DNA from: Bacteroidetes bacterium GWF2_40_14
Lineage (GTDB): Bacteria; Bacteroidota; Bacteroidia; Bacteroidales; UBA932
Direction of reading: 5' to 3'
DNA: 62,166 nucleotides
NCBI GenBank assembly: GCA_001769195.1
Contig: MEOK01000028.1
Coordinates: 1-62,166, forward strand
In this document: positions 1-62,166 of the stretch, in pieces
How the letters are laid out: each line of letters starts with the position of its first letter
How positions within the stretch are numbered: the stretch's first letter is position 1
Notes under the pieces: model-generated
The model's database searches: none
Told to the model about the DNA's origin: nothing
What the model saw: only the letters and a program-made list of their open reading frames with translations
Translations under genes and position numbers: made by a program

Positions 1-118
1 CACTCTTTTGAAAATTAAAATAAATTTGTATTTTTGGATTTTTCAATGAGCTTACAGGCCACTCTTTTGAAAATTAAAATAAATTTGTATTTTTGGATTT
101 TTCAATGAGCTTACAGGC
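1..118 (+). repeat. 59-bp perfect tandem duplication (two units)
   Basis: Bases 1-59 and 60-118 are identical. The last third of the unit (GGATTTTTCAATG followed by AGCTTACAGGC) resembles the outer left arm of the dispersed palindromic elements described below (compare the reverse complement of 61700-61722), so the duplication appears to have arisen inside copy A of that family. Each unit also carries a full Bacteroidota promoter match. The left edge of the window cuts the region, so there may be more units upstream. Confidence 0.95.
7..95 (+). promoter_or_regulatory. Duplicated Bacteroidota-type promoter upstream of gph
   Basis: Each 59-bp unit contains TTTG (7-10 and 66-69), an 18-bp spacer, then TATTTTTG (29-36 and 88-95), matching the -33 TTTG / -7 TAnnTTTG consensus. 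A second -7-like box TAAATTTG lies at 21-28 and 80-87. Reading rightward, these would transcribe through copy A of the palindromic element into gph. The match is by eye; activity is inferred. Confidence 0.45.
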
Positions 119-261
119 GGGTGTGCTCTGCTCATGCAGGGCACACGCGTTAAGAAAAACAAGAAGCGCAAGCCTGTATCCCGTACTTATTGGCATAATT
201 GGGTTGCGCATTTGTTTTTTAGCAAAACGACAGTAAAGTGGGTAAATCCGGGATACGCATC
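119..261 (+). repeat. Palindromic element family, copy A (right terminal repeat missing)
   Basis: The core hairpin pairs 149-171 (GTTAAGAAAAACAAG then AGCGCAA) with 201-223 (GGGTTGCGC then ATTTGTTTTTTAGC). It is followed by the conserved right arm at 237-261 (AGTGGGT, AAATCC, then GGGATACGCATC). The left arm is degenerate and duplicated (1-118), and the terminal inverted repeat seen in copies B, C and D is absent on the gph side. The element runs to within about 25 bp of the proposed gph start, so gph has lost, or never had, an independent upstream region here. Confidence 0.75.
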
Positions 262-286
262 TCCAGAGCCTGCTCCTTGTCTGGAA

Positions 287-952
287 GTGCCCATAAAATA
301 CAAAGGAATCATATTCGACCTCGACGGCACCCTCGTCAACTCACTGGAGGACATAGCAGACTCCATGAACTGCGTCCTGCAGGAAAACAACCTCCCAACC
401 CATCCTCTTGAATCCTATAAGCTATTTGTAGGCAAGGGTATACGCAATCTAGTCCGCCAGGCAATTCCGGAAGAGGCGAGAGAGGAGGAGCTTGTCAACA
501 ATTGTTACAGGTCCATGGTTAATGTTTATCGCAGAAACAGTACAAAAAAAACCAGACTGTACGATGGTATCGCCGAAATGCTCGACGAACTGACTGCCAG
601 AGGATTAAAACTGGCAATACTGTCCAACAAAGCCGACGAACTCACTCAGAGAATTGTTTCGGACTTGCTCTCTGCATGGCATTTTGAAGTTGTTACTGGT
701 CTACACACTGAGGCTCATAAAAAGCCAAATCCTATTGTTGCTTTGCAAATAAGTGAAAAATTCGGAATCTTGCCTCAGGAGATAATTTATGTGGGGGATA
801 CTTCCACAGACATGCTTACTGCAACCAACGCCGGAATGTATGCTGTTGGGGTTTTATGGGGATTTCGTACAAAGGAGGAGCTAGTCAGGAGCGGTGCAAA
901 ATACTTACTTAGTTATCCTTCAGAAATTATTAGTATATTAGTGCCTGCCTAA
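287..952 (+). CDS. gph: HAD-family phosphoglycolate phosphatase-like hydrolase
   Basis: A haloacid dehalogenase phosphatase of the Gph type, predicted to remove phosphate from 2-phosphoglycolate or a related small phosphate in the cytosol. Motif I is FDLDGT (nucleophile Asp11, acid/base Asp13), motif II is the Ser of LSNKAD, motif III the Lys of HKKPNP, and motif IV is GDTSTDM near residue 171; a helical cap lies between motifs I and II. I start it at GTG 287 (221 aa), because family members begin just before the KGIIFDLDGT strand. The frame stays open back to ATG 134, but those 51 residues are translated palindromic element and look foreign to the family. It is followed 11 bp later by the PagL-like gene, probably co-transcribed. 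Exact substrate is uncertain, as in most of this family. Confidence 0.85.
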   Translation: MPIKYKGIIFDLDGTLVNSLEDIADSMNCVLQENNLPTHPLESYKLFVGKGIRNLVRQAIPEEAREEELVNNCYRSMVNVYRRNSTKKTRLYDGIAEMLDELTARGLKLAILSNKADELTQRIVSDLLSAWHFEVVTGLHTEAHKKPNPIVALQISEKFGILPQEIIYVGDTSTDMLTATNAGMYAVGVLWGFRTKEELVRSGAKYLLSYPSEIISILVPA

Positions 953-963
953 AACTTTCAACT

Positions 964-2217
964 ATGAGAAAAGCGAGTTTCATTCTTAGCTGCATTACGC
1001 TGCTTTTTGTTTTGTGCATAACTTCTATTATACAGGCACAGCAGAAAATTGACAGCCAGCCTGTTACTCACAACAATGACAAGCGTGCCCAGATTCCGGT
1101 ATTTATGCAGAAGTCATATTTCGAGGCTACCTTTGGAGCTATAAACTATCCCTTTTCGGCAGAGCAGCTTGAACCCGGATACCGCTTTCAGTCAGTCAAG
1201 ATAAGTCATTCAGCTGTCCGACTGGTTTTAATGGGTCATCAGTTCAACAAATATCTTGCAGCTCAAATAACATATATGCGCCCTATCCTTTGGGTAGGAT
1301 ACGATTACATTGATGAGAGCGAAGCTTCAGGAAGGCTTCATGGTCATTCGGTCTGGATGAACATAGCCGGCCTGACAATCAAGCCTCAATTACCAATAGG
1401 ACAACACCTTTCACTATATGCAGAGGGTGGTCTCGGGTTGGTTACACGCCACGGATTTAAAGACGATTCCGGCAATCCTGTAATAAAAGATGCAAACTTC
1501 GCCACAGCCACTTTTGGGGCCGGCCTGCATTACAAGATTAACGAAAGGTTTGGACTCCAGGTTGCAACCAGTTATACTCCCGCTAACGAGAAGAACAAGC
1601 AACCCTATACTACCTTTATTGGTGGTGGCATAAGATGTAACTTCCGCCCGTTTTCTGAGGAGCGACTCGAGAAAGCTGCAAAATGTGGGCAAATTCATCC
1701 GAAGCAATGGATACAGTTAGGGGTTTCGAGCAATGTGCTTGGTTACGGAATCAATAACTTTGTTGCCGATATTCCGATATTCTGGGGAGGCAACTCAGAG
1801 GTGGCCCAAGGTATTCAACTGACTTATCAGAGAAATATTTTTCATGGACCCCGGTTTTTCGCTATGGATTGGGGAACCAACATCTCTTACTGGCAGACAA
1901 AACAAAACAGAGAAAACTTCTTTACAATTTCTGTTTTCCCCGTTTTCCGTTTCAATTATCTGCATACAAAACCATTTGATGCTTACTTCTTCTATACTCT
2001 GGGTGGGCCGGCATTTATCTCCAAAAGCATTCTTGACGGCGACAACACTGGCAAAAAATTCACCTTCTACGACGCAATGGCTCTTGGCTTTTTCTTCGGG
2101 AAAACCCGTCAGTACAACTTAGAGTTCAAGATAGCCCACTTCTCAAACGGAAATATTTTCCCCCAAAACGGTGGTGTAAAAATTCCGTTGTCACTTAATT
2201 TCGGGTACGCGTTTTAA
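964..2217 (+). CDS. Outer-membrane beta-barrel protein with C-terminal PagL-like (acyloxyacyl hydrolase) domain
   Basis: A 417-residue exported protein with a signal peptide (about residues 1-25, ending SIIQAQQ). The first half looks like an OmpA-type eight-strand beta-barrel (alternating aromatic strands, about 50-230). The second half (about 250-417) resembles lipid A 3-O-deacylase/acyloxyacyl hydrolase barrels: it ends in the AHFSNGN motif (His392, Ser394) and a terminal aromatic strand closing in Phe. In Pseudomonas PagL the triad is His, Ser and a Glu 12 residues after the Ser; here that position is Lys406. So it may be a lipid A-modifying enzyme with a different acid, or an inactive barrel. 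The two-barrel fusion is itself unusual in length (PagL is about 170 aa). It follows gph in the same direction. Confidence 0.7.
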   Translation: MRKASFILSCITLLFVLCITSIIQAQQKIDSQPVTHNNDKRAQIPVFMQKSYFEATFGAINYPFSAEQLEPGYRFQSVKISHSAVRLVLMGHQFNKYLAAQITYMRPILWVGYDYIDESEASGRLHGHSVWMNIAGLTIKPQLPIGQHLSLYAEGGLGLVTRHGFKDDSGNPVIKDANFATATFGAGLHYKINERFGLQVATSYTPANEKNKQPYTTFIGGGIRCNFRPFSEERLEKAAKCGQIHPKQWIQLGVSSNVLGYGINNFVADIPIFWGGNSEVAQGIQLTYQRNIFHGPRFFAMDWGTNISYWQTKQNRENFFTISVFPVFRFNYLHTKPFDAYFFYTLGGPAFISKSILDGDNTGKKFTFYDAMALGFFFGKTRQYNLEFKIAHFSNGNIFPQNGGVKIPLSLNFGYAF

Positions 2218-2313
2218 AAGAACACTATGGATCTAATTTTAGGATGACAGGCTTATTTAAAGGAAACTGGACCGATCCCTTGCCTTGTTTATATTTTGAC
2301 AGTTCGTCAGCAA

Positions 2314-3705
2314 TTACCTCTTTCTTATTAATTTACTATCAATCAAATCTAGCAGCGGTCCTGTCATAAAAGTTGTGGCAAGAGCCATAAGAACTAAAAT
2401 TGTAAACAGGGTAGGTGTGAGGATCCCTAAGTCATAACCAATATTCAAAACGATTAATTCCATTAATCCGCGCGTATTCATGAGTGCCCCAATTGAAAAT
2501 GATTCTCTCCAGGTATATCCTGTCATTTTTGCGGCGAATGCACTTCCTCCTAGTTTTCCCAAAACTGCAATAAATATAATCAACAGACAAATTATCCAGA
2601 AATAACCTTCATTCAAAAGACCAATTTGTGTCTTCAGACCTGTTATTGCAAAGAAAATCGGCAGCAAGAGCAATATGCTGACATCTTCTATTTTGGCCAT
2701 CAGAAGTTCTTTTATATGTAAGTTTTTTGGCATAATGACTCCCGCCAGAAATGCCCCGAACAAAGCGTGAATGCCAATAGTCTCGGTAATGCATGCCGAT
2801 ACGAGAAGGATGAAAAAAACAGTTACTACAAATTGTTTATTCAGATTTTTACTGTTGGCATATTTATCACTTATTCTCTTTATCCATGGACGAATTGCAT
2901 AAAACATGAGTAAAATAAATACAATAGTAAACAATATTGATAACAACGCACTTGCAATGCTACCCGCTTTTATAATAGCAATAACCATTACAAGAATACA
3001 CCATGCTGTCACATCATTAAATGCAGCACTTGCAATTACAATTGCCCCAAGAGAAGTTTTGGTAAGACCTCGCTCCTGTAAAATTCTGGCAAGCACCGGA
3101 AATGCGGTAATACTTACAGATATTCCTATAAAAAGAGCAAATGCAGTAAAGCTCACATTAGCCGGAGCGAACTGCTCATATAAGAAATATGAAACCACCA
3201 CTCCAAGAAAATAGGGAAAAATGATACTGGTATTACTTATTACTATGGCATTGTAGGTTTTGTTCTTCAGCTGGTCCAGATCCAGCTCCATCCCTATAAT
3301 GAACATAAAAAACGCCAAACCTATCTGACTGAGAAATTCAAGATTAGCAAGAGAGTTTAAAGGAAAGAGAAAATCAAAGATTTCCGGAAAAAGAAAACCC
3401 ATTATTGACGGACCAAGGACTATTCCCGCTATCATCTCACCAATAACAGAGGGTTGTCCAATTTTGGTAATAATAAATCCGAATACCTTCGATACTGCAA
3501 GTATAGCTATTATCTCCAGAAGCAGTAATCCAAAGGGACTCCTTAAATTATGAAAAAAATGATTCTCGTTATTATCATTTGAAATCTCCGATGTGATTAT
3601 CTGCTCATTTACTGGTCTTAATTTCTCCCCTGAATCTATTACAAATAAAATCAGACAGCCAAAAATTCCCATGAAAAAGGCATATAGTATTAGTTTGCCT
3701 CTCAT
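2314..3705 (-). CDS. Cation:proton antiporter, CPA2 (Kef/NhaS-like) membrane domain
   Basis: A 463-residue polytopic membrane protein expected to exchange Na+ or K+ for H+ across the inner membrane. One N-terminal hydrophobic segment (about 7-24) is followed by a polar stretch and about 12 membrane segments. The family signature GEMIAGIVLGPS lies near residue 90. The ion-binding helix carries Asn-Asp (SAAFNDVTAW, near residue 230), where many CPA2 members have Asp-Asp; Asn-Asp is more usual in electroneutral exchangers. There is no C-terminal TrkA/RCK domain. The ATG overlaps the TGA of the upstream DUF4403 gene by one base (TGATG), so translation is probably coupled. Ion specificity cannot be read from the sequence. 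Confidence 0.85.
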   Translation of the reverse strand: MRGKLILYAFFMGIFGCLILFVIDSGEKLRPVNEQIITSEISNDNNENHFFHNLRSPFGLLLLEIIAILAVSKVFGFIITKIGQPSVIGEMIAGIVLGPSIMGFLFPEIFDFLFPLNSLANLEFLSQIGLAFFMFIIGMELDLDQLKNKTYNAIVISNTSIIFPYFLGVVVSYFLYEQFAPANVSFTAFALFIGISVSITAFPVLARILQERGLTKTSLGAIVIASAAFNDVTAWCILVMVIAIIKAGSIASALLSILFTIVFILLMFYAIRPWIKRISDKYANSKNLNKQFVVTVFFILLVSACITETIGIHALFGAFLAGVIMPKNLHIKELLMAKIEDVSILLLLPIFFAITGLKTQIGLLNEGYFWIICLLIIFIAVLGKLGGSAFAAKMTGYTWRESFSIGALMNTRGLMELIVLNIGYDLGILTPTLFTILVLMALATTFMTGPLLDLIDSKLIRKR

Positions 3706-5093
3706 CAGAATTTGATGTCCTCTATTTTGATCGCTACATTCCCCTTTAGGTTCACCTGAATCCTTACAGCACCAGGAACCATATTCACATCGGTTACCGA
3801 TATATATCCAAGGTTGCCCCTGAGTTTTACGCCATCGTAAATCTGATACTCTTCTAGCATCCTGTTTGCTTCGGCTCGTGCGCTATCTAAATCTGCAGTC
3901 AACGGGTAAGAGAGGTATGGCATGACCTTCTTGAGTATCATGCCGTGAAGTAGCCAGCTGGCCGACTTTACAAGAGAGTTGCGTGTTTTTACATCAAATT
4001 CCGGTTCAACAACCTCAAGGGCATCTTTTTCCAGATTGTAGGCAAGTTTCCCCGTAAAGTACACCCGTCCCTTGAGTGATCCCGAAACATCTGCTACAAA
4101 GACAGCCCTCCCGGCACTGCTATAAAGCGACAGCTGATCTATGACAACTGTTTTCTTTCCCTCGGTAAAGCTTTTGCCCGTAAGCTGCTTTTTAGCCATC
4201 TCCGATATTTTGTCGAATGTAACATCGGCAGCAATATTAAGATTAAACTGCTGAGGTTGTCTGGCAATGTTCCGGAACTGCGGGAGCTCCGCTTTATTGC
4301 CTGTAACCACAGGTTGCGCTCCTGTTATGGATTCCAGCTGGGAGTAAAATGACATTGAGAGAATCAGACGATTGCCCCTCGACACAAATGGCGATACCAG
4401 AATGTCTTTAGGAGTTATTCTAAGCCATACATTATTCTCTTCGTTCATGAGTATTGGCTTCTGAACTTCTTCCCACATCTGCAAAACATATTTTTTAAGG
4501 TCAACAGTCTCTGAGAGAGTCCTGTCTATCTGTTCGTTTATCGTTTTATCAAACCGCGACAGAGCCAGATCTGCTATTGGAGTAAAAGGGATATTAACTC
4601 CGATTATGCTTATTTTTGGTTTTTCAATCCACTCATATCCGGAAGATACCGTTTTGGAGATTAGTTTCCAGTTTTTATCTATGCTTATTGTTGTCCGGTA
4701 AATGAGAGCTATTGTGCCTGTGGCTTCGTACTGGTCAGAAAGTACAATTCCCAGCTTCTCCATCTTCCACGCAAAGCGTGACCATACCTTAAGCGGTACA
4801 CGATAGACTATCTCGTTGTTGTTTACAAACAGAGCGAAATTCTGAGCTTTCCATATCTTGATTGTGAGGTCCCTGTCTGAAACGTTACTACCCTCATACA
4901 AAAGGCCTGTCATCTTTTTGTTGATGGCGGCCTCTAGCTTCTTTACATCCAGTTCCAGTTCCAGAGGGAGTTCAGAAATTGCAGGAGCAAGCTCCGAGGG
5001 CAGGTAAGATTCTGCCGGCCCCTCAATTTTTGCTGTTTTACAGGATACAATCAGAAAAGTGAGAAAAACTCCAAAAAATAATAGCTTTTTCAC
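3705..5093 (-). CDS. DUF4403 family lipoprotein
   Basis: A 462-residue predicted lipoprotein: a short signal peptide with the lipobox-like LTFLIVSC puts the modified Cys at residue 18. The remainder matches what I know of the DUF4403 family (two long tubular, lipid-binding-like beta domains), whose function is not established. The gene starts at GTG (bases 5091-5093), and this GTG overlaps the TAG stop of frr by one base; its own stop overlaps the antiporter ATG. This three-gene stop/start chain implies translational coupling of frr, DUF4403 and the antiporter, although their roles have no obvious link. Confidence 0.75.
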   Translation of the reverse strand: MKKLLFFGVFLTFLIVSCKTAKIEGPAESYLPSELAPAISELPLELELDVKKLEAAINKKMTGLLYEGSNVSDRDLTIKIWKAQNFALFVNNNEIVYRVPLKVWSRFAWKMEKLGIVLSDQYEATGTIALIYRTTISIDKNWKLISKTVSSGYEWIEKPKISIIGVNIPFTPIADLALSRFDKTINEQIDRTLSETVDLKKYVLQMWEEVQKPILMNEENNVWLRITPKDILVSPFVSRGNRLILSMSFYSQLESITGAQPVVTGNKAELPQFRNIARQPQQFNLNIAADVTFDKISEMAKKQLTGKSFTEGKKTVVIDQLSLYSSAGRAVFVADVSGSLKGRVYFTGKLAYNLEKDALEVVEPEFDVKTRNSLVKSASWLLHGMILKKVMPYLSYPLTADLDSARAEANRMLEEYQIYDGVKLRGNLGYISVTDVNMVPGAVRIQVNLKGNVAIKIEDIKF

Positions 5094-5659
5094 TATACTG
5101 TCATTATCTCTTTCTCTTTAAAAGCAAGAGCCTCGTCTACCTTTTTATTATAATGTTCAGTCTCTTTCTGAAGCGTGTTCTCACCATCCTTGACAACGTC
5201 TTCCGGAAGACCATCCTTCTGATATTTTTTCAAAAGCTCCACGCCATCTCTGCGTGCGTTGCGAATACTGATTTTTGCATTTTCTCCTGAAGCTTTCACC
5301 CTTTTTACAAGGTCCCTTCTTCTGTCCTCGGTAAGCGGCGGTACATTGATTCTAATATGTTCTCCATTGTTCTGCGGAGTGAATCCGATATTGGCAGCCA
5401 TGATGGCTTTCTCAATTGCCGGAATCATCTTTTTGTCCCATGGCTGAAGCAGCATTGTCTTTGCATCGGGAGCTGTAACGCTGGCGATCTGAGGTATGGG
5501 TGTAGGATTACCATAATAGTCCACCATAACATTGTTAAAGACAGCAGTATTTGCTTTGCCGGCCCTAAAGGTTTTAAGTTCCTCATCAAGATGTATAAGA
5601 GCTCTGTGCATCTTCTCTTTTTCTGAGGCAATAACCTCGACTTGTTTACTTATATCCAT
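5093..5659 (-). CDS. frr: Ribosome recycling factor
   Basis: A 188-residue protein of standard RRF length. With EF-G, RRF splits the post-termination ribosome in the cytosol. Recognisable blocks are the N-terminal helix with FRAGKANTAVF, the small domain segment NPTPIPQIASV, and the long C-terminal helices with PPLTEDRRRDLVKRVK. It lies directly downstream of pyrH (11 bp gap on the minus strand), the classic pyrH-frr order found in many bacteria. Its TAG stop overlaps the GTG start of the DUF4403 gene. Confidence 0.97.
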   Translation of the reverse strand: MDISKQVEVIASEKEKMHRALIHLDEELKTFRAGKANTAVFNNVMVDYYGNPTPIPQIASVTAPDAKTMLLQPWDKKMIPAIEKAIMAANIGFTPQNNGEHIRINVPPLTEDRRRDLVKRVKASGENAKISIRNARRDGVELLKKYQKDGLPEDVVKDGENTLQKETEHYNKKVDEALAFKEKEIMTV

Positions 5660-5670
5660 AATCTTTAAAT

Positions 5671-6384
5671 TTATTCTTTCGAACAGACAACTGTCCCAAT
5701 TTGCTCACCTTTTACAAGACGTAACAGGTTCCCGGAAATGTTCATGTCAAAAACTACAATAGGAATATTGTTTTCTTTGCAAAGAGAAAAAGCAGTCTGG
5801 TCCATAATCCTGAGATTGTCCGAGATAGCCTTGTCATAGCTAAGTGTTGTATACTTTACGGCTTTGGGGTCCTTTTCGGGGTCAGCTGTATAGACTCCGT
5901 CTACCCTTGTTCCCTTTAAAAGAGCATCTGCCCCTATTTCGGAAGCTCTCAATGCCGATGCAGAATCTGTAGTAAAGAAAGGGTTTCCGGTGCCTCCGGC
6001 AATTATTGCAACACCCCCGCCCTGCATGAACTTCACCGCCTTATCTCTCTCGTAGTATCTTGCATAAGGTTCTGCCGGAGTAGATGTAAATACCTCTGCA
6101 TCAACTCCTGTAGATTTTATGGCCATTGATAATCCTATACTGTTGATTATTGTTGCCAACATACCCATCTGATCACCCTTGACTCTGTCGAAACCTTTTC
6201 CTACGCCCGACAGACCCCTGAAAATATTTCCTCCCCCTATTACTACAGCAACCTCAACGCCTGCCGATACAATCTCAAAAATATCCTTTGAGTATTGAGA
6301 AAGCATGCTTTCATCGATACCCTTACCCTCCTTGCCTCCAATGCTCTCTCCACTAAGTTTTAGAAGAACTCTTTTGTATTTCAT
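5671..6384 (-). CDS. pyrH: UMP kinase
   Basis: A 237-residue amino-acid-kinase-fold enzyme that makes UDP from UMP and ATP in pyrimidine nucleotide synthesis. It shows the N-terminal KRVLLKLSGES strand, the glycine-rich GGGNIFRG loop, and the C-terminal nucleotide-binding region with DADALLKGT-like and TADPEKDPKA segments typical of bacterial PyrH. The ATG at 6384 is the natural start. It heads the pyrH-frr-DUF4403-antiporter block and is divergent from sdhC; a minus-strand -7 box lies at 6430-6437. Confidence 0.97.
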   Translation of the reverse strand: MKYKRVLLKLSGESIGGKEGKGIDESMLSQYSKDIFEIVSAGVEVAVVIGGGNIFRGLSGVGKGFDRVKGDQMGMLATIINSIGLSMAIKSTGVDAEVFTSTPAEPYARYYERDKAVKFMQGGGVAIIAGGTGNPFFTTDSASALRASEIGADALLKGTRVDGVYTADPEKDPKAVKYTTLSYDKAISDNLRIMDQTAFSLCKENNIPIVVFDMNISGNLLRLVKGEQIGTVVCSKE

Positions 6385-6429
6385 TAATTATTAGGTATTA
6401 AATAGCTACAACGGCCTTTATTAATCAAA

Positions 6430-6437
6430 CAAAAATA
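6430..6437 (-). promoter_or_regulatory. -7 box TATTTTTG for pyrH operon
   Basis: On the minus strand this reads TATTTTTG, a match to the Bacteroidota TAnnTTTG -7 element, about 45 bp upstream of the pyrH ATG. No clear TTTG -33 element is present at the right spacing. Confidence 0.5.
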
Positions 6438-6469
6438 GCTAAATATTATGAAAATACCAAGCAACAGAT

Positions 6470-6477
6470 TATCTTTG
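6470..6477 (+). promoter_or_regulatory. -7 box TATCTTTG for sdhC
   Basis: A perfect TAnnTTTG match 36 bp upstream of the sdhC ATG, on the opposite strand to the pyrH box. The two boxes lie about 33 bp apart, so the divergent promoters may interfere with each other. Confidence 0.6.
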
Positions 6478-6513
6478 CTCCCTCTCAAATATCGATAATA
6501 AAAACAATCTGTC

Positions 6514-7182
6514 ATGGGAAATATATTTACATCATCTATCGGGAAAAAACTCATCATGAGTATTACGGGCCTCTTTCTGATACTGTTTCTGCTGATCCAC
6601 CTATTTGCAAATTCTGCATACATTCTGGGACCTGAGGCTTTCGATACGATTATTATGATAATGGGTTCTCCTGTGGTGGTGGTAATGGTTCCTGTCTTAG
6701 CCGCCGGTTTTGTTATCCACATTTTATATGCAGGGTTTCTCACACTTACTAATCTTAAGGCACGAGGCTCCAAAAGATACGCAGTTTCACACACCGGCAG
6801 GGCAGATTCATGGGCCTCAAAGAACATGTTTGTACTGGGAATCATCGTTCTTGGATTTCTTGGGTTCCACCTTACTCACTTCTGGGCAAAAATGCAACTT
6901 CAGGATTTTACAGGAAGCGAGGCAGAGGATGTGAATATGCTGATGAATCTCACCTTTGGCAACATCTGGATAGTTGTAGCATACGCAGTATGGTTCAGTG
7001 CACTGTGGTTCCACCTTACCCACGGCTTCTGGAGCGCATTCCAGACAATCGGCCTGAACAATTCAAAATGGCTGAACAGATGGAAATTAGTTGCCTATGT
7101 TTATGCAACATTTATCTTCCTTGGCTTTCTGACAATTGCAGTTACAGCATATCTCAGGGCCAACGGCATGATCGCTTTCTAG
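6514..7182 (+). CDS. sdhC: Succinate dehydrogenase/fumarate reductase cytochrome b subunit
   Basis: A 222-residue five-helix membrane protein of the b558 type that anchors SdhA/SdhB, binds haem and exchanges electrons with menaquinone. Histidines placed in helices (LLIHLF, FVIHILY, GFHLTHFW, LWFHLTHGFW) fit the di-haem ligands of this family, and the segment HGFWSAFQTIG is characteristic. In Bacteroidota sdhC is normally followed by sdhA and sdhB. Here the next gene, 5 bp downstream, is hemW on the opposite strand, so the flavoprotein and iron-sulfur subunits must be encoded elsewhere or be missing. A promoter box lies upstream (6470-6477) and a terminator-like hairpin lies just downstream. 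Confidence 0.93.
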   Translation: MGNIFTSSIGKKLIMSITGLFLILFLLIHLFANSAYILGPEAFDTIIMIMGSPVVVVMVPVLAAGFVIHILYAGFLTLTNLKARGSKRYAVSHTGRADSWASKNMFVLGIIVLGFLGFHLTHFWAKMQLQDFTGSEAEDVNMLMNLTFGNIWIVVAYAVWFSALWFHLTHGFWSAFQTIGLNNSKWLNRWKLVAYVYATFIFLGFLTIAVTAYLRANGMIAF

Positions 7183-7187
7183 AGTAT

Positions 7188-8324
7188 TCAGATAAAAAGA
7201 TCTCTTATTATCCCGTCGGAGAGGAACAATTTCTCTGGCGGGATTTTTATTTTACCTTCTGCAAGAACAAGATTTCCGGATTTGAGAAGCGGGGCCGACA
7301 GTTTTTCAAACATGCTGAACATGCTTTCTCCAAACCTTTCTTTTATAAGCCCCGGATTGAGGCCGTCACACTTTCTTAGCGACAGCATCATTGTCTCATT
7401 GAACTTATCTTTTATGGTAAGCTTCTCCTGTTTTGAACAAGTTTTGCCCATTCCTGTCTGCAAAATGTACTGGTTGAGGTTTGAGCAGTTCCAGAAGCGG
7501 TTATCTCCGTCGAATGAGTGTGCCGCGGGCCCAAGTCCCAGATATGGGGTAAGGTTCCAGTAGCCACTATTGTGAATTGCCTCCTTGCCTGGCAGAGAGA
7601 AGTTGGACACCTCATATTGTGCATAACCTGCTTCGTCAAGGGTACGCTGCAGCAATTGATACTCTCTGTATGACATTTCGTCGGGAGTAGCTTTGTAACA
7701 ACCCTTTTCATAGAGAGTTCCCAGTTTTGACTTTGGCTCAATGCTCATTTGATATGACGATATGTGTTCGGGCCGCAGCTCCAGAATCTTCTTCAGGTTG
7801 GAATTCCACCTCTCCATAGTAAGTAACTCGAATCCGAAAATAAGATCGAGGCTTATATTGTCAAAACCGGCGGCCCTGGCATTATGAAATGCTTCAATGG
7901 CCTGTTTTGAGCAATGCCTTCTGTTCATCCATTTGAGATCTTCATCGGAGAAAGACTGTACCCCCATGCTTAGCCTGTTTATCCCACTCTTCTTTATAAC
8001 TGCAAGATAATCCGGAGTGACATCGTCGGGGTTTACCTCCATGGTAAACTCTTCGATATCCTTAAGCGAAATTTCAAAAAATTCACAAACAGTGCTGACA
8101 ATTTTAGACAATTGGGTTGCAGACAAAAGAGAAGGAGTTCCCCCTCCTATGTAAATTGTTGTTAAGGGGATTCCTTTGTCTCTGAAAAAATCTTTTTTTA
8201 GCTTAATCTCATTGAGTAATGCCTCCACATAACTCTCCATTCTGCCCGTTTGTTTGGTGGAGTAGAAATCGCAGTAGATACAGAACTGCGAACAAAAGGG
8301 GATATGAATATATAATCCTGCCAA
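7188..8324 (-). CDS. hemW: Radical SAM HemW-type haem chaperone / coproporphyrinogen oxidase-like protein
   Basis: A 378-residue cytosolic radical SAM protein. The cluster motif is C11-x3-C15-x2-C18 followed by DFYS, the pattern of HemW and not of true HemN, which has a longer N-terminal part and an extra cysteine. The GGGTPSLL segment is the SAM-binding GGGTP motif. HemW proteins bind haem and pass it to client respiratory proteins, which would suit the cytochrome b encoded next door; that link is inferred. It lies 15 bp downstream of a coiled-coil membrane protein gene, likely in one transcript. Confidence 0.9.
   Translation of the reverse strand: MAGLYIHIPFCSQFCIYCDFYSTKQTGRMESYVEALLNEIKLKKDFFRDKGIPLTTIYIGGGTPSLLSATQLSKIVSTVCEFFEISLKDIEEFTMEVNPDDVTPDYLAVIKKSGINRLSMGVQSFSDEDLKWMNRRHCSKQAIEAFHNARAAGFDNISLDLIFGFELLTMERWNSNLKKILELRPEHISSYQMSIEPKSKLGTLYEKGCYKATPDEMSYREYQLLQRTLDEAGYAQYEVSNFSLPGKEAIHNSGYWNLTPYLGLGPAAHSFDGDNRFWNCSNLNQYILQTGMGKTCSKQEKLTIKDKFNETMMLSLRKCDGLNPGLIKERFGESMFSMFEKLSAPLLKSGNLVLAEGKIKIPPEKLFLSDGIIRDLFI
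7210..7253 (+). terminator. Terminator for sdhC embedded in the hemW coding region
   Basis: The plus strand reads ATCCCG (7210-7215), a second inner pair AGAG/CTCT, then CGGGAT (7239-7244), followed by TTTTATTTT. This has the form of a rho-independent terminator for plus-strand transcription. It lies entirely within the last codons of hemW, which is read on the other strand, so the hemW 3' end appears to double as the sdhC terminator. Confidence 0.65.
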
Positions 8325-8339
8325 CAGACTGGTTGTAAA

Positions 8340-9206
8340 TTACCTCAACAACAGGTCGGAAGAACCAAGTTTTCCCTCTTCCGTAAAAACATCTACATTG
8401 TAGACTCCTTTTACAAATGGACGATTGTTTGTAAAGAATATGCACAGTTCCAGCTCACTACCCTGATAATCAACTTCTCTTACAGCCGAATAGATCATCT
8501 GTTCACCGGCTACTGTAAAAATCTGCTGTTGTGCACCGGTCATTAGAATTCCATCGGGTCCCTTCACCCTTATGTATACCCTCCTTGGCCCTTTTGCAGC
8601 CAACGTGTTCTCTACAAGATTAAGGCAAGTTTTAAGCTTAACTGTCCGGCTGCTTCTGTCGGTATCTTTGTTTGAACTTGTAATTGCCACAAGGCTTATT
8701 CCTCTGCCTTTTAGTATGGCACCTATCTGTACCTGTTTTGCATACTCGTCTGTGGTACTCTGAAGCTCTTTGTATTTCTGTTGCGTCTCTTTGACCTCGT
8801 CCCTTGCAACTGCAGCATCCTTTCGTAAAGAGATATTGAGTGTGTTAAGCGAATCTATCTGTACAATATAGCCCCTCATGATTGACCTGAGTGTCCCCAG
8901 CTCCTGTTCGTACTGGCGAAGGCGAGACCTGTTGGTTGCCTCTGTGCTTTTAACCCTCTCTATCAGCTGGTCCACCTTTTCTCGTTCCCTTGTAAGCTGA
9001 ACGTTGAGGCTGTCATTATTTGAAGAGAGCCCTTCATAGTCGGTCTTTAGTTGTACCATCTGACCTGTAAGCATATCTTTTTCCTCTGTAAGATTACCTA
9101 TCAGCTTGTTCCTGTCAATCCATATCCAGGCAAGAACTGCAGCAAGTGCAACTGCAACCACGGCCATTCCAATTACAAGGTTTCTTAATTGTTTCTCTTT
9201 TTCCAT
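8340..9206 (-). CDS. Membrane-anchored coiled-coil protein, conserved Bacteroidales hypothetical
   Basis: A 288-residue protein with one N-terminal membrane helix (about residues 9-30, AVVAVALAAVLAWIW), a long coiled coil (about 35-155, many Glu/Lys/Gln heptads) and a globular C-terminal beta-rich domain (about 165-288) that contains RVYIRVKGPDGILM. I chose ATG 9206; a TTG 27 bp upstream would add nine residues but is a poorer start. The orientation suggests a type II membrane protein with the C-domain in the periplasm. I do not recognise a named family, and its function is unknown. It precedes hemW. Confidence 0.8.
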   Translation of the reverse strand: MEKEKQLRNLVIGMAVVAVALAAVLAWIWIDRNKLIGNLTEEKDMLTGQMVQLKTDYEGLSSNNDSLNVQLTREREKVDQLIERVKSTEATNRSRLRQYEQELGTLRSIMRGYIVQIDSLNTLNISLRKDAAVARDEVKETQQKYKELQSTTDEYAKQVQIGAILKGRGISLVAITSSNKDTDRSSRTVKLKTCLNLVENTLAAKGPRRVYIRVKGPDGILMTGAQQQIFTVAGEQMIYSAVREVDYQGSELELCIFFTNNRPFVKGVYNVDVFTEEGKLGSSDLLLR

Positions 9207-9259
9207 AAGTCTGATAATTTTTGATAAAGGCAATATAGTGCAAAAATAGGAATTTTACT

Positions 9260-9267
9260 TAGCTTTG
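9260..9267 (+). promoter_or_regulatory. -7 box TAGCTTTG for the gene at 9287
   Basis: A TAnnTTTG match that ends 19 bp before ATG 9287. It decides the start: a GTG at 9269 in the same frame would lie at or ahead of the expected transcription start, so ATG 9287 is preferred. Confidence 0.55.
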
Positions 9268-9286
9268 TGTGCTAAATATATTTATC

Positions 9287-9769
9287 ATGAAGGATTTTGA
9301 CATAAAAAAGTATCTGATTAGAGTAGTTAAATATGCAATTTATTTGACTATAATCTTCTTCCTCCTTATAGCAATAATGTCTGTAACATCCAACCAGGGA
9401 CTTCATTACGAGAATTTCTTCCGTCCCGGAACCGGCAGTCAGCTGTTAATCTTCTTTGGCGTTATCTCTTTTGTTTATCCTTTCTTCGGATTTGTAAAGA
9501 AAAAAGTATACCTCAACCACAATTTCACTGAGGACAAGGAGAAGATCAAAGAGGTATTTCTCAACAGTCGTTACATAATGGTTTCTGAAGATGCCACCAC
9601 TATCACATTCAAACACAGCTCCAAATTCATACAGGCTTTGAGATTGTTTGAAGACTCCATTATTCTTGATTTTTCTGACAACCCTATAACGCTGGATGGG
9701 ATGAGGAAAGATGTTTACAGGCTTAGCCGTTCAATTGAATATGCAACAAGAGAAAACTTACCTGAGTAA
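9287..9769 (+). CDS. Small two-helix membrane protein of unknown function
   Basis: A 160-residue protein with two membrane helices (about 14-34, AIYLTIIFFLLIAIMSV, and about 50-66, LLIFFGVISFVYPFFGF). After these comes a cytoplasmic-looking beta-rich tail of about 90 residues containing YIMVSEDATTITFKH, which could be a small PH-like fold. No named family was recognised. It is divergent from the coiled-coil gene and its stop lies 2 bp from the stop of trmB, so the two genes converge with no space for a terminator. Confidence 0.75.
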   Translation: MKDFDIKKYLIRVVKYAIYLTIIFFLLIAIMSVTSNQGLHYENFFRPGTGSQLLIFFGVISFVYPFFGFVKKKVYLNHNFTEDKEKIKEVFLNSRYIMVSEDATTITFKHSSKFIQALRLFEDSIILDFSDNPITLDGMRKDVYRLSRSIEYATRENLPE

Positions 9770-9771
9770 TA

Positions 9772-10473
9772 TCAGAGACTATCCTTTTCAGGTTCAATAA
9801 GCTTGTTATAACTGCTGAGCTTAAATGTAAGGTATGTTATTGCGACTCCCATTGAGAGGTAGTTTTCCTCATAATGGGTTTTAATAGAGAGTAACTCGTC
9901 TGCTCTGCCACTTCCATAGATATCCTTGTTTTCCTCTGTGATTTCCAGATGGTTGAGTTTAGCCATTGCTACAGTGTAGTTATGCAAGTAGAGGCTATCT
10001 GTCTTAAGGTGTATTATACCGTCCGGTATTAAGAATTTCCTGTACCTCTCCAGAAAAAGGGTTCCCGTAAGTCTTTTATTGTCTCTGTTTATCTGTGGGT
10101 CAGCAAAAGTTATCCATATCTCCGACACCTCTCCGGGTCCAAAAAGCCACTCTATGAATTCTATACGGCACCTTACAAAAGCAACGTTGGGCAGAGATTC
10201 CTCTGTTGCACTCTTCGCTCCTCTCCACAATCTTGCCCCTTTTATATCTATCCCAATAAAGTTAATTTCGGGGTACTTCCTCCCCATCTCCACCGTATAC
10301 TCTCCTCTTCCGCAACCAAGCTCAAGAACAATCGGATTGTCATTCTTGAAAACATCTGAATGCCATCTTCCTTTAAGCATATAGTCTTTCCTGAACACAT
10401 CATCGAAATCTGGTTGAAAGAGACACTTGAAACTCTCATTTTCTGCAAATCTTTTTAGTTTGTCTTTACCCAT
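9772..10473 (-). CDS. trmB: tRNA (guanine-N7-)-methyltransferase
   Basis: A 233-residue SAM-dependent enzyme that methylates G46 in the variable loop of tRNAs. It shows the SAM-binding ELGCGRGEYT motif, the NFIGIDIKGARLWRGAK strand-helix typical of TrmB, and WITFADPQ as the family's FPDPW-like segment. It is the last gene of a compact minus-strand operon (TPR protein, U32, holB, ricT, gldH, trmB), with a 3 bp gap from gldH. Confidence 0.95.
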   Translation of the reverse strand: MGKDKLKRFAENESFKCLFQPDFDDVFRKDYMLKGRWHSDVFKNDNPIVLELGCGRGEYTVEMGRKYPEINFIGIDIKGARLWRGAKSATEESLPNVAFVRCRIEFIEWLFGPGEVSEIWITFADPQINRDNKRLTGTLFLERYRKFLIPDGIIHLKTDSLYLHNYTVAMAKLNHLEITEENKDIYGSGRADELLSIKTHYEENYLSMGVAITYLTFKLSSYNKLIEPEKDSL

Positions 10474-10476
10474 GTC

Positions 10477-10902
10477 CTATCTAACCATTATTGTTATTTG
10501 CAGGTCTCTTATTTTTTGCAACTTATCCATATTTGACAAATGTTTGACAGTAAACTCCCATTTCCCCCTTCGAGGAAATTTTACCTTGTCTCTGTATATC
10601 CATCTCAAATCTCTCCACACACCGCTTCTGACCTCCTGTACATAAGTATATTTAACATTTTTCGCAATGGGAAACGATATTGTGTCCCTGAACTTCTCTC
10701 CTACAGGTGACGATATGGTAAGGACCATGGGAATCGAGTCCTCATCAAAGTGTTCCGGTAATCTGATGTTAAAGTGTATACTATATTCCGACAACGTGTC
10801 GGTAATCTCAACAGGAAAATTTGAGTAAAAACTGTTCTCCTTTGCACAAGAGAACAAGAGAAACACTGAAACTAAAAGTAAAATGCTATTTTTGATTGTC
10901 AT
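10477..10902 (-). CDS. gldH: Gliding-motility lipoprotein GldH
   Basis: A 142-residue lipoprotein when started at ATG 10902 (signal ILLLVSVFLLFSC, lipid-modified Cys near residue 18). The longer open frame upstream overlaps ricT and has no signal-like sequence. The sequence pattern (WRDLRWIYRDKVKFPRRGKWEFTV in two runs) and the position immediately after ricT match GldH of Bacteroidota, where it is linked to gliding and type IX secretion; many non-gliding Bacteroidales keep it. The start lies inside the 3' end of ricT (17 bp overlap). Confidence 0.8.
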   Translation of the reverse strand: MTIKNSILLLVSVFLLFSCAKENSFYSNFPVEITDTLSEYSIHFNIRLPEHFDEDSIPMVLTISSPVGEKFRDTISFPIAKNVKYTYVQEVRSGVWRDLRWIYRDKVKFPRRGKWEFTVKHLSNMDKLQKIRDLQITIMVR

Positions 10903-12040
10903 GGCCCCCTCTTGGAGATTTTTTGTGCCTTTTTCTGTTTTGCGGGGCAGATCTTGATGTTTCATCAAATCTTGATATGCTTCCTTCTCCAACTGCACTC
11001 TTGTATTCTGCCACCTTCTCTTCGGCAGGGTTCAGGTTTGCTACCTTCACTCCTCTTTTGTTAAGTTTTATAACCTCCTTAACTCTCTCTGCTGTAAGCG
11101 GAAACATATTAGCCATACTGTTCTGTTCGTATGAGAACCACATCACACCTTTAAGAGTGTCTGTTTTGACAAGATATGCAAAACCATCTTCTGTTTCCAG
11201 TGGTGCCCTCACAAACGGGATGTTCGCATGAGCATCAATATACACTGCTGCTTCGTAATTAATACAACATTTCAGTTTGCTGCATTGTCCGGCTAGTTTC
11301 TGTGGGTTAAGTGAAAGATCCTGACTCCTGGCAGCTTGTGTGGTAATTGATTGAAAATCCGACATATACCTTGCACAACACAGCTCCTGTCCACAGACTC
11401 CTATTCCTCCTATAAGACCAGCCTCCTGTCTTGCACCAATCTGACGCATCTCTATGCGAATCTTGAACTCATCTGCAAAAAGCCTTATTAGTTGCCTGAA
11501 GTCCACTCGCTCGTCGGCAATATAATAGAATATTGCCTTTGTTCCATCGCCCTGAAATTCCACATCACCTATTTTCATGTTCAGGTTTAGAGAAGCAGCA
11601 ATTTGTCTTGAGCGGATCATTGTTTTGTGCTCTTTTGCGATTGCCTCCTGCCATCTCTCAATGTCAAGTGTTTTTGCTTTTCTGTATATCTTTTTGAATT
11701 CAAACGTTTTAATGTCTACGTTATTCCTCCTGAGCTGATGTAGTATAACAGGACCGGCCAAGGTTATGATTCCCACGTCGTGTCCGTTAGAGGCCTCTAC
11801 TGTTACGATATCTCCGACAGCAAGCGATTGCCCAGAAGTATTAAGAAAACAGGATTTGCGCGTATTCTTGAACCTTACTTCAAAAAGTTCTTTTGTAATC
11901 TCTTCAGGGATACCTTCCAGCCAGTCGAAAACACTTAGCTTACAACAGCCTGTCTTGAAGTTTATCCGCAATTCTCCCTCGTTTGTCCGTTCAGTAGAAC
12001 AGCCCCGGGAACAGTCATATATTATATTTTGTTTATCCAT
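10886..12040 (-). CDS. ricT: PSP1/RicT family protein
   Basis: A 384-residue cytosolic protein with a central PSP1 domain. It contains the cysteine cluster VCGQELCCARYMSDF and CSKLKCCINYE (about residues 212-265), which in Bacillus RicT helps bind a 4Fe-4S cluster in the Ric complex that affects RNA processing. The Bacteroidota form has extra N- and C-terminal regions; the C-terminus here is basic and Ser-rich. Adjacent holB (6 bp upstream) and gldH (overlap) form an order I know from other Bacteroidota. Confidence 0.9.
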   Translation of the reverse strand: MDKQNIIYDCSRGCSTERTNEGELRINFKTGCCKLSVFDWLEGIPEEITKELFEVRFKNTRKSCFLNTSGQSLAVGDIVTVEASNGHDVGIITLAGPVILHQLRRNNVDIKTFEFKKIYRKAKTLDIERWQEAIAKEHKTMIRSRQIAASLNLNMKIGDVEFQGDGTKAIFYYIADERVDFRQLIRLFADEFKIRIEMRQIGARQEAGLIGGIGVCGQELCCARYMSDFQSITTQAARSQDLSLNPQKLAGQCSKLKCCINYEAAVYIDAHANIPFVRAPLETEDGFAYLVKTDTLKGVMWFSYEQNSMANMFPLTAERVKEVIKLNKRGVKVANLNPAEEKVAEYKSAVGEGSISRFDETSRSAPQNRKRHKKSPRGGHDNQK

Positions 12041-12046
12041 AATTTT

Positions 12047-13174
12047 TCACAAAGATAGAAAAAAGCGATTACTAAGGTCTGAGAAAATATATTTGGAATT
12101 TACATTCCGGTCGATGTCTGCAAGTGCTCCGTTTATTGCATCGTAACCTCTTGAGTAAAAGGATGGTTTTATTTTTTTTGCCCACATAGATACTACATCT
12201 CTCTGTGAGTCGGGAGTATTAGATATCTCCTCAATTCCCATGCTCATGATATATACTCTTCTTATGAACTCCAGAGCATAAAAGCAAAATTGCTTCTGCC
12301 TCTCTCTTCCGGAAATTGCCAGATCTTCCCAGACAGATATGACATTTACCATATCCTTGGTTACACACCCCTCTAAAAGTCTAAGAAAAAGCTCCTGACT
12401 GCTGCTAACCTCTATTGATTCGTTTATTATCTCTCTTGCCTTGCTTATACTTCCACCTGCAATCTTTGCCCAGAATATTCCATCTGCAGGAGTTATCGAG
12501 AACTCTTGCGACAGATTGTTTCCAAGCTCTTCAATTTCCAGGGGAGTGACTCTTATAATCTGGCATCTCGATATAATTGTAGGTAAAATCTTTTCGGGTG
12601 ACTTGCTTACCAGAAATATATATGTACCGGCGGGCGGCTCTTCAATAAGTTTGAGCAGTTTGTTGGCAGCTTCATGATTCATCCTCTCCGGCAGCCACAC
12701 AATCATATACTTGTCGCCCCCTTCGAAAGACCTCAGGCTGAGTTTTCTGAGTATAAGGGTTGCCTCATTCACGCCTATGAGTCCAAGCTTGTTCTCAACT
12801 CCAATTTCTTCGTACCAATCTTGTTCTGTAAGGTTGGGGTTTTCTATGACTGATGTTCTCCATACATCAATAAAGTGGTCACTCACCGGTTTTTTGTCTG
12901 ATGTTATCTTTTTGGTGTTGCTTACCGGCATGGCAAAATGAAGGTCAGGATGTATAAGTTTCTGAAACTTATTGCAGGTGGGGCAGGTTCCGCATGAGTC
13001 TTGTCCGTCTCTGTTGGGACAGGAGTTGTATTGTGCAAAAGCTATTGCAAGCGGGAGCGCTCCATATCCCTGATCTTCACAAAACATAATTGCGTGGCTC
13101 ACCCTTCCCTCGGCGGATAGATTTATGAGCTGTGATTTAAGTTTATGCTGACCAATTATTGCAGAAAATTTCAT
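12047..13174 (-). CDS. holB: DNA polymerase III clamp-loader delta'-type subunit
   Basis: A 375-residue AAA+ clamp-loader subunit. It has a zinc site (Cys52, Cys61, Cys64, Cys67 in CGTCPTC), a degenerate P-loop (CEDQGYGALPLA, lacking the GKT of an active ATPase) and the sensor/arginine segment LPTIISRCQIIR with the SRC motif. This combination marks delta' and separates it from DnaX. It lies between the U32 gene (17 bp away) and ricT. Confidence 0.92.
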   Translation of the reverse strand: MKFSAIIGQHKLKSQLINLSAEGRVSHAIMFCEDQGYGALPLAIAFAQYNSCPNRDGQDSCGTCPTCNKFQKLIHPDLHFAMPVSNTKKITSDKKPVSDHFIDVWRTSVIENPNLTEQDWYEEIGVENKLGLIGVNEATLILRKLSLRSFEGGDKYMIVWLPERMNHEAANKLLKLIEEPPAGTYIFLVSKSPEKILPTIISRCQIIRVTPLEIEELGNNLSQEFSITPADGIFWAKIAGGSISKAREIINESIEVSSSQELFLRLLEGCVTKDMVNVISVWEDLAISGRERQKQFCFYALEFIRRVYIMSMGIEEISNTPDSQRDVVSMWAKKIKPSFYSRGYDAINGALADIDRNVNSKYIFSDLSNRFFLSL

Positions 13175-13191
13175 TACTTATTACTCCAATT

Positions 13192-15054
13192 TTAACCAAA
13201 GATAACCATTTCACAGTTTTTACAATCAAAACCAAGACGATATCTTTTCCCATTGTTTTCCAGAAACAGGGGCTCGTTCATGTGCTTTACAGTTCCTTCT
13301 TTGGGACAAATTCCCATTTCAAACTTAATGCAATATTTGCATCTCATAAGTTCCGCTTCTGAAGGAGGCGATAATTCGAAAGCATCACTTACGCTCTCTG
13401 CTCCTAAATCCATATATAACTCCCTGGCAAGAATATTCGATATATTTGCCCTATAGTCAAACCTTTCTTTATCGAGCATTTTATTTTCAGTCCCTTTTAG
13501 CCCCATACCATTTTCAAAAACCTTCTCTCTCTCAGACTTAAGTTCCATCCTCCTCTTCTCTCGCTCTGTGTTCAACTTTTCTGCAAGTGCCCTTCTTGCT
13601 TCGTTAAGAGAAGAAACAGGAAAAAACAGGGTTTTGTCAGACTCTATGTCTGTAACAGCAAATTTATATATGTCCGAGGTTTTGTTCAGTTGGTTTATAA
13701 TGTTTTGTCTGGCAAGTTCTTCGTTTTTTGCAACTTCAAAATTTCCTTCAATTATGTATTCTGAATGGCAATCATCTTCGCTTTGAGCAATCACAACAGT
13801 TCCCTCTTCTTTGGAGATAAGTTTCATATCGACTCCAATTAGTCTTTTAGGCATATTTTGCTCCAGCTCCTTTTCAAAGACATGATTGAAATTTCTGTAA
13901 ATCTGAGAACCACCAGACACCGCAAGTGGCTCGTTTGCAGACACTATATTGTCATTAACGCTGCTTACCCTCACTCCTGCCACTTTTCCTTTTGAATTGA
14001 TAAAACAGAGTCCGTCTCCATTTTGTATTTTAATGTCGGAATTGTACATGAATGTCAGATTCCCGTTTTTCGCTTCAATTATTTTCCCGACCCTCCCAAT
14101 ATACTCTCCTACCGACCTTGCAATCTCTCCACTCTGCCAGTTGCCCCTTTTCCCAGATATGAAAAGATCTGTATACCCCCTGTTGAAAGTCATCTCCGTT
14201 CTTGGGGTGAATCCTCCGTACAACTTTCCACCGGAAGATCTCTTATAACCATCTTCTGATGATATAAACCTGTCAATAACTGTCCTGTAATATTTTACTA
14301 CGTTCTTGATGTAGGATATGTTCTTCAGTCTCCCTTCTATCTTGAATGATGATATTCCGGCTTTAGCCAATTCCTCTATATGGTCACCCATATTCAGATC
14401 CTTAAGCGACAACAGTGCCTTATCTCTTACAAGGACATTCCCCGAATTGTCCACAAGGTTATAAAGTGAACGGCACGCCTGAACACACACCCCTCTGTTT
14501 GCGCTTCTCCCTGCAACCTTTGTGCTCAAATAACATTGTCCGCTGTATGAAACACATAGCGCACCATGAATAAAAGACTCCAGTTCAATTGAGGTACATG
14601 CTCTTATCTCCTCAATCTGAGTTAATGACAACTCTCTGGCAAGTATCAGCCGCTTAAATCCGAGAGATTCAAGAAACATCGCCTGTTTTGCTGTTCGAAT
14701 GTTTGTCTGGGTAGATGCAAAAAGGGGGATTGGAGGCAAACCCGCCTTTAGAAGTCCCATATCCTGAATAATAAGGGCATCGCAACCTGCTTCGTAAGCC
14801 TGTCTCGATAGTCTTACGGCCTCTTCAAGCTCATTTTGAAAAAGGATTGTATTGAGGGTCATGTAAACCTTTGCACCAAACCTGTGAGCATAAGTCGCCA
14901 GGGTCTCAATCTCTGAGATCGGGTTACCGGCTGCCTCTCTTGCTCCAAAAGACGGTCCTGCAATATAGAGAGCATCGGCACCGCAATTTATAGCTGCAGT
15001 GCCGATGTCCCTGTTTTTTGCCGGTGCTAAAAGTTCTAATTCTCTTATTTGCAC
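13192..15054 (-). CDS. U32 family peptidase-like RNA hydroxylase (RlhA/TrhP family)
   Basis: A 620-residue protein of the U32 'collagenase-like peptidase' family, whose characterised members (E. coli RlhA, TrhP) hydroxylate rRNA or tRNA pyrimidines. The signature ESFIHGALC spans residues 159-167, and Cys167, Cys174, Cys190 and Cys194 fit the conserved cysteine set. At 620 aa it is closer in length to RlhA (about 650 aa) than TrhP (about 450 aa). The start is GTG 15054; it overlaps the end of the upstream TPR gene by 10 bp, so the genes are coupled. Substrate assignment is inferred from length only. Confidence 0.85.
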   Translation of the reverse strand: MQIRELELLAPAKNRDIGTAAINCGADALYIAGPSFGAREAAGNPISEIETLATYAHRFGAKVYMTLNTILFQNELEEAVRLSRQAYEAGCDALIIQDMGLLKAGLPPIPLFASTQTNIRTAKQAMFLESLGFKRLILARELSLTQIEEIRACTSIELESFIHGALCVSYSGQCYLSTKVAGRSANRGVCVQACRSLYNLVDNSGNVLVRDKALLSLKDLNMGDHIEELAKAGISSFKIEGRLKNISYIKNVVKYYRTVIDRFISSEDGYKRSSGGKLYGGFTPRTEMTFNRGYTDLFISGKRGNWQSGEIARSVGEYIGRVGKIIEAKNGNLTFMYNSDIKIQNGDGLCFINSKGKVAGVRVSSVNDNIVSANEPLAVSGGSQIYRNFNHVFEKELEQNMPKRLIGVDMKLISKEEGTVVIAQSEDDCHSEYIIEGNFEVAKNEELARQNIINQLNKTSDIYKFAVTDIESDKTLFFPVSSLNEARRALAEKLNTEREKRRMELKSEREKVFENGMGLKGTENKMLDKERFDYRANISNILARELYMDLGAESVSDAFELSPPSEAELMRCKYCIKFEMGICPKEGTVKHMNEPLFLENNGKRYRLGFDCKNCEMVIFG

Positions 15055-15995
15055 TTAAGTTCGGTTTTCACCTTATATTCTGCAATTGCCTTGTATGTAG
15101 GATCTGACAAAAGTTGCTTGTAATATCCGCATGCCTTGCCGGGATTCTTTTTGCCTTCGAAAGCCACAGCAAGATTGTAAATTGTACTGTTCTTGTCTTT
15201 GGCATTTGGATCTTCTGCAAGATAGCTCTCCAGAGCAGCAATTGCTTCGTCAAATTTCTTTAGTTGCACGCCTGAAAGACCAATCAGTTTGTTTGCCTGT
15301 CCAGATTCTGCATACTGATTTGATTTCTTGGCGTTCTCATAAACTACCGCCCAGTTCTTTGTTTTGGTAGCAGCGGCAGACCTCTTAAGGTAGACAACAG
15401 ACAATTGTTTGCTTGCATCTTCTTTATCGCCCAGTTGAATTGCCTTTTCAAAAGCTGCAATTGCACCCTCTTCGTTGTTGAGACGAGCTTCACACATACC
15501 TATCCTAAGATATGCAGTTGCATTTTCCGGGTCTCGCGCAATAAGCTTTTTGTAAACTGTTATAGCTTCAGCAAATTTACCCTCGTTAAGGCATGATGTG
15601 GCGTCTGCCATAAGAATCTGAGGAATAAGATCTGTTGCCTCTTTTTCTACATCAGCCATTGAGTTTGCCTTTGCTGTCTCAACAGCTTTTTTAATCTGTA
15701 TCAATGCGTTGTCAATATCTTTGCTGTTTGCTAGTTCTTTACCGTATCTAAGATAGATCTTAGGAAGTATGTCTTTGCACTCCTTAGAAAGTGTAGCTCC
15801 CTCTTCTCCCAGTGTTTCAAGCATTTTAAGCGCTTTATTAAAGGAATCGATTGCTCCCGGATAGTTGTTTGTATTAAGCGCTGCGGCACCGGCATTATAG
15901 AGTTCTGTAGCAGCAGCTAGATCTTGTCCATATACCGATCCGAAAGAGAATAGGGATAGCATACAAATAGCTAAAAATGTCTTGAGATGTTTCAT
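15045..15995 (-). CDS. Exported tetratricopeptide-repeat protein
   Basis: A 316-residue protein with a signal peptide (start MKHLKTFLAICMLSLFSFGSVYGQ) followed by several TPR units, for example YNAGAAALNTNNYPGAIDSFNKAL and the unit around ATAYLRIGMCEARLNNEEGA. It is predicted to be periplasmic or outer-membrane associated and to hold proteins together; partners are unknown. I chose ATG 15995; the frame is open 84 bp further upstream, but that stretch lies upstream of or across the promoter. It heads the six-gene operon that runs to trmB. Confidence 0.85.
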   Translation of the reverse strand: MKHLKTFLAICMLSLFSFGSVYGQDLAAATELYNAGAAALNTNNYPGAIDSFNKALKMLETLGEEGATLSKECKDILPKIYLRYGKELANSKDIDNALIQIKKAVETAKANSMADVEKEATDLIPQILMADATSCLNEGKFAEAITVYKKLIARDPENATAYLRIGMCEARLNNEEGAIAAFEKAIQLGDKEDASKQLSVVYLKRSAAATKTKNWAVVYENAKKSNQYAESGQANKLIGLSGVQLKKFDEAIAALESYLAEDPNAKDKNSTIYNLAVAFEGKKNPGKACGYYKQLLSDPTYKAIAEYKVKTELKCK

Positions 15996-16048
15996 TGGAA
16001 TAATTTTTGTTATAAAAATTGGGTAATTATATTTTCTTATGGTAAATG

Positions 16049-16080
16049 CAAATTTAATAAAAAGCAAAACACAAAACAAA
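16049..16080 (-). promoter_or_regulatory. Promoter of the TPR-U32-holB-ricT-gldH-trmB operon
   Basis: Minus strand: TTTG (16077-16080), a 20-bp spacer, then TAAATTTG (16049-16056), a good -33/-7 Bacteroidota promoter with a leader of roughly 50 nt before ATG 15995. Confidence 0.6.
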
Positions 16081-16148
16081 AATCTAGTAATTGTTCCTGA
16101 TTTTTATGGATTGAATATATCGTAACTCATGTGTTGAGAATTAATTAT

Positions 16149-16156
16149 TAACTTTG
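16149..16156 (+). promoter_or_regulatory. -7 box TAACTTTG for the M16 peptidase gene
   Basis: A perfect TAnnTTTG match 62 bp upstream of ATG 16219. The 223 bp between 15995 and 16219 holds this and the divergent operon promoter; the rest is A+T-rich with no gene. Confidence 0.55.
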
Positions 16157-16218
16157 ACCGTTTTCTAAAATATTAAAAGCATATTATTCATTTTTTTAAA
16201 TTATTTCAATCAACTAGT

Positions 16219-19035
16219 ATGAAAAGACTATTTTTATTAGTGGCATCTATTGCTCTATTTGCAACCGCAAATGCACAGGTACCACCTACTCTGCCATTGG
16301 ATCCAAAAGTAAGAACCGGGAAACTGGATAACGGACTCACATATTATGTTGTGAAAAACGCTGAACCTAAAGGTCAGGCAGAATTTTACATCGCACAGAA
16401 AGTTGGTGCAATATTGGAAGAAGAAAATCAGAGAGGCCTTGCTCACTTTCTTGAACATATGGCATTTAACGGTTCTAAAAATTTCCCGGGAAACGGAATA
16501 ATCTCATACCTGGAAAAAATCGGGGTTAAATTTGGTGTCAACCTTAATGCCTCTACAGGTGTGGACCAGACAATTTACAATATTTCCAGCGTTCCAGTAA
16601 AAAGACAGGGAATTATTGACTCTTGTCTTCTTGTTCTTTATGACTGGTCTTGTGCCATAAACCTTAAAGAGGAAGACATTGATAAAGAGAGAGGGGTTAT
16701 CCGCGAGGAGCTTCGTACAAGAAGCAGCGCACAACTGAGAATGATCGAGACTATTCTGCCTGAAATCATGCCTGACAGTAAATATGCTCACAGGCTGCCT
16801 GGTGGTCTGGTTAAGGTTATTGACACATTTACCCCAAAAGAGCTTCGTGATTTTTATCAGAAATGGTATCGTCCAGATCTGCAGGGCATTATCGTTGTTG
16901 GTGATATCGACCCTATTGCTATAGAAAATCAGATCAAGTCTCTTTTCAGCTCAATTCCAAAGAAAAAAGATGCAGCAGAAAGGGTAGAATTTCCAGTTCC
17001 TGATACAAAGGAGGCATTAATATCTGTTGCTAGCGATCCTGAAGCTACATCTACCAATATTATGATGATGTTCAAACAGGATGTCCTGCCAAAGGAGTTC
17101 AGACCTACAGTCGCCTCCCTTGCTATGGACTACATGATAAATATGGTTACAGGCATGCTCAGTGCCCGTTTACAGGAAGCTGCCCAAAAGGCAAACCCTC
17201 CTTATACAAACGCCAGCGCATCATATGGTGATTATGTTGTATCAAACACAAAGGCTGCATTTGATATTTCGGCCGGAGCAAAAGAGGGAGAAATTGACAA
17301 GGCCCTCAGAGCAATTGTTAATGAATCTGAAAGGGTAAGAAAATTTGGATTCACCCCTTCTGAATATGACAGGGCAAGAGCTAACTTCACCAGCCGGATG
17401 GAGCAAATATACAAAGAGCGGGAAAAACAGAAGAACTCTTTTTATGTAGACCAGATCCTTAACAACTTCACTACTGGTAATGCAATGCCTGGAATAGAGA
17501 TGGAGTACACAATGATGATGCAGATTGCTCCTTCTATAACTATTGATCAGATTAACATGTTTGCAAAATCTCTTCCAAAGAACGAGAATCTTGCAATTGC
17601 CATAATGATGCCTAAAAAAGACGGACTTAAAGTACCTTCTAAAGAAGAAGTTCTTAATATATACAACAATGCTCTAAAAGACAGTGTTGAAGCTTACAAG
17701 GAGACTGTGTCCAACGAACCTCTTGTTCCTGTTGCTCCTGTTGCTGGTAAAGTAGTTAACGAGGTAAACGATCCTATGAGCGGTGCTATTGTGTGGACAT
17801 TGTCAAATGGCGCTACAGTTGTTGTGAAGAAAACCGACTTCAAGGAAGATCAGATTTTGTTTTCTGCAAGCAGTCGTGGCGGTTTCTCTCTTTTTGACAA
17901 ATCAGATATTGTTGCAACAAAGGTTATTGGCAACATGATTTCAATTGGTGGCGTTGGCAAGTTCAGCCAGACCGATCTAAGAAAGGTTCTGGCCGGTAAA
18001 AACGTAGCTGTTGGTGCTTCTGTTAGCACATATACAGAAGGTATTGGAGGCTCTTCTACACCAAAGGATATTGAGACATTCATGCAGCTTCTTTATCTTA
18101 ATTTCACGGCTTTAAGACAGGATGACGAAGCTTATCAGGCATTTATGGGCAGAATGAAAGCCCAGTTGCAAAATGCTGCATCAGATCCTATGACTGCTTT
18201 TTCTGATACATTACAGGCTATTCTGTATAACAACAACCCTTATTCACAAAGAATGAGCATCGAGATGCTTGACAAGGTTAATTATCCACGAATCATGGAA
18301 CTTGCAAGGGCTAGATTTGCAAATGCTGCTGACTTTACTTTTGTTTTTGTCGGCAACGTAGACCCTGCCACACTTAAACCACTTGTTGAAACTTACATAG
18401 GTTCTCTGCCTGCCAATAAGGCCAGGAAAGAGAACTGGGCAAATACTGGCATGGTACCTGTTAAAGGGAAGCTGGTTAAGCACTTCGACAAAGAGATGCA
18501 AACCCCTAAAGCTACCGTATATACAATTTTAACGGGTAAAGCTGCGTATACTGTTGAGAACCTTATTATGGCAGACATGATGAAACAGGCTTTTGACATG
18601 GTATTTACCAAAACAATCCGCGAAGAAGAGGGTGGCACTTATGGTGTTGGTGTAAACATGAACATGAGTTTTACTCCTGAAGAGTTTTTCACATTTATGT
18701 TTGGCTTCGATACAGACGTTGCTTTAACAGAGAAGTTGCTTAAGAGAGCTCATCTGGAGATTAACAATGTTCTTGAAAAGGGCGTGAATCCTGCTGATTT
18801 TGCCAAGATTACAGAATATATGCAAAAGAATTACACTCAGAACCTGAGAGAGAACAAATACTGGTCTTCGGTAATAACAAACAGGTTCATTTTGGGTAAA
18901 GACCTTCATACTACATACGAAGCTGCACTTAAGTCTATAACTCCTACCAAATTGCTTAATTTTATCAAAGCTGCTATTAGCCAAGGCAATCAATTTGAGA
19001 TAATTATGAGCGGCAAGGCAGCCGAGAAAAAATAA
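16219..19035 (+). CDS. M16 family zinc metallopeptidase (two-domain, pitrilysin-like)
   Basis: A 938-residue exported protease: the signal peptide is MKRLFLLVASIALFATANAQ. The inverted zinc motif HFLEH lies at residues 76-80, with a downstream Glu around 157-164 (DKERGVIREELR) as the third ligand. The second half (about 500-938) repeats the M16 fold without HxxEH, as in other two-domain members. It probably degrades peptides in the periplasm. The DUF3109 gene starts one base after its stop, so they are likely co-transcribed. Confidence 0.93.
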   Translation: MKRLFLLVASIALFATANAQVPPTLPLDPKVRTGKLDNGLTYYVVKNAEPKGQAEFYIAQKVGAILEEENQRGLAHFLEHMAFNGSKNFPGNGIISYLEKIGVKFGVNLNASTGVDQTIYNISSVPVKRQGIIDSCLLVLYDWSCAINLKEEDIDKERGVIREELRTRSSAQLRMIETILPEIMPDSKYAHRLPGGLVKVIDTFTPKELRDFYQKWYRPDLQGIIVVGDIDPIAIENQIKSLFSSIPKKKDAAERVEFPVPDTKEALISVASDPEATSTNIMMMFKQDVLPKEFRPTVASLAMDYMINMVTGMLSARLQEAAQKANPPYTNASASYGDYVVSNTKAAFDISAGAKEGEIDKALRAIVNESERVRKFGFTPSEYDRARANFTSRMEQIYKEREKQKNSFYVDQILNNFTTGNAMPGIEMEYTMMMQIAPSITIDQINMFAKSLPKNENLAIAIMMPKKDGLKVPSKEEVLNIYNNALKDSVEAYKETVSNEPLVPVAPVAGKVVNEVNDPMSGAIVWTLSNGATVVVKKTDFKEDQILFSASSRGGFSLFDKSDIVATKVIGNMISIGGVGKFSQTDLRKVLAGKNVAVGASVSTYTEGIGGSSTPKDIETFMQLLYLNFTALRQDDEAYQAFMGRMKAQLQNAASDPMTAFSDTLQAILYNNNPYSQRMSIEMLDKVNYPRIMELARARFANAADFTFVFVGNVDPATLKPLVETYIGSLPANKARKENWANTGMVPVKGKLVKHFDKEMQTPKATVYTILTGKAAYTVENLIMADMMKQAFDMVFTKTIREEEGGTYGVGVNMNMSFTPEEFFTFMFGFDTDVALTEKLLKRAHLEINNVLEKGVNPADFAKITEYMQKNYTQNLRENKYWSSVITNRFILGKDLHTTYEAALKSITPTKLLNFIKAAISQGNQFEIIMSGKAAEKK

Positions 19036-19036
19036 G

Positions 19037-19615
19037 ATGCAAATTATTGAAATTGGCAATTTCCTGGTAGCCTCTACCATACTTACAGAAAAGTTCGTAT
19101 GTGATTATTTCAGGTGTCATGGTGCTTGTTGCATAATTGGCGATAGCGGAGCCCCATTATCTGAAACAGAGTGTAGCCATTTAAAGAACGATTTCAATAA
19201 AATTTCAAAATATCTGAGACCAGAAGGGATCCGCTCCATTGAGGAGCAGGGTCCCTTTGTCTTGGATTCCGATGGAGACCTGGTCACTCCCCTTATTGAA
19301 GGAGAAGAGTGCGCATACACTCAGTTCGACAAGGAAGATAATTGTTTCTGCGGAGTTGAGGTTGCCTTCAACGCCGGAGAGAGTACTTTAAAAAAACCAA
19401 TCTCATGCTGGCTATATCCAATACGAACAACAACATTGTCGAACGGAATGGTAGCTCTCAATCTACATGAGTGGCACATCTGTCTCGATGCTTTTGCAAA
19501 AGGTAAAAAAGATGGGGTCCCCGTATTCAGATTTTTACGGGAACCCCTTATTTTTGCTTATGGAAAGGACTTTTACGATCAACTGGAAATCGCTTATGAA
19601 CAAATTGTTCTGTAG
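19037..19615 (+). CDS. DUF3109 family cysteine-rich protein
   Basis: A 192-residue cytosolic protein with the N-terminal cysteine motif CDYFRCHGACC and further Cys residues at EECAY, NCFCG, ISCWLYP and HICLD, typical of DUF3109 (related in pattern to YkgJ-type metal-binding proteins). A metal site is likely; function is unknown. The ISCWLYPI segment is a family landmark. A GC-rich hairpin with a following T-tract sits inside the gene at 19514-19555. Confidence 0.8.
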   Translation: MQIIEIGNFLVASTILTEKFVCDYFRCHGACCIIGDSGAPLSETECSHLKNDFNKISKYLRPEGIRSIEEQGPFVLDSDGDLVTPLIEGEECAYTQFDKEDNCFCGVEVAFNAGESTLKKPISCWLYPIRTTTLSNGMVALNLHEWHICLDAFAKGKKDGVPVFRFLREPLIFAYGKDFYDQLEIAYEQIVL

Positions 19616-19632
19616 CATGAGTGCAAATGCTG

Positions 19633-20604
19633 CTATACTTCTCTGTCCCCCACGTATCTTGCCAGTTTGACCAAATCGCTTTTATATACCGATTCATTAA
19701 GCACAGAAAGAGCATCCTCTGCACTCTGACAGTGTCCAAGAAGAGCTTTTTGTGCAAGCTGAATCCCGGAATATTTCTCAATCAGCGAATTTGCCTCATT
19801 AACAAGCCTCTCATCGTCTATTGTTTCCCTCATTAGAACCATAAGAGAACCTCTCTCCTCAGAAGTTGCCGAATTAAGGGCACATATAAGAGGTAGTGTT
19901 ATTTTCTTCTCCTTAATGTCTCCTCCGGCGGGTTTACCAGTATTCAGCTGTGGCATGTAATCGAATATATCGTCTCTTATCTGGAACGCAATACCAAGAT
20001 GATACGCATATCTCTCCATGGATACGAGAATTTCTTTATTTGTTCCAACTGAATATACTGCACTTTTGATTGCCGCAACAAACAGGCTGGCTGTTTTTCT
20101 GTATATGATGTTGTAATAGTCCTCTTCTGTAGTATCAAGACTATCTGCTTTCTGCATCTGAAAAAGTTCTCCTTCCGACAAATCTTCTACTGTCTTTGTG
20201 AAAAACCCCAATATTTGCGGATTTGGGTTTTTTACCAGCAGGGATAAAGCTTTTGCAAGCCAGTAATCTCCTGTGAGAATTGATGCTGCAGGGCTGAAGG
20301 TGGTTTGAACGGTAGGCGCACCTCTTCTGTAGGAGGCATTGTCTGCCACATCGTCGTGAAGCAGGGTTGCTGTATGAATCATCTCTGCTACCACTGCACA
20401 TGTAACCGACAACTCATTCGCTTGTCCGCATGCCTTGGCAGATAAAATGCTGAGCAAAGGACGTATCTGCTTACCTTTGTTGTCGAGCAGGTAGGAGTTT
20501 ATCGTATTGAGCAAAGAACTGTTGCTCTCCAGATTCTCCTTCATGATTTTCTGGAAACTATACCACTCCTTGTCTATGTTGCTGTTAATGCCTTTTATCT
20601 CCAT
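19633..20604 (-). CDS. All-trans polyprenyl diphosphate synthase
   Basis: A 323-residue class I prenyltransferase that extends FPP or GGPP with isopentenyl diphosphate, most likely to make the menaquinone side chain. The first Asp-rich motif is DDVAD (84-88) followed by RRGAPT; the usual fourth position is hydrophobic, so Ala is tolerated. The second motif is RDDIFDY (about residues 211-217). Large residues before the first motif are not informative enough to set chain length. It is the last gene of the trxA operon and converges with DUF3109. Confidence 0.92.
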   Translation of the reverse strand: MEIKGINSNIDKEWYSFQKIMKENLESNSSLLNTINSYLLDNKGKQIRPLLSILSAKACGQANELSVTCAVVAEMIHTATLLHDDVADNASYRRGAPTVQTTFSPAASILTGDYWLAKALSLLVKNPNPQILGFFTKTVEDLSEGELFQMQKADSLDTTEEDYYNIIYRKTASLFVAAIKSAVYSVGTNKEILVSMERYAYHLGIAFQIRDDIFDYMPQLNTGKPAGGDIKEKKITLPLICALNSATSEERGSLMVLMRETIDDERLVNEANSLIEKYSGIQLAQKALLGHCQSAEDALSVLNESVYKSDLVKLARYVGDREV

Positions 20605-20614
20605 TGCATATTAC

Positions 20615-21196
20615 TTAAGCCGGTGCATAATGTCTTGGTTCCAGAAGTTTTCTTTCTGCCGATTCCAGTGAGTACATAAGATCTTCCACATTATCGACAA
20701 TTACCAGCCCTTCTCTCCAATTGTTATTTAAAACCCGTTCTTTCTCCAAATGTTCAAAAAGCAGAAAAAGAGGGTTATAAAAACCATCTTGGTTAAAAAT
20801 AATCACTTCTCCGGAATAAAGCCCCAACCGCCTGAGGGTAAGGGTCTCCATTAGTTCTTCCAGTGTTCCTATTCCTCCTGGAAAGGCCACTACTGCATCT
20901 GTGTCATCGCGAAGTTTGTCTTTTCTTTCGCTCATAGTGGGAACAATCTCTATATTCTCAAGGCCGGGGTGATGAAACTCCAGTTCCTTCATAAATCCGG
21001 GAATAACTCCCTCCACTCTGGCCCCATTGGAAATCATAGTGTCGATTATTACACCCATTAAACCCTTACAACTTCCTCCGCAGACAATTGTATAATCAAG
21101 AAAGGAGGCCGCCTTAGCAAAGCATTCGGCGACCTCTTTATATTTATCTTCCAGAACATCGCTGGATGAACAATAGACACAAATTCTTTTACCCAT
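20615..21196 (-). CDS. LOG family (TIGR00730) nucleotide phosphoribohydrolase
   Basis: A 193-residue Rossmann-fold protein. The PGGIGTLEE motif (residues 106-114) with the upstream GGSCKGLMG loop is the signature of LOG enzymes, which cleave nucleoside 5'-monophosphates to base and ribose 5-phosphate. In bacteria the real substrate is often AMP or another NMP, not a cytokinin. It sits 10 bp upstream of the prenyl synthase gene. Confidence 0.92.
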   Translation of the reverse strand: MGKRICVYCSSSDVLEDKYKEVAECFAKAASFLDYTIVCGGSCKGLMGVIIDTMISNGARVEGVIPGFMKELEFHHPGLENIEIVPTMSERKDKLRDDTDAVVAFPGGIGTLEELMETLTLRRLGLYSGEVIIFNQDGFYNPLFLLFEHLEKERVLNNNWREGLVIVDNVEDLMYSLESAERKLLEPRHYAPA

Positions 21197-21212
21197 TAAT
21201 GATAATTAAGAA

Positions 21213-21809
21213 TTAAAAGAGAAATGCTACCGACAGTTGAAATCCCTGAAGGGTTGCATCTTTATATGTGCCTATCTGGTCCCATGTGGCATCTGCTGTT
21301 TTAAGTTTTCCCAGGCCCCAGTTATACTTGCCCATTACCTGAAGCTTCCACAAATCAAAACCTGCTCCCAGACCTACTCCATAGTCAAACCTGTTGATAT
21401 CGGAAATTGGTTGGTTTTCCAGTCTTGTACTGTTTTGAATTGCGTACGAGATAAAAGGACTGGCAACAATGAATGGTCTGAAAATAAGCATATCTATACC
21501 TATCTCCAGATTTATCGGAAGAGTAAGATAGTCAATGTTTATAGTATTGGCAGGATCATTGTTGATAGATGTATTTACAGTAGAATAAAGTAGTTCGGGC
21601 TGGATGGCCAGACCTAACAGCGGAACTTTTAACTGCAGGGCAACACCAAGCTGATAACCTGTCTGATTTTGCCATGTTTCGTTAATGTTTGAACTAATAT
21701 TGGACATACTTGCAAAATTAAGTCCCCCCTTTATCCCAAACCTTGATTGTGAAAATGAAGAGGTACTAACTATTAGTATCCCTAAAATCAGTGCTAAAAA
21801 CTTTTTCAT
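21213..21809 (-). CDS. PorT-family outer-membrane beta-barrel protein
   Basis: A 198-residue exported barrel: signal peptide MKKFLALILGILIVSTSSFSQ, then RFGIKGGLNFASMS and QTGYQLGVALQL, the hallmarks of the small PorT-like (outer membrane beta-barrel) family in Bacteroidota. The last strand ends in Phe. The function is unknown; it starts 6 bp after trxA. Confidence 0.85.
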   Translation of the reverse strand: MKKFLALILGILIVSTSSFSQSRFGIKGGLNFASMSNISSNINETWQNQTGYQLGVALQLKVPLLGLAIQPELLYSTVNTSINNDPANTINIDYLTLPINLEIGIDMLIFRPFIVASPFISYAIQNSTRLENQPISDINRFDYGVGLGAGFDLWKLQVMGKYNWGLGKLKTADATWDQIGTYKDATLQGFQLSVAFLF

Positions 21810-21815
21810 AATATT

Positions 21816-22133
21816 TTACATTAATGCATTAATCTTGGCGACTATTGCGGTTTTTGTTGTAGAGCCTACTATTTTATCTTTAAGTTCTCCGTTTTTGAAG
21901 AACAGGATTGTAGGGATATTGCGGATACCATATTTTACAGGAACCTCAGAACTTGAATCAACGTCACACTTTGCTATTACAGCTTTACCTTCATACTCTC
22001 CTGCCAGCTCATCTACAATCGGAGAAATCATGCGACAAGGACCACACCATGGAGCCCAAAAATCTACAAGAACTGGTTTGTCTGATTTGATTACAATTTC
22101 GTTGAAGTTTGCGTCGTTTACTGCTATTGCCAT
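21816..22133 (-). CDS. trxA: Thioredoxin
   Basis: A 105-residue cytosolic thioredoxin with the active site WCGPC (residues 29-33) and the cis-proline region VKYGIRNIPT. It has no signal peptide and normal length. It is the first gene of the trxA/barrel/LOG/prenyl synthase operon. Its upstream region is only about 64 bp before copy B of the palindromic element begins; no clear TAnnTTTG box is seen there. Confidence 0.97.
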   Translation of the reverse strand: MAIAVNDANFNEIVIKSDKPVLVDFWAPWCGPCRMISPIVDELAGEYEGKAVIAKCDVDSSSEVPVKYGIRNIPTILFFKNGELKDKIVGSTTKTAIVAKINALM

Positions 22134-22197
22134 AATTTTTTAATTTTTATTTATTCCGACTGCTAAATTACTATCTATTTTTAAATAATCCAATTTT

Positions 22198-22658
22198 GGT
22201 ATATGGGGACGCAAATTGCGTACCCATTCTCATTTATTCCTATTCTTATTTTGCTTCTTTGTTTTATTTATTGTGTATTTGTCTTTCCGGGCCGTGCAAC
22301 GGGCTAACCAAAAATACTAATTATGTGATTTTTTCATTGCATGGTGGGTGGTTGTGATATACGTGCACCAGATTTACCCGCTTCGCTCTCAATTCGCTAA
22401 AAAACAAAAGGCTGAAACCATATATGCCAGTACAAAAGGCTGCAGGTTTCAGCTCTCGTTTTTTCTAACGCTACTTTCGCTTAGCGGGTGCCCAAATCTT
22501 CCTTGCAAGTATATCACAACCACCCACCATGCTATTTTTACACATAATTAGTGTCTGTAACTATCTCATAGCAATGCCCGGAAAGACAAATACACAATCA
22601 ATTTTTGAGAGGCAAAATTCTTTCGAAAATGGGTACACAATGTGCGTCCCCATGTACC
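22198..22658 (-). repeat. Palindromic element family, copy B: about 460-bp nested palindrome
   Basis: The whole trxA-sdaA intergenic region is one nested inverted repeat. From outside in: terminal repeats GGTATATGGGGACG (22198-22211) and its inverted partner ending at 22658; a perfect 22-bp pair at 22271-22292 and 22576-22597; a perfect 12-bp pair at 22316-22327 and 22541-22552; a perfect 24-bp pair at 22339-22362 and 22509-22532; the conserved bulged arms; and a core stem 22410-22419 with 22445-22454 (GGCTGAAACC with GGTTTCAGCT). The right end abuts the sdaA stop codon, and a partial extra copy of the end sequence (CCATGTACCTT) lies at 22659-22670. Nothing coding was found in it. Confidence 0.9.
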
Positions 22659-22669
22659 TTCCATGTACC

Positions 22670-23869
22670 TTATACCTTGCCGACGAGCTCGGCGAGTCCT
22701 CCTGCTGCGGTCTCTTTGTAAATCCGGGGGAGATCGTGTCCCGTACGTTTCATAGCCTCCACCACAGTATCAAATGATACGAGATGTTTTCCGTCTGAAA
22801 GCAGAGCATACATATTAGCGTCCACTGCTCTTGTTGCTCCAAAGGCATTTCTCTCTATACAAGGAATCTGGACGAGCCCGCAAACAGGGTCGCAGGTAAG
22901 GCCAAGAAAATGCTCTATCCCTATTGATGCAGCATACTCTATCTGGGCAGGTGTCCCTCCAAAGAGTTGAACTCCCGCTCCTGCGGCCATGGCACATGCC
23001 GATCCTACTTCTCCCTGACAGCCAACTTCGGCTCCTGAAATTGAGGCGTTTGTCTTTATAATATTACCTATAAGGCCTGCTGTTGCAATTGCTTTTATAA
23101 TACGACTGTCCGAAAAATCATAAAACTTCCTGTTCAGATACAGAAGCCCTGGTAAAACTCCCGATGACCCACAGGTAGGTGCCGTTACAACAATTCCACC
23201 TGATGCATTTTCCTCAGAGACAGCAAGTGCAAATGAAAATGTCATTGATCTGCGCTGCATTGAACCCTGATATCCTTTGGCCTTGATGTAGAACGAAGCT
23301 GCTTTTCTTGAAAGATTCAGACCTCCGGGAAGAACGCCCTCTTTATCCAGTCCTCTCTCAACAGAGTCCGTCATTGCCTTCCATACCTCTGCAAGATAGT
23401 CCCATACATCATTTTCTTCATGAATGTCTACATACTCCCAGAACGTTCTTCCATTTGCTTGACACCACTCCAGGATATCCTTCATTTTGCTGTGCGGATA
23501 TACAGTAGTTCCTGATTTTCTCTCGCCGCTGTCGCTAAGGTCCCCACCTCCAATGCTGAATGTTGTCCAACTCTCCATTGTCTCTCCTTCATTGTCATAA
23601 GATTCAAACCTAAGTCCGTTAGGGTGTTGAGGAAGAAATGTTTCAGGTTCCCATAAAATCTTTGTTCGCTCCTTTCCAAGAACATCCAGTATTGCCTTGT
23701 CTGTCATATGACCCTCCCCTGTTGCTGCCAGGCTACCATAAAGAGTTACCGAAAAAAAAGATGCACCCTTGTTCCTTTCAAGAAACTGTTCCGATGCAAG
23801 CGCAGGAGCCATCGTATGACTGCTGGATGGACCCCGGCCAATTTTAAAAATCTCTTTTATACTTTCCAT
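22670..23869 (-). CDS. sdaA: L-serine ammonia-lyase, single-chain iron-sulfur type
   Basis: A 399-residue enzyme that converts L-serine to pyruvate and ammonia. The N-terminal GRGPSSSHTMAP motif (residues 11-22) and the C-terminal catalytic domain are in one chain. Cysteines for the 4Fe-4S cluster are seen in GCQGEVGSACAM and CDPVCGLVQIPC. The enzyme is oxygen sensitive in other species, consistent with an anaerobe. The ATG begins 5 bp after a TAACTTTG -7 box, so the mRNA is probably leaderless. The stop codon directly borders copy B of the palindromic element. Confidence 0.95.
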   Translation of the reverse strand: MESIKEIFKIGRGPSSSHTMAPALASEQFLERNKGASFFSVTLYGSLAATGEGHMTDKAILDVLGKERTKILWEPETFLPQHPNGLRFESYDNEGETMESWTTFSIGGGDLSDSGERKSGTTVYPHSKMKDILEWCQANGRTFWEYVDIHEENDVWDYLAEVWKAMTDSVERGLDKEGVLPGGLNLSRKAASFYIKAKGYQGSMQRRSMTFSFALAVSEENASGGIVVTAPTCGSSGVLPGLLYLNRKFYDFSDSRIIKAIATAGLIGNIIKTNASISGAEVGCQGEVGSACAMAAGAGVQLFGGTPAQIEYAASIGIEHFLGLTCDPVCGLVQIPCIERNAFGATRAVDANMYALLSDGKHLVSFDTVVEAMKRTGHDLPRIYKETAAGGLAELVGKV

Positions 23870-23874
23870 TCTGC

Positions 23875-23882
23875 AAAGTTAT
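23875..23882 (-). promoter_or_regulatory. -7 box TAACTTTG of sdaA, leaderless arrangement
   Basis: Minus strand TAACTTTG ends 5 bp before the sdaA ATG (23869). A transcription start 4-7 bp after the box would fall on or next to the start codon. Confidence 0.55.
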
Positions 23883-23914
23883 TCGATTGCTAAAAGCTTT
23901 GGCAGAGCTGCCTC

Positions 23915-24208
23915 CTAGATCACCGAATCGGCTTCCCAGACAAATGCCCGCAGGCCTTGTTTTTCTGCTTCTTCGTTATGTTTTCTGAGTTCTGCCAGCA
24001 ATGCTGGCAAAACTTCGGGTTCGACAACAGCCATGGTAACCATGTTTTTTGACGGCCAGGCATGTGAGGAGTAGTGAGGTTCTCCCTTACTACTCCCTCT
24101 ACCCTGAACATCTTCCCATTTGGTGAATCCACGTATGCTGCATTTATCCAGAGCATCAAGCACATTTGAACTGTGTGCCTGATTATATATTATCATTATT
24201 GCTTTCAT
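23915..24208 (-). CDS. PII-like small signalling protein in an RND efflux operon
   Basis: A 97-residue protein with a ferredoxin-like beta-alpha-beta-beta-alpha-beta plan: strand KAIMIIY, helix SNVLDALDKC, strand GFTKWEDVQG, a loop rich in Gly/Ser/His (RGSSKGEPHYSSHAWPSK), strand MVTMAVVE, helix PALLAELRKHNEEAEKQG, strand RAFVWEADSVI. This order and the position of the loop match PII (GlnB-like) proteins, although the modified Tyr and the usual nucleotide motifs are not conserved. A divergent PII group linked to metal-efflux RND genes is known; here the RND partner is drug-type. It lies 30 bp downstream of the permease gene. Role inferred: ligand-dependent control of the pump. Assignment is by pattern only. 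Confidence 0.6.
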   Translation of the reverse strand: MKAIMIIYNQAHSSNVLDALDKCSIRGFTKWEDVQGRGSSKGEPHYSSHAWPSKNMVTMAVVEPEVLPALLAELRKHNEEAEKQGLRAFVWEADSVI

Positions 24209-24238
24209 TCCGTATAATATTTAATTTTTACAAGTATA

Positions 24239-27200
24239 TTAAGCGTGCTTCTTTGCGTGGGCCCTTCTCTTTCTCTTTATATCTCCCACATGGAACGATG
24301 TATAGATTGTAGGAATAACAATCAAAGTAAGAATAGTAGAGATTGAAAGTCCCCCGATTATGGATATACCCATTGGTTGCCATATTTCAGAACCTTCACC
24401 TATACCCATAGCCATTGGAATCATACCCAGAATAGTAGTAAGGGTGGTCATCAGAACCGGTCTCAGACGTGATTTTCCACCTTTAATAACCGATTTCCTT
24501 ACAGTTGCACCTCTCTCCTTGTTCAGATTTATATAGTCAATCAATACAATACCGTTTTTAACGACAATACCTACGAGCATTACTGCACCAATAAGAGCAA
24601 TAAGACTCAATGATGTACCGGTAAGCCAAAGTGCCAGGAAGACTCCGGTAAATGCAAATGGAAGAGAGAACATAATGATGAAAGGATCTCTGAACGACTC
24701 GAACTGAGCAGCCATAACAATATATACCAGCATGACCACTAGCAGAAGCAGGGTAAGCATATCGGAAAACGACTCCTGCTGCTCCTGAACCGAGCCTGAA
24801 ACCTCAACATCCATCAAAGGAGGAAGCGATAATTTATCAACCTCTTTTTGTACATCGGCAGCAATGTCGCCAAGTGCCCTTTTATATACAAAACCCGTCA
24901 CTTTAATAACCCTCTCCCTGTCCTGGTGATCAATTGACGGAGGTGCAAAACCTTCAATGACATCCCCTACTTCCGACAGTCTTACTCCCTTTCCACGGCT
25001 GTTGTAGATTACTATGTTCTTGATATCTTCAATCTCTGTCCTGTATTTCAGTTCATTTTTGACAACAATGTCATATTCCTCTCCATCCTCTCTGAATCTG
25101 CTTGTTATGAGGCCATTTATCCTGTTTCTTACTACAGTGGCAGCCCCGGTCATTGTAAGACCATTCATGGCAAGCTTCTCTCTGTCAAACTCAATCTGCA
25201 ATTGTGGTGTGTAATTCTCCCTGCTGAGCTTAATGTCTCTCAAACCCTCGGTTTTTCTCATGATATTGGCAACCTGATTGGCAACTGTGTCGGCATCTTT
25301 CATGTTGTAACCAAGTACATCCATTTCAAGTGACGTTCCTCCTGAACCAAAGCCCATGTTTGAACCTCCGGGCGTTACTTCAAAACGGTATATCTCCGGA
25401 ATTGCAGCCAGATCCTTTCTCATTTCGTCGGAAATCTCGAAAATATCCCTTTCCCTTTTCGACGCCTTTGTCAGACGTGCCGTATAGGTTATAAGATATG
25501 TACCGGAACTCCTCATAGCCATAAATATGTTGGAACCATCGGACTGTCCGAGCGATGACTGATAGATTTCAATTTCCGGATATTTGTCTTTCCAAAGATT
25601 GTAGAGATATGTATTTAGTTTTCTTGTATGTTCAACCCTTGTTCCAACAGGCAACTCTATAGTAAGACCTATCTGGGCATTATCGGATGCCGGGAAGAAA
25701 TCGGTACCAACCCTGGCCAGAAGGAAAAGACTCCCTATAAACAACATCGCCGCACTTATAATTACCAAGGCCCTGTTTCTCAATGCCCAGGTAAGCAGAT
25801 AAGCATATCCTCTGTCCAATGAATCCAGTGTTCTCTCTATAGGTCCGTAAAGCAAATTGAAGAGTTTGCTTCTCTTGGGATCCTTTGTGAGCAATTTAGA
25901 AGCGAGCATGGGTGTTAGACTAAGTGCAACAATTGCAGAGACTGAGATTACTATGGTGACAATCCATCCTAGTTGTTTGAACATGATCCCGGCAAGTCCT
26001 GTAACCATTGTCAGTGGGAAGAACACTGCAATAATTGTTAGTGTAGAAGCAATAATTGCCACTGCTACCTCATTTGTTGCATAGATGGCAGCATCCTTAG
26101 GCTTGCTACCCCTTTCTATATGCGTCGTTATATTTTCAAGCACCACAATGGCATCATCCACAACCATCCCGATAGCAATTGAAAGAGAACTAAGGGATAT
26201 TATGTTAAGTGTATTACCCGTCACCATCAGATAGATGAACGCAGCTATAAGTGAAACCGGAATGGTAAGAATGATTATAAATGTAGCTCTCCATCTTCCC
26301 AGGAATAACAAAACAACAAGCATTACAAGAATACCCGCAAGAACAACTGTCTCTGTAAGGGAGCTTATACTATCCTTGATAAATTCCGAAGAGTCAAGAA
26401 TCACTTCCAGTTTTACATCCGGAGGAAGTGAGGCCTTTATGTCCGGTAAGGCTTTGTTGATTTTGTCTGCAATGTCAACAACATTTGCTCCTGATTGCTT
26501 CTGAACTACAATCATTGCACCAGTCACACCGTTGGTAACCACCTGGGTAGCTCTCTCTTTAAGAGTATCTTTAACAACTGCAACGTCTTTTATAAATATG
26601 TTCCTTCCCTGATAGCTTCCCAGAATAATGTCATTTATCTGATCGCTCTCCTTGAGTTCGCCATTTACCCTCACCGAATAAGTATCAGATCCTACATCTA
26701 TGCTTCCCGCAGGAATATTGCTGTTTCCGGCAGCGACAAGAGACGCAATCTGTTCATCGGCCATATTGTAAGCCTGCATTTTCTGAGGATCGGTAAGAAT
26801 CTGAATCTCACGCTGAGGTGCCCCGGAAATTGAAGTAGATGCTACCCCGTCAATCCTGTTTAAAGGATTAGCAACCTTTTCCTCAAGAATCTTATAAAGA
26901 CCCTGTGCATTCTGTGAGGTTCTGGCAGAGATGAACATGATAGGCATCATCTCTGTGCTGTATTTGAACACTACAGGCGACTCGGCACCATCCGGAAGGT
27001 AGTTTTTCTGGAAGTCAAGGACCGATCGTATATCGTTTACCGCCTCATCCATATTGGTCCCATATTCAAACTCAATAGTAATAATGGAGACATTATCCTT
27101 TGAATTGGAAGATATTTTCTTAAGATCGGAAACTGTACTGAGCGACGTTTCCAGTCTCTTTGTCAAATTTAACTCAATATCCGCCGCACTCGCACCCGAG

Positions 27201-27352
27201 TATGTTGTCATGACGGTTGCCATGTTAAGCTCTATCTCGGGATAAAGGTCAACCGAGAGCTTCGTATATGAGAATAAACCCAGAACTACAATGGCTATAA
27301 AAATCAGAGCGGTAGTTACCGGTTTCTTTACTGCACTTTCATATAATTTCAT
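24239..27352 (-). CDS. RND efflux pump inner-membrane permease, HAE1 type
   Basis: A 1037-residue AcrB-like transporter that exports hydrophobic compounds using the proton gradient. There are twelve membrane segments with two large periplasmic loops. The proton-relay pair is in TM4 (AIGMVVDDAIVVLENI, Asp-Asp near residue 400), which marks the HAE1 (drug/hydrophobe) class and not the heavy-metal class. The N-terminus (KPVTTALIFIAIVVLGLFSY) is typical. It is encoded with its adaptor (22 bp upstream), TolC partner, a TetR regulator and a downstream PII-like gene. Confidence 0.95.
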   Translation of the reverse strand: MKLYESAVKKPVTTALIFIAIVVLGLFSYTKLSVDLYPEIELNMATVMTTYSGASAADIELNLTKRLETSLSTVSDLKKISSNSKDNVSIITIEFEYGTNMDEAVNDIRSVLDFQKNYLPDGAESPVVFKYSTEMMPIMFISARTSQNAQGLYKILEEKVANPLNRIDGVASTSISGAPQREIQILTDPQKMQAYNMADEQIASLVAAGNSNIPAGSIDVGSDTYSVRVNGELKESDQINDIILGSYQGRNIFIKDVAVVKDTLKERATQVVTNGVTGAMIVVQKQSGANVVDIADKINKALPDIKASLPPDVKLEVILDSSEFIKDSISSLTETVVLAGILVMLVVLLFLGRWRATFIIILTIPVSLIAAFIYLMVTGNTLNIISLSSLSIAIGMVVDDAIVVLENITTHIERGSKPKDAAIYATNEVAVAIIASTLTIIAVFFPLTMVTGLAGIMFKQLGWIVTIVISVSAIVALSLTPMLASKLLTKDPKRSKLFNLLYGPIERTLDSLDRGYAYLLTWALRNRALVIISAAMLFIGSLFLLARVGTDFFPASDNAQIGLTIELPVGTRVEHTRKLNTYLYNLWKDKYPEIEIYQSSLGQSDGSNIFMAMRSSGTYLITYTARLTKASKRERDIFEISDEMRKDLAAIPEIYRFEVTPGGSNMGFGSGGTSLEMDVLGYNMKDADTVANQVANIMRKTEGLRDIKLSRENYTPQLQIEFDREKLAMNGLTMTGAATVVRNRINGLITSRFREDGEEYDIVVKNELKYRTEIEDIKNIVIYNSRGKGVRLSEVGDVIEGFAPPSIDHQDRERVIKVTGFVYKRALGDIAADVQKEVDKLSLPPLMDVEVSGSVQEQQESFSDMLTLLLLVVMLVYIVMAAQFESFRDPFIIMFSLPFAFTGVFLALWLTGTSLSLIALIGAVMLVGIVVKNGIVLIDYINLNKERGATVRKSVIKGGKSRLRPVLMTTLTTILGMIPMAMGIGEGSEIWQPMGISIIGGLSISTILTLIVIPTIYTSFHVGDIKRKRRAHAKKHA

Positions 27353-27373
27353 TCGAAAAATTTTTAATAGTTT

Positions 27374-28396
27374 TTATGACAGGTCCGCACCTGAATCTAC
27401 AACTTTCACCTTTGACTTGTCGCTGAGTCTTGCCTGTCCGGCAACCACAACCTTCTGTCCAGCCTCAAGTCCGCTTCTGACTTCGTAGATAGAACCAACC
27501 CTCTTTCCTAGAATAACCTTAGTATAAGTAACAACATCACCATCCAGTACATATACATACTTGTCATTTGTACCGGCCTGTTTTATAACTGCTTTGTCAG
27601 AAACTACAATTTTCTCTTTTGTACCAAAACTAACTTTTGCGGTTGCATACATGCCAGGTCTTATTTCGTAATTTCCGTTTGCAATGCTCACCTGAGCCTG
27701 GAATGTGCGTGTACCCGGGTCTATGGTAGGGTAGATAAGGCTGACCTTGCCAGGATATGTTTTACCTTCATACACATCTACCTTAATCTGAACAGGTGTT
27801 CCTATTTTCACCTGAGGGAAAAATTCCTCAGTAATGTTAACCAGTATCTTAACCGGTTGTATCTGCATCACAACCAGAATTGGCAATCCAACTGCAAGAT
27901 CGCCATTGTCAAAATTACGTTGTGTTACAACTCCGTCAATAGGAGATAAAAGCTTTGTATTCTTGTCCAGATTGGCGATACTCTGCTCAGCAACAGAAAC
28001 TTGTGTCTTCATCTGATCGTATTGCTGTGCGGCAATTCCACCAGACTTATAAAGGGCCTCAATACGTGAAAGATCTAGCTTCAGGTTTTCAAGCTGAGTC
28101 TTTGCCTGAGAGTAATTGGTGTTCTCCATCTGAACAAGAAGTTGTCCCTTTCTTACCCTGCTGCCAACCTCTGCATAGATCTTCTCTATCCTCTGTGCAG
28201 CTGCACTGGAAATATTATTTTTTACAAACGGCTCTATGTTGCCGGAAAACTCCGTCTCCTGAGGAACCATTTGCTTGCCTACCTCTTCAATCTTGACTAG
28301 TACGTCAGCCGTTGCCGCAGTATCTTTTTGTTTGCCGGAAGAACATGCTCCTAAAAGCAATACGCCCAGAGCGAATAAAAATGTAAATTTTTTCAT
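27374..28396 (-). CDS. RND efflux periplasmic adaptor (membrane fusion) lipoprotein
   Basis: A 340-residue lipoprotein: the signal MKKFTFLFALGVLLLGACSS gives a lipid-modified Cys18. It has a biotinyl-lipoyl-like half (AEVGSRVRKGQLLVQME), an alpha-helical hairpin (about 100-150), the second lipoyl half (LLSPIDGVVTQRNFDNGDLA), then a beta-barrel and membrane-proximal domain. It bridges the permease and TolC partner encoded on either side. Confidence 0.94.
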   Translation of the reverse strand: MKKFTFLFALGVLLLGACSSGKQKDTAATADVLVKIEEVGKQMVPQETEFSGNIEPFVKNNISSAAAQRIEKIYAEVGSRVRKGQLLVQMENTNYSQAKTQLENLKLDLSRIEALYKSGGIAAQQYDQMKTQVSVAEQSIANLDKNTKLLSPIDGVVTQRNFDNGDLAVGLPILVVMQIQPVKILVNITEEFFPQVKIGTPVQIKVDVYEGKTYPGKVSLIYPTIDPGTRTFQAQVSIANGNYEIRPGMYATAKVSFGTKEKIVVSDKAVIKQAGTNDKYVYVLDGDVVTYTKVILGKRVGSIYEVRSGLEAGQKVVVAGQARLSDKSKVKVVDSGADLS

Positions 28397-28410
28397 ATAT
28401 GATTGACTTA

Positions 28411-29763
28411 TTATTGTTTACTAATATTTTCTGTTCCCAGTACCCTCTCAAACTCATTCTTTGCTTTGAGAAAATCGTAAAGGGTCTGATTTAAATTTAA
28501 TTGTGATCTTGTAAGAGCTACTTCGGTATCGTTAAGCTCTAGTACAGTTCCCACTCCGGTGGAGTACCTTACCTTTGCTATCTCATATCCTTTTTTTGCC
28601 TGTCTGGCAGCCTCTTTGTCGGATTCCAGCTGGATTTTTGCCCTTGTCATTTCGTTTATTGAATTCTGGGCAGAAAGAGAGAGATTCTCTCTTATAAGAT
28701 CTCTCTGGTACTCCATTTTTCTTATTACCACCTGTGTCTGTTTCTCTTTCATAGATACCGAAAGCTTGTTGAAGATTGGAATCTGCAAAGAAATTCCCAT
28801 GGCAAGTGAGTTAGACCAGGAGTTGTTGAAAGAAAATTCATTACTCTGCATCTGAAGCTGATAGTTTGCAAAGCCTGCAAGCATTGGCAATCGTTGAGAG
28901 TGAATCAGCTCAAAACTCTTATTCATCTTCTCAAGCTGTATCTCCATACTCTTAAGGCTGCTGTTCATGTCAAACGTAAAAGAGAGGTCACGCTGAAAAT
29001 TGTTTATCTCATTTTCAAACATAGAGAAACTACCTTCAGCGGCAATAGGAGTGTCCATTTTTAGAGAGAGCAGTATTTTTAGTTGCATTTTTGCAAGTTC
29101 TAGTCCGTTTCTGGCCTGAGTGAGAGTTGGCATGATATTTCTAGCAGCAACCTCCGACCGTATTTTGTCATATTCGCTAGCAAGCCCTTTTTCGTACATG
29201 TTCTTTATGTTACTGGCACTTTCCATTGCGTTTTTATAACTCTGTTCCAACACCTTAAGCGATTCTTCTATCATGATGATTCCGTAGAAGCTGTTCTTAA
29301 CCTGGGCCACAAGATCTAGCTTTGTTGTCCTTGCAGACTCCAGTGCCGACTTCATCTCCAGTTCTGATAGCTCAATGTTTTTGTACAATGCAAAAGAGAG
29401 GAGTGGTACCTGTAATGTGCCACCAACTGCATAACTATGGGTCGATCCTACTTCCATTTTTCCGCCCGGGAAGAAGTCCGAGAAGAAGACAGGTTTAAGT
29501 ATATTGTTAGTATATTGGGCGCTTCCATTAACAGATGGCAGCAGCATATACCAGTTCTCTTTTTTTAGATAATCCACACGCTCCAGCTCTGCGTCTGCAA
29601 TTTTAATATTCAGGTTATCACTCATTGCAATTTCCAGAGCCTTATCAATTGTAAGTCTGAGTGTATCCCGGGGCTCCGCCTGCACACTATGAGTTCCGGC
29701 AAAGAAAAGCATTGTCATTAATATGACTGCCATTTGTGATTTCATTCGTTTTCTCTTAACCAT
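28411..29763 (-). CDS. TolC-family outer-membrane efflux protein
   Basis: A 450-residue outer-membrane channel subunit with a signal peptide (about residues 1-29, ending HSVQAEP) and long helical repeats typical of TolC, with paired segments such as TLTQARNGLELAKMQLKILL and VRYSTGVGTVLELNDTEVAL. It completes the tripartite pump. Its ATG follows the TetR gene stop almost directly. Confidence 0.93.
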   Translation of the reverse strand: MVKRKRMKSQMAVILMTMLFFAGTHSVQAEPRDTLRLTIDKALEIAMSDNLNIKIADAELERVDYLKKENWYMLLPSVNGSAQYTNNILKPVFFSDFFPGGKMEVGSTHSYAVGGTLQVPLLSFALYKNIELSELEMKSALESARTTKLDLVAQVKNSFYGIIMIEESLKVLEQSYKNAMESASNIKNMYEKGLASEYDKIRSEVAARNIMPTLTQARNGLELAKMQLKILLSLKMDTPIAAEGSFSMFENEINNFQRDLSFTFDMNSSLKSMEIQLEKMNKSFELIHSQRLPMLAGFANYQLQMQSNEFSFNNSWSNSLAMGISLQIPIFNKLSVSMKEKQTQVVIRKMEYQRDLIRENLSLSAQNSINEMTRAKIQLESDKEAARQAKKGYEIAKVRYSTGVGTVLELNDTEVALTRSQLNLNQTLYDFLKAKNEFERVLGTENISKQ

Positions 29764-29764
29764 T

Positions 29765-30370
29765 TTATTTTTGATTTAAATATTTATCAATTATTTCTAT
29801 TCCTTTTTGTGTCGATATTCCTCTAAAAAAGTAAATCAGTGTTTCCTTGAACAGCTGCTTTCTGGTTATGTCTTCCAGAGAAAAAATATCTTTATTTCCA
29901 ATTATGTTCGATATTTCTATTATCGCCTTTGATACTATAGGAGTATCAATATCATCCAGTACCAACCCCTCGGCCTGCCCCCTTTTCAGAAACCCGCTGA
30001 TGTTCTCTGTATGATACCGGGCAAATTTTTCTACAAACTTTGTGTATATCTCCGGGTAAAACTTCTTTAGTTCGATAAAAAAATTAATCCTCAGGTTTAC
30101 ACTCAGTTCCGATTGGTTTTCATGCACCTTGAAAAGCAGGTCAAGTACATTTCCCGGAGCTTTTCTCATCTCCTCCATGTTGCACTTCATCTTTTCACTT
30201 GAATAAAGGATACACTCCTCAAGGAATGTCGACTTGTCGCTGAACATTTCGTAAAGTGTTCTCTTTGAGATTCCGTTTTCTGTTGCTACATCGTCCATGG
30301 TAACAGATTTGCACCCTCGGTGCAGGAACATATCCATGGCATTTTCTATTATTCTCTCTCTTAAATCCAT
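29765..30370 (-). CDS. TetR/AcrR family transcriptional regulator
   Basis: A 201-residue repressor-type protein started at ATG 30370 (a TTG nine bases upstream is possible). The N-terminal helix-turn-helix is clear: ERIIENAMDMFLHRGCKSVT, then MDDVATENGISKRTLYEMFSDK (positions about 5-46). The C-terminal ligand domain is divergent. As first gene of the efflux operon it most likely controls its own operon; an inverted repeat around the upstream -7 box is a candidate operator. Confidence 0.92.
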   Translation of the reverse strand: MDLRERIIENAMDMFLHRGCKSVTMDDVATENGISKRTLYEMFSDKSTFLEECILYSSEKMKCNMEEMRKAPGNVLDLLFKVHENQSELSVNLRINFFIELKKFYPEIYTKFVEKFARYHTENISGFLKRGQAEGLVLDDIDTPIVSKAIIEISNIIGNKDIFSLEDITRKQLFKETLIYFFRGISTQKGIEIIDKYLNQK

Positions 30371-30387
30371 TTTTTTCAATTAGGTTG

Positions 30388-30395
30388 CAAATGTA
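30388..30395 (-). promoter_or_regulatory. -7 box TACATTTG of the efflux operon
   Basis: Minus-strand TACATTTG ends 17 bp before ATG 30370. A second possible box, TATTTTTG, lies at 30416-30423. Either could serve; the nearer one would give a leader of about 12 nt. Confidence 0.45.
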
Positions 30396-30400
30396 AACAT

Positions 30401-30430
30401 AGGAAACTTAAAAAACAAAAATAGTTTTCT
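30401..30430. promoter_or_regulatory. Candidate TetR operator (inverted repeat)
   Basis: AGGAAACT (30401-30408) and AGTTTTCT (30423-30430) form an 8-bp inverted repeat with one mismatch and a 14-bp spacer that covers the minus-strand box TATTTTTG (30416-30423). It lies between the divergent tetR and kbl genes, as expected for a TetR-type operator. Inferred, not proven. Confidence 0.35.
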
Positions 30431-30462
30431 GGTTTTTCTTTCACTATTCATTTTTTCCTTGT

Positions 30463-30470
30463 TAACTTTG
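30463..30470 (+). promoter_or_regulatory. -7 box TAACTTTG of kbl
   Basis: A perfect TAnnTTTG match 36 bp upstream of ATG 30507. It lies downstream of the in-frame TTG at 30459, which supports ATG 30507 as the start of kbl. Confidence 0.6.
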
Positions 30471-30506
30471 CATGAGAACCAATCATTGTTACTAAAAAAC
30501 ATTACT

Positions 30507-31694
30507 ATGTATACCGAATTTCAGAAATACCTCAGTACAGAGCTGGAGAACATCGAATCTGCCGGCCTTTTTAAAAAAGAGCGCATAATAACAACGGCCC
30601 AGCAGGCTTTGATCAAAGTAAGCTCGGGTCAGGAAGTTCTCAACTTCTGTGCCAACAACTATCTTGGACTTTCAAACAGCCCGGTGCTTATTAAAGCGGC
30701 AAAAGAGGCTCTGGATACAAGAGGTTTTGGAATGTCAAGCGTACGCTTCATTTGTGGAACTCAGGACCTTCATCTTGAACTTGAAAAAAAGGTAGCAGAG
30801 TTCTTTGGAACAGAAGATACAATTCTTTATGCTGCTTGTTTCGATGCCAACGGAGGAGTTTTTGAGCCCCTGCTTAACGAAGAGGATGCCATAATCTCTG
30901 ACTCTCTCAACCACGCATCAATTATTGACGGTGTAAGGTTATGCAAGGCACAGAGATACCGTTATGCGAATGCAGACATGGAAGATCTGGAAAATTGTCT
31001 GAAGCTTGCACAGGCTCAGAGATACAGGCTTATAGTAACTGACGGTGTCTTCTCAATGGACGGTAATGTTCCTCCTCTTGATAAAATATACGAACTGGCA
31101 AACAAGTACAACGCCATGATTATGGTTGACGAGTCTCACTCGGCAGGGGTCGTGGGAAAAACCGGAAGAGGAGCCACAGAGCAATTCAACCTGAGAGGAA
31201 AGGTTGAGATTATTACAGGAACACTTGGCAAAGCTCTTGGAGGAGCGATTGGAGGGTTCACCACCGGGAAAAAAGAGATTATTGCCATACTACGTCAGCG
31301 TTCAAGGCCATACCTTTTCTCAAATTCTATACCTCCTATGGTTGCAGCTGCTGGTATAGCAATGTTTGATATGATGTCAAAGACCCATGAGTTACAGGAT
31401 AAGCTTCACAGCAATACAGAATACTTTGTAAAAAGAATGACCGATGCCGGGTTCAGCATAAAACCCACTCAGTCTGCAATTTGTGCGGTTATGCTTTACA
31501 ATGCCCGTCTCTCTCAACAATTTGCTGCCAGAATGCTGGAAGAGGGCATATATGTGGTAGGATTCTATTTTCCGGTTGTCCCTAAAGAACAAGCTCGTAT
31601 CCGGGTTCAAATTTCTGCCGGACACGAGGTTGAACATCTTGACAAATGTATAGCCGCCTTTATAAAAGTTGGCAAGGAACTTGGCGTGATTTAA
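30507..31694 (+). CDS. kbl: Glycine C-acetyltransferase (2-amino-3-ketobutyrate CoA ligase)
   Basis: A 395-residue PLP enzyme of the alpha-oxoamine synthase family. The N-terminal FCANNYLGLSN block, the PLP-contact segment MVDESHSAGVVG and the Schiff-base Lys242 in GTLGKALGGAIGG are clear. Length and the N-terminal block favour Kbl over BioF or serine palmitoyltransferase. Kbl normally works with threonine dehydrogenase (tdh); no tdh is in this window. With sdaA it would connect serine, threonine and glycine breakdown. Its stop is 11 bp from the convergent PspC gene. Confidence 0.88.
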   Translation: MYTEFQKYLSTELENIESAGLFKKERIITTAQQALIKVSSGQEVLNFCANNYLGLSNSPVLIKAAKEALDTRGFGMSSVRFICGTQDLHLELEKKVAEFFGTEDTILYAACFDANGGVFEPLLNEEDAIISDSLNHASIIDGVRLCKAQRYRYANADMEDLENCLKLAQAQRYRLIVTDGVFSMDGNVPPLDKIYELANKYNAMIMVDESHSAGVVGKTGRGATEQFNLRGKVEIITGTLGKALGGAIGGFTTGKKEIIAILRQRSRPYLFSNSIPPMVAAAGIAMFDMMSKTHELQDKLHSNTEYFVKRMTDAGFSIKPTQSAICAVMLYNARLSQQFAARMLEEGIYVVGFYFPVVPKEQARIRVQISAGHEVEHLDKCIAAFIKVGKELGVI

Positions 31695-31705
31695 CAGACA
31701 GGTCG

Positions 31706-33304
31706 TTAATCGTTGTCATAGTCCCTGTCCTTTCTCCACTCCCTGCGCCACTCCCTGCGCCACTCTCTGTTCCAGTTATTGTTCCAGTTATTCCAGCGGT
31801 AGTTATGGCTACAGTTCCAGTCAAAATCATGTCTGCGATCTTTGTCGAAGTCATGTTTGATTGGGTTTTGAACTATCACTTTTACATTATCCGGAATATA
31901 TATTGAGACCTCTTTTACTGTACCGTTCCATTTATTATTTTGGGTATAAATATCTGAGTGTATCGTTAGAAGAGAGTCTTTAAGTTCTATCTGTGGAAGG
32001 CTGTTCTGTGCCTTGATAAGTGCCTCAGCATGTGTGTAGGCCAGTGCATGTGCATCAAAGTAAATAGTGGAAGAGTCATTCTCATCTTGTCTCACGATAT
32101 TGATTTTTGGGAAGGTCACTATCTCTCTGTCGTTCCTTTGTCCGTCTATCCAGAACATAACCATTTCTGAACGGCCAGCATCAATAAAGACCCTCGTTTC
32201 CGGCATAGGATTGGGTGATTCAAATTTTATATATAGAGTGTCTATACCCTCTTTAAGAGTAATACTGCTACTATCCCTACCTTCGTTCCAATAAGGTCTT
32301 GATGCTGATATTGCTAGTGTTACGAATGCAAAGCCCGAAATTATCCAGAGTATGAAAATAATAAGCCCCGGCCTTAATCTTGGAGATTTGAAGCCAAAAA
32401 GTATCTGGATTCCTCCATAAAGCATCCCAACCAAAGGCAAAAACATAACCAGAAGAAATGTAATCTTAAGCCAGATTGTGTTCTCAAACCCCAGGTTCAC
32501 ATAATTGAACAGGTCAAAAGGAATTACTCCCTGGAAAATTTCAACTCCCAATAAAAGGAATGAAAGGAACAGTATTCCTGAAACCGAGAAGATTACCATA
32601 AATACACCTATTACCTTTAAAATGATCCTGAAAATGTCATTCACCACGGCCCCACTTTGTGCCCCGGCTCTTCTTAGTCCGCTGCCTACCTGACTTACTC
32701 CGTCTTCCACCCTTTTTTGTATGTGAGAAAGATCTGGAGACTCCCCATGCATTGCACAACGTTGCTCTACAGTTTTTGCTTCAGGAATCACTATCCATAA
32801 TACAATATATAATAAAACCCAGAATGAGCCTCCTCCAAAATGGAAACCAACAGCAGAAAAACCAAGGAAGCAGACAAAGAAGATAATCCTTACCAATATC
32901 CTGTCAAGGTTAAAATATGTGGCAAGCCCGGAACAAACTCCACCCAGAACCTTATGGTCGGGGTCTCTGTAAACTCTTTTAGGAGTAAGTCTGGTTGCCC
33001 TCTCTTGTGCCTGTTCATACCCGGCAGGTTCTGTAGCACCAGTCTCTTCATCAATAATTTCAGGTCTTCCAAGAATATTGATGACCTCTTTTACAACCTC
33101 CATAGAAACAACAGCATCCTTGTCTGTTTTCTCCATAAAAAGCTCTGCCATTCTCTCCTCTATTCCTTCGATGATTTCATCGCCGTTCTGTTTGGATCTG
33201 TAATGAGCATTAAGCTCTCCAAGATAGGCCTTTAAAAGCTCATACCCGTCTTCGTCAATGGTAAAAGCCAGGTTACCTATGCTTACTTTAACAACTTTTT
33301 TCAT
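31706..33304 (-). CDS. PspC-domain membrane protein with Trp/Arg/Asp-rich tail
   Basis: A 532-residue protein. The N-terminal 80 residues (KKVVKVSIGNLAFTIDEDGY and following) also occur in the smaller PspC gene of the module. A PspC domain follows (YRDPDHKVLGGVCSGLATYF, about 112-175), then several membrane helices and a C-terminal adhesin-like beta domain. The last 40 residues are low complexity, with REWRREWRREWRKDRD from a 12-bp DNA repeat near 31738-31770. In Bacteroidota such genes form a PspC-PadR module thought to respond to envelope stress. It ends 11 bp from kbl. Confidence 0.85.
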   Translation of the reverse strand: MKKVVKVSIGNLAFTIDEDGYELLKAYLGELNAHYRSKQNGDEIIEGIEERMAELFMEKTDKDAVVSMEVVKEVINILGRPEIIDEETGATEPAGYEQAQERATRLTPKRVYRDPDHKVLGGVCSGLATYFNLDRILVRIIFFVCFLGFSAVGFHFGGGSFWVLLYIVLWIVIPEAKTVEQRCAMHGESPDLSHIQKRVEDGVSQVGSGLRRAGAQSGAVVNDIFRIILKVIGVFMVIFSVSGILFLSFLLLGVEIFQGVIPFDLFNYVNLGFENTIWLKITFLLVMFLPLVGMLYGGIQILFGFKSPRLRPGLIIFILWIISGFAFVTLAISASRPYWNEGRDSSSITLKEGIDTLYIKFESPNPMPETRVFIDAGRSEMVMFWIDGQRNDREIVTFPKINIVRQDENDSSTIYFDAHALAYTHAEALIKAQNSLPQIELKDSLLTIHSDIYTQNNKWNGTVKEVSIYIPDNVKVIVQNPIKHDFDKDRRHDFDWNCSHNYRWNNWNNNWNREWRREWRREWRKDRDYDND

Positions 33305-33305
33305 C

Positions 33306-33650
33306 TTATAGGTTTTTTTTGTTTCTTATAAATGCTATTGTATCTACAACCTCCTGCCATGCACTGTCCATCTCAGCTAAAAGCTCTTTACCCTTTTCTG
33401 TAATAGAGTAGTATTTCCTTGGAGGTCCCTGTGGTGACTCCTCCCATCTGTAACTTAGCAGGCCCTGATTCTTCTGTCTTGTAAGAAGAGGATACAGGGT
33501 TCCTTCCACAACAATCATCCTGGCATCCTTCAAGTCTGATATCAGCGATGAGGCGTAGGCGTCGTTGTTGTTCAGAATACTTAGTATGCAGTATTCGAGG
33601 ACGCCTTTACGCATTTGTGACTTAATGTTGTCTGTATTAATATCGTTCAT
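33306..33650 (-). CDS. PadR family transcriptional regulator
   Basis: A 114-residue winged-helix regulator: GVLEYCILSILNNNDAYASSLISDL, VEGTLYPLLTRQKNQGLLSY and SPQGPPRKYYSITEKGKELL are classic PadR signatures. It lies between two PspC genes, with 1 bp to the downstream one and 8 bp to the upstream one, and probably regulates this module. Confidence 0.95.
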   Translation of the reverse strand: MNDINTDNIKSQMRKGVLEYCILSILNNNDAYASSLISDLKDARMIVVEGTLYPLLTRQKNQGLLSYRWEESPQGPPRKYYSITEKGKELLAEMDSAWQEVVDTIAFIRNKKNL

Positions 33651-33658
33651 GATCCTTT

Positions 33659-34225
33659 TTATTTATAGTTTGAATACTTCCTTAAATTCTCTGCTGTTAC
33701 AGGAATTCCTCTCATTTCACATTTTTGGGCTGCTGTTGTTGCAAGAGGAGCAACTATCCAGAATATAATGTAAGCCCAAAAGCCGGTACCACCCAGAAAG
33801 AAGGCGATAGCAAAAAGCACTCTCAGCAGAACAACATCTACGTTTAAATAGAGAGCCAATCCTGCGCAAACACCTCCGATTGTCTTGTTCTCGGGGTCTC
33901 TGTACAACTTCTTGACGGCATATCCGCTATAAGTTGTCTCCTTTTTTGATGTAAAATCATCTTCCATCGCTTCACCGTCGGGCATTCCCAACTGAGCAAT
34001 GATCTTGTTGACAAGGGGCAAATTCACAACCTCCTGTCCTGTCTTGAGATATTCAGAAAAGAGCTCGGCTATTCTCTGCTCGAGGTCCTCCATGACATCT
34101 CCGGTCTGAACACCCATTCTGGTTCTTTCACGGAACTTTTCAAGGTATTTGTCCAATTTTTGATAGGCGTCTTCGTCAATTATAAAACTTCTTCCGCCTA
34201 TCCCTACATTTACAACTTTTTTCAT
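33659..34225 (-). CDS. PspC-domain protein (short)
   Basis: A 188-residue protein started at ATG 34225; the longer frame begins before the likely promoter. It carries the same N-terminal domain as the 532-residue neighbour (KKVVNVGIGGRSFIIDEDAY) and one PspC domain (YRDPENKTIGGVCAGLALYL), with two hydrophobic segments (about 125-165). It is first in the PspC-PadR-PspC unit, with a TATATTTG box at 34265-34272. Confidence 0.88.
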   Translation of the reverse strand: MKKVVNVGIGGRSFIIDEDAYQKLDKYLEKFRERTRMGVQTGDVMEDLEQRIAELFSEYLKTGQEVVNLPLVNKIIAQLGMPDGEAMEDDFTSKKETTYSGYAVKKLYRDPENKTIGGVCAGLALYLNVDVVLLRVLFAIAFFLGGTGFWAYIIFWIVAPLATTAAQKCEMRGIPVTAENLRKYSNYK

Positions 34226-34264
34226 TTTTATATAGTATTTAAAGTTCCACAGTATTTGGTGCTG

Positions 34265-34272
34265 CAAATATA
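34265..34272 (-). promoter_or_regulatory. -7 box TATATTTG of the PspC-PadR module
   Basis: A minus-strand TAnnTTTG match about 40 bp upstream of ATG 34225, downstream of the secG terminator. Confidence 0.5.
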
Positions 34273-34318
34273 TAAATAAATATTATTACCTTGTATCACA
34301 TAGTAGTAAATATTTTCA

Positions 34319-34352
34319 TAAAAAAAGCCCGTTACCAACGTAACGAGCTCAT
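34319..34352 (-). terminator. Rho-independent terminator after secG
   Basis: Read on the minus strand, AGCTCGTTAC and GTAACGGGCT pair (one mismatch) around a short CGTTG-type loop and are followed by seven T residues. It lies about 25 bp beyond the secG stop and separates the operon from the PspC module. Confidence 0.85.
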
Positions 34353-34374
34353 ATTCTGCTAGAAAATTTTTCTA

Positions 34375-34728
34375 TTATTTTTGTGTCGCCGGCTTATCTG
34401 TAGCTGGAGTTGTTGTAGGATTGGTTGTAGGAAACTCCGGTTGTCCTTGAATTGGTGCTGAATTTTCAATTCTCTGCTGTATCGCATTTTGTTTTTCACT
34501 GTTTCCGGTTGAAACAAATGCTGTAGCCATTACGCATAGAACAATAATTGCTATTGCAAGAGTCCATGTTGCTTTTTCCAGAAAGTCTGCTGTCTGACGA
34601 ACACCAAATGTCTGGTTACCTGATGCAAAGTTTGCAGCTAATCCGCCGCCTTTTGAATTTTGCACTAAAACTATAATAGTCAGCAATATGCTGGCTATAA
34701 TAATTATGATGGAAATTGCTGTGTACAT
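34375..34728 (-). CDS. secG: Preprotein translocase subunit SecG
   Basis: A 117-residue inner-membrane protein with two helices (about 3-22 and 55-75) separated by the QNSKGGGLAANF loop that identifies SecG. The C-terminal tail is Pro/Thr-rich, as is common in Bacteroidota. It is the last gene of the sigma54-activator/lptE/TPR-like/secG operon and is followed by a terminator. Confidence 0.95.
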   Translation of the reverse strand: MYTAISIIIIIASILLTIIVLVQNSKGGGLAANFASGNQTFGVRQTADFLEKATWTLAIAIIVLCVMATAFVSTGNSEKQNAIQQRIENSAPIQGQPEFPTTNPTTTPATDKPATQK

Positions 34729-34732
34729 AATA

Positions 34733-35404
34733 TCATTGGTTGTGTTTACTCTTTAATTCCTGAACAAGGGTTGCAAAGTAAGTACTTTTTTCCGGATATA
34801 ACAAAATAAGTTTTGCATAAACCTCTATCGCTCTTTTGTAAAAGCACTGTTCGGTGTAAATTCTTGCCAGCGTCTCTGTGTAGAAACCCGAGTCATCGAA
34901 TTTCTCTCCCAGTTCAATCTCCTCAGCTGACTGATTTTCATTATACTGACTATTTGTATTGGATCTTAGCAGCGATGGCTTCTCTGCAATAAACTTGTCG
35001 AGTGGCTTTGCGGTATCCAGCTTTACTTCTTCAAAGTCGTTCTTGTCAAAGTAGTCGCCTCCAGCAAGGACTATTTTAGGAAGATCGTTTATATGTAAAG
35101 GGTCAGATTCTATAACAAACGAAATCTCGTCTGTTTCCGGCATTTCAACAGGCTCAGGTGTATCTGCTTTTTCTGTAATCTCAGGAGTTACTGTTTCTTG
35201 AACAATGGTTCCCGTGTGAATTGTCTTAGATGTCTCGTAGAGTCTCTCCCTGGAATAGACATATGCCGCGGTCCTGTTAAGAGATGCAATTTTCTGCTCT
35301 TCTCCTAGTTCGCATGCCTTTTTAAAAAGTTCCAGATGTGCCAGCGAGAACCAAGGGTATGTACTAATTGTCTGCTCAAGGGCAGAAATGTCAATATTAT
35401 TCAT
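34733..35404 (-). CDS. Conserved Bacteroidales hypothetical with TPR-like C-terminus
   Basis: A 223-residue protein without signal peptide or membrane helix. The middle (about 70-150) is acidic and looks disordered. The C-terminal 50 residues contain one TPR-like pair (YTETLARIYTEQCFYKRAIEVY followed by AKLILLYPEKSTYF; shown in two parts of one region). It sits between lptE (2 bp) and secG (4 bp), so it may assist envelope biogenesis; the function is not known. Confidence 0.75.
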   Translation of the reverse strand: MNNIDISALEQTISTYPWFSLAHLELFKKACELGEEQKIASLNRTAAYVYSRERLYETSKTIHTGTIVQETVTPEITEKADTPEPVEMPETDEISFVIESDPLHINDLPKIVLAGGDYFDKNDFEEVKLDTAKPLDKFIAEKPSLLRSNTNSQYNENQSAEEIELGEKFDDSGFYTETLARIYTEQCFYKRAIEVYAKLILLYPEKSTYFATLVQELKSKHNQ

Positions 35405-35406
35405 AA

Positions 35407-35904
35407 CTACCAGTTTGCAACTGTTGCATTAAAAACATCCTCAACCAGTTTTTCCACTATGGCATCCACAAGCCTTGCCTCTACCTGATCAAGGCTACTG
35501 GTAGATGGGTAATCCATGAACTGTGCATACGTCTTCTCAAAGTTTTCCTTTGGATACTTATTGTTCGTGAATTTTATCTTTATGGTAATGGTGAGTCTGT
35601 TCTGGGAAGCGACCTCCTGTGCGGTAACTGCAAGAGAAGTGGTTTCATAGGCAACAATGTCTCCTTCAATAAAGAGGTCTCCATTGGAAGGATCAAGCCT
35701 AAGACTTGTCAGCTTTTTGTATTTGTCCTTTAGGGCCTCTGTGAGAGTATTGCTAAGCGAAGGATTAACCCTCATGGCCCTGTTCTGAATGTAATCTATA
35801 GTAATGGATTTAACATCCGGTGCAATAGAGGTACCTGAAAATGAATACCAACTGCAAGACTGGACTATAATTAGTATAAAGAGAGCTATTGATGATTTTT
35901 TCAT
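35407..35904 (-). CDS. lptE: LptE-like LPS-assembly lipoprotein
   Basis: A 165-residue lipoprotein with signal SSIALFILIIVQSCSWYSFSG (lipobox Cys near residue 17) and an LptE-type pattern: strands with SITIDYIQNRA, then helices LSNTLTEALKDKYKK and a C-terminal helix LVDAIVEKLVEDVFN. LptE forms the outer-membrane plug of LptD. Its ATG overlaps the TGA of the upstream activator gene (ATGA). Confidence 0.85.
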   Translation of the reverse strand: MKKSSIALFILIIVQSCSWYSFSGTSIAPDVKSITIDYIQNRAMRVNPSLSNTLTEALKDKYKKLTSLRLDPSNGDLFIEGDIVAYETTSLAVTAQEVASQNRLTITIKIKFTNNKYPKENFEKTYAQFMDYPSTSSLDQVEARLVDAIVEKLVEDVFNATVANW

Positions 35905-37079
35905 AGGTCTAAATTTAGCTCTTTTATCTTACGATACAATGTTCTTTCTGAAATACCCAGTTCTGTGGCAGCGGCTTTTCTTTTTCCACTATGCTTTTCA
36001 AGTGCTTTTTTTATAAGGTCGGCACTCATGTTTTGTATTGAAAAATTCTGAAAGTCCTGGCCGGTAGACATTTCTGCATCTTCGTCGTAATCCACAACAG
36101 AGGTATCTTCTATGCCACCCGGAATGTCCTTTGGGCCAGTCAGAATTGCGCCTGTTTGAGAGCCCTGTTGCTGATGCAGCTGGTTCTTTAGCTCCTCCAC
36201 CTCCTGCCTGAGCTGGTATAGAATTTTATAGATAATGTCTCTGTCTGTAAGATAGTCAGGATTATGCCCGTCTGTTTTTACCGGAAGGTGGTTTGGATTG
36301 TCTTGTGGCAGATATTTTTTTAATACCTCAGCACCTATCAGTCTGTTATGCTCAATGACAGAAATCTGTTCCGCAATGCTTTTAAGCTGTCTTATATTGC
36401 CCGGCCATCTGTATGAATCCAGAATGTGAGTGGCCTCCGGAGTGAGTTTAACTGCGGGCATTTTATACTTGTCAGCAAAATCAAGTGCAAATTTTTTAAA
36501 AAGAAGGTGAATGTCCTCTCTCCTTTCTCTGAGAGATGGCACAATAATAGGTACTGTATTGAGTCTGTAGTAGAGATCCTCCCTGAACTTGCCTGTCTCA
36601 ATTGCCCTTTGTATATTGACATTTGTGGCAGCAATCACTCTTACGTCTGTCTTCTGTGCCTTTGAAGAGCCAACCTTGATAAATTCCCCTGACTGCAGTA
36701 CCCTAAGAAGCCTAACCTGAGTAGAAAGAGGCAGTTCTGCAACCTCATCAAGAAAAAGTGTTCCTCCGTCAGCAACCTCGAAGTATCCCTTTCTTGTCTC
36801 TATTGCACCGGTGAAAGAGCCCTTTTCGTGTCCAAACAATTCTGAATCAATTGTCCCTTCCGGAATGGCTCCACAGTTTACAGCTATATACTGGTTGTGC
36901 TTTCTGGGGCTGTTCAGGTGTATTATCTGTGGGAATACCTCTTTACCAACTCCACTCTCCCCTGTAATCAGTACAGACAGATCTGTCCCGGCAACCTGAA
37001 CCGCAATGTCAATTGCTCTGTTAAGTGTGGGATTATCACCAATTATATCAAACCTTAGTTTAATTGCCCGTATATCCAT
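35901..37079 (-). CDS. Sigma54-type AAA+ activator without receiver domain
   Basis: A 392-residue protein started at ATG 37079. The AAA+ domain begins almost at the N-terminus: Walker A GESGVGKE (40-47), the sigma54-contact loop GSFTGA (87-92; Ser replaces the usual Ala), and Walker B GGTLFLDEV (about 104-112). A Fis-type helix-turn-helix is at the end (KRKAAATELGISERTLYRKIK). No receiver or GAF domain precedes the AAA+ part, so control must come from another protein or from expression level. It is first in the operon with lptE and secG. Its ATG lies 6 bp after a TATTTTTG box, so the mRNA is probably leaderless. Confidence 0.92.
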   Translation of the reverse strand: MDIRAIKLRFDIIGDNPTLNRAIDIAVQVAGTDLSVLITGESGVGKEVFPQIIHLNSPRKHNQYIAVNCGAIPEGTIDSELFGHEKGSFTGAIETRKGYFEVADGGTLFLDEVAELPLSTQVRLLRVLQSGEFIKVGSSKAQKTDVRVIAATNVNIQRAIETGKFREDLYYRLNTVPIIVPSLRERREDIHLLFKKFALDFADKYKMPAVKLTPEATHILDSYRWPGNIRQLKSIAEQISVIEHNRLIGAEVLKKYLPQDNPNHLPVKTDGHNPDYLTDRDIIYKILYQLRQEVEELKNQLHQQQGSQTGAILTGPKDIPGGIEDTSVVDYDEDAEMSTGQDFQNFSIQNMSADLIKKALEKHSGKRKAAATELGISERTLYRKIKELNLDL

Positions 37080-37085
37080 AATCTG

Positions 37086-37093
37086 CAAAAATA
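37086..37093 (-). promoter_or_regulatory. -7 box TATTTTTG of the activator-lptE-secG operon, leaderless arrangement
   Basis: Minus-strand TATTTTTG ends 6 bp before ATG 37079. The divergent kdsB box is only 12 bp away. Confidence 0.55.
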
Positions 37094-37104
37094 GATAAAA
37101 TTTG

Positions 37105-37112
37105 TACCTTTG
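37105..37112 (+). promoter_or_regulatory. -7 box TACCTTTG of kdsB
   Basis: A perfect TAnnTTTG match 22 bp upstream of ATG 37135; it rules against the in-frame TTG at 37102 as start. Confidence 0.6.
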
Positions 37113-37134
37113 GAAAATTTTAAACCCATTTGCA

Positions 37135-37896
37135 ATGAAAATCCTTGCTATAATTCCCTCAAGATATGGATCGACCCGCTTTCCGGGAAAACCCCTGATT
37201 CAGATTGATGGCAAAACAATGATACAAAGGGTTTATGAGCGCAGCTCTTTGGCTTTCGGTCATGTCTGCGTTGCGACAGACGATAAGCGGATTTTTGATG
37301 AGGTTGTCCGTTTTGGAGGCGATGTGGTCATGACCTCATCCAGTCATAAAAGTGGCACGGACAGATGTTATGAGGCTCTGAAAATTGTTGAAGAAAGAGA
37401 TTCTGTAAGATTTGATATCATAGTGAATGTTCAGGGGGACGAACCATTTATTTTGCCCGAACAACTTTTGGAGCTAATTGGCTGCTTTGATGACAGTGGT
37501 ACAAAAATTGCGACCCTTGTAAAGAAGTTTTCACCTGAAGAGGACATTTTTAACACCAATAGCCCTAAAGTGGTGATTACCAACGACAATTATGCGCTTT
37601 ACTTCAGCAGGAATGCAATACCTTTTCAGCGTGGAGCTGACCAAAAAGAGTGGAGTGGAAATATGACTTATTATAAACATATAGGTTTGTATGCCTTTAC
37701 CCGAGATGCGCTTAATACTGTTTCCAGGATGGAGCAAACCTCACTTGAGAAAGCCGAGCAACTGGAACAACTAAGATGGCTTGAGAACGGCATTAAAATA
37801 AAAGTTGCCGTAACTCAGCATCCTTCTTATTCAATAGACACACCGGAGGATATTGCATATTTAACATCGAACGGTATTATTAGATTTAGTGTTTGA
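37135..37896 (+). CDS. kdsB: 3-deoxy-manno-octulosonate cytidylyltransferase
   Basis: A 253-residue enzyme that activates KDO as CMP-KDO for lipid A/LPS core synthesis. The N-terminal IIPSRYGSTRFPGKPL nucleotide-binding motif, NVQGDEPFI and the C-terminal SIDTPEDI segment are standard for KdsB. ATG 37135 is preferred over the TTG in the same frame because of the promoter position and the family N-terminus. It is next to lptE on the other strand, so LPS functions cluster here. Confidence 0.96.
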   Translation: MKILAIIPSRYGSTRFPGKPLIQIDGKTMIQRVYERSSLAFGHVCVATDDKRIFDEVVRFGGDVVMTSSSHKSGTDRCYEALKIVEERDSVRFDIIVNVQGDEPFILPEQLLELIGCFDDSGTKIATLVKKFSPEEDIFNTNSPKVVITNDNYALYFSRNAIPFQRGADQKEWSGNMTYYKHIGLYAFTRDALNTVSRMEQTSLEKAEQLEQLRWLENGIKIKVAVTQHPSYSIDTPEDIAYLTSNGIIRFSV

Positions 37897-37904
37897 AATA
37901 TTCT

Positions 37905-37912
37905 TATATTTG
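37905..37912 (+). promoter_or_regulatory. -7 box TATATTTG for the gene at 37953
   Basis: A TAnnTTTG match 40 bp upstream of ATG 37953, just after the kdsB stop. Confidence 0.5.
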
Positions 37913-37952
37913 TAGCTTGAGTAGCCAATTTATTAATAAAATCACATACATA

Positions 37953-39608
37953 ATGAAAAAAAATTTTTTAAAAATCCTTACTGTAGCCTTTATTGGTCTT
38001 ACTGCACTCTCTTGCAGCAATCCATCCAAAATGGCTAAAGACGCACAGCTGGTAAGCGTGCAGAACAACCCTAAGGTGCTTGAAGTTATTGCTGACGAGA
38101 TTACTGCAACATACACTATGAGCTTTCCGGAAGGATACTTCCATCCAAAAGCAATACTAGAAGTTGTTCCTGTTTTAGTTTATCAGGGAGGCGAAGTTGC
38201 TGCTCCTGCATTTAAGCTTCAGGGAGAAAAAATAACCGACAACTTTCAGTCGATTCCTCTTGCAGGCGGCAAAGCCAGCAATACTGTAAAGTTTGCATAT
38301 AAACCCGGAATGGAGGCTTCTCATCTGGAAATCAGGGTGGCTGTATGGAACAAGGACAAGAAGATTGATTTTCCTGCTCCTTACAAGCTTGCAGACGGAG
38401 CAAACATTACCTATAAATTGGTGCACACTTCCGGAACTACAGCTCTTACTTCTTACGATTATAAAAAAGTGATTGCTGAGAAAAAAGAGACACAGATTCT
38501 TTATACAATAAACAGTTCAGTTGTTCGTCCAAAAGAACTTACAAAAGCCGAAATCAAAGAATTCGAAAAATTCCTTGCCGACACAGAAGCTGATACCCGC
38601 AGAGAAGTAAAGAGTACAAATATTGTAGCTTACGCATCTCCGGACGGCTCAATGGATATAAACAGCAAGCTTTCTGACAAACGTGGGGAAACTGCAAAAA
38701 GTGCGTTTGACATAATCACAAAAAAGGCTCCGGTAAATGCACCGGTAAATGTCTCAACAATTGCAGAAGACTGGGATGGTTTTCAGGAACTTGTAGCTGC
38801 CTCAACAATTCAGGACAAAGAGCTTATCCTTCGCGTGCTCTCTATGTATAGCGATCCTATGGTACGTGAGAGAGAGATCAAGAATATGTCAAAAGTGTTC
38901 AAAACGCTTGCCGACAAAGTCCTTCCTGAACTTCGCAGAGCAAGATTCATTGCCAATGTGGACTACTCTAACTATAATGACGAGGAGCTTGTTGAGCTTA
39001 CAAAGACTAACATCGAGATCATGGATGTTGAGGCTCTTTTATACTCTGCTACTTTAGTTAAAGACTTTGATGCAAAAGTGAAGATCTATACAAAAGCCGG
39101 TGAGAAGTTCAAGGACGACCGTGCATACAACAACCTTGTAGCAACATATCTTGACAATGGCAAACTTCCGGAAGCTAAGATTGCACTGGCCAAGATTGGC
39201 AACAAAACATCCAAATATTACTACAACAATGCAGGTATCATTGCTCTAAGAGACAACAATCTTAAAGGAGCATCTGAAATGTTCAAAAAATCCGATCTTC
39301 CTGTTTCCAGACAAAATCTTGCAATTATTGATATTCTGGAAGGCAGGTACAACGACGCTGTTGCAAAACTTGCAGGAACAGGAGACGACAATGAAGGGAT
39401 AGCTTACATTCTTACAAACCAGCTTGACAAAGCCTCAAAGGCCATTACTCATATGTGTCCACACGCTGCTTACATGCGCGCCGTGATTGCTGCCCGTCAG
39501 GGTAACATGACCGAAGTTGCAAAACAACTGGATATCGTTTACAGTAAGAGTGAAGCTTTGAAACTGCGTTCACAAAAAGATATAGAGTTCGCAAAGTTCC
39601 GTGAATAG
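37953..39608 (+). CDS. TPR/OmpA-like lipoprotein, conserved in Bacteroidales
   Basis: A 551-residue lipoprotein: signal KILTVAFIGLTALSCS gives Cys near residue 20. The first half is beta-rich. The centre has an OmpA-like motif (VAYASPDGSMDINSKLSDKR, about residues 225-245) as seen in peptidoglycan-binding proteins. The C-terminal half (about 340-530) is helical with TPR-like pairs. ATG 37953 follows the promoter box; an upstream in-frame start would place coding sequence ahead of it. The layout suggests an outer-membrane/peptidoglycan scaffold, but the exact role is unknown. The stop TAG lies within a partial palindromic-element end. Confidence 0.8.
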   Translation: MKKNFLKILTVAFIGLTALSCSNPSKMAKDAQLVSVQNNPKVLEVIADEITATYTMSFPEGYFHPKAILEVVPVLVYQGGEVAAPAFKLQGEKITDNFQSIPLAGGKASNTVKFAYKPGMEASHLEIRVAVWNKDKKIDFPAPYKLADGANITYKLVHTSGTTALTSYDYKKVIAEKKETQILYTINSSVVRPKELTKAEIKEFEKFLADTEADTRREVKSTNIVAYASPDGSMDINSKLSDKRGETAKSAFDIITKKAPVNAPVNVSTIAEDWDGFQELVAASTIQDKELILRVLSMYSDPMVREREIKNMSKVFKTLADKVLPELRRARFIANVDYSNYNDEELVELTKTNIEIMDVEALLYSATLVKDFDAKVKIYTKAGEKFKDDRAYNNLVATYLDNGKLPEAKIALAKIGNKTSKYYYNNAGIIALRDNNLKGASEMFKKSDLPVSRQNLAIIDILEGRYNDAVAKLAGTGDDNEGIAYILTNQLDKASKAITHMCPHAAYMRAVIAARQGNMTEVAKQLDIVYSKSEALKLRSQKDIEFAKFRE

Positions 39609-39640
39609 TGTACAGGGACGTATAGGGTATAACCCGTATA
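39606..39640 (+). repeat. Partial end of the palindromic element family (copy F)
   Basis: TAGTGTACAGGGACGTATAG (39606-39625) resembles the terminal repeat of copies C and D, and its first three bases are the stop codon of the upstream gene. It continues into a short hairpin (ATAGGGT with ACCCGTAT), but no inner arms follow. It reads as a solo end or decayed copy. Confidence 0.55.
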
Positions 39641-39660
39641 AGTGTTTAAACCATATTAAC

Positions 39661-39692
39661 AAGCCGTCCATTCAGGGCGGCTTGATTTTTTT
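39661..39692 (+). terminator. Rho-independent terminator
   Basis: AAGCCGTCC (39661-39669) pairs with GGGCGGCTT (39675-39683), one G-T pair, with loop ATTCA, followed by GATTTTTTT. It terminates the kdsB/TPR-lipoprotein transcripts just ahead of the MG2/plug genes. Confidence 0.85.
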
Positions 39693-39706
39693 GATAAAGC
39701 TTTTTC

Positions 39707-39714
39707 TATCTTTG
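39707..39714 (+). promoter_or_regulatory. -7 box TATCTTTG, leaderless arrangement, for the gene at 39721
   Basis: TATCTTTG ends 6 bp before ATG 39721, so transcription would begin at or next to the start codon. It lies directly downstream of the terminator at 39661. Confidence 0.6.
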
Positions 39715-39720
39715 TAATTC

Positions 39721-42072
39721 ATGAAAAATCACACCTATATACTGATATTGATTCTTACCAGCTTTTGTACCTGGCTCTCTGCCCAGTCAGCAGATTCCGG
39801 TCAGATTGGAACCGATTCACTGGTCTTTGAAGCAGAAAAACTCTACATCCACACAGACAAGGACATATATCTTCCAGGAGAAACTATCTGGTTAAAGGGT
39901 TACCTGGCAAACAGTTCCTTTCTTTCTAAGACTCCTGTCAGCAACTTCATATATGCAGAACTTTATTCTGACACACTGTTATACAGGGTAAAGGTCAGGT
40001 TTTCCGACCTGGGTTTTGCCGGTCAAATAGAACTGAGAGATGATATTGTTCCCGGCAAATACCTATTGAGGGCTTATACTCAAAATATGCAAAACTACCC
40101 TGAAGATGAGATGTTTCATAAAAGACTTGAGGTATTGAGCAAAAACGGGCAACCAGTAAGCGGTTACAATATGCAGGCAAGGACTTCCGGTTATGATATA
40201 GATGTCCAGTTCCTGCCGGAAAGCGGAAGATATATTGTTAACAGACCTGCAAGGATTGCCTTCAAAGCAGTTGGATCAGACGGTAAATCTGCAAATGTAA
40301 GTGTTGTCCTGTACGACTCTGCCGGCAACAATGCAGGAGAATACAAAACAAAACATAATGGAATGGGTCTGATTAATCTAATCTCGGCAGATTCCGGCGG
40401 TTATTATGCCTTAGTAAGCGACAGTTCTGGATTTTCCAGAAAAGTTCAGCTGCCAAAACCGGAAACATCAGGAGCGATAATCGCTGTTAGCAGAATTGGA
40501 GACAAGGTTAGTATTTCTGCTTTTGTCACAAATGATATTAAAAGTCCATTGCTCGTCGTTGGCAATGGATCCGAAGAGTTGTTCCGTAAACCTCTTGGCG
40601 AAACAAACATTGTCCTGCCGGAAGGTTCTCTTGCGAGCGGAGTGTCCTTTGTGCAAATACGGAATGAAAATGATGATATTATTGCAGAAAGACTTTTCTA
40701 TACAGGCAATCCTTACCGGTCAGAATTTGAAATTCTTCACAGCAAAGAACAATATGACAAAAGAGAAAGAGTCAGGCTTAATATTAAGTTAAAAGACCAT
40801 TCGGGCAAACCTGTTTCTGGCGAATTTTCTATATCGGTCACTGATCGCGACCTTGCTCCCTTATTCCTTAATAGACAGAACATCGTAAGCTATATGGAGC
40901 TGATGAGTGAACTCAAGGGAGAGATTGAAGATCCCGGGTATTATTTCAACAATCCTTCGGCAGAAAGTGCAAGATATCTCGACCTGGTTATGATGATTCA
41001 TGGGTGGAGGCATCACACAGAGAGTACGGGAATGTTTAAAAGGGAGTACACTCAGGAGATATCGGGTTCGGTGTCCGGCCTTTTCAAAAAAGATGCAAAG
41101 AATACGACTCTGATGATATTTGCCCCGCAAATCAATCTGCAACAGGCATACTATCTCAATCAAAAAAGCACATTTACTCTGGAGGGTCTAGACTTTACCG
41201 ACAGTACCAAGTTCCTTTTGGGAGTTGTAGGGAAAGGTGGCGGTCAGCTATACGGAGTCAGCATAAATAAGGAGATCTTTCCCCCTCTTACCGTTTCTGC
41301 AAATAAATTTTTCAGTTCTAAAAACACTGAATCAGTACAAAATGCAACAAACCTGAATGTTGCTATATCTGTGGCCGACCAGAACAGATCTCTTACGGAG
41401 ATTGTTGTAGAAGCACAATCAAAGGATTTCTACAGACCAAAATACAACCCATCTCCATTCCAGCAGTCATTCAGCAGGAGCCAGCTAAGGGAGAGGGAAG
41501 AGCTTGAGATGTATGATCAGGTTAATCTGATGGACTACCTTATGATAACTTTCCCCGGGCTCTATATAAGCAGCAACCAGGAGGGCGAACGTGTCTTATA
41601 CTCAGCCAGAGGCGTTACTATGAATGGTCCCGGAAGTCCCCTTCTTTATGTTGACGGACTTCAGTGGACAAGCACTGCTCTTCTTGACCAGTACGGATGG
41701 ACAGTCATGGATGTTGAGAATGTTGCATTTCTTCGCGGCACATCGGGTTCTATGTTTAATACAATCAACGGGGTTATCCTTTTAACTTCCAGAAAAAACA
41801 GTCCCATACAAAAGAGTGCTGCTACAAACACGGCAAAGGTCATGCCTTTGGGATACCAAAAAAGAGTCGAATTCTATGCTCCAAAATATGAGACTCCGGC
41901 AGAGAAAAATTCTACTTTTAAAGACAACAGGAGCACTCTCTACTGGAATCCATGCGTCCGCACAGATGAAAACGGATGCGCAACTTTGACCTTCTACACT
42001 GGCGACCGCGCTCCAAAGCTTAATATCTCAGCAGAAGGTGTCACGTGCTCTGGTGAATTTGTTGCGTATTAG
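39721..42072 (+). CDS. MG2 / TonB-plug outer-membrane-associated protein (paralogue 1)
   Basis: A 783-residue exported protein (signal about 1-21, ending WLSAQ). The N-terminal block EKLYIHTDKDIYLPGETIWL is typical of alpha-2-macroglobulin MG2-type domains in Bacteroidota. Repeated Ig-like beta domains follow, and near residues 600-690 a region resembling a TonB-receptor plug (PLLYVDGLQ, then VAFLRGTSGSMF). There is no C-terminal barrel. Such proteins are thought to act with outer-membrane import or biogenesis systems; no substrate can be read. Paralogue 2 follows in tandem. Confidence 0.8.
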   Translation: MKNHTYILILILTSFCTWLSAQSADSGQIGTDSLVFEAEKLYIHTDKDIYLPGETIWLKGYLANSSFLSKTPVSNFIYAELYSDTLLYRVKVRFSDLGFAGQIELRDDIVPGKYLLRAYTQNMQNYPEDEMFHKRLEVLSKNGQPVSGYNMQARTSGYDIDVQFLPESGRYIVNRPARIAFKAVGSDGKSANVSVVLYDSAGNNAGEYKTKHNGMGLINLISADSGGYYALVSDSSGFSRKVQLPKPETSGAIIAVSRIGDKVSISAFVTNDIKSPLLVVGNGSEELFRKPLGETNIVLPEGSLASGVSFVQIRNENDDIIAERLFYTGNPYRSEFEILHSKEQYDKRERVRLNIKLKDHSGKPVSGEFSISVTDRDLAPLFLNRQNIVSYMELMSELKGEIEDPGYYFNNPSAESARYLDLVMMIHGWRHHTESTGMFKREYTQEISGSVSGLFKKDAKNTTLMIFAPQINLQQAYYLNQKSTFTLEGLDFTDSTKFLLGVVGKGGGQLYGVSINKEIFPPLTVSANKFFSSKNTESVQNATNLNVAISVADQNRSLTEIVVEAQSKDFYRPKYNPSPFQQSFSRSQLREREELEMYDQVNLMDYLMITFPGLYISSNQEGERVLYSARGVTMNGPGSPLLYVDGLQWTSTALLDQYGWTVMDVENVAFLRGTSGSMFNTINGVILLTSRKNSPIQKSAATNTAKVMPLGYQKRVEFYAPKYETPAEKNSTFKDNRSTLYWNPCVRTDENGCATLTFYTGDRAPKLNISAEGVTCSGEFVAY

Positions 42073-42103
42073 GCACATGGTAAAATAAAATGTGCTATTT
42101 TTG
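42073..42103 (+). terminator. Weak terminator-like hairpin between the MG2/plug paralogues
   Basis: GCACAT (42073-42078) pairs with ATGTGC (42090-42095), followed by TATTTTTG. The T-run is also a TAnnTTTG promoter match (42096-42103) for the next gene, so the same bases may end one transcript and start another. Confidence 0.4.
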
Positions 42104-42157
42104 ATAATTGTTCTCTAATTAGCTTAAATAGTGCATATTTCTTTTATAAAACCTTTT

Positions 42158-44545
42158 ATGAAGACAAATTTCATTCTTGTAACTATAATTATTCTCAGTT
42201 ATGGTTGTTTATCCGCCCAAACAAACAAGCCCGCGACTGCACAAATCCCCGAAAAGACCGATTCTCTTTCTTTTGAAGCGGAGAAACTCTATATTCACAC
42301 AGACAAGGATGCCTATGTAGCCGGAGATACTATCTGGTTCAGAGCTTATCTTACAAACAGTTCATACCTTTCAACTTTGCCTCTAAGCAACTATGTGTAT
42401 GTTGAACTATGTTGTGATACTCTCGTCTCGCGAGTTAAAATCAAGTGTTCTGACAAGGGATATTCCGGTTTTATCCCAATAAAAAAAAGTGTGTTACCAG
42501 GTAATTACACCATCAGGGGCTATACTAAAAATATGCAGAATTACCCTGTCGAATTTGCTTTTACAAAAAAGACAGTAATACTAAACAAAGATAAAGAATC
42601 CGTAAATAAGCCGATTACTGATATATACAATCCCGGTTATGATATAGATATACAGTTTTTGCCGGAGAGCGGAAGATATCTCCAAAACAGACCTGCCCGG
42701 ATCGCATTTAAAGCCGTAGGTTCTGACGGCAAATCTGCAAACATAGAGGTGGTTCTCTATACCAATACAGATGTTCTCGTGGGGCAATATGAATCAAGAC
42801 ATAATGGAATGGGGTTGATTAATCTGGTCAGCGCTGATGCAGATGGGTATTATGCAATTATAAACGGAAATGAAGGGTTCACAAAAAAAATACTTCTACC
42901 TAAACCAGTTCTTTCAGGAGCTGTGATTGGCGTTATACGAATTGGAGAAAAGATAGGAATCAAGGCAAGTGTCACCAGCGATATAAATGGTGCAATCCTT
43001 ATAATCCGCAATAGTTCAGAAGAACTAATAAGGAAATCTGTGACAAAAAATCTGCAATCAGGTGGTTTTGAGGAAAACATAATAATATCGGAAAACTCTC
43101 TGCCCGATGGCGTCAACTCTATCCAGATTATTGGCGACAAGGGAGAAATTCTTGCCGAAAGACTATTCTTCCTAAACAAAAAATTCCGCCCTGAAATTGA
43201 AATATCGCAGAATAAAAATAAATTCGAGAAACGAGGAAGGGTTGAGATAGAAATATTACTAAAAGATGTTTCCGGCAAACCTATGACCGGAGAACTCTCC
43301 ATTGCTGTTACAGACAGTTCTCTTGCACCCGTCCTTTCTCAAAAGGACAACATTTTAAGCTACATGGAGCTTAGCAGCGAAATTCGCGGAGAGATTGAAG
43401 ATCCTGGCTACTACTTTTGTAACCCTACAACAGAGAGTGATAATTTTCTTGATCTTGTGATGATGACAAATGGATGGAGAGTTCATACTACAAGTTCCGG
43501 TGTTTACAAAAGGGAATATGATCAGGAAATTTCGGGGTCAATCTCAGGATTATTCAAGCGTGAACCAAAGAACACTTCTCTCATGTTAGTTGCTCCCGAT
43601 ATTAAACTTCAACAGGCATATACTCTTGAAAAGAGAAACTCATTTTTAATTGAGGGTCTCGACTTTCCCGATAGCACAAAATTTTTGCTTGGAGTTGCAG
43701 GAAAATCAGGTGGGCAACTTTTCGGCCTTACAGTAAATGATGAAAAATTCCTTCCCGTACCTCCTTTTAAAAAACCTGTCTACAACCAAAAAGAGAGGGA
43801 AATTTTACAAAAATCATCTGAGCTTCTATGTGCTATTCTGCCTGCTGACCAGAACAGAAACCTTAAGCCAATCATAGTTACTGCAAGGCGCGAATTTTTC
43901 CAACCAAAATACAATCCTTCTCCATTCCTGCAAACTTTCAGCAGAAGCCAGATGAAAGAGAGAGAGGACCTGGCTGAGTTTGACGATTTTCCTCTGATGA
44001 ATTACATTGTGCAGACATTTCCCGGTCTTATGGTAGGGACCGGACAATTTGGCCGCATATTGCAATCCACTAGAAGAGGGGGAAGTATGTATGGGCCAAT
44101 GTCATATGCAGAGCCGATGCTTTATGTTAATGGAATGCAAATAAATGAAGGCACCACTTATCTGGAACAATTTTTGGTTCAGGATATGGAGAATGTCGGT
44201 TTTCTGCGTGGTACGGCAGGTTCTATGTTTAACACTTTAAGCGGAGTTATTCTTGTTTCATTAAAAAGAGGTAGAAGTGCTTTTAACAAAACACCAACGA
44301 ATATTGCAATGTTCACTCCCCTGGGATATCAGAAAACTGTTGAATTCTACACTCCAAAATATGAAACAATTAAAGAGAAGGAGTCCGGTCGTTCCGATAT
44401 ACGGAGCACTCTCTACTGGAACCCATGCGTCCGTACAGATGAAAACGGACGAGCCAAAGTGACTTTCTATACTGGAGATCTTATTTCAAAACTTAATATT
44501 TCTGCAGAAGGTGTCACCAGCTCAGGCGAGTACGTAGCACGATAG
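42158..44545 (+). CDS. MG2 / TonB-plug outer-membrane-associated protein (paralogue 2)
   Basis: A 795-residue protein, start ATG 42158 (signal FILVTIIILSYGCLSAQ; the Cys could also allow lipidation). It shows the same blocks in the same order as paralogue 1: EKLYIHTDKDAYVAGDTIWF, GYDIDIQFLPESGRYLQNRP, GEIEDPGYYF, then the plug-like PMLYVNGMQ and VGFLRGTAGSMF, and the end STLYWNPCVRTDENGRAKVT. The two genes clearly come from a tandem duplication with later divergence. Its stop is directly followed by copy C of the palindromic element. Confidence 0.8.
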   Translation: MKTNFILVTIIILSYGCLSAQTNKPATAQIPEKTDSLSFEAEKLYIHTDKDAYVAGDTIWFRAYLTNSSYLSTLPLSNYVYVELCCDTLVSRVKIKCSDKGYSGFIPIKKSVLPGNYTIRGYTKNMQNYPVEFAFTKKTVILNKDKESVNKPITDIYNPGYDIDIQFLPESGRYLQNRPARIAFKAVGSDGKSANIEVVLYTNTDVLVGQYESRHNGMGLINLVSADADGYYAIINGNEGFTKKILLPKPVLSGAVIGVIRIGEKIGIKASVTSDINGAILIIRNSSEELIRKSVTKNLQSGGFEENIIISENSLPDGVNSIQIIGDKGEILAERLFFLNKKFRPEIEISQNKNKFEKRGRVEIEILLKDVSGKPMTGELSIAVTDSSLAPVLSQKDNILSYMELSSEIRGEIEDPGYYFCNPTTESDNFLDLVMMTNGWRVHTTSSGVYKREYDQEISGSISGLFKREPKNTSLMLVAPDIKLQQAYTLEKRNSFLIEGLDFPDSTKFLLGVAGKSGGQLFGLTVNDEKFLPVPPFKKPVYNQKEREILQKSSELLCAILPADQNRNLKPIIVTARREFFQPKYNPSPFLQTFSRSQMKEREDLAEFDDFPLMNYIVQTFPGLMVGTGQFGRILQSTRRGGSMYGPMSYAEPMLYVNGMQINEGTTYLEQFLVQDMENVGFLRGTAGSMFNTLSGVILVSLKRGRSAFNKTPTNIAMFTPLGYQKTVEFYTPKYETIKEKESGRSDIRSTLYWNPCVRTDENGRAKVTFYTGDLISKLNISAEGVTSSGEYVAR

Positions 44546-44889
44546 TAGGGTACATGGGGATGCATAATGTGCTAATGTGCTAATGTGCTAATGTGCTAAT
44601 GTGCTAATGTGTTAATGTGTTAATGTGCTAATGTGTTAATGTGCTAATGTGCTAATGTGTTAAGGTGCGGGATTTTAAGATACTTGCCAGGAGGATTTGG
44701 GCACCCACTTAAGGAGCGGAGTGTTAAGAAAAATAAGAACGGAAATTGGCAGCTGTTACGTACTCGTAAACTATCAATTTCCTTTATTTTTTAACGTAGC
44801 AACACAAAGTGGGTAAATCCGGGGCACGTATCAGAAAATTCCGCCCCTTACCGGTAAACAGTGTACACAATATGTGGCCCCATTTACAC
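44546..44889 (+). repeat. Palindromic element family, copy C
   Basis: It fills the whole space between two convergent genes. Left end TAGGGTACATGGGG starts at 44546, the base after the upstream stop codon. The right end, read inverted as TAAGTGTAAATGGGG, begins with the lepA stop codon (44890-44892). Inner arms: left 44679-44709 (GATAC, GGATTT, bulge GGGC, ACCCACT), right 44808-44832 (AGTGGGT, AAATCC, GTATC). Core stem: GTTAAGAAAAATAA (44723-44736) with TTTATTTTTTAAC (44783-44795), and GGAAATTG (44741-44748) with CAATTTCC (44775-44782). It contains an octanucleotide repeat and no gene. Confidence 0.9.
44565..44668 (+). repeat. Octanucleotide tandem repeat TAATGTGY x 13
   Basis: Twelve perfect 8-bp units TAATGTGC or TAATGTGT plus one degenerate unit (TAAGGTGC) run without interruption inside the left half of copy C. 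The eighth base alternates C/T. The unit resembles the ATAATGTGC bases at the element end just before it (44564-44572), so it probably grew from the terminal repeat by slippage. Copy number is likely to vary between strains. Confidence 0.95.
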
Positions 44890-46677
44890 TTAGTCGAGCT
44901 TGAGGACGGCCATGAAGGCACTTTGAGGAACCTCTACGTTACCTATCTGACGCATTCTCTTCTTTCCTTTTTTCTGCTTTTCGAGAAGCTTGCGTTTTCT
45001 GGAGATGTCGCCACCATAACATTTTGCGGTAACGTCTTTTCTAACGGCCTTAACTGTTTCTCGGGCAATGATTTTTGCTCCGATAGCTGCCTGAATTGCA
45101 ATATCAAATTGCTGACGAGGAATGAGCTCCTGAAGCTTTTCACACATTCTTCTTCCAAAGTCGTATGCATGATCTTTGTGGATAAGACTGGAAAGAGCAT
45201 CAACTGGTTCTGAGTTAAGCAGAATATCCAGTTTTACTAAATCCGCTTCTTTATAACCAACAATGTGATAATCAAATGAAGCATACCCTCTGGATACAGA
45301 CTTAAGTTTGTCATAAAAATCAAAAACTATCTCTGCAAGTGGCATTTCAAAATTTAGCTCAACTCTGTCGCTTGTAAGAAAGTGCTGGCTAAGCAAAACA
45401 CCCCTTTTATCCAGACAAAGCTTCATAATAACACCAAAGTAATCAGATTTGGAAATCACCTGAGCGTGAATATATGGCTCTTCAATGTAGTCTATAAGTG
45501 TAGGAGCCGGAAGTCCGGACGGATTATGGACATCCATTATATCTCCCTGGACTGTGAAAACTTTGTATGAAACGTTTGGTACTGTTGTAATAACATCCAT
45601 GTCAAACTCTCTGTATAGACGCTCCTGAATAATCTCCAGGTGAAGAAGACCCAGAAACCCTCCACGGAAGCCGAATCCCAAAGCAAGAGAAGACTCAGGT
45701 TCAAATACCAAAGAGGCGTCGTTTAACTGAAGCTTTTCAAGAGATGCTCTCAAATCTTCATATTCGTCGGCATCGACAGGATACATTCCCGCGAAAACCA
45801 TCGGCTTTACCTCTTCAAACCCGGCAATTGAAGTTGTACACGGTCTCTCCCTGTGAGTTATGGTGTCTCCTACCTTCACTTCGCTTGCAGTCTTTACCCC
45901 TGAAATAATATACCCTACATCTCCTGTACGTACCTCTCCTGTAGGAACCATTTTCAACCTCAGCAATCCAACTTCATCTGCCTCATACTCTTTGCCAGTA
46001 TTTATAAACTTAACCTTATCCCCTTTTCTTAATATTCCGTTCTGGACTTTAAAATAGGCAATAATCCCTCTAAAAGAGTTGAAAACAGAATCAAAAATCA
46101 GCGCCTGAAGAGGAGCTTCCTCGTCGCCCTTTGGGTATGGCACTTTCTTTACTATGGCCCTGAGTATTGCTTCGATACCTTCGCCGGTTTTTCCGCTAGC
46201 CAACAGTATATCCTCCTCGTCACAACCAATAAGATCAATAATCTGATCCTTTACTGAGTCAATCATTGCTGACTCCATATCTATCTTGTTGAGTACAGGA
46301 ATAATTTCAAGATCGTGGTTAAGAGCAAGATATAAGTTTGATATAGTCTGAGCCTGAATTCCTTGTGTAGCGTCCACAACCAAAAGTGCCCCCTCGCAGG
46401 AAGCAATGGCTCGTGATACTTCGTAAGAAAAATCTACATGGCCGGGGGTGTCAATCAAGTTAAGTATGTACTTTTCGCCATCTTGAATATAGTCCATCTG
46501 TATAGCGTGACTTTTGATGGTTATCCCCTTTTCCCTCTCCAAATCCATCGAGTCCAGTACTTGATTCTCCATCTCCCTTGAGTTGAGGGTATGCGTAAAC
46601 TCAAGAAGACGGTCGGCCAAAGTGCTTTTTCCGTGATCAATATGCGCTATAATACAAAAATTCCTAATTTGCTTCAT
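44890..46677 (-). CDS. lepA: Elongation factor 4 (LepA)
   Basis: A 595-residue translational GTPase of normal length. G1 is AHIDHGKST, switch I includes [10 protein letters not shown]3 is DTPGHVDF (intact His) and G4 NKID. The C-terminal LepA-specific domain ([24 protein letters not shown]) is present. It is divergent from the split transketolase genes. The stop codon forms part of the terminal repeat of copy C. Confidence 0.97.
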
Positions 46678-46705
46678 CTTAATATAAAAGGCTTTTAAGT
46701 GTGTG

Positions 46706-46713
46706 CAAAGTTA
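46706..46713 (-). promoter_or_regulatory. -7 box TAACTTTG of lepA
   Basis: A minus-strand TAnnTTTG match 28 bp upstream of the lepA ATG. Confidence 0.55.
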
Positions 46714-46744
46714 TAAAAAATTACCATAATCAGTCGTTTGGTAC

Positions 46745-46752
46745 TATCTTTG
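46745..46752 (+). promoter_or_regulatory. -7 box TATCTTTG of the transketolase operon
   Basis: A perfect match 27 bp before ATG 46780. Confidence 0.6.
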
Positions 46753-46779
46753 TCCGATTAGTAACAAATCAAAAAACAA

Positions 46780-47625
46780 ATGACAAGTATCGCAAAATTA
46801 CATGAGGTAGCATCTCAGGTTAGGAGAGATATTGTCCGAATGGTCAATATGGCCGGATCTGGCCACCCGGGAGGCTCTCTGAGCAGTACCGACTTTCTGA
46901 CAGCACTTTTTTTTAAGGAGATGAATCATAATCCCAAAACCTGGACACGGGAAGGTAAGGGTTCCGATATGTTTTTCCTGTCTGCGGGACATTTATCTCC
47001 TGTTTATTACAGTCTTCTGGCAAGAACCGGATATTTTCCGGTTAAGGAACTTGCGGAATTCAGAAAAATCGGGTCAAGACTTCAAGGCCATCCATCGGTT
47101 GAGAGGGGTCTGCCTGGAGTGCATGTCGCTTCAGGTTCGCTTGGTCAGGGGCTCTCTGTAGCATGTGGAGCTGCAATAGCAAAAAGGCTTGATAATAATA
47201 AGAACAACATTTATGTGCTGATAGGCGACGGAGAGAGTGAGGAGGGTCAGATTTGGGAGGCAGCATTGTTTGCTGCCCAAAAGAAGTTGGATAATCTTAT
47301 TGCAATGACCGACTGGAACGGACAACAGATAGACGGGCCGGTATGTTCCATTCTGAACCTTGGCAATCTGGAGTCTAAGTGGCTTTCGTTCGGCTGGGAT
47401 TGTCTGATAGTAGACGGACACAATATGGAGTCTGTGCTGGATGCTTTCAAATGGGCAAAGAAACTTGCAGGAAACGGAAAGCCAAAGATGTTGCTCATGA
47501 AGACAAATATGGGTCAGGGTGTCGATTTTATGCAGGGAACTCATCTCTGGCACGGAAAAGCTCCCAGCAATGAGCAGACAGAGAAGGCCCTGAGTCAGTT
47601 ACAAGAGACACTCGGCGATTTCTAA
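46780..47625 (+). CDS. tktA (N-terminal subunit): Transketolase N-terminal subunit
   Basis: A 281-residue subunit that carries the thiamine-diphosphate pyrophosphate-binding half of transketolase. SGHPGGSLSSTDF near residues 27-39 and the TPP/Mg motif GDGESEEGQIWEAALFA, followed by DWNGQQIDG, are clear. The C-terminal half-enzyme is encoded 17 bp downstream; such splitting is common in anaerobes. The pair serves the non-oxidative pentose phosphate pathway. Confidence 0.93.
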   Translation: MTSIAKLHEVASQVRRDIVRMVNMAGSGHPGGSLSSTDFLTALFFKEMNHNPKTWTREGKGSDMFFLSAGHLSPVYYSLLARTGYFPVKELAEFRKIGSRLQGHPSVERGLPGVHVASGSLGQGLSVACGAAIAKRLDNNKNNIYVLIGDGESEEGQIWEAALFAAQKKLDNLIAMTDWNGQQIDGPVCSILNLGNLESKWLSFGWDCLIVDGHNMESVLDAFKWAKKLAGNGKPKMLLMKTNMGQGVDFMQGTHLWHGKAPSNEQTEKALSQLQETLGDF

Positions 47626-47642
47626 CCCCAAAACCATCACTT

Positions 47643-48599
47643 ATGAAAGAGATATTTACAAATATAGGAAATAAAGATACAAGATCGGGATTTGGAGCCG
47701 GTCTTCTGGAGGCCGGCCGCAACAATCCTGATGTTGTGGCACTATGTGCCGACCTTACCGGATCATTAAAGATGGATGAATTTGCAGCAGAGTTTCCTGA
47801 AAGATTCATCCAGTGCGGAATAGCCGAGGCAAATATGATAGGAGTATCGGCAGGTCTGGCACTCTCAGGCAAGGTTCCTTTTGCCGGTTCGTTCGCCAAT
47901 TTTCTTACAGGCAGGGTTTATGATCAGGTAAGACAGGTTGTGGCCTACTCCGACACAAATGTGAAAATCTGCGCCTCTCATGCCGGGGTAACACTAGGTG
48001 AGGACGGAGCCACTCATCAGATAATGGAAGACATAGGACTAATGAGAATGCTTCCTAATCTGACAGTTATTAACCCTTGCGACTACAATCAGACAAAAGC
48101 GGCAACAATTGCAATAGCAGAATTCCATGGGCCGGTATATTTAAGGTTCGGCCGTCCTTCCGTCCCTAATTTTACTCCTGCTGATCAAAAATTTGAAATT
48201 GGCAAAGCACTAAAAATGATTGAAGGCAAAGACGTTACAATTTTTGCAACAGGGCATCTTGTGTGGGAATCAATAGTAGCTGCGCAGGAACTGGAAAAGA
48301 GTGGAATATCAGTAGAGCTTATAAATATTCATACCATTAAACCTTTGGATCGCAAAGCAGTTCTAGAATCTGTGACTAAGACCCGTGCTGTTGTCTGTGC
48401 AGAGGAACATATGATTGCTGGTGGGATGGGTGAGTTGATTGCCGGTCTGTTGTCCAGAGAACTTCCGACACCTGTGGAATTTATTGCTGTAGATGATATG
48501 TTTGGGCAAAGCGGAACTCCGGCAGAACTTTTAAAAGAGTACAAACTTGATTCTGGCAGTATTATTGAAGCAATAAAAAAAGTGTTTCTCCGAAAATAA
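47643..48599 (+). CDS. tktB (C-terminal subunit): Transketolase C-terminal subunit
   Basis: A 318-residue partner of the preceding gene. The pyrimidine-binding domain has CGIAEANMIGVSAGLA (catalytic Glu in the IAEANM motif), and the C-terminal domain has the EEHMIAGGMGELIA block. Together with the upstream gene it makes one complete transketolase. It is followed after 14 bp by an ECF sigma factor gene. Confidence 0.93.
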   Translation: MKEIFTNIGNKDTRSGFGAGLLEAGRNNPDVVALCADLTGSLKMDEFAAEFPERFIQCGIAEANMIGVSAGLALSGKVPFAGSFANFLTGRVYDQVRQVVAYSDTNVKICASHAGVTLGEDGATHQIMEDIGLMRMLPNLTVINPCDYNQTKAATIAIAEFHGPVYLRFGRPSVPNFTPADQKFEIGKALKMIEGKDVTIFATGHLVWESIVAAQELEKSGISVELINIHTIKPLDRKAVLESVTKTRAVVCAEEHMIAGGMGELIAGLLSRELPTPVEFIAVDDMFGQSGTPAELLKEYKLDSGSIIEAIKKVFLRK

Positions 48600-48613
48600 T
48601 TTTTTTAAATAAT

Positions 48614-49156
48614 ATGGACGATAAGGATCTCCTGGATCTATATAGAGAGGAAGGAAAAGGAAATTATGCCTTCAACCTTATTGTCGGCAAGTATAGCGAG
48701 AGGCTGTACTGGCACATTAGAAAGATGGTTGCTTCTCACGATGATGCAAACGATCTTCTGCAAAATACATTTGTCAAAGCATGGAAAGCTCTTCCGGATT
48801 TCAGGGAGGAGTCTAAACTATTCACCTGGTTATACAGGATTGCAACAAATGAGGTGCTTACTTTTCTTAAAAGAAAGCAGGTACGCTCATTTTTATCTCT
48901 GACAGATTATTCAAAGAAGCTGGAAAACGTTTTGGAATCTGACACCTATTTTAATGGAGATGCTGCACAGACGGCACTTCATAAGGCAATATTAAAACTC
49001 CCTGAAAAACAGCGCATTGTGTTTAACATGAGATATTTTGAAGAACTTAAATATGAAGAGATTTCTGAAATTCTGGGTACATCAGTAGGGGCATTAAAGG
49101 CATCCTATCACCATGCTGCTCAAAAAATTCAGGATTCTTTACAAGAGTTGCTTTAA
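48614..49156 (+). CDS. ECF-type RNA polymerase sigma factor
   Basis: A 180-residue sigma70-family protein. Region 2 includes DDANDLLQNTFVKAWKAL and FREESKLFTWLYRIATNE; region 4 has LPEKQRIVFNMRYFEELKYEEIS with helix-turn-helix ILGTSVGALKASYHHA. It is encoded with a single-helix membrane protein and a Spy-like periplasmic protein, so it probably belongs to an envelope-stress sigma/anti-sigma pair. Confidence 0.93.
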   Translation: MDDKDLLDLYREEGKGNYAFNLIVGKYSERLYWHIRKMVASHDDANDLLQNTFVKAWKALPDFREESKLFTWLYRIATNEVLTFLKRKQVRSFLSLTDYSKKLENVLESDTYFNGDAAQTALHKAILKLPEKQRIVFNMRYFEELKYEEISEILGTSVGALKASYHHAAQKIQDSLQELL

Positions 49157-49186
49157 TCCTTTTAACTTTACAATAGTCAAAGAAGC

Positions 49187-49606
49187 ATGAAAGAAAAATA
49201 CAACATAGAACAACCACATTTAAAGGAGAATCCCTACTCTGTCCCAGAAGGGTACTTTTCCGCCTTTCAGAGCAATATTTCTGAGATTATCTCTCAAAAA
49301 GGTTCCAAACCGGGCACATGGTCGGTAATTAAACCCCAACTCGCTCTGGTTTCAGTTTTTGCTTTTGTATTCCTTATGGGATACGCTGCAATTAATCTAT
49401 TTTCCCCCGACGTTGCAGTAACAGGCTCTGATAAATTTGCTGCAAACACCGCTCTTATGGAAGAGCATCAGCTTGATGCCTCCTTTATAGACTTCTTTGA
49501 CAGTGAAACCGATTCGCTTACCAAAAAACAGGAAATCGATCCGGCTGAAATAATTGAATATCTTAATAATGATGCAGGTATTGTATATCTGGCATCTCTA
49601 GATTAA
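49187..49606 (+). CDS. Single-helix membrane protein, candidate anti-sigma factor
   Basis: A 139-residue protein with a short N-terminal cytoplasmic part (about 1-45, including NPYSVPEGYFSAF, a block I have seen before TM segments in Bacteroidota sigma-linked proteins), one membrane helix (about 51-70, LALVSVFAFVFLMGYAAINLF) and an acidic periplasmic tail with a DPAEIIEYLNNDAG segment. It follows the ECF sigma gene by 30 bp. It has no zinc-binding anti-sigma motif, so the anti-sigma role is inferred from context only. Confidence 0.65.
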   Translation: MKEKYNIEQPHLKENPYSVPEGYFSAFQSNISEIISQKGSKPGTWSVIKPQLALVSVFAFVFLMGYAAINLFSPDVAVTGSDKFAANTALMEEHQLDASFIDFFDSETDSLTKKQEIDPAEIIEYLNNDAGIVYLASLD

Positions 49607-49617
49607 CATCTATTTTT

Positions 49618-50085
49618 ATGAAAAAAACAATCATATCTATCATTGCTTTATGCTTCATAACAGGAGCATATGCTCAAGAGAATGAGCAAAGCAAGCAACA
49701 AAGAGAAAAAGCACGATATGAGCAAGTTATAAGTGCAAAAATAGCATTCTTCACTACCGCTTTAGGATTAACTCCGCAAGAAGCCGAAGCTTTCTGGCCC
49801 ATTTATAATAATTACTGGAAGGAGAGGGAGATGATTCATAAGAGAATTCAAACTAGTTTGATGGTTATGAACAAGTATCTCGGCGATGAAAAAAAATCGG
49901 ATAGCGACATTAAGAAAATCATTGAGATTTATATCAACCATATATCCAGCGATGGAGCAGTACAAAAAAAGTATCAGGAAGAATTTCTGAAAGTACTTAC
50001 TGTACGGCAAGTTGCCAAGTTATATACTGCAGAAGAGGAGTTTCGTATGAAGATGATTCATCAGCTCAGAGGCGGCAACCGCTAG
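49618..50085 (+). CDS. Spy/CpxP-like periplasmic protein
   Basis: A 155-residue exported helical protein (signal KTIISIIALCFITGAYAQ). The mature part is a run of charged helices with GLTPQEAEAFWPIYNNYWKE, similar in pattern to LTxxQ-type Spy/CpxP chaperones, then a basic C-terminus. It closes the sigma/TM/Spy-like trio (11 bp gap). It would sense or buffer misfolded periplasmic proteins; this is inferred from resemblance and context. Confidence 0.7.
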   Translation: MKKTIISIIALCFITGAYAQENEQSKQQREKARYEQVISAKIAFFTTALGLTPQEAEAFWPIYNNYWKEREMIHKRIQTSLMVMNKYLGDEKKSDSDIKKIIEIYINHISSDGAVQKKYQEEFLKVLTVRQVAKLYTAEEEFRMKMIHQLRGGNR

Positions 50086-50105
50086 ATCGAACATTCTCTC
50101 CTTAT

Positions 50106-50270
50106 CTAAAAATAGGTGTTAACTGCAAATTCAAATTGATCTATAAATATGTTCTTGAATACCGTAATGTTGTTTTGCTCATAGAACAACAGCATTGCTT
50201 TTTTATATTCAACTGAATCAATTGTCCGGAAAGATATCGGACTTGCCTTTTCCATTGTTAGTAAAACCAT
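50106..50270 (-). pseudogene. Remnant of a Fic-family protein (C-terminal end only)
   Basis: On the minus strand a short frame reads MVLLTMEKASPISFRTIDS, then VEYKKAMLLFYEQNNITVFK, then NIFIDQFEFAVNTYF and a stop. This looks like the last 55 residues of Fic/Doc-type AMPylase-like proteins (the part after the HPFxDGNGR loop: a PISF block, YxxAMLxxYE helix, FIxQFE helix). The HPFxDGNGR catalytic loop is absent, and an in-frame stop lies about 38 bases upstream of this ATG, so the gene is truncated. Pattern assignment by eye, moderate certainty. Confidence 0.5.
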
Positions 50271-50407
50271 TTTGTGGCTCGCGAAGATATGACATAAAGC
50301 TCATTTTACAAGCTTTTTTGATCGTTATTTCTGTTTTTCGTGAGCTCTATTTTGACAAATCGGAAAAGGAGAGATGGTTGCCGTCAACGATTCCACTATT
50401 TCCATTG

Positions 50408-50478
50408 TAGTGCAGTTTGGGTCGCACAAAATCTATTTTTAGTGCAGTTTTGGGGTTGTTTTTCTGGCATTTAGTGCA
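50408..50478 (+). promoter_or_regulatory. Three TAGTGCA repeats at exact 32-bp spacing upstream of the DUF4143 ATPase
   Basis: TAGTGCA occurs at 50408, 50440 and 50472, exactly 32 bp apart (about three helical turns). The first two continue as TAGTGCAGTTT-T-GGG (second with one extra T). The third ends 18 bp before the -7 box at 50497, i.e. at the -33 position. This is the geometry of a cooperative operator array. The remaining 50086-50407 holds only the Fic remnant. Confidence 0.55.
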
Positions 50479-50496
50479 CTTAAGAAAAAATTTCAT

Positions 50497-50504
50497 TACC
50501 TTTG
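50497..50504 (+). promoter_or_regulatory. -7 box TACCTTTG of the DUF4143 ATPase gene
   Basis: A perfect TAnnTTTG match 30 bp before ATG 50535. Confidence 0.55.
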
Positions 50505-50534
50505 CGGTCAGAAAATGAATAAAAAATAACCTTA

Positions 50535-51809
50535 ATGGTAACAAATAAATATCAGAGAGTCATTGCTGACCAACAAATTGAGGTGTTTGAGTTTGACCTT
50601 CAGAAATTTTGTACCCGGACAGAAGAGGCTCTTTTTGATCTGGAGAGTCCGTTAGCACAGATTGTAATTGGAGTAAGGCGATGTGGAAAATCCACCTTGT
50701 GTCATAAGGTTTTATTACAAAATAAGATAGGTTATGCATATGTTAACTTTGATGATGAACGGTTAGCAAGCCTCAAGACCGAACAACTTGACGATGTCTT
50801 AGAGGCTATTTATATAGTTTATGGAGATTTCAAATACCTGTTTTTGGACGAAATTCAGAACGTTAAAGAATGGAGCTTATTTGTTAATCGTTTGTTGCGT
50901 CAAAATTTACACCTTATTATCACAGGGTCAAATGCCAAACTCCTGAGTAGTGAATTAAGCACCTATTTAACCGGTCGTTACAATCAAATTGAACTGTTTC
51001 CTTTTTCTTTTTCCGAGTATCTTGAACTTCGAGGGATAAAGAGCAATGTTCAAACAACTAAAGATATCGCTTTCCGAAAGCAGGCCTTTGAGGATTTTTT
51101 AACTAAGGGTGGTTTCCCTGAATTGTTTAATGTCAAAGACTCAAAAGGGTATGTGAAAAGGCTTGTAAATAACATTATTGCTGTCGATATTAAAAAGCGT
51201 TTTAAGATTCGGTATATTGACACCTTGATTAAGATTACCAACTATTTGATTGCCAATTTTGCTCAAGAGATCAACTATAAAGGGCTTGCCGATAATTTCA
51301 GCCTCGGTAGTCAACATACAGCGCTAAACTATGTGAACTACCTCCGTCAAACATACATACTGGTTGGCATCAATAAGTTTTCCTTCAAAGCCCGTGAGCG
51401 AATAAGGTCAGAAAAAATGTATCTGATTGATCAATCTCTCGTAACAGAGCAAGACAACAATTTAACAACTGAGAATATTGGTTGGCGATTAGAAAATATT
51501 GTCTTTCTGGAGTTGTTACGCAGAAAGAAATCTGACGATTATGATGTTTATTATTATCGAAATGGTTATGAAATTGACTTTGTTGTATGTAAAAAACATC
51601 AGCCTTTAGAATTGATACAAGTATCAATGCGTATAGACACTGATAAGACTTTCAAGAGAGAGACATCGTCTTTAGTAAAGGGCTCAAAAGCTATGAAATG
51701 TACTAAACTTACCTTGTTAACACTTGGTGAAAATGAAATTCATAACATAAATGGAGCAATTATTAACGAAGTAAATATAATTGATTGGCTTCTTCAAAAC
51801 TTAAGGTAG
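50535..51809 (+). CDS. AAA ATPase with DUF4143 domain
   Basis: A 424-residue protein of the AAA_14/DUF4143 type. Walker A is GVRRCGKST (46-54), Walker B is YLFLDEIQN (about 98-106), and sensor 1 is LIITGSNAKLL. The C-terminal DUF4143 part has GYEIDFVV and LELIQVSM, the spacing of a PD-(D/E)xK-like nuclease fold. These genes are scattered, often laterally acquired and of unknown role (some are proposed defence or toxin-linked genes). Local A+T content is higher than in neighbours. It ends with a 16-bp overlap with the convergent trmN6 gene. Confidence 0.85.
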   Translation: MVTNKYQRVIADQQIEVFEFDLQKFCTRTEEALFDLESPLAQIVIGVRRCGKSTLCHKVLLQNKIGYAYVNFDDERLASLKTEQLDDVLEAIYIVYGDFKYLFLDEIQNVKEWSLFVNRLLRQNLHLIITGSNAKLLSSELSTYLTGRYNQIELFPFSFSEYLELRGIKSNVQTTKDIAFRKQAFEDFLTKGGFPELFNVKDSKGYVKRLVNNIIAVDIKKRFKIRYIDTLIKITNYLIANFAQEINYKGLADNFSLGSQHTALNYVNYLRQTYILVGINKFSFKARERIRSEKMYLIDQSLVTEQDNNLTTENIGWRLENIVFLELLRRKKSDDYDVYYYRNGYEIDFVVCKKHQPLELIQVSMRIDTDKTFKRETSSLVKGSKAMKCTKLTLLTLGENEIHNINGAIINEVNIIDWLLQNLR

Positions 51810-52546
51810 AATTCCTTTGTAAGATCTTTGTACTGTTCTGTGTATTCTAGACCCCCGGTTTGCTGCATTATTAGTACCTCCTCTTGAACATTGTCCGACG
51901 GAGGTGATTTTATGAACTCCAGTAAATAGCGCTTCTCCTTCTTGCTGGCCAGAGTTTTTACCTTACACCGTCTTGCCAGATGCAAAGATCCCATGGTTGC
52001 GAGCGTAATAAATCTTTCGCCCTCCTCTGCCGGGAGTACTATGGCAAGTTTTCCTTTGTCCTTTAGCATTTGAATAGCCGATTCTATTATTGATCGGTAT
52101 GGCAGGTCGTGGTTGTGTCTTGCCGACGATCGTCTTGCCGACGGGGCTTTTAGAGAGTCTGTAAAGTATGGGGGATTAGATACAACCAGATCATATTTCA
52201 TCTGAGTTTTTGCCGACAATAAATCCTGCAGAGAGATTTCCATGGCCGACAAATGACTTGTCCATGGAGATTGTGAAAAATTATAGTTTGCCTCGTCAAC
52301 AGATGGTTTGTCTATGTCTATGGCGTCTATTGAAAATTGATCTTTTAAAGAGGTTGAAAATAGTTTCGACAGTCTTTGAGCAACGATGAGTGCTATTACT
52401 CCTGTACCGGTACCTATATCCAGTACCCTGAAACTGCCTACAGATGGAAGTGAAAGCCAAGCCCCAAGCAACACGCCGTCGGTGTTTACCTTCATTGCAG
52501 AGTGGCTTTGCCGCACTTTGAATTCTTTAAAGCAGAAACTCTCCAT
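51794..52546 (-). CDS. trmN6: tRNA1(Val) (adenine37-N6)-methyltransferase
   Basis: A 250-residue SAM-dependent enzyme (YfiC-type). SAM site [14 protein letters not shown] (about 40-53), catalytic NPPY in [13 protein letters not shown] (about residue 120), then the [14 protein letters not shown] segment that identifies the TrmN6 family. The N-terminus has [23 protein letters not shown]. Its 3' end overlaps the DUF4143 gene by 16 bp, and its start overlaps the lolD-like gene by 20 bp. Confidence 0.92.
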
Positions 52547-53195
52547 CTCTCATCTCCAGAATCCGGTCGCTCATGGTTGCCAGCTCCCTGTCGTGGGTTA
52601 CAATAACTATTGTCTGTTGGTACTTGTCTCTAAGATCGAAGAATAGCTTGTGAATCTCTGTTTTTGTATTGGTGTCAAGGTTACCTGATGGTTCATCGGC
52701 AAAGATGACCGATGGCTTGTTGATAAGTGCGCGCGCTATGGCTACCCTTTGTTGCTCTCCTCCGCTAAGTTCGCCCGGCTTGTGATTCAGACGCTCTCCT
52801 ATTCCTAAAAAAGTGAGTAGCTCCCTTGCTCTCTCTTTTGCAACCCCCATGCTCTCCTTTGCAATCAATGCAGGAATAGCCACATTTTCAATTGCTGTGA
52901 ATTCGGGCAGCAGGTGATGAAACTGGAAAACAAATCCTATCCTTTTGTTTCTAAAATCAGACAGAGCGTTTGATGTGAGAGCGAATACGTCTGTGCCATC
53001 TATATACACCTTACCTGTATCCGGAAAAGACAGGGTACCAAGTATTTGGAGCAAGCTGGACTTACCCGCCCCACTTGCTCCAACGATACTTAGTACTTCG
53101 GCTTCCTTTGCTTCAAAATCAATTCCTTTTAAAACAAGAAGGTTGCCAAATGATTTTTTTATATTTTCCGCACGGATCATCAATTTGTTACTCAT
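52527..53195 (-). CDS. lolD: ABC transporter ATP-binding protein, LolD-like
   Basis: A 222-residue ATPase started at ATG 53195. Walker [10 protein letters not shown] (39-47), signature LSGGEQQR, Walker [13 protein letters not shown]. The pattern ([27 protein letters not shown]) fits the LolD/MacB group, which extracts lipoproteins or drives export. No LolC/E-type permease is encoded nearby. The ATG lies inside the end of the EF-G-like gene (8-bp overlap), so the two are translationally coupled. Confidence 0.85.
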
Positions 53196-55341
53196 CCTTT
53201 TCACTTGCCTCGTACTCCTTAAGCAGCTTATCCTGAACCTCGGCAGGAACCTGTTGGAAGTCTGCATAGGTCATTGTAAAGGTTGCTCTTCCGGATGTTA
53301 GCGAGCTTAGTGTGGTTGAGTATTTGTGAAGTTCTGCAAGAGGGACCCTGGCTTTAATTACCTCAAATCCCTTTTCACTGCTCATACCCTCTATCATTGC
53401 CCTGCGGTTCTGAAGGTCACTCATAACATCACCCATACAGTCGCTTGGCACAAGAACCTCAATATTGTAGATAGGTTCCATAATCTTTGGACCAGCTTTC
53501 TTGAACGCCTCTTTAAATGCATTTCTCCCGGCAAGTCTGAAAGAAATTTCATTTGAGTCAACAGGATGCATCTTTCCATCGTATACGAATACTCTGATAT
53601 CGCGTGCATAAGAACCTGTAAGAGGTCCCTCCTCCATCTTCTCCATAATACCTTTAAGGATAGCCGGCATGAAACGGGCATCAATTGCACCCCCTACTAT
53701 ACAGTTGTAGTACTCCAGCTTGCCTCCCCAATCCATTGTGTACTCTTCTTTTCCCTTAAAGTTGAGAACCAGCTCTTTGCCCTCTACCTTGAACCTGTTG
53801 TTAGGGGCCACTCCCTCTACAACCGGCTCAATAAGAATGTGTACCTCTCCAAATTGGCCTGCTCCACCTGATTGTTTCCTGTGTCTGTAATCTGCAAGGG
53901 CAACTTTAGTAATTGTCTCTCTGTAGGAAATTCTTGGTGCAAACAGGTCCACTTCCAGTTTGTGTGTATTTGTAAGGTGCCACTTAAGGATATTAATGTG
54001 GTGTTCTCCCTGTCCGCTTAAAATTGTCTGCTTAAGCTCTTTTGAATATTCAACTACGATTGTTGGATCTTCTGCGTGTGCCCGGTTAAGGATTTCTCCC
54101 AGTTTCTCCTCATCTTTTTCTGCTTTTGCCTTTATTGCTGTACGGAATTTTGAAGGAGGAAAGACAATCTCTTCAAATGCCCACTCTTTAGGACCTCCGT
54201 TTAGTGTCTGGTTTGTCTTTACCGATTTCAACTTTACGGCACAACCCATGTCTCCGGCAACCATTTCTGCCACCTTCTCTTTTTTCTTTCCTGCAACTGC
54301 GTAGATTGTAGACAATCTCTCTTTTGATCCGTTCTCCGGATTGGTGAGATCTGCTCCCTCTACTAACTTGCCAGACATTACCCTGAAGAATGAAACGTCA
54401 CCAAGATGCTGTTCTACGGCTGTTTTATATATGAAGATTGAGGTTTGTCCCTTTGAATCACAAGGAACAGTGGTTCCATCTTTAAGTTTTTGAATTGTTT
54501 TTTCCGGAGATGGTGCAACATTGATGATAAAATCCATTAGTCTTTTTACTCCGATATCTTTTTTACCCGACAGGCAGAAAACAGGCATTATATCGCATTT
54601 GATAAGACCTATTGCAAGGCCGGCACGAATTTCTTCCTCTGTAAGGATACCCTTGTCAAAGAATATCTCCATAAGGTTTTCATCATTTTCCGCTGCCATT
54701 TCTGCCAGGATCTGATGTAGTTCAGATGCCTGATCCATAAGATTTGCAGGAATTTCACGCTCTTCACGGGTACCATTGTCATCCTTGAAGAAGTACATTT
54801 TCATCTTAAGGACGTCGACAAATGAATTGAATCCTGCACCTGTCTCTACAGGAAACTGAATAAGTACAATCTTTTTGCCGAATGCTTTTCTAAGCATCTC
54901 TATTGAATTTTCCCAATTTGCCTTTTCGTGATCCAGCTGGTTGACACCTATAAGAAGCGGTTTGCTATGCTTATCTGCATAACGGGCAAATATTTCTGTG
55001 CCGACCTCAACACCCTGCTGGGCATTTACTATCATTACTCCTGTATCTGCAACCTTGAAGGCCGAGATTACACCACCAACGAAATCGTCTGAACCGGGAG
55101 TGTCAATAATATTGAGCTTGTGATCCATGAACTCTGTGTAGAGCAGAGTCGGATAAATCGAGCGTTGGTAAATTTGTTCAATTTCGGTATTGTCGCTAAC
55201 GGTTGTTTTGGCCTCAACGGCACCTCTACGATCGATAACTTTACCTTCAAACATCATCGTTTCCGCAAGAGTTGTTTTACCGGACTTTGTGCTTCCGAGC
55301 AAAACAACGTTACGAATGCTTTGGGTGGGATAGACTTTCAT
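53188..55341 (-). CDS. EF-G paralogue (EF-G2-like) with degenerate GTPase motifs
   Basis: A 717-residue protein with the EF-G domain order (G domain, II, III with [16 protein letters not shown] with [10 protein letters not shown]). The G-domain motifs depart from EF-G: P-loop GSTKSGKT (16-23), switch I RSIY where EF-G has RGIT, G3 DTPGS (80-84) with Ser in place of the catalytic His, and G4 NQLD (134-137) in place of NKxD. It resembles the Bacteroides EF-G2, described as a translocase without GTPase activity that matters under carbon starvation. The main EF-G is not in this window. A minus-strand TAATTTTG box is at 55393-55400; lolD follows with an overlap. Confidence 0.88.
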
Positions 55342-55392
55342 GTTAATTTATTGATTTTATATTCGTTATTGTTTCTTCATCTATAGGGGTAT

Positions 55393-55400
55393 CAAAATTA
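55393..55400 (-). promoter_or_regulatory. -7 box TAATTTTG of the EF-G2-lolD-trmN6 unit
   Basis: A minus-strand TAnnTTTG match about 50 bp upstream of the EF-G2 ATG (55341), just downstream of the AraC-like gene. Confidence 0.45.
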
Positions 55401-55411
55401 GCAAAAAAAAC

Positions 55412-55720
55412 TTAACGGACAACACCTTCAAACTCTCTTTCCATTTCTGCATGTGAGCTAAATCCTGAATATTTCCACAATTCCATGTAGGGAGTTCCCT
55501 TCTTTAACAACCCCGTTGCATGCTGAATCCTGTACATACCAATTACCTGGGTCAGTTTTATCCCTAGACTTTCATAAAGCAACCTGTCCACATCGCGTTT
55601 TTTAACATTCAGAAGACCGGCAATGTTCCGGTTTGAAATTTCTTTGAAAAGATAAAGTTGCTCAACCTCCATTAATACTAAAAGTTGTTCAACAGATTTT
55701 TGGTTCCCATGTGTATTCAT
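55412..55720 (-). CDS. Stand-alone AraC-type helix-turn-helix protein
   Basis: A 102-residue protein that is mostly an AraC DNA-binding domain: first HTH SNRNIAGLLNVKKRDVDRLL, then YESLGIKLTQVIGMYRIQHA, and second HTH LLKKGTPYMELWKYSGFSSH. No ligand domain is present; full AraC proteins are about 280 aa. It is divergent from the XRE gene across a 188-bp region with inverted repeats. Confidence 0.75.
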   Translation of the reverse strand: MNTHGNQKSVEQLLVLMEVEQLYLFKEISNRNIAGLLNVKKRDVDRLLYESLGIKLTQVIGMYRIQHATGLLKKGTPYMELWKYSGFSSHAEMEREFEGVVR

Positions 55721-55821
55721 AACTATTCATTTTTTCAAATTTATGCCAACGCTTGTTAAAAAAGAAGCCATTTATTGTTATTTGTCTTTTTCTTAAATTC
55801 TTTTGTTTGTTTCTGCATTTT

Positions 55822-55889
55822 TGTAACACATATAACATGTTTTAATTGTTTTTATAACATATGTTACATGTTGTTTGTCTGACCAAACA
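55822..55889. promoter_or_regulatory. Operator-like inverted repeats between AraC-like and XRE genes
   Basis: Two related blocks, TGTAACACATATAACATGTT (55822-55841) and ATAACATATGTTACATGTTG (55854-55873), share ATAACAT and ACATGTT; the second holds the perfect palindrome AACATATGTT. Next, TGTTTG-N6-CAAACA (55872-55889) is a 6-bp inverted repeat whose TTTG (55874-55877) is the -33 box of the XRE promoter. These are plausible binding sites for one or both divergent regulators. Confidence 0.55.
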
Positions 55890-55903
55890 TTAATTTATAT
55901 TTG
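55874..55903 (+). promoter_or_regulatory. Promoter of the XRE gene, leaderless arrangement
   Basis: TTTG (55874-55877), 18-bp spacer, TATATTTG (55896-55903), then ATG at 55909, 5 bp after the box. One of the cleanest full promoters in the window. Confidence 0.7.
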
Positions 55904-55908
55904 TTTTA

Positions 55909-56310
55909 ATGGAAAACAGGCTTATCAAATTAAAAATTCAGAATCTTCGTAAGACGTTGGGATATACACAAGAGAGTATGGCCAGCAAAATTGGTATGTC
56001 TACTAATTCATATAGTCAGATAGAGCGTGGTAAAACCGTACTTGTGAGCAACAGATTGTCTGATATCGCCAAGGCTCTCAATACAACCCCCGAGGAGCTT
56101 CTCTTGGGTTATGCGCCAAAAGAAGACCTGACAGATAAAATTGCAGCCGTAGAAAGCTTTTACAAAGAGAAAGTTGCAAAAATGGAGTCAGAAAATAAAA
56201 TCGCACGGGTTGAGCTGGAGGCGGAAATACAGCGTCTAAAAGCCACTCTTGAGTCGAAGGATAGCATAATAGGTGTTCTTAAAGAGAGTCTTAACAGATA
56301 TAACTTATAG
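55909..56310 (+). CDS. XRE-family regulator with C-terminal coiled coil
   Basis: A 133-residue protein. The N-terminal helix-turn-helix (IQNLRKTLGYTQESMASKIG then MSTNSYSQIERGKT, about 10-45) is of the XRE/Cro type. A coiled coil follows (about 77-128, KVAKMESENKIARVELEAEI). It has no peptidase domain. It probably dimerises through the coil and controls its own promoter, whose -33 box lies in an inverted repeat. It is followed 49 bp later by rnhB. Confidence 0.85.
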   Translation: MENRLIKLKIQNLRKTLGYTQESMASKIGMSTNSYSQIERGKTVLVSNRLSDIAKALNTTPEELLLGYAPKEDLTDKIAAVESFYKEKVAKMESENKIARVELEAEIQRLKATLESKDSIIGVLKESLNRYNL

Positions 56311-56359
56311 GTTAGATTTACTATCTTGCAGTAAATTTCCATTCTAAGAATTCCTCCCC

Positions 56360-56950
56360 ATGAAAAAAGAGGTCTGCCTCGCTCCTTATCTTAATTCAGA
56401 AGTTATTGAAGCCGGATGCGACGAAGCCGGCAGAGGATGTCTGGCAGGAGCTGTTTTTGCCGCCGCAGTAATTCTTCCAAAAGATTTTTATCATCCCCTG
56501 CTTAACGATTCAAAACAGATTTGTGCCAGAGATAGAAACCTGTTAAGACCTGTCATAGAGAAAAATGCAATAGCGTGGGCTGTTGCATCTGTAGACAATG
56601 AGGAGATAGACGGGATAAATATTTTAAAAGCTTCCATAAAGGCAATGCATCTTGCCCTGAATAAACTGGCTGTAAGACCTGAGTTCATACTGGTAGACGG
56701 GAACAGATTTTATAATTATCCGGATATTCCTCACTCTTGTATAATAAAGGGTGATTCCTTATTTGCATCTATTGCGGCAGCTTCTGTTCTGGCAAAGACA
56801 CACAGAGATGAATATATGCTCTCTATAGCACAGGAATTTCCGTTATATGGATGGGATAAAAACATGGCATATCCAACCAAAGCTCATCGTGAGGCAATTG
56901 AAAAACACGGAGCATGCAGATACCACAGACTATCTTATAAATTGCTATAA
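56360..56950 (+). CDS. rnhB: Ribonuclease HII
   Basis: A 196-residue cytosolic nuclease that removes ribonucleotides and RNA primers from RNA:DNA hybrids. The motif GCDEAGRGCLAG (Asp21, Glu22) and SIAAASVLAKTHRDEYM are characteristic, and the length is normal. It converges with the anti-sigma-like gene (7 bp apart). Confidence 0.96.
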   Translation: MKKEVCLAPYLNSEVIEAGCDEAGRGCLAGAVFAAAVILPKDFYHPLLNDSKQICARDRNLLRPVIEKNAIAWAVASVDNEEIDGINILKASIKAMHLALNKLAVRPEFILVDGNRFYNYPDIPHSCIIKGDSLFASIAAASVLAKTHRDEYMLSIAQEFPLYGWDKNMAYPTKAHREAIEKHGACRYHRLSYKLL

Positions 56951-56957
56951 CGTAAAA

Positions 56958-57290
56958 TTATTTTTCTTCGATGGCAAATTTGCCGACAGCAAAAAGACTG
57001 GCACCCATAAATACAACAGCAACAATTACCTCGGGCCTAATTGAACTCAATCCCTCAAAGAGCGAACCCATTGATCCCAAACCAATTATAAGAGAGCTGT
57101 ACCCACCAAGTATTATGAATAATAAGAGACCGATCAATGCAAAAACCGATATAATCAATCTTGACCTGTCTACCCTTGGTGCAGGGGCAGGAATACAATC
57201 GAGATGAGCGAAAAGCCTTTCACTGAATCCGTCGTCTGCGATGGTTTGCCTGTGATCCTTAAAAAACCTGTTTATATTTTCATCTTTCAT
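56958..57290 (-). CDS. Membrane protein next to ECF sigma factor (DUF5056-like, candidate anti-sigma)
   Basis: A 110-residue protein started at ATG 57290. The N-terminal 45 residues are polar and helical (FFKDHRQTIADDGFSERLFA), followed by two hydrophobic segments (about 47-72 and 86-104). In Bacteroidota such proteins overlap an ECF sigma gene, as here (ATGAAAGATGA, 11-bp overlap), and are proposed anti-sigma factors. No zinc motif is present. Confidence 0.7.
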   Translation of the reverse strand: MKDENINRFFKDHRQTIADDGFSERLFAHLDCIPAPAPRVDRSRLIISVFALIGLLLFIILGGYSSLIIGLGSMGSLFEGLSSIRPEVIVAVVFMGASLFAVGKFAIEEK

Positions 57291-57774
57291 ATCCAATTGA
57301 TTTTAAATGTTCCGACATATGTATCTTAGCTCTTGAGATGTGCGATTTTACCGTATTCAAAGGTATGTCGGTAATTTTAGAAACATCTTTAAGACTTTTG
57401 TCTTCCATATAAAAAAGCAGAATAATTAATCTTTCTTTCTCGTTAAGTTTTGCAAGAGCCATATATAGCTCCTGATTCTGGTATTTATGGTCGGTTGTCT
57501 CATGCGAAGTTAGTATTTTATCTTCAATCTGAACAGAGCTGTATCTCTGGCTTACTCTTTTGTGGTCACAGTAACAGTTATATGCAATTCTGAACAGCCA
57601 TGTGGAAAATTTTGAGAGTCCGTTAAATGAGTTAAGATTGAGATATGCCTTAATAAAGGCCTCCTGAGCTATGTCGTCACTTAAAGCAGAATCACCGTTG
57701 CAAAGGTTTAACAAGAACCGCCGGAGCGGTTCCTGATTGTTTAATACCTGCTGTTCAAACTCTGTTCTGCTCAC
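57280..57774 (-). CDS. ECF-type RNA polymerase sigma factor
   Basis: A 164-residue sigma factor. Region 2: DSALSDDIAQEAFIKAYLNL and FSTWLFRIAYNCYCDHKR; region 4: LNEKERLIILLFYMEDKSLK with helix-turn-helix ITDIPLNTVKSHISRAK. It lies 3 bp downstream of a small membrane protein gene and overlaps its putative anti-sigma gene. Confidence 0.93.
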   Translation of the reverse strand: MSRTEFEQQVLNNQEPLRRFLLNLCNGDSALSDDIAQEAFIKAYLNLNSFNGLSKFSTWLFRIAYNCYCDHKRVSQRYSSVQIEDKILTSHETTDHKYQNQELYMALAKLNEKERLIILLFYMEDKSLKDVSKITDIPLNTVKSHISRAKIHMSEHLKSIGYER

Positions 57775-57777
57775 TAG

Positions 57778-58131
57778 CTATTTTTCAGTTTTATTTTTGT
57801 TGATCAGATAGGCAATAAGTTGCCCTATACCTATAAACAAAGGGATACATCCGAATGCTGCAAACTTGAATCCTCCAAAGAAGAAGTAGAGTGCCAGAAA
57901 AAGTCCTATACCAATTCCAATTGATACCAGTGCACTTGTCAAAGGATCAGATTTTTTAGAACTTTTCTCTTCTCTGGTAAAAAGATCCGGAGATAAATCT
58001 TTTCCATGTTCTATTGCTTTTGCAATAAGTTCGTTTCTTGATTTTTCTTTAAAAGCCTTTGATAAAAAGACTATTAAAATAATAAGAACTGCTGTTAAAA
58101 AGGGGACTATGATTCCCAATACTGCTTCCAT
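57778..58131 (-). CDS. Small membrane protein (DUF6249-like) in sigma operon
   Basis: A 117-residue protein with one N-terminal membrane helix (about 5-25, IIVPFLTAVLIILIVFL), a polar stretch (KEKSRNELIAKAIEHGKDLS), then two helices (about 66-84 and 89-110). This plan and its place upstream of an ECF sigma/anti-sigma pair match a family I know as DUF6249. Function unknown; possibly part of the signal input to the sigma factor. Confidence 0.65.
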   Translation of the reverse strand: MEAVLGIIVPFLTAVLIILIVFLSKAFKEKSRNELIAKAIEHGKDLSPDLFTREEKSSKKSDPLTSALVSIGIGIGLFLALYFFFGGFKFAAFGCIPLFIGIGQLIAYLINKNKTEK

Positions 58132-58143
58132 AATTTTATTGTT

Positions 58144-59304
58144 TTAATCTGTTTGCCTATTTGACTGAAAATCGTAAAGAAAAGTTGCAGATTCAAACGA
58201 AATTCTTTCCAAATATTTTTTTGCCCCTTTCATAGATTTGTTTCTGTCACTCTCAATATCTGAGACAGCAAATACCTTTTCAATCCCCGCTGCGGACAAT
58301 TGTCTTTCATTTAACTGGTTCACTCCGCAATATGCCCATAACCGCTTTCCATGTTTCCTTGCTATTTGAGTTATCCCATCAATCAGTTTTCCAGATATGC
58401 TCTGCCCGTCTATAGAACCCTCTCCGGTAATTATAAGGTCCGATTCTTTTATAATATTTTCAAGATTTGAGAATTCGGAGAGCACCTTCCATCCCGGGAC
58501 AAGTTCAGCACCCAAAAATCCTACTAGAGCAAATCCAACTCCTCCAGCTGCTCCGGCACCAGGCTGGTTTGAGTAAGTTTTCCCAAGATACTCTTCACAA
58601 ATAGTTGCATAGTTTTGCATTTCATTCTCCATCTCCTCAAGCAGATTTTCTCCGGCTCCTTTCTGCGGTCCGTAAACCATTGTTGCCCCACGCTCTCCTA
58701 AAAGAGGATTGTTTACATCGCTGGCTACCATAAAACGGACATTTTTCAAACTGTGGGTTACATTTGTTCCATCTATTTTCTTAATTTGTCCCGGAAATAT
58801 TGTCTCATTTCCTTTATAATCATAAAACCTGTAGCCCAAGGCTCTAAGCATTCCCATTCCACCATCGTTGGTGGCACTTCCACCAATACCTATTACAATA
58901 TCCTTTGCACAAGAACCCTCTATTGCCGCCAGAATCATCTGGCCAAGTCCGTATGTGCTTGTTTTATGAGGATCGTACTCGTTCTCGTTGAGAAGTTGCA
59001 GTCCGCAGCACTTTGCCATCTCAATAAATGCCTTATCTCTTATAAGCAGATAAGGTGCACGGACGGGCCTTAAAAGTGGGTCACAAACCTCTGTATATAT
59101 GAGCTCTCCCTTTTTGGATTTCTTTATAACATCTATTGTCCCCTCTCCGCCGTCGGCCATGGGAAAAATTTGTATATAATGATTTATACCGTGTCCGAAG
59201 GACCCCTGGAAAAGCCCTTTTCTGATACATTCTGCTGCTTCTTTTGCAGTAAGGCTCCCCTTAAACTTGTCTGTGACAATAAGAATTTTGAGCTCTTCTG
59301 CCAT
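58144..59304 (-). CDS. Glycerate kinase (GlxK/GarK type)
   Basis: A 386-residue kinase that phosphorylates D-glycerate to 2-phosphoglycerate. The N-terminal TDKFKGSLTAKEAAECI and PMADGGEGTIDVI motifs and the glycine-rich IGIGGSATNDGGMGMLRALG block are diagnostic. It is followed by the small membrane protein (12 bp) and the sigma pair. With gph, serine deaminase and Kbl it fits serine/glycerate/glycolate metabolism, though the grouping is loose. Confidence 0.93.
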   Translation of the reverse strand: MAEELKILIVTDKFKGSLTAKEAAECIRKGLFQGSFGHGINHYIQIFPMADGGEGTIDVIKKSKKGELIYTEVCDPLLRPVRAPYLLIRDKAFIEMAKCCGLQLLNENEYDPHKTSTYGLGQMILAAIEGSCAKDIVIGIGGSATNDGGMGMLRALGYRFYDYKGNETIFPGQIKKIDGTNVTHSLKNVRFMVASDVNNPLLGERGATMVYGPQKGAGENLLEEMENEMQNYATICEEYLGKTYSNQPGAGAAGGVGFALVGFLGAELVPGWKVLSEFSNLENIIKESDLIITGEGSIDGQSISGKLIDGITQIARKHGKRLWAYCGVNQLNERQLSAAGIEKVFAVSDIESDRNKSMKGAKKYLERISFESATFLYDFQSNRQTD

Positions 59305-59311
59305 TTTTTTC

Positions 59312-59319
59312 TATTTTTG
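59312..59319 (+). promoter_or_regulatory. -7 box TATTTTTG of the S46 peptidase gene
   Basis: A TAnnTTTG match 26 bp upstream of ATG 59346. Confidence 0.5.
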
Positions 59320-59345
59320 TTAAAATTATAGAATATTTAAATACA

Positions 59346-61493
59346 ATGAAAAAAATCTGCTTATTAATTTTATCTGCTTTAGTGTTTTCTATCAGTCCTG
59401 TAAGGGCAGACGAGGGAATGTGGCTGTTGCCTCTTATTGAAAAACTCAATAGTAAAAAAATGTCTGAACTGGGTCTCAAACTTACTGCTAAGGACATATA
59501 TAATGTAAACAATTCAAGTTTGAAGGATGCCGTTGTACAGTTTGGAGGCGGATGTACAGGAGAAATCGTCTCTAAAGAGGGGCTCTTGCTCACAAATCAC
59601 CACTGCGGATATGGAGCCATTCAAAAACTGAGTACTGTTGAGCATGACTATCTTCAGGATGGATACTGGGCAATGAACCGTCAGCAGGAACTTCCTTCGG
59701 CCGGCTTGTCTGTTACATTTCTGGAGAGCTTCCGGGAGGTTACAAATGAGGTTGTCGGTGCTATCGAAGGTGCAGCAACACCTGCCGACAAACAAAAGGC
59801 ATTTGAAGCCATAATTAAGGATCTGACATCAAAAGCAGTTGGAGACAATAAATATCTGCAGGCAAAAGTAACATCTATGTATGGCGAGAATGCATACTAT
59901 CTGATAGTCAGCAAGACTTACACCGACATCCGTTTTGTGGGCGCTCCCCCTTCATCAATCGGTAAGTTTGGCGCAGACACAGACAACTGGATGTGGCCAC
60001 GTCATACCGGAGACTTCTCAATGTTCAGGGTTTACGCCGACAAAAACAACAATCCGGCTCCTTATTCACCGGATAACCAGCCATATGTTCCTAAGAAATC
60101 GCTGACTATCTCTCTTAAAGGAGTTGAACAGAACGATTTTGCAATGATTCTGGGTTATCCCGGCCGCACAAGTCGTTTCATGACCTCTTCTGAGGTGAAG
60201 CAGACAAGCGATGTTTCAAATGCCATCACCATCTATGCCCGTGGTATCCGTCAGGATGTGCTGATGGAAGACATGCTTGCCGACCCTAAGGTCAGGCTCC
60301 AATATGCCAGCAAATACTCTGGTTCTTCAAATTTCTGGAAAAAAGCCATAGGGATGAACGAGACGTTTAAAAAGCTGAACGTTCAGGAACGCAGGGCACA
60401 GGAGGAGAAAGAGTTTACTGCATGGGTGAATGCAGATCCTAACCGTGTTGCAAAATACGGAACCGCTCTTGGCAATATAAATAAGGCAATCGCAGACCGC
60501 GAGGAGGCACTTTATCTTTATAAATATCTTACAGAAACACTTGCCAACATAGAGATTGCCTCTGTTGCAAATCATTATATAGGTGTAGTTGAAGCATTTA
60601 ACAAGGGAGACAACGCAGCAGCACTTGGTATGGCTAAGTCTCTTGAGGGAAGGATAGACAACTTCTTCATAAACTACTCTGCCGGAACCGACAGAAAGGT
60701 GGCAAAGGCTCTCATTAAAGTATTCCAGGACAAAGTAAAGAAAAGTGACCTTCCTTCTTTCTACAGTATCATTTACAATGACTACTCAGGGAACATTGAT
60801 GCTTATGTGGACAATCTGTTCGACAAATCTGTTTTTACTTCTAAGGAGAAAATTGTTGCGGCTCTTACTGCCGGTAAGGATGCTATTGCAAACGATCCTG
60901 CCCTGGCTCTTGGAAAAAGCATCTTTGACATGATGCCTAAACTGCAGGCAGCTCTTGCAAAATATAATGGGTTGTATGCAAAAGGGAACAAAGATTATAT
61001 TGCCGGCCAGCTTGAGATGAAGAAAGGAATGGCAATGTATCCCGATGCAAATTCAACAATGCGTCTGAGCTATGGCAAAATTCTGAATTACTCTCCTAAG
61101 GATGCCATCCTTTATGAACACATTACAACTCTAAACGGAGTTATGGAGAAAGAGGATCCAAACAATTGGGAATTTGTAGTTCCTGCCAGACTTAAAGAGT
61201 TGTACAAAGCAAAGGATTATGGTATGTATGCAATGAAAAACGGCGAACTGCCAGTAGCTTTCCTCAGCAATAACGACATCACCGGCGGTAACTCCGGCAG
61301 CCCCGTTCTGAATGCCAAAGGAGAACTTCTCGGAATTGCATTTGACGGCAACTGGGAGGCAATGAGCGGAGACATTATTTTCGAGCCTACTCTCCAAAGA
61401 ACCATCAGTGTAGACATCCGCTACGTCCTCTTCATTATGGATAAGTTCGGTGGTGCAGGGTATCTGCTTAAAGAGATGAATATCGCCAAATAG
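59346..61493 (+). CDS. S46 dipeptidyl-peptidase, DPP7 type
   Basis: A 715-residue exported serine peptidase that removes dipeptides from the N-terminus of oligopeptides in the periplasm, important for amino-acid-fermenting Bacteroidales. Signal peptide KKICLLILSALVFSISPVRA. Catalytic His in TNHHCGYG (85-86), Asp in the DTDNWMWPRHTGDF region, Ser650 in GGNSGSP. The specificity residue in FDGNWE is Gly668: DPP7 has Gly (hydrophobic/aliphatic P1) and DPP11 has Arg (acidic P1), so this is DPP7-like. Its TAG stop is the first three bases of palindromic copy D. Confidence 0.92.
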   Translation: MKKICLLILSALVFSISPVRADEGMWLLPLIEKLNSKKMSELGLKLTAKDIYNVNNSSLKDAVVQFGGGCTGEIVSKEGLLLTNHHCGYGAIQKLSTVEHDYLQDGYWAMNRQQELPSAGLSVTFLESFREVTNEVVGAIEGAATPADKQKAFEAIIKDLTSKAVGDNKYLQAKVTSMYGENAYYLIVSKTYTDIRFVGAPPSSIGKFGADTDNWMWPRHTGDFSMFRVYADKNNNPAPYSPDNQPYVPKKSLTISLKGVEQNDFAMILGYPGRTSRFMTSSEVKQTSDVSNAITIYARGIRQDVLMEDMLADPKVRLQYASKYSGSSNFWKKAIGMNETFKKLNVQERRAQEEKEFTAWVNADPNRVAKYGTALGNINKAIADREEALYLYKYLTETLANIEIASVANHYIGVVEAFNKGDNAAALGMAKSLEGRIDNFFINYSAGTDRKVAKALIKVFQDKVKKSDLPSFYSIIYNDYSGNIDAYVDNLFDKSVFTSKEKIVAALTAGKDAIANDPALALGKSIFDMMPKLQAALAKYNGLYAKGNKDYIAGQLEMKKGMAMYPDANSTMRLSYGKILNYSPKDAILYEHITTLNGVMEKEDPNNWEFVVPARLKELYKAKDYGMYAMKNGELPVAFLSNNDITGGNSGSPVLNAKGELLGIAFDGNWEAMSGDIIFEPTLQRTISVDIRYVLFIMDKFGGAGYLLKEMNIAK

Positions 61494-61760
61494 GGTATAC
61501 GGGGACATATACAGTGTGCCTGTTTAACTAGCAAGTAAGGGATTTTGAGATGCGTATCCCGGCTTTACCCATTTAACGTTCATTCCACTAAAAAACAGAG
61601 GCAGAAACCAAGATTGTGCTTATGCATATAGCTACAGGTTTCTGCTTCCTGTTTTTCATACGCTTCATTCACTGAGTGGGTGCCCAAAGCCTCCTGATAA
61701 GCATCGAAAAATCCCTTACTTCTCATATTTGGGTACACTGTATACGTCCCTGTGTACCTA
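61491..61760 (-). repeat. Palindromic element family, copy D
   Basis: Ends TAGGGTATACGGGGACATA (61491-61509) and, inverted, TAGGTACACAGGGACGTATA (ending at 61760). Inner arms pair 61549-61571 (GATGCGTATCCCGGCTTTACCCA) with 61677-61705, leaving the GGGC bulge on one side. GGCTTT pairs with AAAGCC where copy C has GGATTT/AAATCC. Core stem: CAGAGGCAGAAACC (61595-61608) with GGTTTCTGCTTCCTG (61638-61652) flanked by A- and T-runs. A 74-codon frame on the minus strand (61580-61804) is made of this repeat and is not called a gene. Confidence 0.9.
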
Positions 61761-61865
61761 AGCTGATAAGGTCTTACCGGTGTATGATCCTCAATTATGA
61801 ACATTCCCTACCTTAACGATAACATTGGAACTCCTGAAATTCAGCAATAGTTGTCAAGTCTTTAG

Positions 61866-61912
61866 GTAGAGGGTAAAGCCGGGACACGTATCGGAAAATC
61901 CCGCACCTTACC
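61866..61912 (+). repeat. Partial palindromic element (copy E, right arm only)
   Basis: The stretch GAGGGTAAAGCCGGGACACG followed by TATCGGAAAATCCCGCACCTTACC matches the right inner and outer arm of copy C (44811-44852) and is close to A (241-261). The left half, core hairpin and terminal repeat are missing. It lies about 105 bp after copy D. Confidence 0.8.
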
Positions 61913-61921
61913 TTAAAAACA

Positions 61922-61998
61922 ACTCCGGCGTTGTCTGATAATCATTAACCTAAAACTTACTTTATAAACCTAGTACTATAGATCAGACAACGCGGAGT
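61922..61998. repeat. 18-bp inverted repeat with 42-bp spacer
   Basis: ACTCCGGCGTTGTCTGAT (61922-61939) pairs with ATCAGACAACGCGGAGT (61982-61998) except for one unpaired G. It does not resemble the palindromic element family. It could be the paired ends of a removed insertion or a regulatory hairpin near the 3' end of the DsbD-like gene. Apart from copies D and E, the rest of 61494-62033 shows no gene. Confidence 0.75.
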
Positions 61999-62033
61999 AT
62001 TACAATCAGGTAAGATAATTGTTTGCTTTTTAC

Positions 62034-62166
62034 CTACTTAATCTTTACCTCTATGAGCAGATTCTCTTCTACCGGAGGAAGGCAAAAAACTGAATTACAG
62101 CTTTGATAACGTAGCTTTGCTTTTATTTTATATAACCCAGACTTCGTTTCCGGTTGTACTTTAAAT
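62034..62166 (-). CDS. C-terminal end of a DsbD N-domain-like (thiol:disulfide interchange) protein, cut by the window edge
   Basis: The minus-strand frame that ends with TAG at 62034-62036 reads SGLYKIKAKLRYQSCNSVFC, then LPPVEENLLIEVKIK. The block LRYQSCNSVFCLPP matches the redox-like Cys-x4-Cys-x-PP loop of the DsbD N-terminal domain (usually YQACNDxxCLPP). Only the last 43 residues are visible. It may be a stand-alone periplasmic DsbD-alpha-like domain, as the protein stops right after this domain and does not continue into membrane helices. Confidence 0.65.
   Translation of the reverse strand, partial: FKVQPETKSGLYKIKAKLRYQSCNSVFCLPPVEENLLIEVKIK

Follow-up and report, generated by a model that had tools for sequence, protein, structure and literature searches.

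A bulged palindromic core with covarying stems and varying outer arms, dispersed between genes of Bacteroidetes bacterium GWF2_40_14

Compensatory change within a stem commonly counts as proof that an RNA has a function. The window analysed here, which is the entire 62,166-bp contig C28 of a 3.36-Mb genome (G000, 42 contigs), carries long palindromes between its genes, and such changes had been pointed out in their stems by a reading of the letters alone (hereafter the sequence-only reading). This observation raises two questions. First, what is the unit that recurs at these sites, and where else does it occur? Second, is the complementarity of its arms kept by selection on a fold, or is it a product of the copying of hairpins?

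The palindromes of the window and the spread of their core

The palindromes B, C and D are long and far beyond chance expectation in their single-stranded DNA folds compared with shuffled sequences. Element B (22198–22658, minus strand) is a whole nested palindrome of 461 bp. As single-stranded DNA it folds at −119.4 kcal/mol (z = −16.2, with 0 of 100 shuffles as good), and its middle arms at 22266–22327 and 22541–22602 form an inverted repeat that is 79% complementary. Element C (44549–44887, plus strand) fills the gap between the convergent stop codons of an MG2-domain gene and lepA, and its fold is the weakest of the three (−45.8 kcal/mol, z = −3.0, 0 of 100 shuffles as good). Element D (61494–61758, minus strand), directly after the TAG stop codon of a peptidase S46 gene (59346–61493), folds at −59.4 kcal/mol (z = −9.3, 0 of 200 shuffles as good). 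Twelve tandem 8-nt units TAATGTG[CT] (44565–44660, plus strand) fill the left arm of C; this tandem repeat was considered as a mobile part and rejected, as it occurs at many core-free sites. On re-reading, the sequence-only reading proved correct in its stems, its one-sided GGGC bulge, its orientations and the base changes it cites.

Three smaller loci had been assigned to the same family. Positions 1–261 had been taken as one element, A. Only part of this stretch belongs to the element: the core begins at position 147, and positions 1–146 belong to a group II intron, being the 5′ end of a minus-strand copy that entered this core; a tandem copy of 60 nt lies at the contig edge. The core remainder (147–261, plus strand) lies beside the junction at 146/147, and the covariance model described below matches 117–261 with 72 bits. 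The proposed partial copy E is a truncated right arm, identical at 48 of 51 positions to the right arm of the second copy in L003; its coordinates are corrected to 61868–61918 (plus strand). F (39606–39640, plus strand, after a stop codon) is at best a weak, decayed remnant of the short repeat discussed below, as judged by eye, since it is absent at up to 3 mismatches and gave no alignment above a 15-nt match.

A covariance model (R1) was built from an alignment (A1) of 19 core copies, 17 from G000 and two from a relative, G014, which we picked from a pattern-match list. It scores the cores of B (22358–22501, minus strand), C (44691–44832, plus strand) and D (61549–61693, minus strand) at 132.5, 126.7 and 134.5 bits, respectively. 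The own genome has 34 matches, among which one repeats another on the opposite strand, two have a deleted apex and some are partial or weak. Another 10 were found in three of the 24 other genus members (five in G017, four in G014 and one in G013), and a deep search of six further members gave none; the core is present in at least 4 of the 25 genus genomes. Over the 398 genomes of the family, with seven candidates scored per genome and all counts being lower bounds, at least five genomes from two of 25 genera have matches. The genome from the other genus, G090, has four weak matches (best E 1.9e-7) of a similar plan beside a conserved flank, which may be homologous to the core. A strict core pattern, run against named genomes of 84,980 species, matched one contig (L200, Bacteroidetes bacterium isolate CTSoil_029), in a scan that is no census, since some true copies (e.g. 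L106) do not fit the pattern and the nearest genomes were possibly excluded. The same pattern had 0 matches in viral contigs, and blastn matched nothing with the core region of B among phages or with that of C among plasmids. The element had been called undescribed, and this holds in the literature searched by title and abstract, with most subscription papers outside that search, as well as against Rfam, which had been named as a possible source of a contrary match: there were 0 matches for the whole window at gathering thresholds and 0 for five element loci at E ≤ 1.

Type 1 elements, B, C and D among them, end on the outside in a short repeat of 27 nt (GGTACAYGGGGACG... / GGTACAYGGGGACGCAYATTGTGTACC), seen at the left (22198–22224, plus strand) and right (22632–22658, minus strand) ends of B and at the right end of C (44862–44887, minus strand). 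It contains GACG and often follows TAG. With up to 3 mismatches it occurs in 37 places, compared with 0 for a reversed-pattern control. About half of these places have no core nearby; some of them adjoin other terminators or come immediately after a TAG stop codon. The one outward-facing pair around a gene encloses a ferritin gene. The short repeat is independent of the core. Hence, what had been described as one nested element bounded by a terminal repeat keeps its conserved core, whereas the whole is a composite of that core, an independent dispersed repeat and outer arms that vary.

MITEs and foldback elements are non-coding, dispersed and palindromic and have no enzyme of their own, and the present elements resemble them in each of these points. 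If GGTACAYGGGGACG were the terminal inverted repeat of a MITE moved by a classical transposase, its inverted placement at both ends of B, C, D and other type 1 copies would be accounted for. We consider this very unlikely: besides the short repeats away from any core, other cores have different outer ends, so that the constant terminal inverted repeats of such elements were not found, and at two sites flanking host DNA makes up the arms (see below). The insertion site of C, the one site compared, shows no clear target duplication against G017 and G010, possibly TAG. The two convergent stop codons are 344 nt apart in G000, and about 7 nt and 11 nt apart in G017 and G010, respectively, by eye; a base-by-base reading of such empty sites is difficult because the relatives are only about 80% identical in genes.

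Anatomy and covariation of the core

The core is a bulged hairpin of about 145 nt with a conserved tip loop, of which dozens of dispersed copies lie between genes. Its plan was read from 28 full copies chosen from 57 R1 matches, leaving out one locus present in duplicate, copies that were truncated, cut by the intron or deleted in the apex, opposite-strand self-matches, weak matches and the four of G090. These 28 are not all independent, since in some cases two species share one insertion (L103/L094, L101/L106). From the outside in, an outer stem that differs between groups is followed by a four-base stem such as TGCA/TGCA, TGCC/GGCA, TGTT/AACA or TATC/GATA. Next comes an asymmetric loop with an AGGA-like left side (4 nt in 22 copies, 5 nt in four and 3 nt in two) opposite GG on the right (GG in 25 of 28). 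Inside this loop lie a six-base variable stem, a left bulge and the stem ACCCRCT/AGYGGGT. The bulge is one-sided in all 28 copies and never on the right; it has 4 nt in 26 copies, mostly GGGC or GGGT and once TGGC, and is GGG in the other two. Innermost are further inner stems, a stem of an A-run and a T-run, a variable stem and a loop near GCAGCT..GCATAA.

The compensatory changes first seen in a few copies persist over the 19 copies of A1. With the structure predicted by RNAalifold, 94.2% of 655 cells pair, compared with 82.3% after shuffling, and two-sided changes are found in 21 of 35 pairs (12.2 in shuffles) and in 77 cells (20.4 in shuffles). The covariation score is 0.362 against 0.149. 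None of 500 shuffles was as high in any of these four measures; a weaker one, the number of further pair types, gave 40 against 35.0, with 20 of 500 shuffles as high. The shuffles did not keep the relatedness among copies. When the partner is slid by 1–3 columns, pairing falls to 36–49%, a comparison that favours the real structure as it was derived from the same 19 sequences. Three named outer stems, segmented by hand, are 98.5, 94.6 and 95.5% paired within copies, compared with 92.8, 78.7 and 76.7% when the right arms are dealt among copies, and all 2000 deals fell below the observed values; for the outermost stem the best of three offsets was taken per copy, which favours pairing.

Could the fold be that of a structured RNA, a riboswitch or sRNA, made from one strand? 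The strong covariation and the conserved tip loop would suit such an RNA, and in the core alignment 22 of the 655 cells are G-U compared with 12 A-C, a slight excess, with 10 of the 22 in two A-run columns. In the outer stems, in contrast, 453 of 476 cells are Watson-Crick, 6 are G-U and 4 are A-C. Since G-U is this rare, it looks as if pairing is maintained in the DNA itself or on both strands, and not in RNA of one strand. The elements lie in both orientations relative to genes, half of 22 copies between convergent ones, and Rfam had no match in the window at gathering thresholds or at the five loci at E ≤ 1. A one-strand RNA, which the sequence-only reading had offered, is therefore disfavoured, and we regard it as highly improbable.

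That reading had also concluded that the fold is under selection or is recognised by an enzyme. The fold is conserved and covarying; however, covariation alone is no proof of selection, since template switching can make and repair stems. The chief alternative to a selected fold is homogenisation by template switching, which is taken up below together with the outer arms.

Insertion sites, the group II intron and the outer arms

Mechanical ORFs flank 22 copies on both sides; these pairs are convergent at 11 copies, codirectional at 8 and divergent at 3, and the other 6 of 28 have no ORF on one side of the examined stretch. The convergent excess has a binomial p of 1.5e-5 at a baseline of 0.12 and of 0.01 at a baseline of 0.25, the convergent-pair baseline of about 7/58 having been counted by eye from the window gene list. 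All neighbours here are mechanical ORFs, and the left neighbour of B is a 249-bp ORF 27 nt from the core.

The core is also entered by the resident group II intron, which we take to be of class IIC. Its 5′ sequence GTGTGCCCTGCATGAGCAGAGCACACC stands in the window at A and at four other core junctions, on contigs C2, C18, C23 and C9, and a further 5′ intron end is truncated at the end of contig C4. All six 5′ junctions lie right behind the core T-run, three on each strand, and four 3′ junctions were also found in cores (C14, C20, C21 and C7). The C9 copy (L153) matches Rfam RF02001 (group-II-D1D4-3) at E 6.3e-22, 165 nt into the intron. As the loci were fetched for the core, no preference of the intron for cores can be drawn from these counts.

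Integron attC sites are imperfect inverted repeats with variable stems, and in this the core resembles them, whereas its copies are single and scattered between mechanical ORFs, with no cassette array seen. PMC4424553 names intrinsic terminators and attC as the insertion sites of class C introns; PMC12350094 is a further source on class C introns and terminators. The terminators that receive them resemble the core in having a stem and then a T-run with the intron right behind it; the core differs from them, as far as that text describes them, in serving on both strands and in being part of an element that is conserved, repeated and extended by long outer arms (PMC4424553). Since the intron lands behind a T-run on either strand, the core looks, from its sequence, like an intrinsic terminator on both strands. 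A stem-then-T-run arrangement was found: the inner stem is followed by TTTGTTTTTT, which is paired with the A-run. A scan for consensus terminators allowed loops of up to 8, too short for most of this core tip, and its totals did not exceed those of shuffles; B had one weak 5-pair match, C and D none.

The outer arms differ between groups of copies and pair within nearly every copy. Their duplex energy has a mean of −31.5 kcal/mol within copies, compared with −12.6 kcal/mol between copies, and 21 of 28 copies pair more strongly than the 5th percentile (−27.0) of the between-copy energies; two, L162 and L042, are clearly unpaired. The flanks were aligned with strict gaps, since lenient gaps made the between-copy scores too high for use.

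Where does such an arm come from? The DUF4295 gene (PF14128) offers a site with and without the element. In G000 it has no core and is followed by one terminator and then by an SRP54-type GTPase gene, presumably FtsY. In G014 (L222), the last 14 nt of DUF4295 and its terminator recur inverted beyond the core; this part alone scores 56, and the best of 1000 dinucleotide shuffles reached 33. Because the coding tail of DUF4295 is conserved in relatives, the original arm can be told from the copy. The DUF4295 locus of G017 (L098/L223) has the same plan by eye; in L098 a further complete element is nested in the apex of the first element, whose G014 counterpart is uninterrupted. The GTPase gene starts within about 330 nt of the DUF4295 end at 15 of 20 placeable loci, G000 included (12 by pattern and three by eye). 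It is absent at the two core-bearing loci of G014 and G017 and likewise at three core-free ones (L224, L235 and L236), so that either the element or another event may have separated the two genes in G014 and G017. The second site lies where the RNA polymerase beta′ gene (PF04998) ends. At G017 L100 its terminator GAGAGCCGG..CCGGCTTTTTT stands twice, mirrored around the core; the score is 46, compared with at most 35 among 1000 shuffles and with 12 to 25 when three other terminators are used; in G000 and G016 the gene ends in a single hairpin by eye. At these two compared sites the arms are, to judge from their sequences, mirror copies of the neighbouring host DNA. The arms that are common to many copies (types 1–3) could be the element's own, which counts against a host origin.

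Mirrored flanks at two loci are also what would be expected if there were no mobile unit at all, and ordinary terminator hairpins had been lengthened and homogenised by template switching during replication, which would give the covariation as well. Template switching is described, in the accessible part of PMC8794818, as creating and maintaining hairpins and stems, and a bulge-free palindrome of the right arm, seen at L052:979–1014, agrees with it. Homogenisation, however, should erase a one-sided bulge, and the bulge is kept in every one of the 28 copies; moreover, a 145-nt core with the same loop and bulges at dozens of loci requires a copying step. We therefore think it improbable that template switching acted without a mobile core.

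Known systems, mechanism and meaning

The sequence-only reading had compared the palindromes with REP sequences moved by Y1 transposases. There is some ground for such a comparison: REP, REPIN and BIME repeats with their RAYT enzymes are likewise intergenic palindromes, bulged hairpins and inverted pairs, in the accessible parts of PMC3733652 and PMC6006769. Y1_Tnp (PF01797) has 50 matches in 22 of the 25 genus genomes, and G000 has three Y1 genes, one of them just under the Pfam cut-off. Inverted repeats of at least 14 bp lie within 320 nt of the Y1 gene at 21 of 32 loci and at none of the other 11, counted without a shuffle control, and at 12 of the 21 they lie on both sides of the gene by coordinates. 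Bacteroidetes Y1 genes of subclass 2.6 are described as flanked by atypical structures (Quentin et al., PMC6006769, in part), and by analogy the pairs found here may be like theirs. The core, on the other hand, was found at 0 of 32 Y1 loci at E ≤ 10 (32 of the 50 matches, about 1.5 kb on each side), and 23 of 24 Y1-flanking repeats do not align to cores above all of 40 shuffles, the exception, L129b, being marginal (27 vs 25). A likeness of the tip loop to the inside of the Y1-flanking repeat at L032 was dropped, with 10 of 40 shuffles as good. Compared with the REP/RAYT repeats of these sources, as far as they describe them, the elements are far longer and multi-level, their arms differ between copy groups, no Y1 gene was found beside a core and no constant GTAG/CGTC-type foot was seen at it. 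A Y1-linked origin is thus left unsupported, and we hold it to be unlikely.

The reading we prefer, with about even confidence, is that of a non-coding, genus-restricted, dispersed foldback repeat between genes, with a conserved core and with arms built by fold-back copying. The core would arrive in a gap between genes, as the comparison of the empty with the filled site suggests, and would fold as a hairpin in single-stranded DNA. Replication would then copy back along the same strand and lay down the inverted flank on the other side, which is consistent with the product seen at two loci. Since arm types are common to copies, finished palindromes probably spread with their arms as well. Once in place, the core would end transcription on both strands, and the group II intron would use it as a terminator. 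Counting against this explanation, no enzyme that moves the core was found.

A further, rather doubtful proposal may be called the foldback seed: the single-stranded core hairpin would enter gaps, and copying primed by the hairpin would mirror whatever adjoins it. The copying might be done by a DNA polymerase or by a reverse transcriptase, for example that of the resident group II intron. The fold-back copying of the preferred reading has precedents in the template switching that makes stems (PMC8794818) and in the inverted duplications centred on a palindrome in E. coli lacking SbcCD and RecA (PMC3315005, in part). In E. coli, as in the present elements, the flank is duplicated in inverted form around a palindrome; the difference is that the E. 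coli events, as that part of the source presents them, are large chromosome duplications at a 246-bp palindrome, whereas the mirrored stretches here are of about 100 bp and inherited in place. If the foldback-seed proposal were true, only the tip would be the element and the body of each copy would be built from host DNA; such a tip could seed rearrangements and receive further cores in its apex.

What, then, does the locus offer for the question of fold selection against hairpin copying? The two can be separated here because some 30 copies combine covarying stems, little G-U, partly host-derived arms and one-sided bulges that are kept, which makes them a natural set for telling one from the other. 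Long palindromes, of 265 to 461 bp in the window, have multiplied between bacterial genes, and their core is a target that a group II intron has entered on both strands.

Tandem arrays, the short repeat and an intron

The left arm of element C contains an 8-nt tandem repeat, TAATGTGC (window positions 44565-44660), which is also found at loci L006-L009, L012, L013, L015, L017, L018, L020, L022, L024, L029 and L030. Arrays of it are numerous in the contig's own genome, some with and some without the 27-nt dispersed short repeat. In L008, L013 and L029, an array of 7-nt GGCAATA-like units is present as well. At L184:1783-2441, a ferritin gene (PF00210) has the short repeat on either side, both copies facing outward.

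A group II intron that is present in several copies begins, by its 5′ end, in window positions 1-146 at the contig edge, where a tandem copy of 60 nt accompanies it. Besides the window copy, at least five cores (the conserved bulged hairpins) are split by the same intron, every one close to a contig end.

Other palindromes

Palindrome pairs enclose Y1 transposase genes of the genus at L032, L125, L128-L131, L141-L145 and L147, and their sequence is gene-specific in most cases. A hairpin resembling the core occurs in four copies with conserved flank (L095, L108, L109 and L110) in G090, a genome from another genus of the same family; in L109, an HU-family gene (PF18291) lies upstream of it.

Altered forms of the core

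Two apex-deleted mini-forms (L161:1976-2029 and L161:2133-2191) retain the GGGT bulge and the ACCCACT stem and lack the A-run/T-run hairpin. At L052:979-1014, the core right arm is joined to its own mirror copy as a palindrome without a bulge, which would be the product expected of template switching without constraint.
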